From the IMG/VR virus record IMGVR_UViG_3300012355_000007, positions 1 to 23,964 of that record: DNA of 23,964 nt, one strand, 5' to 3'. The DNA is from a virus. Below the pieces are notes generated by a model. It did not search any database. It was given only the letters and a program-made list of their open reading frames with translations, and was not told the DNA's origin. Position numbers and translations under genes: made by a program. Positions 1 to 23,964 of the stretch are shown in pieces. How positions within the stretch are numbered: position 1 is the stretch's first letter; each line of letters opens with the position of its first letter.

Positions 1-31
1 CGTATGGTCACCCGGCCCTAAGCAGTCCGTT

Positions 32-53
32 CCCGGAAGGATATTCTTCCGGG
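32..53. other. perfect stem-loop beyond the leftward operon
   Basis: CCCGGAAG, a six-base loop, then CTTCCGGG: a perfect 8-bp stem lying about 50 bases past the stop of the last leftward gene. There is no T-run on either strand, so it is not a classical intrinsic terminator. It could still be a 3' end-stabilising hairpin. Its core (CCGGAA-N6-TTCCGG) recurs in the hairpin at 2162-2185. Confidence 0.4.
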
Positions 54-104
54 CGTGAATACGAAATTTGGAACTGCAAGCCCCCACTACAACGCAGTTC
101 GCGT

Positions 105-425
105 TTAGTGGCGGGTAGGTGACTTCTTCGTTGCCTTCTCGATGGCGGCGCGGATCATCTCTGCGTCCCTTTCAGCTTGCAAGGTTTTGCGGGATCGATC
201 GACGCGACCAGCGACGCTCTCGATGTATGGGAGGGCCGTTAGAGCTTTCAGCAAATCCGGCGCGGCAGCAATGAGGCGAGCGTTGGCTTCCGTTTGACGG
301 ACACAGCCCCATCCCGTTATCGGCCAGCCTTCGCCGTCTCGCACTTCCCATTCACGGCCCTTTGGGTCAGGGACGCCCCTGCGTCCTGCCGCCCACGGCC
401 CCGGCGTATGTTTCGATTTGCTCAT
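105..425 (-). CDS. small phage protein of the HTPGPW / ANARLIAAAPDLL type
   Basis: A 106-residue protein with the two signatures of a very common phage early-region family: HTPGPW near the N-terminus (residues 6-11) and EANARLIAAAPDLLKAL in the middle. The family's biochemical role is not established. I start at the ATG at 425, not further upstream, because it has a strong Shine-Dalgarno site (AAGGAGGAG) and its ATG overlaps the TGA of the preceding gene (ATGA), so translation is probably coupled. It is the last gene of the leftward operon. The family assignment is from recognition of the motifs; the function is unknown. Confidence 0.8.
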   Translation of the reverse strand: MSKSKHTPGPWAAGRRGVPDPKGREWEVRDGEGWPITGWGCVRQTEANARLIAAAPDLLKALTALPYIESVAGRVDRSRKTLQAERDAEMIRAAIEKATKKSPTRH

Positions 426-676
426 CTCTCCTCCTTTTCCAGCGCCTTCAATATCGCCGCGTTCGCCTCGTTGAGCCACTTGTGAGGATCGAGCCTTTTA
501 TGCGTGACCTTGAACGCATCAGCTACCGCGTCCTGAAGCAGCCGGAATATCTCCGGCATCGCCTCTGCCGCCGCGATCGGGTTCTCGGGGTTTATAAGCT
601 TGCAGGCCTTCAGGGCTGTACTCGCGGTGTGATAATCGTTGGCGCTCCAACTCACTTCCAGGTTATATGGTTTCAT
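422..676 (-). CDS. hypothetical phage protein, mostly helical
   Basis: An 84-residue protein, probably all-helical from residue 15 on, with a charged C-terminus (KALEKEER). I do not recognise a family. The ATG at 676 has a GGGAGG ribosome site. It starts inside the 3' end of the excisionase-like gene (14-base overlap) and ends in an ATGA overlap with the next gene, which marks it as a true member of the operon. Its place between the HTH protein and the HTPGPW-type protein suggests an early-phase accessory role only. Confidence 0.7.
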   Translation of the reverse strand: MKPYNLEVSWSANDYHTASTALKACKLINPENPIAAAEAMPEIFRLLQDAVADAFKVTHKRLDPHKWLNEANAAILKALEKEER

Positions 677-893
677 GCCGCCTCCCTGTCTCCGGCCTCG
701 CCCACTTCAAGAGCGCTGCCTTATCGAAGAGCCATCCCCGCCCCACCTTCCGGCAGGGGATCTCGCCCTTCTTCGCTAAGCTATAAATCGTGTTTGGCGC
801 GAGCCGCAGCCAGGCCGCGACCTCCTTGACCTTTGGGCGTTCGGGAAGATCCGCGTCCGTGATTGCTTGCTCTGCTTGCTGCTGCTGCTGCAT
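663..893 (-). CDS. excisionase-family helix-turn-helix protein
   Basis: A 76-residue protein with the MerR-like winged HTH of excisionases and AlpA-type regulators at residues 21-66: KVKEVAAWLRLAPNTIYSLA is the HTH, followed by the wing segment IPCRKVGRGWLFDKAALLKW. Proteins of this family bend or mark DNA as recombination directionality factors or act as small transcription regulators. No integrase is present in the window, so either role is possible. The ATG is preceded by AGGAGGAAAA. Residues 2-6 are five glutamines encoded by one copy of the dispersed GCA repeat placed directly behind the start codon, outside the conserved fold. This suggests the tract was added to an existing gene. Confidence 0.8.
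   Translation of the reverse strand: MQQQQQAEQAITDADLPERPKVKEVAAWLRLAPNTIYSLAKKGEIPCRKVGRGWLFDKAALLKWARPETGRRHETI
863..891 (-). repeat. dispersed GCA repeat, copy 1
   Basis: Five GCA units followed by AGCAGAGCAAGCAA on the minus strand, the sense strand of the excisionase-like gene. Read as poly-glutamine. Confidence 0.75.
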
Positions 894-901
894 TTTTCCT
901 C

Positions 902-1312
902 CTAATGTCTTTCGTACAAGTATCTGCCGAGGCCGAATTTGCTTGCCGCTCGTTTGAGGGCCATCGCCTCGGCGTTACTGCATGCGTCCCCGTAGCCTTT
1001 GGCGTCCGCGTCTTCGCATCCGGTCGCCTCGCGCTCGACTACGCCCTCGGCGCAGGGGATCGAGATCGAGGCGATGACGGTAACGAGATTGCCCACGAGC
1101 TGAACGCCCCGGACGTGGTAAGACCAGCCCGGCGCGAAGTGATCGAGAAACTTAACCGCCGTGTGCCACTCGATGTAGGTAAGCTCGGCGCCGCCCTGCT
1201 TGCGCGTCTTCAGATGGCGCTTCTGCAATGGCTTCGACAGGTCGGCGATGATCTCCTTGATTGAGCGCGGGCCCCCGCGTTCTGTGGATTTCTCTTCGAT
1301 TGGTTCGCTCAT
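902..1312 (-). CDS. Rad52/Rad22-family single-strand annealing protein
   Basis: A 136-residue protein matching the Rad52/Rad22 annealing core. After a charged N-terminus come the helix SIKEIIADLSKPL (18-30), the motif YIEWHTAVKFLDHFAPGWSY (46-65), a beta-strand segment ending VIASISIPC (79-87), and the C-terminal signature GYGDACSNAEAMALKRAASKFGLGRYLYE (107-134). Phage proteins of this family coat single-stranded DNA and pair complementary strands during recombination-dependent replication and repair. The length suits the short phage form. The ATG is preceded by AAGAAGGAATC. It is the best functional marker of this operon and implies that the phage recombines actively, which is relevant to the dispersed repeats nearby. 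Confidence 0.85.
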   Translation of the reverse strand: MSEPIEEKSTERGGPRSIKEIIADLSKPLQKRHLKTRKQGGAELTYIEWHTAVKFLDHFAPGWSYHVRGVQLVGNLVTVIASISIPCAEGVVEREATGCEDADAKGYGDACSNAEAMALKRAASKFGLGRYLYERH

Positions 1313-1359
1313 GATTCCTTCTTGAAAAAAGCCCGCCGCCGATGTTCCCCGTTATCGCT

Positions 1360-1851
1360 CTACGCGATGCGCGCCGGCCTGGGCGTGGCGTACATTTCAA
1401 TCGTCCGGGCCAGGGCCATGCGGAAGCTGTCTCCGTCTCTGACGTCCCGCTCACGCTTTCTCCAGAAGCCGTCTTCGACCGTGAAGTAGTCTCCGTGCTC
1501 GCCTTCGTTGAGCACGCCGGGGAAGAATCCCCAGCAGTCCGAACTGAAGAAGTAGCCGAAGACCGTGTAGCCTTCGGGCGTCGGCAGTTTGACCTCGATT
1601 GGCGCCCGTGCGTAACCGCTCGCGTATTCGCTCGGGATCCAGACCTCCGGCTCTGTCTCCGCATTGAAACTGATGAAGCCGTGAAGCTCTTCCGGGATAA
1701 AGGGCTTGATCGCCTTGATTATCGGCTGCCAGGCCTCGGTATTCTCCTCCCGCTTAGCCTTCGCCAAGCTTTCGGCCTCGGCGGCCTGGGATGCGCGCCT
1801 GTCCGCGAGCGCGGCGCGGGCCTCGTCGATGATTTGCTGAATTGATCTCAT
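1360..1851 (-). CDS. hypothetical protein with N-terminal coiled coil
   Basis: A 163-residue protein with an alanine- and charge-rich helical N-terminus (about 1-45, likely coiled coil), then a mixed alpha/beta domain rich in aromatics and acidic residues (FFSSDCWGFFPGVLNEGEHG, 103-122). I recognise no family. The ATG has an excellent AAGGAGG site. It lies 47 bases upstream of the annealing-protein gene in the same operon, so a link to DNA metabolism is possible by position only. Confidence 0.7.
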   Translation of the reverse strand: MRSIQQIIDEARAALADRRASQAAEAESLAKAKREENTEAWQPIIKAIKPFIPEELHGFISFNAETEPEVWIPSEYASGYARAPIEVKLPTPEGYTVFGYFFSSDCWGFFPGVLNEGEHGDYFTVEDGFWRKRERDVRDGDSFRMALARTIEMYATPRPARIA

Positions 1852-1861
1852 GGTTTCCTCC

Positions 1862-2137
1862 TTAAACGTCGAAGCAGCCGACCTTGACGCCTTTCGGCTG
1901 CGCTTTCACGAGCGCCGCCTCGTCGCGTTCGGCGAATTTGTCGGCGACGTGCCAGCTTGCCAGTTTGTGGAAGTAGTCGCATTCGTAGGGCGGTCCGTCG
2001 CCCGTGTATCGGCGTAATTCTGTGAGTAACACGAGTGAGCCGCGTACGTGGACGCAGATCGGGCCTTCGCCCGTCGCGCCTTCTAGGGCCTCCGCCAAAA
2101 AATCGCCGAAACTCGCAATAAGACCTCGCTGATTCAT
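1862..2137 (-). CDS. hypothetical phage protein
   Basis: A 91-residue protein of unknown family. It has a hydrophobic/acidic N-terminal helix, a short strand-rich middle (ICVHVRGSLVLLTELRRYTG) and one C-terminal cysteine. GGAGG precedes the ATG at a normal distance. It sits 10 bases upstream of the next gene in the leftward operon. Both ORF integrity and ribosome site support it as real; nothing in it indicates a function. Confidence 0.65.
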   Translation of the reverse strand: MNQRGLIASFGDFLAEALEGATGEGPICVHVRGSLVLLTELRRYTGDGPPYECDYFHKLASWHVADKFAERDEAALVKAQPKGVKVGCFDV

Positions 2138-2161
2138 GCTTTCCTCCGATTGTTAAGGCGG

Positions 2162-2185
2162 GAGCCGGAATCCCCCTTCCGGCTC
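2162..2185. other. intra-operon hairpin
   Basis: GAGCCGGAA, six-base loop, TTCCGGCTC: a perfect 9-bp stem between the first and second genes of the leftward operon. No T-run follows. It may set mRNA stability or partial termination. It shares the CCGGAA-N6-TTCCGG core with the hairpin at 32-53. Confidence 0.45.
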
Positions 2186-2206
2186 GTCGCGCTCCCGAGT
2201 TGACGA

Positions 2207-2704
2207 TTACGCTCGCGCCGAGCGCGACGCGAACCAACACAAGTGCCCCAACAACCGCGTCGCCTTGCGCAGGGCAGCTACGCCAGCAGCAAAACGCGGC
2301 GCGGGAGCCGGAGCGGTGATTGGCGCCGCAATTGGCGCCAATTCCGAAATGTCAACGAGCGGAGCCGGAACCTGCCGGCCGCCAGCCCGGTCCGGCGCGG
2401 GATCGAGGACGGCCCCGACCGGCATAACCTGCGTAAACAGACCGACCGACAAAGCCGCCGCCGCCACGTGGTAGCACGGCTGCGGATTGCCCCGCCGATG
2501 GAGGCCGATGCCAGCCGCGCAGTCGCAGCTCGTCCACAAGGTTCCTCCCTGAAACCAAATATCCACAATCGAAGCGCCCCCGCCCGAGCGCCCCACCGTG
2601 AATGTGTAATTGTTGTCATCCGTGAAACTGAGCGTGCAGGCAGGATTGACCTGTTTGGCCTTTTCGATTGCCCGCCTGAACGTGTCTGAATTGAGCTTGA
2701 TCAT
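2207..2704 (-). CDS. SWIM-like zinc-binding protein, first gene of the leftward operon
   Basis: A 165-residue protein. Residues 1-50 form a strand-rich domain; residues 60-79 carry C60-x-C62 ... C77-x-H79, the CxC...CxH arrangement of SWIM zinc domains (SCDCAAG ... PCYHVAAAAL). The C-terminal half is rich in proline and alanine and probably disordered. SWIM domains bind DNA or proteins and occur in many phage early proteins. I start at the ATG at 2704 (MIKLNS) because GGAGG lies eight bases before it; an in-frame ATG five codons upstream has no ribosome site. It is read directly from the promoter at 2736-2763. Confidence 0.7.
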   Translation of the reverse strand: MIKLNSDTFRRAIEKAKQVNPACTLSFTDDNNYTFTVGRSGGGASIVDIWFQGGTLWTSCDCAAGIGLHRRGNPQPCYHVAAAALSVGLFTQVMPVGAVLDPAPDRAGGRQVPAPLVDISELAPIAAPITAPAPAPRFAAGVAALRKATRLLGHLCWFASRSARA

Positions 2705-2735
2705 GATTGGTTCCTCCATGTGATTCGATATTCGT

Positions 2736-2763
2736 ATAATATCACAATAATATCAATATGCAA
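2736..2763 (-). promoter_or_regulatory. promoter of the leftward operon with overlapping direct repeats
   Basis: On the minus strand TTGCAT (positions 2763-2758) is followed after 16 bases by TATTAT (2741-2736), about 32 bases before the ATG at 2704. Overlapping it are two copies of ATAATATCA on the plus strand (2736-2744 and 2747-2755), 11 bp apart, one lying on the -10 box: a plausible repressor operator. It is the most AT-rich spot in this part of the window. Confidence 0.6.
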
Positions 2764-2771
2764 GCGAAAAA

Positions 2772-2797
2772 GTGAAGAGAGGTGAAGCGACGTGAAA
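2772..2797 (+). repeat. three 10-bp phased GTGAA iterons
   Basis: GTGAAG at 2772-2777, GTGAAG at 2782-2787 and GTGAAA at 2792-2797: the same hexamer on the same face of the helix, exactly 10 bp apart, just outside the -35 box of the leftward promoter. This suits cooperative protein binding. Confidence 0.5.
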
Positions 2798-2826
2798 AAA
2801 CTGAGGTTGCTAGGTGTAAAAACAGT

Positions 2827-2847
2827 AGCAGCAGCCAAGGCAGGCAA
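2827..2847 (+). repeat. dispersed GCA repeat, degenerate copy 2
   Basis: AGCAGCAGCC followed by AAGGCAGGCAA on the plus strand, in non-coding DNA. Only two full GCA units remain, but the GGCAGGCAA tail is kept, so it looks like a decayed or minimal member of the family. Confidence 0.5.
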
Positions 2848-3536
2848 TCGCCTTGTGTTACTCGTCAAACATCGCCGAAGCCCCTATCCGAATGATTTGC
2901 GGCACACGCCTTGCAGCAACCGCATGGGGGCCAATCTTCAGTCCGAAGTTTTCGAGCGTCAAATCTTCGCAATGCGAATGACGAGAGAAGAATTTCGGCC
3001 TCTATCTTACCGATCACAGGTAGCACAGCCGAAATTCTTCGACCGGCATGAGCATTGCATTTGACGCCGAAAACGAGGACCTATCATGGCCCCCGCGGTT
3101 GCTGCAAAAACGCCGCAGCCGCCTACCCGAGCGCAGGCGCTTCGCCGTAGCGAGCTCCGAATTGTCTCCGGATAGAACTAAAGAAGCCGCGCGCGCCGCA
3201 GGCGATAAAAGACGCGCGTTCCCTTTATCCGAGCGGAGCGTCCTCGCGCAGCGAGCTCCGAATAACTCTCTCGATCCCTTCGCCCACTCGTTTATCACGC
3301 AGGCGCGCGGACGCTCGCGTGTGGCCCAGGCCTTCCGACTCATACACCCAAAGATAAGAGATGCCGCGAAGCCTCACCCTTGCGTGAGCAGCAGGCAATA
3401 TGCCGAGATCCGCCTCACTGGCAGGAAATCAGCGCCCAATGGAGCCGAGAGCAGGTAGGCAGACCGTAGCATTCTGCCACACTCGGGGCTGCTGGCCTGC
3501 CACGGCTCCAATCTGCTGTAAGTCACACGCGCTCTG

Positions 3537-3545
3537 TGCTATAGA
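3537..3545 (+). promoter_or_regulatory. extended -10 promoter giving a leaderless terminase mRNA
   Basis: TGC TATAGA: an extended -10 element whose hexamer ends six bases before the ATG at 3552. Transcription would start at or next to the A of the start codon. No ribosome site precedes this gene, consistent with a leaderless message. No clear -35 box is seen. Confidence 0.45.
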
Positions 3546-3551
3546 TCGCGT

Positions 3552-4088
3552 ATGACTGAAGATATGATTAGAGACATTCCGAGCCAGGAGCCCGACCAAC
3601 TGCCCGATACCATAGCGAGGCCTGAGGGGGATGCAGCTTCCGAATCTCAGGCGATCGCGCAGCGGAGGCTTACGGTTGAGGAGCGTGGGCTGCTGCTGAA
3701 GCTGCTGGTGGCGGGGCAGAGGGAGGGGTTGATTATGCAGGCATTCGCTGCGCTCGGGCTTCTGCCGCCCGCAAGCGCTACGGTTGCGTACTACCGCGAG
3801 AAGTACAGGGAGGAGATCAGGGAGGCGCAGGCGAGGAGGATCGAGCGAGCGATGAGCGAGGGAGTTGCGCTCAAAGCGGAGCGGATTGCGAAGTTGAAGG
3901 AGCACGCCGAACTGCTTGAGGCTATGCGGTTTGCGGCGGACAAGAACGGTAGGATGTGGAACGAGCGGGCTTGGAGGCAGACGCTTGCGGACATTGCCGA
4001 GGAGATGGGGGAGCGCAGGCCTCTGGAGGGTGAGCGGTCGGGTGAGGTTGTGAAGGTCATCATTGGTGTGGATCCGGATAAGGTGTAG
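3552..4088 (+). CDS. putative terminase small subunit
   Basis: A 178-residue protein. Residues 40-80 look like a small helical DNA-binding domain (LTVEERGLLLKLLVAGQREG, then GLLPPASATVAYYREKY). A long helical stretch follows (EEIREAQARRIERAMSEG, LKAERIAKLKEHAELLEAM, about 82-126), then a short C-terminal tail ending in valine- and aspartate-rich residues. This order, a DNA-recognising N-terminus plus an oligomerising helical core, is that of phage small terminases, and the composition resembles TerS-like proteins I know from similar phages. It precedes the large terminase by three accessory genes. The product would recognise the packaging site and hand DNA to the large subunit. The assignment is by fold and context, so moderate. 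Confidence 0.6.
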   Translation: MTEDMIRDIPSQEPDQLPDTIARPEGDAASESQAIAQRRLTVEERGLLLKLLVAGQREGLIMQAFAALGLLPPASATVAYYREKYREEIREAQARRIERAMSEGVALKAERIAKLKEHAELLEAMRFAADKNGRMWNERAWRQTLADIAEEMGERRPLEGERSGEVVKVIIGVDPDKV

Positions 4089-4198
4089 GCCGGCAAGGCC
4101 CAACAACGCGGCGGTCCGTTCCCGATCCGGTTTGGGTTTCCATCCATTGCCGCCGTACGACAACGCGCGAAGCGCCAGGCCAAGCGGGAGCGCGGCTA

Positions 4199-4223
4199 GG
4201 GTGGGTGGGGGGAGCGAGCGGGG
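4199..4223 (+). other. G-quadruplex motif
   Basis: Four G-runs: GGG T GGG T GGGGGG AGCGAGC GGGG. It satisfies the usual G3+N1-7 rule and could fold on the plus strand as DNA, or in RNA read through from the terminase gene. Confidence 0.55.
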
Positions 4224-4627
4224 AGCGACGCGGCGGAGCGAAGCGAAGGGCGGGCTGTAATGGAAGCCGCGCGAAGCGCATCCGCGTAGAATCAGAGAGG
4301 TAGACCGCTCAAGCGAAGCGAGCGGGTCACGCCTGCAAGGACGTCGAGGGCAATCCGTAAATAGCGGGGAGGGAATATGTTGCGCGTGTGAGACAAGATG
4401 AATTGACATACCCGGACGTGGATCAGGGAAGAAGCGCAAATACTTCGGCGCACACTCCACCCGAGGGAGCCAACACCACAAGGCAAGAGTTGTGCACTTG
4501 CCATCCCACCCTTCTAAGAAGCAAAGCCAGCTTCAATCTCGCCTCAATTGAGCATCGAGCGGAGGCCGAGGAAGCCGCATTTAACGGGGCTTGTGACGTC
4601 CTTGGAGGTAGCTTCGGAAGCGATTTT

Positions 4628-4667
4628 GAGGCGCGGTCGAGGCGCTCGTGAGGCGCTCGTGAGGCTG
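4628..4667 (+). repeat. 11-bp tandem repeat
   Basis: Units GAGGCGCGGTC, GAGGCGCTCGT, GAGGCGCTCGT and a partial GAGGCTG in a row, in the non-coding stretch about 110 bases before the next gene. Confidence 0.6.
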
Positions 4668-4761
4668 CGATTCTCTTTCTTTTGCTCAGTGAGTGGTCAT
4701 TTGGCCAGGCATCCCCCATGAGGAAAATCCCGTTTGCGTTACTCGGGCCTTATTTCTTTTG

Positions 4762-4770
4762 TGTTATCCT
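4762..4770 (+). promoter_or_regulatory. extended -10 promoter giving a leaderless mRNA
   Basis: TGT TATCCT ends six bases before the ATG at 4777, the same geometry as at the small terminase gene. No ribosome site lies in the gap. Confidence 0.4.
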
Positions 4771-4776
4771 GCGGAC

Positions 4777-4995
4777 ATGAACTCTGCTGAAGAATCAATC
4801 CAACCTGTTGAAAGCAGCAGCAGCAGCAAGCAGGCAAGCAACTCTGTGTTGCTCGATCTGATTGCGCGGAAGTTGAGCCGGATCGAGGTTCGGCCTGATC
4901 TGAGGTCTATAACTCTGGTCATCACGCTCGATCGGCGGGGGCGGCCTCGCACGGTGATCTTCCGCACCGAATCGAAGAGCGAGCTTTCGGCTTGA
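4777..4995 (+). CDS. small hypothetical phage protein
   Basis: A 72-residue protein. The N-terminal 20 residues are polar and probably disordered and include five serines plus KQASN, all encoded by a full copy of the dispersed GCA repeat. The rest (VLLDLIARKLSRIEVRPDLR and two predicted strands) is a small alpha/beta unit with no family that I recognise. I start at MNSAEES (4777) rather than at an upstream in-frame codon, because the leaderless-type promoter ends right before it and the upstream residues are unlike a protein start. It opens the accessory block before the late operon. Confidence 0.6.
   Translation: MNSAEESIQPVESSSSSKQASNSVLLDLIARKLSRIEVRPDLRSITLVITLDRRGRPRTVIFRTESKSELSA
4814..4841 (+). 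repeat. dispersed GCA repeat, copy 3 (full length)
   Basis: Five GCA units followed by AGCAGGCAAGCAA on the plus strand: the most complete copy. Read as SSSSSKQASN. Confidence 0.8.
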
Positions 4996-5019
4996 TTCCA
5001 AACCCTTTCGTGTTACTCT
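4992..5019 (+). promoter_or_regulatory. possible promoter of the outer-membrane protein gene
   Basis: TTGATT (4992-4997), 16 bases, then TACTCT (5014-5019) with an extended TG two bases upstream. It would start a leader of about 170 bases that contains the hairpin at 5124-5172. The -10 match is weak. Confidence 0.3.
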
Positions 5020-5123
5020 TTTACTGACCTTGTTGGCTGAGGCTTTCGAGTCTGTGATGCCTGCTCGTTTGGAGGGCAAGGCAAGGTCTCGAATTCATAG
5101 CTCCGGCGCCGGAGATTTAGTAG

Positions 5124-5172
5124 AGGCGGCATCTGTTTCGACGGTGAAACAGATGCCGCCTTTTGGTTTTTC
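5124..5172 (+). terminator. intrinsic terminator or attenuator before the outer-membrane protein gene
   Basis: A perfect stem: 5125-5139 (GGCGGCATCTGTTTC) pairs with 5146-5160 over 15 bp, a flanking A-T adds one more, with a six-base loop and then TTTTGGTTTTT. It is the strongest terminator in the window. Only about 20 bases separate it from the start of the next gene, too few for another promoter. Readthrough or regulated termination must therefore feed that gene. Confidence 0.85.
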
Positions 5173-5193
5173 GCTTCAACCGAAAGGGGAATC

Positions 5194-5760
5194 ATGGCTT
5201 CACATTCAATCCGTGTTCTTGGCGTCGTCACAATGCTTCTTGCCTGCTGCTGCTTTTCGATGGCGCAGGACAAAATCAAGCTGTCGGCCTCGGTATTGAT
5301 TACCGAACTTCAGGCGAACCCGGCTGAAGCTCTCGAATATCCGAAGGGCTATTCGATCGATGCGGACGCCCGAATCTTTAGCCGTAGCGGGTGGCGTCTC
5401 GGCGGCGTGTTCAATTTTCAGAAGACATATAACCAAACCGTTTTCGATGATTACCCGATCGAGCTGCCCGCCTCCACATCCAGCAGCGGAATGAGCGCCG
5501 ACATTCAGCGCAACGTCTCGACCTATTCGCTCGGCTTCCAGTTGAGTAAGAAGGCCGGACCGGTCGAGCCTTTCGGCGCGTTCCTTCTCGGTTTCAGGCG
5601 ACTACACGAAGACTTGAATAACGAAATTGTTCGCAAGTACCGACTCGGCGTGGATGTCATTTTTCACGAGAAGTCGAATTTCTTTCTTCGTCCGCTGTTT
5701 GTCGAGTTTGAACCGAGGAGTGGGCGCAAATTCGGCGCGGGCGCGGGGTTCAGGTTCTGA
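5194..5760 (+). CDS. small outer-membrane beta-barrel protein
   Basis: A 188-residue protein. It starts with a clear signal peptide (MASHSIRV..., hydrophobic core VLGVVTMLLACCCFSM, cleavage probably after MAQ near residue 25). The rest is alternating amphipathic strands with glycines and aromatics and ends in GAGFRF, the terminal phenylalanine typical of outer-membrane barrels handled by the Bam complex. Phage-encoded barrel proteins such as Lom and Cor alter the host surface or block superinfection; that role here is inference. AGGGGA precedes the ATG. The triple cysteine in the signal core comes from a GCA-repeat copy read antisense. The mRNA must pass the hairpin at 5124-5172. Confidence 0.7.
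   Translation: MASHSIRVLGVVTMLLACCCFSMAQDKIKLSASVLITELQANPAEALEYPKGYSIDADARIFSRSGWRLGGVFNFQKTYNQTVFDDYPIELPASTSSSGMSADIQRNVSTYSLGFQLSKKAGPVEPFGAFLLGFRRLHEDLNNEIVRKYRLGVDVIFHEKSNFFLRPLFVEFEPRSGRKFGAGAGFRF
5240..5253 (-). repeat. dispersed GCA repeat, copy 4
   Basis: Three GCA units then GGCAA, on the strand opposite to the gene. It lies inside the signal peptide and is read as ACCC. Confidence 0.6.
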
Positions 5761-5853
5761 TGGACGCCTCCCGAGATCGGCATCGCTTCGATTCTTCTCT
5801 TGTCTTTTCTCGCCGGGCCCGTGCGCCCTGCTTAAATTCGGAGCAAGGAAAGC

Positions 5854-6063
5854 ATGAATCACGATTACCTTTTGCAATTCTTCGCCTACGGGCATTTACC
5901 GCCGCGATTGCAGGAAGTGAGCCAGCCTTTTGATGAATTGGCGCAAAGGATCGTTAAAACGCTGCCCGCCAATCCTGAGCGCATGGCGGCTTTGCGCAAA
6001 CTGCTTGAGGCAAAGGACTGTGCTGTTCGAGCTTTGATCTTCAAGCAGCCTGAAGATTCTTGA
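5854..6063 (+). CDS. Acb2/Tad1 hairpin-like protein, possible anti-CBASS protein
   Basis: A 69-residue helical protein: FFAYGHLPP (9-17), then two long helices with FDELAQRIVKTLPANPERMA and ALRKLLEAKDCAVRALI (26-62). The pattern of an aromatic-proline N-terminus, a first helix, a turn with NPER, and a second helix with an alanine- and charge-rich face matches the small two-helix family now known as the Acb2/Tad1 hairpin domain. Characterised Acb2 proteins form hexamers that sequester the cyclic nucleotides of CBASS and related defences; family members not tested may differ. A GGAAAG-type site precedes the ATG. It lies between the outer-membrane protein and the large terminase, in a short accessory block. 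Recognition is from memory of the family, not from a search. Confidence 0.65.
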   Translation: MNHDYLLQFFAYGHLPPRLQEVSQPFDELAQRIVKTLPANPERMAALRKLLEAKDCAVRALIFKQPEDS

Positions 6064-6075
6064 GCAGCAGCAGCA
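6064..6075 (+). repeat. dispersed GCA repeat, copy 5
   Basis: Four GCA units occupy exactly the space between the stop of the Acb2-like gene and the ATG at 6076, where a ribosome site would be expected. Confidence 0.7.
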
Positions 6076-7413
6076 ATGTTTGTCTCTCTTCTCTTTATGG
6101 CGATCGTGACTGTTTCACAGGCGCAACACGTTGAGGCCTCGCCGGAATCGCGAGCCTATCAACCTTTCGGCGCCGCGCTGAAACTGTTCTATTCGAGAGA
6201 GCCTGAAGTCTTGCTCTCAGGTCCGGCTGGGACTGGGAAGAGTAGGGGGCTCTTCGAGAAGCTGCATTTCTGCGCTCAGAATTGGGCAGGCGCTCGTTTT
6301 CTGATCGTCCGCAAGACTCGGGCGTCCTTGACCGAATCCGGGCTTGTGACGTGGGAGGATAAGGTATTGCCGCCTGGTTCTGCCGCGCTTCGAGGAACGA
6401 AGCGCAGGTATCGGCAGATTTACGAATTTCCGAACGGGAGCGCGGTCATTGTCGGCGGGATGGATGAGCCTTCGAGGATCATGAGCACGGAATTCGACAT
6501 GATCCTTGTTCAAGAGGCGACGGAATTGACCGTGGAGGACTGGGAGAATCTGCTTACGCGCCTTCGCAACGGCGTGATGCCGTTTCAGCAATTGATTTCG
6601 GACTGTAACCCGAGTGGTCCTGGCCACTGGCTCAAAAAACGAGCCGATGGGGGTGTTGTCGAGATGCACGAATCGAGGCACGAAGACAACCCTCGGCTCT
6701 ACGATCAGGCGGAAAACGCCTGGACTGAGGAAGGCGCGCAATACATCCAGCTTCTCGAAAATCTCACCGGCGTTCGCAAGTTGCGATTGAGGCATGGGCT
6801 TTGGGCTCAGGCTGAGGGGATGGTGTACGGTGATGTTTGGGATCCGGCGATTCATCTGGTGGATCGCTTTGAAATTCCTGGAGATTGGCCGCGCTTTCTT
6901 TCAGTAGATTTCGGCTATATGAACCCCTTCGTCTGCCAATGGTGGGCTGAGGATCACGACGGCCGGATGTACCGCTACCGGGAGATCTACCGGACCAAGC
7001 GCCTGGTCGAAGATCACGCGAGGGGCATCCTCGACGCCGGCGCCGGAGAACCCGCCCCGGTAGCGGTCGTTTGTGACACGGACGCCGAAGACCGGGCGAC
7101 ACTTGAGCGCCATTTGAAGTTTGGGACTTACCCCGCGGTCAAATCTATCTCAGACGGGATTCAAGCGACGGCCGGCCGGATGAAGCTCGCGGGCGATGGC
7201 AAGGCGCGACTCTTCCTGATGCGTGATTCCCTCCTCGATCGCGACTCTGATCTTCGAGATCGAAAACTCCCGACCTGCACGGAAGAGGAAATTGAGGGCT
7301 ACGTATGGAACCCGAAGAAAGACCTTCCGGTTAAAGAGGACGATCATGGTTGCGACTGCATGAGGTATGCATGCATGTTCTTGGAAAGCTCGAGCAAAGG
7401 AGTTTGGGTTTGA
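6076..7413 (+). CDS. terL: terminase large subunit
   Basis: A 445-residue packaging ATPase-nuclease. Walker A is GPAGTGKS (49-56), Walker B is FDMILVQEATE (140-150, catalytic E147) and the coupling motif SDCNPSGPGHW is at 175-185. The RNase H-like nuclease has D278 in LSVDFGYMNP, the acidic cluster CDTDAEDR (333-340) and D422/D423 in KEDDHGCD. The length is normal for PBSX-like terminases. It drives DNA into the prohead and cuts it. The start is uncertain: residues 1-17 are hydrophobic and signal-like, which makes no sense for a cytoplasmic motor, and no ribosome site precedes the ATG, only four GCA units. Family members usually begin near SRAYQPFGAAL, so a later non-ATG start is possible. 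Confidence 0.92.
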   Translation: MFVSLLFMAIVTVSQAQHVEASPESRAYQPFGAALKLFYSREPEVLLSGPAGTGKSRGLFEKLHFCAQNWAGARFLIVRKTRASLTESGLVTWEDKVLPPGSAALRGTKRRYRQIYEFPNGSAVIVGGMDEPSRIMSTEFDMILVQEATELTVEDWENLLTRLRNGVMPFQQLISDCNPSGPGHWLKKRADGGVVEMHESRHEDNPRLYDQAENAWTEEGAQYIQLLENLTGVRKLRLRHGLWAQAEGMVYGDVWDPAIHLVDRFEIPGDWPRFLSVDFGYMNPFVCQWWAEDHDGRMYRYREIYRTKRLVEDHARGILDAGAGEPAPVAVVCDTDAEDRATLERHLKFGTYPAVKSISDGIQATAGRMKLAGDGKARLFLMRDSLLDRDSDLRDRKLPTCTEEEIEGYVWNPKKDLPVKEDDHGCDCMRYACMFLESSSKGVWV

Positions 7414-9569
7414 CCCTTTGGGATCGAATTAAATTCGCAATCAGTCTCCCGCGCTCGCTCGCGCGCGGCGGTGATTTCGATCTCAAAACGCTCTTTGAAA
7501 AACAGCGCGTCGGGATCAATGGGCTTGACCCTTTTCCTCGCTTTGATAAACAGAAGTTGTTTACGTGGAGCAGGGAATCTGACCTTGCTTATTCCTGTAT
7601 CCTGAAAATTATCGAAGCCGCTCAGGACCCGGATTTAATCGTCGAGCGGCGCAAGAATCGCATTCGCCCCTGGGAGCCTGAGCCCGGGCATGCTCTGCGG
7701 CAACTGCTGATGCGCCCGAATCCCGAAATGAGCCAGGCCGAATTCTTGGGTGCGTGGCTCGGCAGTGAAGAGGCCTGCGGCGAGTTCTTCGCGGAGATCG
7801 AGCGCGATAAGCGGGGCCGGCCTCGCCACCTTTGGCCACTCGATCCCACCTGTATCCATCCCGCTTCAATCATCTACCCGGGTTCAGGGAAGGAGGGTTG
7901 GATATGGCGCGGTTACTCCTATGCTGAAGAAGTCCATCTTTTGCCGCGTGACGTCTTCTACTCACTCAGGCGCGATCTTCAAGCGCCCTGGATGCCGCTC
8001 TCTCCGCTGCGCGTGGCGCTGGGGAGCGTCGAGGCGGACGCGATGCAGACGATGTTCGTTCGAAGCTTCTTCAAAAACTCGGGCGTCCCTTCGGGTGTGG
8101 TTAAGATCAAAGGCCGGACCTTGAAGGATGAAGAGGCGGAAGGGATTCGCCAGCGCTGGCTCCGTCGTTACGGCGCCGGTGGCAAATTCCACGTCGGCCC
8201 CGCGGTGATGGATGAAAACGCCGAATACCAGAAAGTCGGAAGCGACCTCTCCGAGATCGAAGGTGGGACCCTGCGCGCGCAGAATGAGGCGCGGATCTGT
8301 GGCGTTTTTGGCGTCCCTCCGCTGCTTGTGAGCGCATACGTCGGTCTGCTCTACGTCAACCAGCGCGCGAGCGCGAAAGAGTCACAGGTTGATTTCTGGG
8401 CCAATAAGATGAGCCCGACGTTCAAGCGGCTGAGATCGCGGCTTACCTGGTCGTTGCTCCTCGAATTTGAGGATGAGGGCGCCATCCGCGATGAGCTCAT
8501 CCGGCTCAACTGGGATATGAGCCAGGTCGTCGCGCTTCAGGAATCGATGAGCGAACGCTCGATGCGCGCGCGCGAAGATTTCCGAGTAGGCGGATTGACC
8601 TTGAATGAGTTCCGCGCCGTCCTGGGCATGGCGCCGACTCCTTCCGGTGATTACTACCTCCGGCCCGTCAATCGCCTGCCCGTGACGCCTGAGATCGTGG
8701 CGGAGCAATTGCTTGCTGCTGCTGCTGCTACTTCAGCTTCTGTCAGTTTGATTCTTTCCGGCTCGCGTGATCCGAAAGCGCATGAAGAGGGCGGGGAAGA
8801 GAAGCGGCTTATCTTGCGGAAGGTCTTCGATTGGGATGGGCTGGAATGCGGCAGGGAGCCGAGTGACTTTGAGCGGCGGATTAACGTGAAGGCTCTTGGC
8901 AATCTTATGGGCAGCAGCAGCAGCAATCTTTTGTCCGTCTTGCTGCCGGCGCGCAGCTTGCTGATTTCTGATGCGGTATCGAAACTGCGCGGCCTCTTGG
9001 TCTCGGACCTCCACAAGCTGACTCTCGATTGGCCCTCCGACGCCTGGGCCGAACTGCGCGGCATTCTCGATGACGTGACGCTCGCCGGCCGTAATGATTT
9101 CCTGGCTGAGTTGCGCGCGCAGGGCGAGCCGGAATCGCGGCTCATTCCTCCTTTGGCCGCGCTGGCCAGCCGCCTCGACCTGATCGCTGATGCGGCTGTC
9201 TCCCGCCTGGTCAACGACGTGCAGGCGCGCGCGGCCGGGATCGCCACGCATCTTGCGCCGCTTGTCTCTCCCGTTGATTTGCCCGCGCGTGTAGAGGCGC
9301 AGCTTAATCAATTAAGCGACGCTACGACGAGGGGGATTGCTCAGGAGGCCGCGCATCAGGCTTTGGCTTTGGGCAGGGAAGTCGAGGCGGCGAATTGGAG
9401 CTTTGGCGGATTTATCTATTCGGCTGTGCTCGACAGGAACACTTGCCAGGTCTGCCGCTCGCTCGACGGATTTACGGCCGAGCTCCTGGCCGAAATGCCC
9501 ACGGTTCCGAATCCGAATTGCGGCGAAGGCTTCGGGCGCTGCCGCTGCGCGATTTTGCCCGTGTTTTGA
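7410..9569 (+). CDS. portal protein with C-terminal MuF-like domain
   Basis: A 719-residue fusion. The first about 460 residues are an HK97-type portal: WDRIKFAISLPRS at the start, a central FVRSFFKNSGVPSGVV region, then GVPPLLVSAYVGLLYVNQRA and the clip/crown helices ending LNEFRAVLGMAP. The last about 50 residues are a Mu F-like minor head protein end with a zinc-type pattern (DRNTCQVCRSLDG, C679/C682, then NCGEGFGRCRC, C704/C711/C713). The portal ring is the DNA channel. I start at the TTG at 7410 because AAAGGAG lies seven bases upstream and it overlaps the terminase stop; in-frame TTG 7350 and ATG 7371 are alternatives. Two GCA repeats sit in the linker between the two domains, giving poly-A and poly-S. 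Confidence 0.88.
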   Translation: MTLWDRIKFAISLPRSLARGGDFDLKTLFEKQRVGINGLDPFPRFDKQKLFTWSRESDLAYSCILKIIEAAQDPDLIVERRKNRIRPWEPEPGHALRQLLMRPNPEMSQAEFLGAWLGSEEACGEFFAEIERDKRGRPRHLWPLDPTCIHPASIIYPGSGKEGWIWRGYSYAEEVHLLPRDVFYSLRRDLQAPWMPLSPLRVALGSVEADAMQTMFVRSFFKNSGVPSGVVKIKGRTLKDEEAEGIRQRWLRRYGAGGKFHVGPAVMDENAEYQKVGSDLSEIEGGTLRAQNEARICGVFGVPPLLVSAYVGLLYVNQRASAKESQVDFWANKMSPTFKRLRSRLTWSLLLEFEDEGAIRDELIRLNWDMSQVVALQESMSERSMRAREDFRVGGLTLNEFRAVLGMAPTPSGDYYLRPVNRLPVTPEIVAEQLLAAAAATSASVSLILSGSRDPKAHEEGGEEKRLILRKVFDWDGLECGREPSDFERRINVKALGNLMGSSSSNLLSVLLPARSLLISDAVSKLRGLLVSDLHKLTLDWPSDAWAELRGILDDVTLAGRNDFLAELRAQGEPESRLIPPLAALASRLDLIADAAVSRLVNDVQARAAGIATHLAPLVSPVDLPARVEAQLNQLSDATTRGIAQEAAHQALALGREVEAANWSFGGFIYSAVLDRNTCQVCRSLDGFTAELLAEMPTVPNPNCGEGFGRCRCAILPVF
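8709..8728 (-). repeat. dispersed GCA repeat, copy 6
   Basis: Five GCA units followed by AGCAA, on the strand opposite to the gene. Read as LLAAAAA in the portal-MuF linker. Confidence 0.75.
8911..8926 (+). repeat. dispersed GCA repeat, copy 7
   Basis: Five GCA units and a final A on the sense strand, read as SSSSN. It is only 180 bases from copy 6 and in the opposite orientation, so the pair forms an inverted repeat. Confidence 0.7.
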
Positions 9570-9578
9570 GGTGAGACG

Positions 9579-10397
9579 GTGAAGCAGAAACGCGAAAGAG
9601 AATCGAAGACGATGCCGGCGTGGACAAAGGACGTTTCAGGGCGGAAGGTCACGGGCATTACCGCCGTCACCGGCAACGTCGACGACGGCGGCGACAGGAT
9701 TATTGCGGGCGCCTTCTCTAAGACTATTGCCGAATCGGCGCGCCGGATTCGCCATCTCTGGCAGCACGGCGCGGACGGATGGGATTACGGCGTCACGCCG
9801 CCGATCGCCGCCGTCACTCGGATTGCCGAGGTCGGCAAGGATGCCTTGCCCGATGCGGTCACGAAGATGGCGCCGCTCGCGACTGGCGGCCTCGAAGTCG
9901 AGCGCGAATACCTCCGGACGCCGCGCGGCGATGAGATCCTCGAAGCCTATAAGGCAGGGATCGAACTCGAAATGAGCATTGGCTACGAATGCATCATCAA
10001 GAAATACATCGAGGAGGACCGCGACCGCGTTTCGATGCGCCATTACCGCGACCTGATCGAAATCAAATTATTCGATACCTCGGACGTGAATTGGGGCATG
10101 AACTCCGCGACGGTCGGCAGCAAGAGTTTTGAGCGTCGTTTTCAATTACTCGTCGAGCGCATGAAGGCGCTCGACGTTCACGATTTACATGCATGTGAGC
10201 TTGACGTCTCACTGCTTGAAGAATTCCGCGCCTTGTGCCGGATGTTCGGGGATTTGCCTACGAAGACGAATCCCGAAATTGCATTGCAGCTCACGCCGGC
10301 AACAGAGCTTGAGCCGAGCCGAACCGGGGAGCCCCGGGTTTCACTCACTCCGATGTTGATCGAGCTTAGACAACTTGAACTTTCAATGTTTTCTTGA
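9579..10397 (+). CDS. prohead maturation protease (S78/HK97 type)
   Basis: A 272-residue protease of the HK97 prohead family. Residues 23-48 carry the conserved beta start (VTGITAVTGNVDDGGDRIIA, then GAFSKTI). HLWQH (59-63) supplies the catalytic histidine and ELEMSIGYE (129-137) the catalytic serine S133. RDLIEIKLFDTSDVNWGMN (157-175) is the strand after the active site. It cuts the delta domain from the capsid protein and then itself. The GTG start at 9579 is chosen for its AGGTGA site; an ATG at 9612 is weaker. The gene overlaps the TTG-led upstream extension of the capsid ORF but not its preferred ATG. About 85 residues follow the domain and may contact scaffold. Confidence 0.85.
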   Translation: MKQKRERESKTMPAWTKDVSGRKVTGITAVTGNVDDGGDRIIAGAFSKTIAESARRIRHLWQHGADGWDYGVTPPIAAVTRIAEVGKDALPDAVTKMAPLATGGLEVEREYLRTPRGDEILEAYKAGIELEMSIGYECIIKKYIEEDRDRVSMRHYRDLIEIKLFDTSDVNWGMNSATVGSKSFERRFQLLVERMKALDVHDLHACELDVSLLEEFRALCRMFGDLPTKTNPEIALQLTPATELEPSRTGEPRVSLTPMLIELRQLELSMFS

Positions 10398-10408
10398 TTG
10401 GAGTGAAT

Positions 10409-12007
10409 ATGTGGAAAAAGAAATTCGAGTCCTCGCGGATCGCCTGGGAAGCGGCGATGAAGGCCGCGAAGACTTACGCCTCCGAGCTCGAAGGCAAGGC
10501 CGAGACGAGCCCCGAAGAAAGGGCGCGCCTCGATCAGTTAATCGCAGATGTTAAGGCGGCGAAGGCCGAATACGACCGCCTCCGCCCGCTCGCCGAAATG
10601 GAGGAGCAGCAAGAGGCGCTCGACGTGGCGCAGGGCCGCAAAACCCGTGACAACGTGGCGCCGGGCATCCTGACCCCGAACTCTCGCAATCAGGCGTCCC
10701 GCCCGCTGAAGGTCAGCAATATTTTTAAGGCGACGTTTGCGGCAGGGAGCTCTCACAACCAGGCCATCTTCAGGGAGTACGCTAACGAAGAATATTCGAT
10801 GTCTGAGCGCCTGAAATCGCTCGGTTACTCTTCCGAGACGATGGGCGGCTGGCTCTTCCCTCTGGGCGACGAACTCCTGATCGAGCCTGTATATGAGTCT
10901 GAGGAGAAACGGGCTGCGTTCGCCGCGCTCAGGCAGGAGGTCAAGGAGCGGCTGCGGATTGCTTACGACCCCGGCGAGATCGGCTGGATGATTAAGCGAA
11001 ATCCCGAACTCGCCTCAGACCTCGGCCTTGAACACAAAGATCTGGCCGTGGGAGATGATACGCTCGGCGGTTACCTCATCCCGGTAGCGCAGGCCGGCCG
11101 CGTCATAGACCTGCTGCGCAACCGGTCTGTGATGATGCGCGCGGGCGCGGCCGAGTTCGCGCTTCCGCCCTCCGGCAACCTGACTTTGCCGCGACTGGGT
11201 TCGGACCCGGCTTTCGCTTACACCGATCCCGACACTCAGACCGACATGGCGACCTCGAACCTCGGAACGGGCGTCGTTCGCCTCCAGGCTAAATCGCTGC
11301 GCGGCGCCGTGACGATACCGAATGACCTTATTCGGTATTCCTCGCCTTCAGTCGAGCTCCTCGTCAGATCGGCTCTCGCGTCGAAAGCAGCCGTCGCTGA
11401 AGACTTCGCCTTTCTCGAAGGGCCAGGGAGCAGCATTGCGCCTAAGGGCTTACTCAATTACCCGCTCTCCGCGGCTGAGACTCCCGCGATTAACAAGGTC
11501 ACTCTCCACGTGGCTGGGCCGGGTTCCGAGGCGAATGGCGATACGTTCATTCCTGAAGACGTGGCGAAGATCATCGGCCTCTATTACTCGGGGAATGATG
11601 ATGATCCGCCTACCGGTTGGATTATGCGGCCCATGATGTGGTCGGCTATTCAAAACCGGCGCGCCGACGCCGTGACTGCCGGGGACGCCAAGGGGCCTTT
11701 TGTTTTCTGGACCGATCGGGGGTCGAACCGGTCTGAGATTCCGCAGTCCCTGGGCGGTTTTCCGGTTTATCCCTCGATGCAGGTTAATAAGACCCGTGCT
11801 GAGGGCGGCTCTTCCACGCTGACTTACATCCTCTTCGGGAATTTCCGCAGGATGCAGATCGGGCGCTCGGGCGTCATCGAGCTCGCCGTCTCGGAGCATG
11901 TCAAGTTCTTGCAGGATAAAACGATTATTAGAGCCATTCTGCGCTCTGATATGGGCCTCGAACACGAAGAGTCTTTCGTGCTCACTGACACGGTTCTTGA
12001 ATCCTGA
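10409..12007 (+). CDS. major capsid protein (HK97 fold)
   Basis: A 532-residue HK97-type capsid protein. The charged helical N-terminus (about 1-75) is a delta/scaffold domain to be removed by the protease. The mature fold begins near GGYLIP (220-225), with the N-arm and E-loop region (SVMMRAGAAEF, LPRLGSDPAFAYTDPD), the P-domain helix (SSPSVELLVRSALASKAAVA) and FLEGPGSS. The segment before GGYLIP is unusually long (about 215 residues) and contains a second similar motif, MGGWLFP, near residue 145. The ATG at 10409 has GGAG at the right distance; an in-frame TTG five codons upstream does not. Its place directly after the protease is canonical. Confidence 0.9.
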   Translation: MWKKKFESSRIAWEAAMKAAKTYASELEGKAETSPEERARLDQLIADVKAAKAEYDRLRPLAEMEEQQEALDVAQGRKTRDNVAPGILTPNSRNQASRPLKVSNIFKATFAAGSSHNQAIFREYANEEYSMSERLKSLGYSSETMGGWLFPLGDELLIEPVYESEEKRAAFAALRQEVKERLRIAYDPGEIGWMIKRNPELASDLGLEHKDLAVGDDTLGGYLIPVAQAGRVIDLLRNRSVMMRAGAAEFALPPSGNLTLPRLGSDPAFAYTDPDTQTDMATSNLGTGVVRLQAKSLRGAVTIPNDLIRYSSPSVELLVRSALASKAAVAEDFAFLEGPGSSIAPKGLLNYPLSAAETPAINKVTLHVAGPGSEANGDTFIPEDVAKIIGLYYSGNDDDPPTGWIMRPMMWSAIQNRRADAVTAGDAKGPFVFWTDRGSNRSEIPQSLGGFPVYPSMQVNKTRAEGGSSTLTYILFGNFRRMQIGRSGVIELAVSEHVKFLQDKTIIRAILRSDMGLEHEESFVLTDTVLES

Positions 12008-12091
12008 TCTTCTTTTGGTACGGTGGCGCTGTTTCTCTTCGATTGGGCGCCGCCACTCGAACCACAGTTCAAACTGTAAGGGAGTTTTTCA

Positions 12092-12481
12092 ATGTCCACC
12101 TGGATCAATGACTTTAAAAACAATGTCGTCGCGCCTAACGGGGCTAACACCATCGAGCCGAAAGCGCTTACCACGACCACGAACGGCGCGGCGCAGGACC
12201 TTGCGGATTCTGACGGCCAGTGCTTTGCGTCGCTTCACGTCGGCGCTGTCACGGGCACTACGCCCACGCTCGACGTGAAGATTCAGGAGAGCGATACGAG
12301 CGGTGGGACGTACACGGACATATCCGGCGCGACCTTCGCGCAAGTTACCGCCAGCAATAAATGGCTCTCCATCAACTTCAAACGCTCGAAGCGGTTTTGC
12401 CGCGCTGTGGCGACGATCGCCGGCACGACGCCGAGCTTTACCCTGGCCGTTGTCCTGTTCGGTCAGAAGAAGGCTAACTGA
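12092..12481 (+). CDS. putative head decoration protein
   Basis: A 129-residue protein made mostly of beta strands rich in threonine and small residues. It has the segment GTTPTLDVKIQESDTSGGTY (77-96 region) and a second strand-rich half ending AVVLFGQKKAN. This composition and the position right after the capsid gene fit small head or decoration proteins seen in HK97-like phages. AAGGGAG precedes the ATG. The role is inferred from fold type and synteny. Confidence 0.6.
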   Translation: MSTWINDFKNNVVAPNGANTIEPKALTTTTNGAAQDLADSDGQCFASLHVGAVTGTTPTLDVKIQESDTSGGTYTDISGATFAQVTASNKWLSINFKRSKRFCRAVATIAGTTPSFTLAVVLFGQKKAN

Positions 12482-12723
12482 TGCGAATTGTTTTCCTGAA
12501 AGACCTGCATGCGTCCCATCTCGGCTTCGACCCCGGGATGGGATTGCTCTATCCGGCCGGCGCCATTGTTGATGACTGCCTGCCGCACGTTGAAGAGAAA
12601 CTTCTTCGCGAAGGCTTCGCAATTCCTGAAAAGGATTGGCAGCAGCAGCAAGCAGGCAAGGCAAAGCAGCATCCGCCCGATAACAAGCGGGGCAGGGGAG
12701 CGCGTGAGGATAAGGCGAAGTAA
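12481..12723 (+). CDS. small head-region protein with GCA-encoded glutamine tract
   Basis: An 80-residue protein. Residues 1-53 look like a compact domain of the kind found downstream of capsid genes (MRIVFLKDLHA ... YPAGAIVDDCLPHVEEKLLREGFA). Residues 54-80 are a disordered basic tail (QQQQAGKAKQH, then PPDNKRGRGAREDKAK), and the junction between them is a full GCA-repeat copy. The ATG overlaps the stop of the previous gene (TGATG). The function is unknown. Confidence 0.6.
   Translation: MRIVFLKDLHASHLGFDPGMGLLYPAGAIVDDCLPHVEEKLLREGFAIPEKDWQQQQAGKAKQHPPDNKRGRGAREDKAK
12639..12670 (+). repeat. dispersed GCA repeat, copy 8 (long)
   Basis: Three GCA units, AGCAGGCAAGGCAAAGCAGC on the plus strand. 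Read as QQQQAGKAKQ at the boundary of a folded domain and a disordered tail. Confidence 0.8.
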
Positions 12724-12728
12724 CCGAT

Positions 12729-13091
12729 GTGGCCACTGTCACGATTTTTATTTACAGGGTCGGCGGAGATATCCCTAGTTGTCCGGTCTGCTCCGTCTGG
12801 GAAGGCGAGGAGTCTCCTCATCGCTCAGACCTCCCCGCGATTCCTAACCCTGCCTGCCTCGCTGGCGCGCATAACTGCAATTGCTATGTCGTCGAAGTCG
12901 CCAAGGAAGATGAAAACGGCGGCGGCGGCGGCGACGGAGATGACGGCGACGACGGCGATGACGGCGATCATGACGTCAGCATATCAGGCAGTTGGGGGAG
13001 CGGTGGGGGGGGCGGCTCAGACGGCTACGGCTCCGGGTCGGGCGACGTCTCTATATCTTGGTGGGGTGTTTGGGACTGGTATGAGCTTTAA
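12729..13091 (+). CDS. stand-alone MuF-like zinc motif protein with Gly/Asp-rich tail
   Basis: A 120-residue protein in two parts. Residues 1-58 carry CPVCSVWEGE (18-27), AIPNPACLAGAHNCNCYVVE and a strand on each side: the same Cys-x2-Cys ... Pro-Asn-Pro-x-Cys ... Cys-x-Cys layout as the end of the portal fusion (CQVC ... PNPNC ... CRC). Residues 62-120 are low complexity, with repeated GDDGDDGDD that may bind metal, then glycine-serine runs, ending in an aromatic cluster (SWWGVWDWYEL). The gene includes an 8-G run at 13005-13012. The GTG start lacks a strong ribosome site. Its 3' end overlaps the 3' end of the convergent glycosyltransferase by 41 bases. It is probably a minor head protein. 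Confidence 0.6.
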   Translation: MATVTIFIYRVGGDIPSCPVCSVWEGEESPHRSDLPAIPNPACLAGAHNCNCYVVEVAKEDENGGGGGDGDDGDDGDDGDHDVSISGSWGSGGGGGSDGYGSGSGDVSISWWGVWDWYEL

Positions 13092-13773
13092 TAAGGCTCA
13101 GGCAGTCGAAATCGGCCCCCGGGCTCCTCGTCGCGCCCTTCACATAGGTCTTCCCTCTCATCACGATGGAATCGTCGCCGACGTGGGTAACGAGATTTGG
13201 AATCTGCGCCCCATAGGCTTTGATGTTGAGCCGGAAGAAAAAGCCTCGCAGCATCGAATCGCTTCCGTTTAGCCCGCGAATCCGCTGTGGCTGGGCCGTG
13301 AAATCGAAGGCGAGCAGTTTTTCTACCGTCTCGCGCCGGGTTACGAAGCATTGAGTGTAAAGAAATCTCCTGACGGGGAGTGGCGCGATAAGGCGTGCCT
13401 TTTGCCACTCCTCCCCGATTCTCGGATCGAAGAAGCTCACGAGCGGCCAGGCATCAGGGATTTCCACCCTCCGCGCGTACTCGACCAGGTTCCGGCAGGG
13501 AATTATGTCGTCTTCGCAGTAGAGCAGCCTTTCGGCGCCCGACTCGATGAAGGCCTCGAAGACGGCTCGCATCTGCAGGCGAGATCCGCGGCGCTCACGA
13601 GCCGGGTGAGACTGCAGTTTCCAACCTGGCGGGATTTCGGGAAGGTATGCGTCGGCTGTGACGAGCGGAATCGTTTCGCTCGATAGTTGCTTCTGAAGGG
13701 CGGCGAGCGTGGCGGGTAGATAGTTGGCGTCTGTCAGGCGCGGCGCTGTAATGACGCTGACCATGATTTTCAT
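13051..13773 (-). CDS. putative glycosyltransferase, antisense cargo gene in the late operon
   Basis: A 240-residue protein with a GT-A look. It starts with a strand-loop SVITAPRLT (6-14); ERLLYCEDDII (81-91) contains an acidic EDD likely to hold the metal and nucleotide sugar (DxD-equivalent); LVSFFDPRIG follows at 111-120; GLNGSDSMLRGFF (167-179) and LVTHVGDDS (194-202) form an acceptor/C-terminal catalytic region. There is no signal peptide, so it is cytoplasmic. The target could be phage DNA, a virion protein or host surface sugars. It is the only minus-strand gene between 3552 and 17265. A TATAAT box ends six bases before the ATG at 13773, so it has its own leaderless-type promoter, like a moron. 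Confidence 0.7.
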   Translation of the reverse strand: MKIMVSVITAPRLTDANYLPATLAALQKQLSSETIPLVTADAYLPEIPPGWKLQSHPARERRGSRLQMRAVFEAFIESGAERLLYCEDDIIPCRNLVEYARRVEIPDAWPLVSFFDPRIGEEWQKARLIAPLPVRRFLYTQCFVTRRETVEKLLAFDFTAQPQRIRGLNGSDSMLRGFFFRLNIKAYGAQIPNLVTHVGDDSIVMRGKTYVKGATRSPGADFDCLSLIKAHTSPKHPTKI

Positions 13774-13779
13774 TGGGTA

Positions 13780-13785
13780 ATTATA
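13780..13785 (-). promoter_or_regulatory. -10 box of the glycosyltransferase gene
   Basis: Minus-strand TATAAT followed by TACCCA and then the ATG at 13773. A weak TTGCCC lies 19 bases upstream. The box overlaps the first codon of the divergent adaptor gene. Spacing to the ATG is identical to that at 3552 and 4777. Confidence 0.5.
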
Positions 13786-15149
13786 TGAGTTGGACCTATA
13801 CGCCGGGCAATGTCGGTACTGTCGATCGCGATTGGATTCGCCTTCAGGTCGGCGACACCGATACGAGCGATCAGTTGTTGAGTAACGAAGAGCTCGACGG
13901 AATTCTTACGCGCGAGGCCCGGCGCGACCTGGCGGCCGTGCGCGCCGCGGAGGAGATTGCGGCCAAGTTCTCCCGCTTCGGCTCTCAGGAAGTCTCGCGC
14001 GCCTATGCCACGCTTGCCGATCGGCTCAACGCGTACCTTCAGATCAGTTCCGGGACGTGGAGCTATTCAGGCAATCCGAACACTACTACCCGCGACAAGG
14101 TTCGCTTCTTCATCGGCGACACGGACCCCGGCCGGCAATGGCTCAACAACGCCGAGATCGATGAGGCCCTCGTGGTCGAGCCCCGAATCGAGTTCGCTGC
14201 CGCGATCTGCGTTGAGGCGATGGTCGGGAAGATGAAGCCCCGGGGCGCCGGAGATACGACGCGCGGCGACATCGCAATGATCGACCGTCTGATGCAGCTT
14301 GCCGAGAAACTGCGGATGCGAGGCCGAGTGGCTACCGGAACCTGGACTTACTCAGGCAACCCGGCCTCGTCGCCCCGCAATATGGTCCGCTTCTTGATCG
14401 GCGACATTGAGCAGGGAGATCAGCAAATCAACGACGCCGAGATTGACGCGATCCTTGCCGTCGAGGGCCGGCCGCACTTCGCGGCTGCGACCTGTGCGCG
14501 AACTCTTTCGATCAACTACGCGCTGCACCGCAAGGCCGAAAAGGCTCAATATTACGGCGCCCTCGCTGCGCAGCTTGAACTTCACAAAGAGATTCATGCC
14601 GGCGCCTGGACTTACTCCGGCGACCCGAACGCTTCGGCCCTGGATAAAGTTCGCTTCCTCGTCGGCGACGTCAACCCGGACAGCAAGCTGCTCAACAACG
14701 CCGAGATCACGGAGGCTTTGCAGGATGAACCGCGGCCGCATTTCGCCGCCGCTCGCTGCGCTGAGGCTCTCGCCGCGCGCTTCGCTACGCAAATTGACGC
14801 CGGCGCGCAATCCGTCAGGTCGTCGCGTTATCTCGAGCTCGCGAAGCGACTGAAAGATCAAGCCGAGTTGGTACAGACCGGGGCATGGACCTATAACGCG
14901 GCTGACACTGAGACCGCTCGCAATTGGGTGCGCTTGCGGATCGGAGACGCGGATTTGAACCGTCAGCTTTTGAATGACGCCGAGCTTGATTCCTTCATTG
15001 CGCTCGGTACTAATAGGGCTGCCGCTGCTGCTGCTGCTGCAAAATCCCTTGCCGCTCGATACGGATCGATGGGAGATGAAAAACGATCGAAGCATTTCGC
15101 CGATCTATCGGCCGATCTTTACGCCGAAGGGGGGCCGGATTACTTATGA
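13785..15149 (+). CDS. head-tail adaptor protein with five tandem adaptor domains
   Basis: A 454-residue protein composed of five copies of one unit of about 88-95 residues. They begin at W3, W92, W187, W275 and W368, each with [ST/A]W[TS]Y, then VR[FL]xxGD (for example VRFFIGDTDPG), then LLN[ND]AE[IL]D, then a helix (FAAAxCAEALAARF) and a second helix (YLELAKRL). One such unit is the usual size of a phage head-tail connector of the HK97 gp6 / SPP1 gp15 type, which forms a ring under the portal. Five in one chain is unusual. In the fifth unit the helix has become a run of eight alanines through a GCA-repeat copy. I start at the ATG at 13785; no ribosome site is evident. Confidence 0.8.
   Translation: MSWTYTPGNVGTVDRDWIRLQVGDTDTSDQLLSNEELDGILTREARRDLAAVRAAEEIAAKFSRFGSQEVSRAYATLADRLNAYLQISSGTWSYSGNPNTTTRDKVRFFIGDTDPGRQWLNNAEIDEALVVEPRIEFAAAICVEAMVGKMKPRGAGDTTRGDIAMIDRLMQLAEKLRMRGRVATGTWTYSGNPASSPRNMVRFLIGDIEQGDQQINDAEIDAILAVEGRPHFAAATCARTLSINYALHRKAEKAQYYGALAAQLELHKEIHAGAWTYSGDPNASALDKVRFLVGDVNPDSKLLNNAEITEALQDEPRPHFAAARCAEALAARFATQIDAGAQSVRSSRYLELAKRLKDQAELVQTGAWTYNAADTETARNWVRLRIGDADLNRQLLNDAELDSFIALGTNRAAAAAAAAKSLAARYGSMGDEKRSKHFADLSADLYAEGGPDYL
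15018..15040 (-). repeat. dispersed GCA repeat, copy 9
   Basis: Five GCA units then GCGGCAGC on the strand opposite to the gene. Read as poly-alanine in the helix of the fifth adaptor domain; the tail motif is missing. Confidence 0.6.
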
Positions 15150-15640
15150 TGAGATATTGGGATACTTGTTCGGCCATGCTTTTCGACGACTCCGAGTGGC
15201 TTTCGGCCTGGCTCCGGTGGGGCAGGGGACCCGTGCGCGATCAGATGCAAGGCTTTGTTGTCGGCGATACGAAAGAGCTCAATGTCTTTCCGGAGATTCC
15301 ATTCCTCCGCTCAGGCGTTACCCGGGTGATCACGAAGGCGTGGCTCACGATCAAGAGTCCGGAGGCGGCAAATGATCCGGCTGAGAATGCGGCATGGGGG
15401 TCTTCAGGCGGCATGCAGACGATTACTGCAACGCTTGTGGCCGGCCGGGGTGTGATCCTGAATCCTGCCGAGGCGAGCCCGGAATTACGCTTCGATATTA
15501 CGGCCGCGAATAGCGCGCTTCTCTCTCCGCACAAAATCTACCATTGCTCGATCCAGGTGAAGATGGATGACGGCGCATTGTACGAAGTCGAGCGCTTCAC
15601 CTTCGAGACTGAGCGGCAGATCACGACTGCGACGACCTGA
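15146..15640 (+). CDS. hypothetical structural protein, beta-sandwich type
   Basis: A 164-residue protein. After about 30 residues comes a strand-rich domain: GFVVGDTKELNVFPEIPFLR, TRVITKAWLTIKSP, MQTITATLVAG, IYHCSIQVKMDDGALYEVER. This resembles the small beta-sandwich modules of tail and baseplate proteins. It shares an ATGA overlap with the adaptor gene and ends three bases before the fibre gene. It is therefore likely to be a virion component near the head-tail junction or the fibre. The family is not identified. Confidence 0.55.
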   Translation: MMRYWDTCSAMLFDDSEWLSAWLRWGRGPVRDQMQGFVVGDTKELNVFPEIPFLRSGVTRVITKAWLTIKSPEAANDPAENAAWGSSGGMQTITATLVAGRGVILNPAEASPELRFDITAANSALLSPHKIYHCSIQVKMDDGALYEVERFTFETERQITTATT

Positions 15641-15642
15641 TT

Positions 15643-17076
15643 ATGGCTGGTGAATTTTCCAGGGAGAACTTTATACGCTTCCGTATCGGCAGTGCGGTAA
15701 TGTTAGATATAACGCCTGCCTGGCTGCGGGTTCTCTCTCCCTTCGGGGCCGCGCCTCAGATACTCGATCCGACTGGGCAAGGGCTGGTCGGCGTTTCGGC
15801 TGAAATCCGATATAGGGGCCCTATTAATGTCATTCCCGGCGACATCCTGAAGGCCGGCCTCCAGGCGGCGCCCGCCCACGGCCGTATATTCATTGTCCGC
15901 CAGGTACAGCGTGAATCTGACGCGAACCTGTTTCAATGCGCTGAAATCGCCGCTCCCATTCCGGACGAATTCGACGACGAACGCGAGCTCATCTGGACTC
16001 AGCTCGGCGGCAACGTTTTCTTTACTACCAACGAAATATTTGGCGGTTCGATGCAGACAAGCCTCCCCGCGGGAACTAAGCCGATCCTCGAACACGCGCT
16101 GATTCAACTTATTTCCGGCGATTTCGATATCTGGACTCGATTGAGGACTGACGCTGGCGGCGCCGCGGTCCGCAACGCCCTTATTGGATTGCAGATCCCC
16201 AGTACACTGACCGGCATCTTTATTGGATTCAGAGATAATGGCGCGAGTAGCGAGCCTGTGCGCTATGACGTCCTGACCGGCACGCCGAGTTTCGTTACGA
16301 CGACTTCCACCGGCCCGGTGGCTTCCTCCGCGACTTACTATTATGTCCGCTTGCGGCGCCGCGGTAGATTTTTCCGCACCTTTTTTAAGACCAGCCCGGG
16401 TGAGCCTGTCGCTGAATCCGATTGGACTCAACTTCATCCCAGCGGTTCTTTCTTTTTCTCCAGCTCGGACAATACTAGGCTCGGCCTTTTCGGATTTACG
16501 AATAATTCGGCGGCGGGCATCGCGCGATGGGATTTCATCAGGCATTGGATTCCGGATTCTCCTACAGATTCTGTTATGTTTAACAACGTCCCGATCTGCA
16601 TTCATCGAAACCTCACCACGGTCGGCAACGTCGGCGCGGGCATAGATAGCCTGCACAGTTTTCCGCTTCCGGCAAATTCTCTAGCGCTGGACGGTGACTG
16701 GGTCAGGTTCACTTATAGTGGGACTTTTGCCGCCAATGACAACGACAAAAGAATTCGTATCAGTATTGACGGTCAGTTATTGGAGGATTTTGGGCTCACT
16801 GACATCGACGCGGGAGTGTGGCGGGTAGTCGGGGAATATATGAGGGTGTCAGCGACGACTGTTCGCGCAAGCTCTCTGGCTATGTATGGTGAGCCATTAG
16901 TGGCCGATGAGGCCGTTATTGCTGGCACTCCCGACATTATCTTCCTGCCTCGTAATACTTTGCTGACTGTGGCCAACCTTAACTCAAACCCTGTTACTTT
17001 ACTCGTGGAGGCAGAGGCTACGGCGAACGATGACGTGACCCAGAATAAGAGCATTATCGAACTCTGCCGGCAGTGA
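15643..17076 (+). CDS. tail fibre / receptor-binding-type protein
   Basis: A 477-residue protein made almost entirely of beta strands. Residues about 1-115 are an N-terminal attachment domain. Residues about 145-270 resemble a concanavalin/LamG-like jelly roll (FDIWTRLRTD, LTGIFIGFRDNG, YYYVRLRRRGRFFRTFF, SDWTQLHPSG). Residues about 325-477 resemble a C-terminal phage tail module (LHSFPLPANSLALDGDWVRF, SGTFAANDNDKRIRISIDGQ, GVWRVVGEYMRVSATT). No signal peptide is present. By fold and by position at the end of the structural genes it probably binds the host surface. No ribosome site precedes the ATG, so coupling to the gene three bases upstream is likely. Confidence 0.65.
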   Translation: MAGEFSRENFIRFRIGSAVMLDITPAWLRVLSPFGAAPQILDPTGQGLVGVSAEIRYRGPINVIPGDILKAGLQAAPAHGRIFIVRQVQRESDANLFQCAEIAAPIPDEFDDERELIWTQLGGNVFFTTNEIFGGSMQTSLPAGTKPILEHALIQLISGDFDIWTRLRTDAGGAAVRNALIGLQIPSTLTGIFIGFRDNGASSEPVRYDVLTGTPSFVTTTSTGPVASSATYYYVRLRRRGRFFRTFFKTSPGEPVAESDWTQLHPSGSFFFSSSDNTRLGLFGFTNNSAAGIARWDFIRHWIPDSPTDSVMFNNVPICIHRNLTTVGNVGAGIDSLHSFPLPANSLALDGDWVRFTYSGTFAANDNDKRIRISIDGQLLEDFGLTDIDAGVWRVVGEYMRVSATTVRASSLAMYGEPLVADEAVIAGTPDIIFLPRNTLLTVANLNSNPVTLLVEAEATANDDVTQNKSIIELCRQ

Positions 17077-17082
17077 TCGAAC

Positions 17083-17265
17083 GTGAACTATCAACCCTGG
17101 CTTGAATTTGTGGCTGTTCTTGCCGGCTCCGTCTTCGGCGCCTACCTGGCGGTGCGAGTTACGCTCGCCCGGATGGATGAGCAGATCAAGGCGCAGGGCG
17201 ATATGATTAAAGATCACGGCAAACGCATCGAGCGCCTGGAGGACGTCCACTTCAGGGGGGACTAG
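17083..17265 (+). CDS. holin-like small membrane protein
   Basis: A 60-residue protein with one transmembrane helix (about 7-28, WLEFVAVLAGSVFGAYLAVR) followed by a charged heptad-type helix (MDEQIKAQGDMIKDHGKRIE). This is the layout of XhlA-like and other single-span lysis accessory proteins. It starts at a GTG seven bases after the fibre gene and is the last gene before a terminator, a common holin position. No endolysin accompanies it, so the lysis role is tentative. Confidence 0.5.
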   Translation: MNYQPWLEFVAVLAGSVFGAYLAVRVTLARMDEQIKAQGDMIKDHGKRIERLEDVHFRGD

Positions 17266-17278
17266 GGAAACTTTTCGA

Positions 17279-17307
17279 TTGCGGGGCGGGCAAGTTGCGT
17301 ATATATT
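17279..17307 (+). promoter_or_regulatory. promoter-like sequence upstream of a short transcript
   Basis: TTGCGG (17279-17284), 17 bases, TATATT (17302-17307). Spacing is ideal. No gene follows; the transcript would run about 100 bases into the terminator at 17374-17414. Confidence 0.5.
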
Positions 17308-17313
17308 GATCGC

Positions 17314-17416
17314 ATCACACAGTCTTTACTTCTTCAAGTTGAGACCTCCATGTAGTTGATTGGTTCCATAGGCAAAGGCCCTTCGGGATGTTGAGCGCGA
17401 CCGAAGGGCTTTTCGC
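17314..17416 (+). ncRNA. candidate small RNA
   Basis: A promoter-like sequence ends at 17307 and a strong terminator ends near 17414, framing about 100 bases with no open frame of note. This could be a phage small RNA, or the terminator may simply end the late operon. Confidence 0.3.
17374..17414 (+). terminator. intrinsic terminator of the late operon
   Basis: GCCCTTCGG (17378-17386) pairs with CCGAAGGGC (17401-17409). The stem is extended by an A-rich/T-rich flank and followed by a T-run. The A-tract on the 5' side makes it potentially bidirectional. Confidence 0.8.
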
Positions 17417-17573
17417 TTTTCTCGCCTTTTACCTGACTTTGTATCAATGGAGTTCTGGCGGGCCCGCCGCCGCGCCGTGTTTGCGAGGGAGCCCGCAAGC
17501 CTTAGGGAAGGCGGATATAATAACTGTATCGATATGGTTCGCGTCTGATAAGGAATCTTACGTAATAAAAAGG

Positions 17574-17613
17574 GAAGCCGCCAGTAACTCGAAAGCTATT
17601 GGCGGCTTCTTTT
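17574..17613. terminator. bidirectional intrinsic terminator
   Basis: GAAGCCGCCA (17574-17583) pairs with TGGCGGCTTC (17600-17609). TTTT follows on the plus strand and an A-run precedes it, giving a U-run on the minus strand. It probably ends the leftward operon of 17701-23915 and catches any plus-strand readthrough. Confidence 0.8.
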
Positions 17614-17700
17614 GTGGCCTTGCGGCCTTTTTGCGTCTGCCTCAGTTGGGCTGCAAAAAATCTTGCGGTCGTGTGACCTGATCGAAGACTAACACACTTG

Positions 17701-18705
17701 CTATTGCGCCACAAGGAAAACGTCCCACGCCCATCTTCCTACCTGGGCTCCGCGCGAATCCCTCACCTTAGCCCTATACCTGAACTGATTGCCGTTTTCG
17801 TCTGTGCGCTTCGACTCCTTGTAGTCCAGATCGAGGACCGCAATCCCGAGATCCGCGAGTGTGTGAAGCTCATTGGGTTCGGAAATCCCATTGTGATTTG
17901 AGTCTTGCCACAGCCTCAAGCGTGAGAAGATGGAATCCCTGTTGTCTATCTGGCCATCTCCATTGTCATGCTCGGCCAGGGCAAGAAAGCCGTTTCTCGA
18001 TTTCCCTTGCGGCGGATCATTTTGTGGTGTGGCGCTCCCGAATAATTCGGCGCCGTTGTCTATGCGCCCATTTCCGTCTTGATCGAGCCCGAGCCATGCA
18101 TCATCCGAATTGGTGGAAGTCCATGAAAGACGCTCTGGTGTACCGTCATTGTTGAGATCAAAATTGACGCCGTTTTTGGCGTTCGTAAGATCGAAGCCGT
18201 CGCCGTTTATATCAATGATGATCGGCGTGCTCGGGTCGCAACCCTCCTCGTTGTAATCCGGGACGTTATTGCAATTTCTATCTTCCGCGACGCAGTAGAG
18301 GTATGCGCCGGGATGGAAATTGATATTACTGTCGTTGCAGTCGCCGCCGCCGCAACACGTGTCCCCATACCCGTCGCCGTCGCCGTCCCACAAGGAGTTG
18401 CAGGCTGAAACCAGGCAAGTCTCCTGACGATCATCTATATCTTGACATCCCCCTGCTTGTCCGTCGCATTGTGGCACGACCCAGAATATGCGCTTTGTCC
18501 CGCATGCCGGTGAGGTTAATATCTGGGTACGTGATAAAGTGCCCTGGCCGCCAGGGCAGCTACAAGTATACTGACTCACGTTTGTGACTGTGACGCAGAC
18601 TCCGTAAAACATCGCCTTGTTTGCGCCGGCGTGGACGCCCGGCGCTTTTGAGATGAGGGCGGCGCCTGCGGCGATTATCAGAAGCAATAGTATTTTTGTC
18701 TTCAC
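17701..18705 (-). CDS. secreted EF-hand-like calcium-binding protein
   Basis: A 334-residue exported protein. A signal peptide (residues 1-26, core ILLLLIIAAGAALI) is followed by a cysteine-rich region and the metal-binding segment WDGDGDGYGD ... DCNDSNINFHPGA ... DRNCN (106-147), the layout of MopE-like repeats. Then come calcium-loop motifs DINGDGFD (165), DLNNDGTPE (183), DQDGNGRIDNGAE (208), DNGDGQID (247) and DSNHNGISEPNE (268). The block LWQDSNHNGISEPNELHTL through GRWAWDVFLV closely matches the ends of large secreted proteins abundant in Blastocatellia. The GTG start has CAGGAGAAGG before it. It is the last gene of the leftward operon and likely host-derived cargo acting at the cell surface. 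Confidence 0.75.
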   Translation of the reverse strand: MKTKILLLLIIAAGAALISKAPGVHAGANKAMFYGVCVTVTNVSQYTCSCPGGQGTLSRTQILTSPACGTKRIFWVVPQCDGQAGGCQDIDDRQETCLVSACNSLWDGDGDGYGDTCCGGGDCNDSNINFHPGAYLYCVAEDRNCNNVPDYNEEGCDPSTPIIIDINGDGFDLTNAKNGVNFDLNNDGTPERLSWTSTNSDDAWLGLDQDGNGRIDNGAELFGSATPQNDPPQGKSRNGFLALAEHDNGDGQIDNRDSIFSRLRLWQDSNHNGISEPNELHTLADLGIAVLDLDYKESKRTDENGNQFRYRAKVRDSRGAQVGRWAWDVFLVAQ

Positions 18706-18744
18706 GTCCTTCTCCTGGTTTGGTTGATGAATGATGGTTGCTGC

Positions 18745-19374
18745 TTACCTGATGGGAAGCCAATTATTGGGGTTATTCTGGTCTCGCTTATATAGGTCTC
18801 CCCCGTTCCACATTAAGTCGTCGTCGAAGATCGCCGTCTCGAGAAAAAGACGAACCTCGCTTACTTTGTCGAATGACCTGGTTTTCAAGAACGATCGCAG
18901 CTTGTCGTGTTGATCGCCGGTCAAGGTTATTTCCACTTCCTCCCCCGGCTTCAGAATTTTGTCATAGCTCCGGTCGCCCGAGTCTTTGGGCCTGCGGCCG
19001 AAGATCAGTGCGCCGGTCATCATCGGCCCCGTGGCCTCTGTCTCGGGGAATTGTAGATCCAGCCTGAAATAAACGACGTTCTTGTCTGACGTGTTTTTAA
19101 AGGTAACTGCCAGGTCTTTCATCCAATCGTCGTCGCCTTCAAAATCTTCTTGACTCTCGGAGCCCGGGCGCAGCTCCAGAGCGCGGCCTGCGGCCTTTAC
19201 CTTGTCGAAGCTGAGGGGCATTTTTCGATGCTCATACTTCGTGATGGTTTTCTGGCGCGAGAGCCACAAAAGCGCCGCGGCCTTCCGCGGGCTCGACACG
19301 AAAAAGAGGCAGACCGAAAGCGCGATCAGAATGGCGCCATTCGCTGCGAGCTTTCTAAAACCCTGTCTTGACAT
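18745..19374 (-). CDS. membrane-anchored or exported acidobacterial protein
   Basis: A 209-residue protein with an N-terminal hydrophobic helix (about 13-29, GAILIALSVCLFFVSS), an uncleaved anchor or signal peptide. A periplasmic domain follows: DLAVTFKNTSDKNVVYFRLD (87-106), LILKPGEEVEI-type strand, EVRLFLETAIFDDDLMWNGG and a terminal KRDQNNPNNWLPI. I know this pattern from many uncharacterised proteins of Blastocatellia, present in several paralogues per genome; their function is unknown. AAGGAGG precedes the ATG. Its presence within a phage operon is the strongest clue to the host. The central fold resembles an immunoglobulin-like sandwich, which is inference. Confidence 0.65.
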   Translation of the reverse strand: MSRQGFRKLAANGAILIALSVCLFFVSSPRKAAALLWLSRQKTITKYEHRKMPLSFDKVKAAGRALELRPGSESQEDFEGDDDWMKDLAVTFKNTSDKNVVYFRLDLQFPETEATGPMMTGALIFGRRPKDSGDRSYDKILKPGEEVEITLTGDQHDKLRSFLKTRSFDKVSEVRLFLETAIFDDDLMWNGGDLYKRDQNNPNNWLPIR

Positions 19375-19391
19375 TAGTAACCTCCTTGAAT

Positions 19392-19925
19392 TTATAACCG
19401 GGCCATTACCTCAAGCTCCTTTTCCGGGGGGAGCTTTCCCCGCCAGGAACTTGTTATAACTCCGTCCTTGTTGACCAGTAGAAGTGTCGGCGTGCCCTGA
19501 ACTCCGAGCGAGTCGGGGCGTGCCTGCCTGACGTCATCGACGGCTATTCCAAGATCGCCGAGGTATTTCCTTCCGGCCTCTATTGATTGAGGCAGGACGG
19601 CGATTAAGCGTGTGCTTCCCTTTCGCGCATTCGTCATAGCTTTGTAAAAGGACGCGCTCTCCGTGCAAAAGTGACATCCTGTCGAGAGCACGAGCACGAG
19701 CGTTTGATCGCCCTTCTTCCAATCCACGTCTGGCAAGGTGATTGCCTTTCCGGTTAACCCGGCGTCGGCGGTCTGGCCGGCAGCGGGCTTGTTGTTGACC
19801 GCGGCGCCCTTCGATTGGGAGCCGGTGAGAAGATGGTTTTTGACTAAGACCGCGCCGATCAGGGCGGCGACGATGATTATAGCAATCTGTGATGCGAGTT
19901 CAATTTTTTGGGCTACTTTGTTCAT
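19392..19925 (-). CDS. membrane-anchored thioredoxin-like protein
   Basis: A 177-residue protein. A transmembrane anchor (about 12-30) and a glycine/alanine-rich linker lead to a thioredoxin-fold domain with the active site STGCHFCTES (C84-x2-C87) and the cis-proline in GVQGTPTLLLV. This matches TlpA/redoxin-type proteins facing the periplasm, which reduce or exchange disulfides. The next genes downstream encode exported proteins and the last is cysteine-rich, a plausible substrate. GGAGG precedes the ATG, and the ATG overlaps the stop of the preceding gene (ATGA), tying this host-like trio to the phage operon. Confidence 0.75.
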   Translation of the reverse strand: MNKVAQKIELASQIAIIIVAALIGAVLVKNHLLTGSQSKGAAVNNKPAAGQTADAGLTGKAITLPDVDWKKGDQTLVLVLSTGCHFCTESASFYKAMTNARKGSTRLIAVLPQSIEAGRKYLGDLGIAVDDVRQARPDSLGVQGTPTLLLVNKDGVITSSWRGKLPPEKELEVMARL

Positions 19926-20179
19926 GCCACCTCCGCGAGTTGTTCAGCCGCCGCGGCCAGCACGCCCACGACCGGCGATAATAAGTCTTCGATCTTCTTG
20001 CCGATCTCTGCGACCTCGGGATCAGTCCCCCGAAGCTGTAAGGTTCTGACCCAATGAAGCGCCTCTAGAATCTTGTCCGGCACATCTGCGACATCTAGGG
20101 CGCCCGCCCGTTGCCTGCTGCTGCTGCTGCTTTCTTCTGAACCTGAGAAGTTTAAAACTGATGATTCCCCGCTGGACAT
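19922..20179 (-). CDS. small hypothetical protein with serine tract
   Basis: An 85-residue protein. The first 25 residues are polar and include SSSSSRQRAG, encoded by a GCA-repeat copy; residues 28-85 are two amphipathic helices (VPDKILEALHWVRTLQL and IEDLLSPVVGVLAAAAEQLA). No family is recognised. AAGGAG precedes the ATG, and its stop overlaps the start of the thioredoxin-like gene, both good signs of a true gene. The two-helix form could be an oligomerisation unit; that is inference. Confidence 0.6.
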   Translation of the reverse strand: MSSGESSVLNFSGSEESSSSSRQRAGALDVADVPDKILEALHWVRTLQLRGTDPEVAEIGKKIEDLLSPVVGVLAAAAEQLAEVA

Positions 20180-20441
20180 CTCTTTTCTCCTTCAGTAATT
20201 CGTTGAGCGCGAGCGGCCCGATATAGGCCGCAACGAGTCTGACCCGGCCTCCACACGCTGAGCATTTTACTCGCTGTAAGACCTGATAGCCTACGACTTT
20301 TCGACGGCCGATCTTCGCCATTCCCGATGGTTTTGATAGCTCATAGCCTTGCGGATAGGGCGGCTTCGATCTCGGGTGTTTCCAGCCACTTAACGCGCTT
20401 TTGCCAGTACTGGCAATTCCCTGCTTTGCCAGTACTGGCAT
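20022..20441 (-). CDS. possible small zinc-knuckle protein overlapping two features
   Basis: A 139-codon frame from the ATG at 20441. The middle third looks protein-like: a basic segment PPYPQGYELSKPSGMAKIG, then QRVKCSACGGRVRL with a CxxC zinc knuckle, then YIGPLALNELLKEKRD. The N-terminal part reads through two copies of the 14-bp palindrome (MPVLAK, IASTGK). The last 52 codons overlap the start of the 85-aa gene in another frame and look like a shadow. A weak AAGG lies before the ATG; an alternative start is 20321 (MAKIGRRK). Either a true overlapping gene or one whose end has been lost. No function is assigned. Confidence 0.4.
   Translation of the reverse strand: MPVLAKQGIASTGKSALSGWKHPRSKPPYPQGYELSKPSGMAKIGRRKVVGYQVLQRVKCSACGGRVRLVAAYIGPLALNELLKEKRDVQRGIISFKLLRFRRKQQQQQATGGRPRCRRCAGQDSRGASLGQNLTASGD
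20111..20130 (-). repeat. dispersed GCA repeat, copy 10
   Basis: Five GCA units then GGCAA on the minus strand, the sense strand of the 85-aa gene. Read as SSSSS there and as QQQQQ in the overlapping frame. Confidence 0.75.
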
Positions 20442-20511
20442 TTTGGCCTTTTCCAGTTTTTTGCCAGTACTGGCAAACCGTGTGATCTCGACCACATTGC
20501 CAGTACTGGCA
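20402..20511. repeat. array of four perfect 14-bp palindromes
   Basis: TGCCAGTACTGGCA occurs identically at 20402-20415, 20427-20440, 20462-20475 and 20498-20511. The first and third copies extend to TTGCCAGTACTGGCAA. Start-to-start spacings are 25, 35 and 36 bp, and a degenerate half-site (TTCCAGT) lies between copies 2 and 3. No full copy occurs elsewhere in the window. It lies between the membrane-protein gene and the next leftward genes. Each palindrome suits a homodimer, and the clustering suggests an operator array, a partition/centromere-like site or origin iterons. Confidence 0.9.
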
Positions 20512-20524
20512 GAGCCCCCCGCCT

Positions 20525-21103
20525 CTACCAGCGGGGGCGGTCTTTTCCCGTCGCGAGCGAGCCAGTTTCTCTTGCCTCGGCTTCGATCTCGCCGGGGAAT
20601 TCTCCGCGCGCCCTCAGTAGTTTTTCCTCCGCCTGGTCTCCGGCTACTTTGAGCGCGTGGCGTTCGAGACGCTGCTCATCGCTGAACAATTGGATTGCGC
20701 CGACCGCCAACATCACGACCACGACGACGCCATCAAAAGCCCAGTCGACCCAGTTCTGCTGGAAGGGGTGAAGGGGAATTCCCCGCGCTAGCATGCGCTC
20801 CGTGAAGAGATTGCACAGGATGGCTGCCACGAGGAGGAAGAGGAATCCCCATGCGATTCCCCGCTGCATTTTGTTCGTGAATATCTTGCGGATTCCGTGA
20901 TAGGCGAAGGCAAGGCCTCCCTCGATCAGGCCGAGGCCGAGTATCACCTTCCCTACTGTGATGATGAACGCATCGTCGAGTGAGCCGAGGTACATCATTT
21001 TGCCTGTGGCTATGCCGCTCAGGAGGGCTGAGACTACGAGGATTGCGCGCCCGGCGTTTGCGTTCGCCCGGACGCTCTTCAGAAGATTCTGATTGAATTG
21101 CAT
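20525..21103 (-). CDS. four-helix membrane protein
   Basis: A 192-residue protein with four likely transmembrane helices (about 19-38, 44-70, 82-102, 121-141) and a charged cytoplasmic C-terminal helix (142-192). GLIEGGLAFAYHGIRKIF and VVVVVMLAVGAIQLF are the clearest membrane parts. AAGGAG lies seven bases before the ATG. I recognise no family. Candidates by analogy are a superinfection-exclusion or membrane-remodelling phage protein; nothing in the sequence decides. Its 3' end lies 13 bases from the palindrome array. Confidence 0.65.
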   Translation of the reverse strand: MQFNQNLLKSVRANANAGRAILVVSALLSGIATGKMMYLGSLDDAFIITVGKVILGLGLIEGGLAFAYHGIRKIFTNKMQRGIAWGFLFLLVAAILCNLFTERMLARGIPLHPFQQNWVDWAFDGVVVVVMLAVGAIQLFSDEQRLERHALKVAGDQAEEKLLRARGEFPGEIEAEARETGSLATGKDRPRW

Positions 21104-21268
21104 TTTGTCTCCTTATCTGGAGACGTGGGCATGACTTGACTCCCCTTCCCCGCTGGATGAGGATTTCCGCGCCGTCGGAAGACGGTCGCTCGAAACCGTG
21201 CCTTAGTCTCTCGGTTGATGGTGAAGCTCCGGCCTCTCGGTGATCAGAGTGGCCTCCTGCGGTGGTTG

Positions 21269-21637
21269 CTAAACGCATTCAATCGGCGGCCTCGGGATTT
21301 CGATCTCGATCGGACGCCATAAATGTAAAACATTCGGATGACAGTTCACATAGACCGACTTCGGCGGATGATATTCAACGACGCAAGCCTCTTCACTCCA
21401 AAAGACGCTTTTGACATATGCCATCTCTTCCCAATTTGGGGTTAAGACCCTGTTGCCCTGCCTTATCGAAACGCTCACGTGCTCCCAGCCGAGCGAGTTG
21501 CTGGCTATCGCAATAATTGACCGATTGCCGATCTTCGGCGGCAAATGAAACGCGCCGAAATCTGGGCAGTTGGCCGCGTTCTGTTTGTAAGGCAATCTCG
21601 GGTCCTGCACTCTGAATTGTTCGGGAACTCTCCACAT
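21269..21637 (-). CDS. DUF7694-like phage protein
   Basis: A 122-residue protein with the ordered motifs GWEHVSVS, PNWEEMAYVKSVFWSEE, VVEYHPPKSVYVNCHPN and LHLWRP, then IPRPP near the end. This string is characteristic of a widespread phage early-protein family (DUF7694) of unknown function, in which conserved Trp, His and Pro residues may form a binding surface. I start at the ATG at 21637 (MWRVPEQ) because AAGGAGG precedes it; the longer frame upstream overlaps the previous gene and has no ribosome site. Confidence 0.8.
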   Translation of the reverse strand: MWRVPEQFRVQDPRLPYKQNAANCPDFGAFHLPPKIGNRSIIAIASNSLGWEHVSVSIRQGNRVLTPNWEEMAYVKSVFWSEEACVVEYHPPKSVYVNCHPNVLHLWRPIEIEIPRPPIECV

Positions 21638-21647
21638 CTTCGCCTCC

Positions 21648-22934
21648 TTACCTGTCAATCGCCGCTTCGACGGGTGAGAGCAATTCAAGCTCTGCTGCAA
21701 CGTCTGGCGCGCCTCGCGAAAAGGTGTTACATCCGCAGCCTTTCTTTTTGCAAAAAGTTCCCTCCCTGTGATCGGCATATTTGTGCTTACACCAGCACAG
21801 AATGCGAGGATCCGGGCGCAGCAGCGCGCCCTCCTTCACGGCGCCTGGGCCTGCCTGCTGCTGCTTCCAGGCTCGAACCTGCTCATCCTTCAGCTTCGAG
21901 AGTTCGATCTTGCGCGCGTGGCTTGACCAATTGCGCTTATAGTGGGCTCTCGCATAGGCCTCATAATCCTCGAAGCGGAGTGCGTTCGACTTTGGGCATT
22001 CCTTTGTATGCGCGCCGTCAATCCGCCCGCACTCTGAGCAGCGGGGGGCGGTGAAGTCATCTTGTAATGGCGTCCCTTCGCCCAAAATGTAATGCTCGCA
22101 GTCGGGCAGATGGCCGCCCTTCGTATCGCAGTCGGGGCAGTGGTAGTACTGGCACTTCGCGCAGACGCCGCATTGCCCGTCCGCGTCGTCGCCTACGTGA
22201 TAGTCGCGCTGATGACCACAGGAGCATGGCGCCGTGTAATATTTGTTTAGCTCTTCCACGCTCAGCGCCGCGCGCCATTTGGCCTGATAGTCGCCTTCGC
22301 TCTTTTGATCGCCGGAGAATTCCCCGGTTCGATTTCTGCGCCACGTCGCAACGGCCTCCCTATGAAGGCGCTCGCGCTCTTCCTCGCTGCTCTGCCGCCA
22401 TCGCTCGGTCTCATCTCGCTCCTCAGCTCGCGCGTCTTCTTTGGCTGGCCTGAAGTCCTTGCAGTCGCACATTATTGCCTGGCAATTGCAGGGCTCATCT
22501 TCGTTAACGTGCCTCCGCCTGTTATGTCCACAGACGCATTTTTCTTCGAAGAATTCCGCGCCTGTCTCCTCCGGATCTGCTGCCTGCTGCTGCTGCTCCT
22601 CGATCAATTCAAATGCTTTTTCCTTGAGCTCACGGGCTCGTCTGTCGCGCTGTGAGAATGTCCCGATCGGCTCTTCTTCATCGTCCTCGTCTTTGGTCTT
22701 CACTTTCACATTCTCTTGATTGCTCAATTGAATATTCAGGCCGTTGTAACTGTAAAAAGTGCGCCCCTTGTTTTTCATCACTTGAATGAGCGCGCTCTTG
22801 GCCTCCGCTTCCAGCTTCGCGAGCGCGCAGCGTTGATCTCTGGCTTCTCGATAAAGCTCCGCCGCCTGCTCGATCTCCGGCACGTCGCGCGCTTCGCAGC
22901 CCGGCAGCGGCTCCTGATTGGCTTTCTTTCCCAT
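21648..22934 (-). CDS. multi-zinc-finger protein with repeated CxCxH modules
   Basis: A 428-residue protein. Residues 15-80 form a helical N-terminus ending in a small strand unit (KGRTFYSYNGLNIQL). Then come zinc-binding modules: CVCGHNRRRH ... CNC ... CDCKDF (133-161); CSCGHQRDYH ... CGVCAKC ... CPDC (237-269); CSECG ... H ... C (299-313); CWCKHKYADH ... C ... CGCNTF (380-405). Modules one and four share C-x-C-x-H-x4-H ... C-x-C-x2-F; module two is a variant. Between them are charged helices. Such proteins may bind nucleic acid or act as hubs; the function is unknown. Two GCA-repeat copies give poly-Q in linkers. The ATG at 22934 has GGAGG and overlaps the previous stop (TAATG). Confidence 0.7.
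   Translation of the reverse strand: MGKKANQEPLPGCEARDVPEIEQAAELYREARDQRCALAKLEAEAKSALIQVMKNKGRTFYSYNGLNIQLSNQENVKVKTKDEDDEEEPIGTFSQRDRRARELKEKAFELIEEQQQQAADPEETGAEFFEEKCVCGHNRRRHVNEDEPCNCQAIMCDCKDFRPAKEDARAEERDETERWRQSSEEERERLHREAVATWRRNRTGEFSGDQKSEGDYQAKWRAALSVEELNKYYTAPCSCGHQRDYHVGDDADGQCGVCAKCQYYHCPDCDTKGGHLPDCEHYILGEGTPLQDDFTAPRCSECGRIDGAHTKECPKSNALRFEDYEAYARAHYKRNWSSHARKIELSKLKDEQVRAWKQQQAGPGAVKEGALLRPDPRILCWCKHKYADHREGTFCKKKGCGCNTFSRGAPDVAAELELLSPVEAAIDR
21851..21864 (-). repeat. dispersed GCA repeat, copy 11
   Basis: Three GCA units then GGCAG on the sense strand. Read as KQQQAG in a linker of the multi-zinc protein. Confidence 0.6.
22577..22596 (-). repeat. dispersed GCA repeat, copy 12
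   Basis: Four GCA units then GGCAGCAG on the sense strand. Read as QQQQAA just before the first zinc module. Confidence 0.65.
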
Positions 22935-23173
22935 TATTTCCTCCGTTTCCGATGTTGATTGGCCTGCGGGCACGTCGAAAAGTGACTTGCATACGGCCCG
23001 AGTAACTGAAGGCGCGTTCCGTCTCCGATATAGAGCGTCTTTAAAACCTTGAAACCTGAGTTGAGCGGCGCGGCGCTGCCGGCTTGAGTCTTCGCCCAAA
23101 TGATCGGCTGTCCGCAGGTCTTACACTTCTTCGGATGGGCGAGCTCCTCGGCGTCTACCGGAAAAATCCACAT
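22934..23173 (-). CDS. small zinc-ribbon phage protein
   Basis: A 79-residue protein with KKCKTCGQPIIWAKTQAGS (one CxxC knuckle) and, near the end, SHFSTCPQANQHRKRRK. This arrangement, a CxxC with I-W two residues after it and a C-terminal HFxTCPQA followed by basic residues, is common in small phage replication-region proteins; the last His and Cys probably complete the zinc site. It starts in a TGATG overlap with the preceding gene; a TTG one codon earlier is an alternative. AAGGGGG lies upstream. Confidence 0.7.
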   Translation of the reverse strand: MWIFPVDAEELAHPKKCKTCGQPIIWAKTQAGSAAPLNSGFKVLKTLYIGDGTRLQLLGPYASHFSTCPQANQHRKRRK

Positions 23174-23514
23174 CAAGCGCCCCCTTTCTGCGAGGGGATG
23201 GCTCTTTCTTCGATCGAGGCGCAGGCCAGATCAATCGCTTTGCCATGATCCAGGCCTTTAACGCGCCGGTTATACCAGACCATCGCCCCGAATCGCATGC
23301 TGAACCACAAGCTGCGGCGCCATAGTTTGAGCGCGCGCCAGGTGTAGCGCAGGATCGCGCGAGGCCTCGGCGCGAATACTTCGAGGACTAAATACGCCTC
23401 CGCCTCGATCAGATACCGCCCGCGCTCGCCCAATTTATCCGCGAAGACCGCGAGGCGCGTGGCGCGTGTGATTAGTAGATTGTTTTTCTCTTCGGCGGTT
23501 AGATGTTCTTGCAT
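23173..23514 (-). CDS. hypothetical phage protein
   Basis: A 113-residue basic, tryptophan-rich helical protein (YTWRALKLWRRSLWFSMRFG in the middle, then VWYNRRVKGLDHGKAIDLAC). The middle is amphipathic with many arginines, so membrane or nucleic-acid contact is possible. I recognise no family. The ATG at 23514 has GGAGG at the right distance; the longer frame upstream runs into the previous gene. It is part of the tightly packed leftward operon. Confidence 0.65.
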   Translation of the reverse strand: MQEHLTAEEKNNLLITRATRLAVFADKLGERGRYLIEAEAYLVLEVFAPRPRAILRYTWRALKLWRRSLWFSMRFGAMVWYNRRVKGLDHGKAIDLACASIEERAIPSQKGGA

Positions 23515-23528
23515 TGTTGACCTCCATT

Positions 23529-23915
23529 TCAGGCGGCGCCGTTCCCCGGTCTGCAATTCGGGCAGGGTCTCGCGCCGCGGCTTTGGTTTGTTTCGTTGGT
23601 TACTATCTCCCAGCCCGTCCCCGAGCAGGCCGCGCAGTATTCGCCTGCCTGAGTGCGGCGCGGCTCCGCTTTTTGCAGCAGCCATCTGTCAATCGCGGCG
23701 TCCTCTTCGCCTGATCTCCACAGGCGCCGGGCCAGGCCTCCGGGGTTTCTGATGTGCGGCTTGGTTTCTATAACGAACTGCTCGACGTCGGCGAACGAGT
23801 AAACTGAAAGATGGCCTTCATTAAAATCATTTGCAGCAGCAGCAGCAGGCAAAGCAGGCAAACCGTCACTGCCGCCTGCTTGCTGCTGCTGCAATGACGG
23901 TTCATGACGGTTCAT
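23529..23915 (-). CDS. phage protein with C-terminal zinc motif and two GCA-repeat tracts
   Basis: A 128-residue protein. Residues 1-32 are low complexity from two GCA-repeat copies in opposite orientation (SLQQQQAGG and PALPAAAAAN). Residues 40-85 are a small helical domain (YSFADVEQFVIETKP, ARRLWRSGEEDAAIDRWLL). Residues 93-122 carry YCAACSGTGWEIV ... ARPCPNCRPG, a CxxCxGxG...CxxC DnaJ-type zinc site common in phage replication proteins. The start is uncertain: the ATG at 23915 lies among direct repeats with only a distant AAGGAA; a GTG at 23957 in frame is the alternative. It enters from the right edge of the window. Confidence 0.6.
   Translation of the reverse strand: MNRHEPSLQQQQAGGSDGLPALPAAAAANDFNEGHLSVYSFADVEQFVIETKPHIRNPGGLARRLWRSGEEDAAIDRWLLQKAEPRRTQAGEYCAACSGTGWEIVTNETNQSRGARPCPNCRPGNGAA
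23833..23861 (+). repeat. dispersed GCA repeat, copy 13 (double tail)
   Basis: Five GCA units then GGCAAAGCAGGCAA, on the strand opposite to the gene. Read as PALPAAAAAN. It faces copy 14, so the two can form a long hairpin. Confidence 0.75.
23874..23892 (-). repeat. dispersed GCA repeat, copy 14
   Basis: Four GCA units then AGCAGGC on the sense strand of the gene. Read as LQQQQAGG. Inverted with respect to copy 13, 12 bases away. Confidence 0.75.
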
Positions 23916-23927
23916 GCATGACGGTTC
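23894..23927 (+). repeat. ATGACGGTTC direct repeats
   Basis: ATGACGGTTC at 23894-23903, 23904-23913 and 23918-23927, plus an inverted core AACCGTCA at 23861-23868. They cover the start of the last gene in the window and resemble iterons or a protein-binding cluster. Confidence 0.65.
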
Positions 23928-23964
23928 CTTCCTTATATGCGCTGCCGGATTTTGCACCCCCTCC

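Follow-up and report, generated by a model that had tools for sequence, protein, structure and literature searches.

What is the nature of the short GCA repeats that recur throughout the sequence of a tailed soil phage, on both strands and both within and between genes? The sequence considered here, hereafter the window, is an entire IMG/VR record of 23,964 bases (GC ~58%) and is possibly a phage fragment; it carries terminase, portal, protease, and major capsid genes as well as a Rad52-family gene. A preliminary description of this DNA had reported a dispersed GCA family at 14 places. The family is real: 13 of these places, correctly located, hold uninterrupted (GCA)3-5 runs, while the remaining one, at 2827, is a degenerate copy. 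The tracts and associated features are listed below by position, strand, and content.

863-891, minus: (GCA)5-AGCA-GAGCA-AGCAA, immediately following the start codon (ATG) of the HTH/excisionase-like gene 663-893 (minus); frame Q
902-1312, minus: Rad52-family single-strand annealing protein (Pfam Rad52_Rad22, 5e-12; PHROG Erf-like); candidate partner of the tracts
2827-2847, plus: degenerate copy, GTAGCAGCAGCCAAGGCAGGCAA / GCAGCAGCCAAGGCAGGCAA; non-coding
3388-3398, plus: short copy, GCAGCAGGCAA; missing from the earlier list
4814-4841, plus: (GCA)5-AGCA-GGCA-AGCAA, near the 5′ end of gene 4780-4995 (plus); frame S
5238-5253, minus: (GCA)3-GGCAAGA, antisense in the signal peptide of gene 5194-5760 (plus); frame C
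6064-6075, plus: (GCA)4, filling the gap that separates a stop codon (TGA) from the terminase ATG
8709-8728, minus: (GCA)5-AGCAA; frame A, antisense to the portal gene that contains it
8911-8926, plus: (GCA)5-A; frame S of the portal gene
12639-12671, plus: (GCA)4-AGCA-GGCA-AGGCA-AAGCA-GCA, near the 3′ end of gene 12481-12723 (plus); frame Q
15025-15040, minus: (GCA)5; frame A, antisense, within gene 13773-15149 (plus) for the repeat protein
20111-20130, minus: (GCA)5-GGCAA, near the 5′ end of gene 19922-20179 (minus); frame S
21850-21864, minus: (GCA)3-GGCAGG, in gene 21648-23099 (minus); frame Q
22576-22596, minus: (GCA)4-GGCA-GCA, in gene 21648-23099 (minus); frame Q; segment absent from the relative G068
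23833-23862, plus: (GCA)5-GGCA-AAGCA-GGCAAA; within a replication-type gene, in its linker, where it forms one half of an inverted pair; frame A, antisense
23875-23892, minus: (GCA)4-AGCAGG, frame Q; other arm of the inverted pair
23894-23927, minus: three direct GAACCGTCAT repeats, adjoining the inverted pair; iteron-like

The number of tracts is far above that expected by chance. The motif GCAGCAGCA occurs 31 times in the window when overlaps are counted, in 13 separate tracts, whereas dinucleotide shuffles gave 0.32 and none reached 31, which bears out the proposed excess over shuffled sequence. Among ten trinucleotide classes, AGC/GCT contributes 14 runs of at least 10 bases, and the next class, CCG, only 4. 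Both orientations and several frames are represented, as had been described, with Q (five) and S (three) in sense, A (three) and C (one) in antisense, and one intergenic copy. Codon bias, or selection at the amino-acid level for runs of Q, S, and A, might be invoked here, given that CAG and AGC are frequent codons in the window and that the same amino acids are usually preserved at retained sites. Nevertheless, a synonymous-codon shuffle preserving both proteins and codon usage left a mean of 3.5 genic tracts (maximum 7) against the 12 observed, a contrast unaffected by the one of 31 gene boundaries that was a base off (4779), and shuffling the codon order of the window genes left 0.37. Moreover, the Ala runs are spelled with GCT, which makes up only 120 of the 714 Ala codons, non-coding copies exist, and one site kept in three related phages is read in different frames. 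Selection of this kind alone is therefore a very improbable explanation, in agreement with the preliminary description; the tracts are a DNA-level repeat class and not codon bias.

At least three mosaic relatives of the window also carry tracts. The 21-mer GCAGCAGCARGCARGCARGCA was found in only 3 of 2.9 million viral contigs, namely those of the window phage, L050, and L052, and a looser 18-mer yielded 30 stretches, from whose records 13-mer counts led to two further phages, G068 and G102. L050 is a 14-kb fragment whose head module is common with the window at 67-75% identity; G068 (39 kb, with an integrase) has early genes with ~70-75% nucleotide identity to the window and a different head module; and G102 (45 kb; L213-L215) has scattered genes in common with it at about 30-46% at the amino-acid level (tblastx segments, 35-57%; full range given as 31-58%). 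Two candidates were rejected: L052 (G003), an unrelated contig whose long irregular GGCAGGCAGCA minisatellite at 11989-12190 is a different thing, and L203, in which CAG-type tracts are abundant on a single strand only and were read as protein-driven. The short pattern GCAGCAGCAGGCAA, for which the matches listed were mostly single-copy contigs, served as loose background only. An assembly artefact is unlikely because near-identical records from two other samples carry identical tracts, gapless over 17.4 and 10.3 kb.

The density of AGC-class runs 10 bases or longer is 5.8 per 10 kb in the window, 7.7 in L050, 3.3 in G068, and 1.8 in G102, against 0.45 in control phages, among which the highest single contig has 1.7. 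G102 is thus barely above the top control, and its membership therefore rests on composite tracts. When the four tract-bearing phages were pooled (122 kb), runs of four or more GCA numbered 24, and none was present in 336 kb from phages whose terminases are related, while GCA doublets were at background (2.8% of single GCA runs vs 2.7% in controls). The excess begins at three GCA units, and the tracts accordingly form a discrete class. In searches for the host of the window phage, the 18-mer was absent from all 61 Chloroflexota genomes searched, and a scan of genome contigs showed only a 53% terminase match in an Anaerolineae MAG. An acidobacterial host would be our guess from the style of the genes. 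A literature search for such GCA tracts in phages or acidobacteria found nothing, and an Rfam search gave no match.

The feature shared by the tracts is a grammar. In the 51 composite tracts that we parsed across the four phages, (GCA)3-8 comes first and is followed by GCA units with one or more extra purines between them, usually ending in A. The spacing from one GCA to the next is 3 bases in 142 cases, 4 in 88, 5 in 16, and 6 in 8, with the 3-base spacing lying 5′ of the 4-base spacing in 42 tracts and the opposite order in 2. Following (GCA)2+, all 46 spacer bases scored are purines (G or A), and this count was made without the parsing rule, which itself admits only purines inside a tract. 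The base 3′ of the final GCA is A in 34 of the 51, and C is rare among the four bases preceding composite tracts. In the window, a purine-GCA unit directly follows the run in 10 of 13 tracts and precedes it in none. Only some of the window copies carry the exact AGCAGGCAA tail, and the common trait is this grammar rather than any fixed sequence.

Composite tracts are often found within signal peptides and linkers, and 21 of the 51 lie near gene ends, where 11.5 would be expected from the automatic gene calls. Close pairs are also more frequent than expected (7 vs ~2.3), and six of the seven are inverted. By our own count over the four phages, about 26 tracts are sense and 17 antisense, and this near parity weakens the suggestion of an RNA-level signal; the antisense copies likewise speak against Hfq-binding ARN repeats. 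Two further candidates considered for the motif were EcoP15I sites (CAGCAG) and DnaG priming at CTG. Orientation is not uniform across the four genomes. In G102, 10 of 11 composite tracts are on one strand whatever the gene direction, and the other three phages differ from this.

How well do the tracts persist between relatives? Seven of the 11 alignable window sites are kept and four are degenerate or absent, and tracts are retained where nucleotide identity falls to ~67%. For instance, the tract at 863 is also found straight after the ATG in G068 (36546), the signal-peptide tract at 5238 has its counterpart at L050 795, and that at 8709 occupies the same portal codons at L050 5019, with five GCT units in the window and eight in L050. 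Site 12639 is kept at L050 8510, the inverted pair 23833/23875 is kept at 2300/2331 in G068 and 852/898 in G102, and site 6064 corresponds to a GCA-rich tract before the terminase ATG at L050 1326. The terminase frame itself has a signal-peptide-like start in both phages (window 6076-6150, MFVSLLFMAIVTVSQAQ...; L050 1360-1440, MRFVFSLLMSIVIASA...). Of the other sites, 4814 is degenerate at the equivalent place in L050, 21850 is interrupted by one codon in G068, 8911 is absent from L050 with the length unchanged, and 22576 is absent from G068 inside a larger gap. Conversely, the tract at L050 6573 is absent from the orthologous window site. At 8911 and L050 6573, the two variable sites examined closely, the tract-less ortholog has replaced sequence and no clean empty site. 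Thus, the orthologue comparison that had been suggested revealed substantial retention but not, at these two sites, precise presence or absence, which, together with a grammar that is shared when the sequence is not, speaks against a mobile repeat of fixed sequence.

Several other features were seen in these genomes. The window gene 13773-15149 (plus) encodes a protein with five PHROG 1732 domain repeats and its L050 ortholog has one, and gene 21648-23099 (minus) encodes three similar Cys/His segments (CxCGHxxxxH...CxC), which the G068 ortholog either lacks or has in altered form. Behind the L050 terminase (2743-3715) lies an inserted HNH endonuclease gene; next come a GCA tract and another copy of the terminase 3′ end. 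Outside clear genes, 123 bases of the window (17539-17661) are 80% identical to G068 7717-7836; this stretch, which has no Rfam match, is possibly a regulatory or RNA element.

The inverted GCA pair is present in the window, G068, and G102, in the linker of a gene that has no match in Pfam or NCBIfam and that we infer to be of replication type from its layout and the iteron-like GAACCGTCAT repeats. In G102, the first arm reads serine instead of glutamine; the arm is in another frame, and therefore the nucleotide motif has been kept or renewed across a frame change. Hairpins of the pair have z values of -5.5 in the window and -5.0 and -3.4 in the other two phages, whereas the one single tract tested showed no folding (z +0.56). 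The GAACCGTCAT repeats lie beside the inverted pair and an AT-rich stretch, within the gene linker, and the region looks like a lambda-O-type origin. G068 has one AACCGTCAT at the position equivalent to the GAACCGTCAT repeats.

We tentatively favor an explanation in which the tracts would be an array of cis-acting DNA sites for phage replication or annealing-type recombination, and would be retained at any place where the encoded protein or the gene border can accommodate them; the inverted pair in the replication-type gene linker would be the copy most clearly functional. We prefer it because the tracts form a discrete class, have a polarity, persist, and include a kept inverted pair. Furthermore, module sharing differs among the phages (head-side between the window and L050, mainly early genes between the window and G068), yet tracts are found in all four. 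Against a cis-acting array, the freely varying unit number and tail resemble simple-sequence expansion more closely than they do a fixed binding site, tracts at 4814, 8911, 21850, 22576, and L050 6573 are absent or degenerate in one phage, and neither the differing orientations nor the unfolded single tract fits it well. It is nearly as likely, and quite possible, that the tracts are functionless products of CAG/CTG triplet expansion by slippage and hairpin repair in the phage group or its host, with purine duplications producing the tail, and that they persist at places such as linkers, termini, and signal peptides, where a run of Q, S, A, L, or C is tolerated by the protein. The variable unit number, with (GCT)5 against (GCT)8 at one orthologous site, would follow from this, as would the enrichment at gene ends, the many copies in signal peptides and linkers, and site 15025, which is expanded within an Ala-rich helix. 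Expansion accounts less well for a strong enrichment confined to the AGC class, the lack of excess doublets, the strict polarity with purine-only spacers, and the persistence of sites in diverged relatives; in addition, tract length was invariant across near-identical records, of which there were only three.

A third possibility, which we consider unlikely, is that the tracts are recombination linkers, spread and homogenized by annealing or template switching between copies with the help of the phage annealing protein and providing short homologies for gene or domain exchange. This would fit the L050 tract at the edge of the HNH insertion, beside the second terminase 3′ end copy, the two tracts near zinc-domain segments lacking in G068, the replacement rather than clean insertion at variable sites, and the presence of a Rad52-family gene in both the window and G068. 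Nevertheless, L211 has a 54% identical Rad52-family protein without composite tracts, the 14-kb L050 fragment has tracts and no Rad52 match, the copies have no master sequence in common, and the few junction examples are also explained by insertion tolerance. The Rad52-family protein as the cause of the tracts, one of the earlier proposals, is thus not supported. Far less probable still is a polymerase origin, in which an enzyme would extend broken or annealing DNA ends by GCA units in one direction, slipping on purines, much as telomerase adds irregular repeats; the tracts would then be the scars left in this phage group, polar and located at breaks, at the borders of genes, and where domains join, and fold-back synthesis would account for the inverted pairs.

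If the tracts are functional, as in the cis-acting array that we favor, they would constitute a phage element that is defined by a grammar (GCA at a spacing of 3-4 bases, purine spacers, and one polarity) instead of a fixed word, and that shows up in the encoded proteins as runs of Q, S, A, and L. A mutational origin would mean that directional CAG/CTG expansion occurs outside eukaryotes, in this phage group. In either case, four mosaic phages with orthologous sites both present and absent offer a testable system.

Comparison with known systems shows partial resemblances. Chi is a fixed word of 5-8 bases, and Chi-type hotspots are, like the GCA tracts, short asymmetric motifs over-represented on both strands; in contrast, the tracts are not a fixed word and are not linked to any recombination enzyme. 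With CAG/CTG microsatellites they share a tandem repeat unit, a unit number that varies between homologs, as in (GCT)5 vs (GCT)8, and homopolymeric amino-acid runs, but differ in their strict polarity, their one-sided purine-only 4-base units, their many short dispersed loci, and their lack of a doublet excess. MITE and REP elements would be expected to have a fixed unit and precise empty sites; here, the copies have no unit in common, and sites 8911 and L050 6573 show replacement with no clean empty site. As for dispersed cis sites, many copies within and between genes are common to related phages here, but the grammar is conserved while sequence and length vary, in place of a fixed short consensus. 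Mycobacteriophages offer further parallels. Those of cluster O, such as Corndog, have more than 30 copies of a 17-bp repeat of unknown function between and inside genes, with some indels through recombination between copies (PMC4351075). The GCA tracts are likewise short, numerous, and scattered between and within genes; nevertheless, the Corndog repeat is a fixed, dyad-symmetric 17-mer, whereas the tracts are asymmetric, variable in length, and built from GCA. Stoperators in cluster A and start-associated sequences in cluster K are also dispersed short cis sites (PMC4351075), but these are tied to the direction of transcription (stoperators, which are bound by a repressor) or to translation starts, while the GCA tracts, whose orientation does not follow transcription, are sense and antisense and often intragenic.
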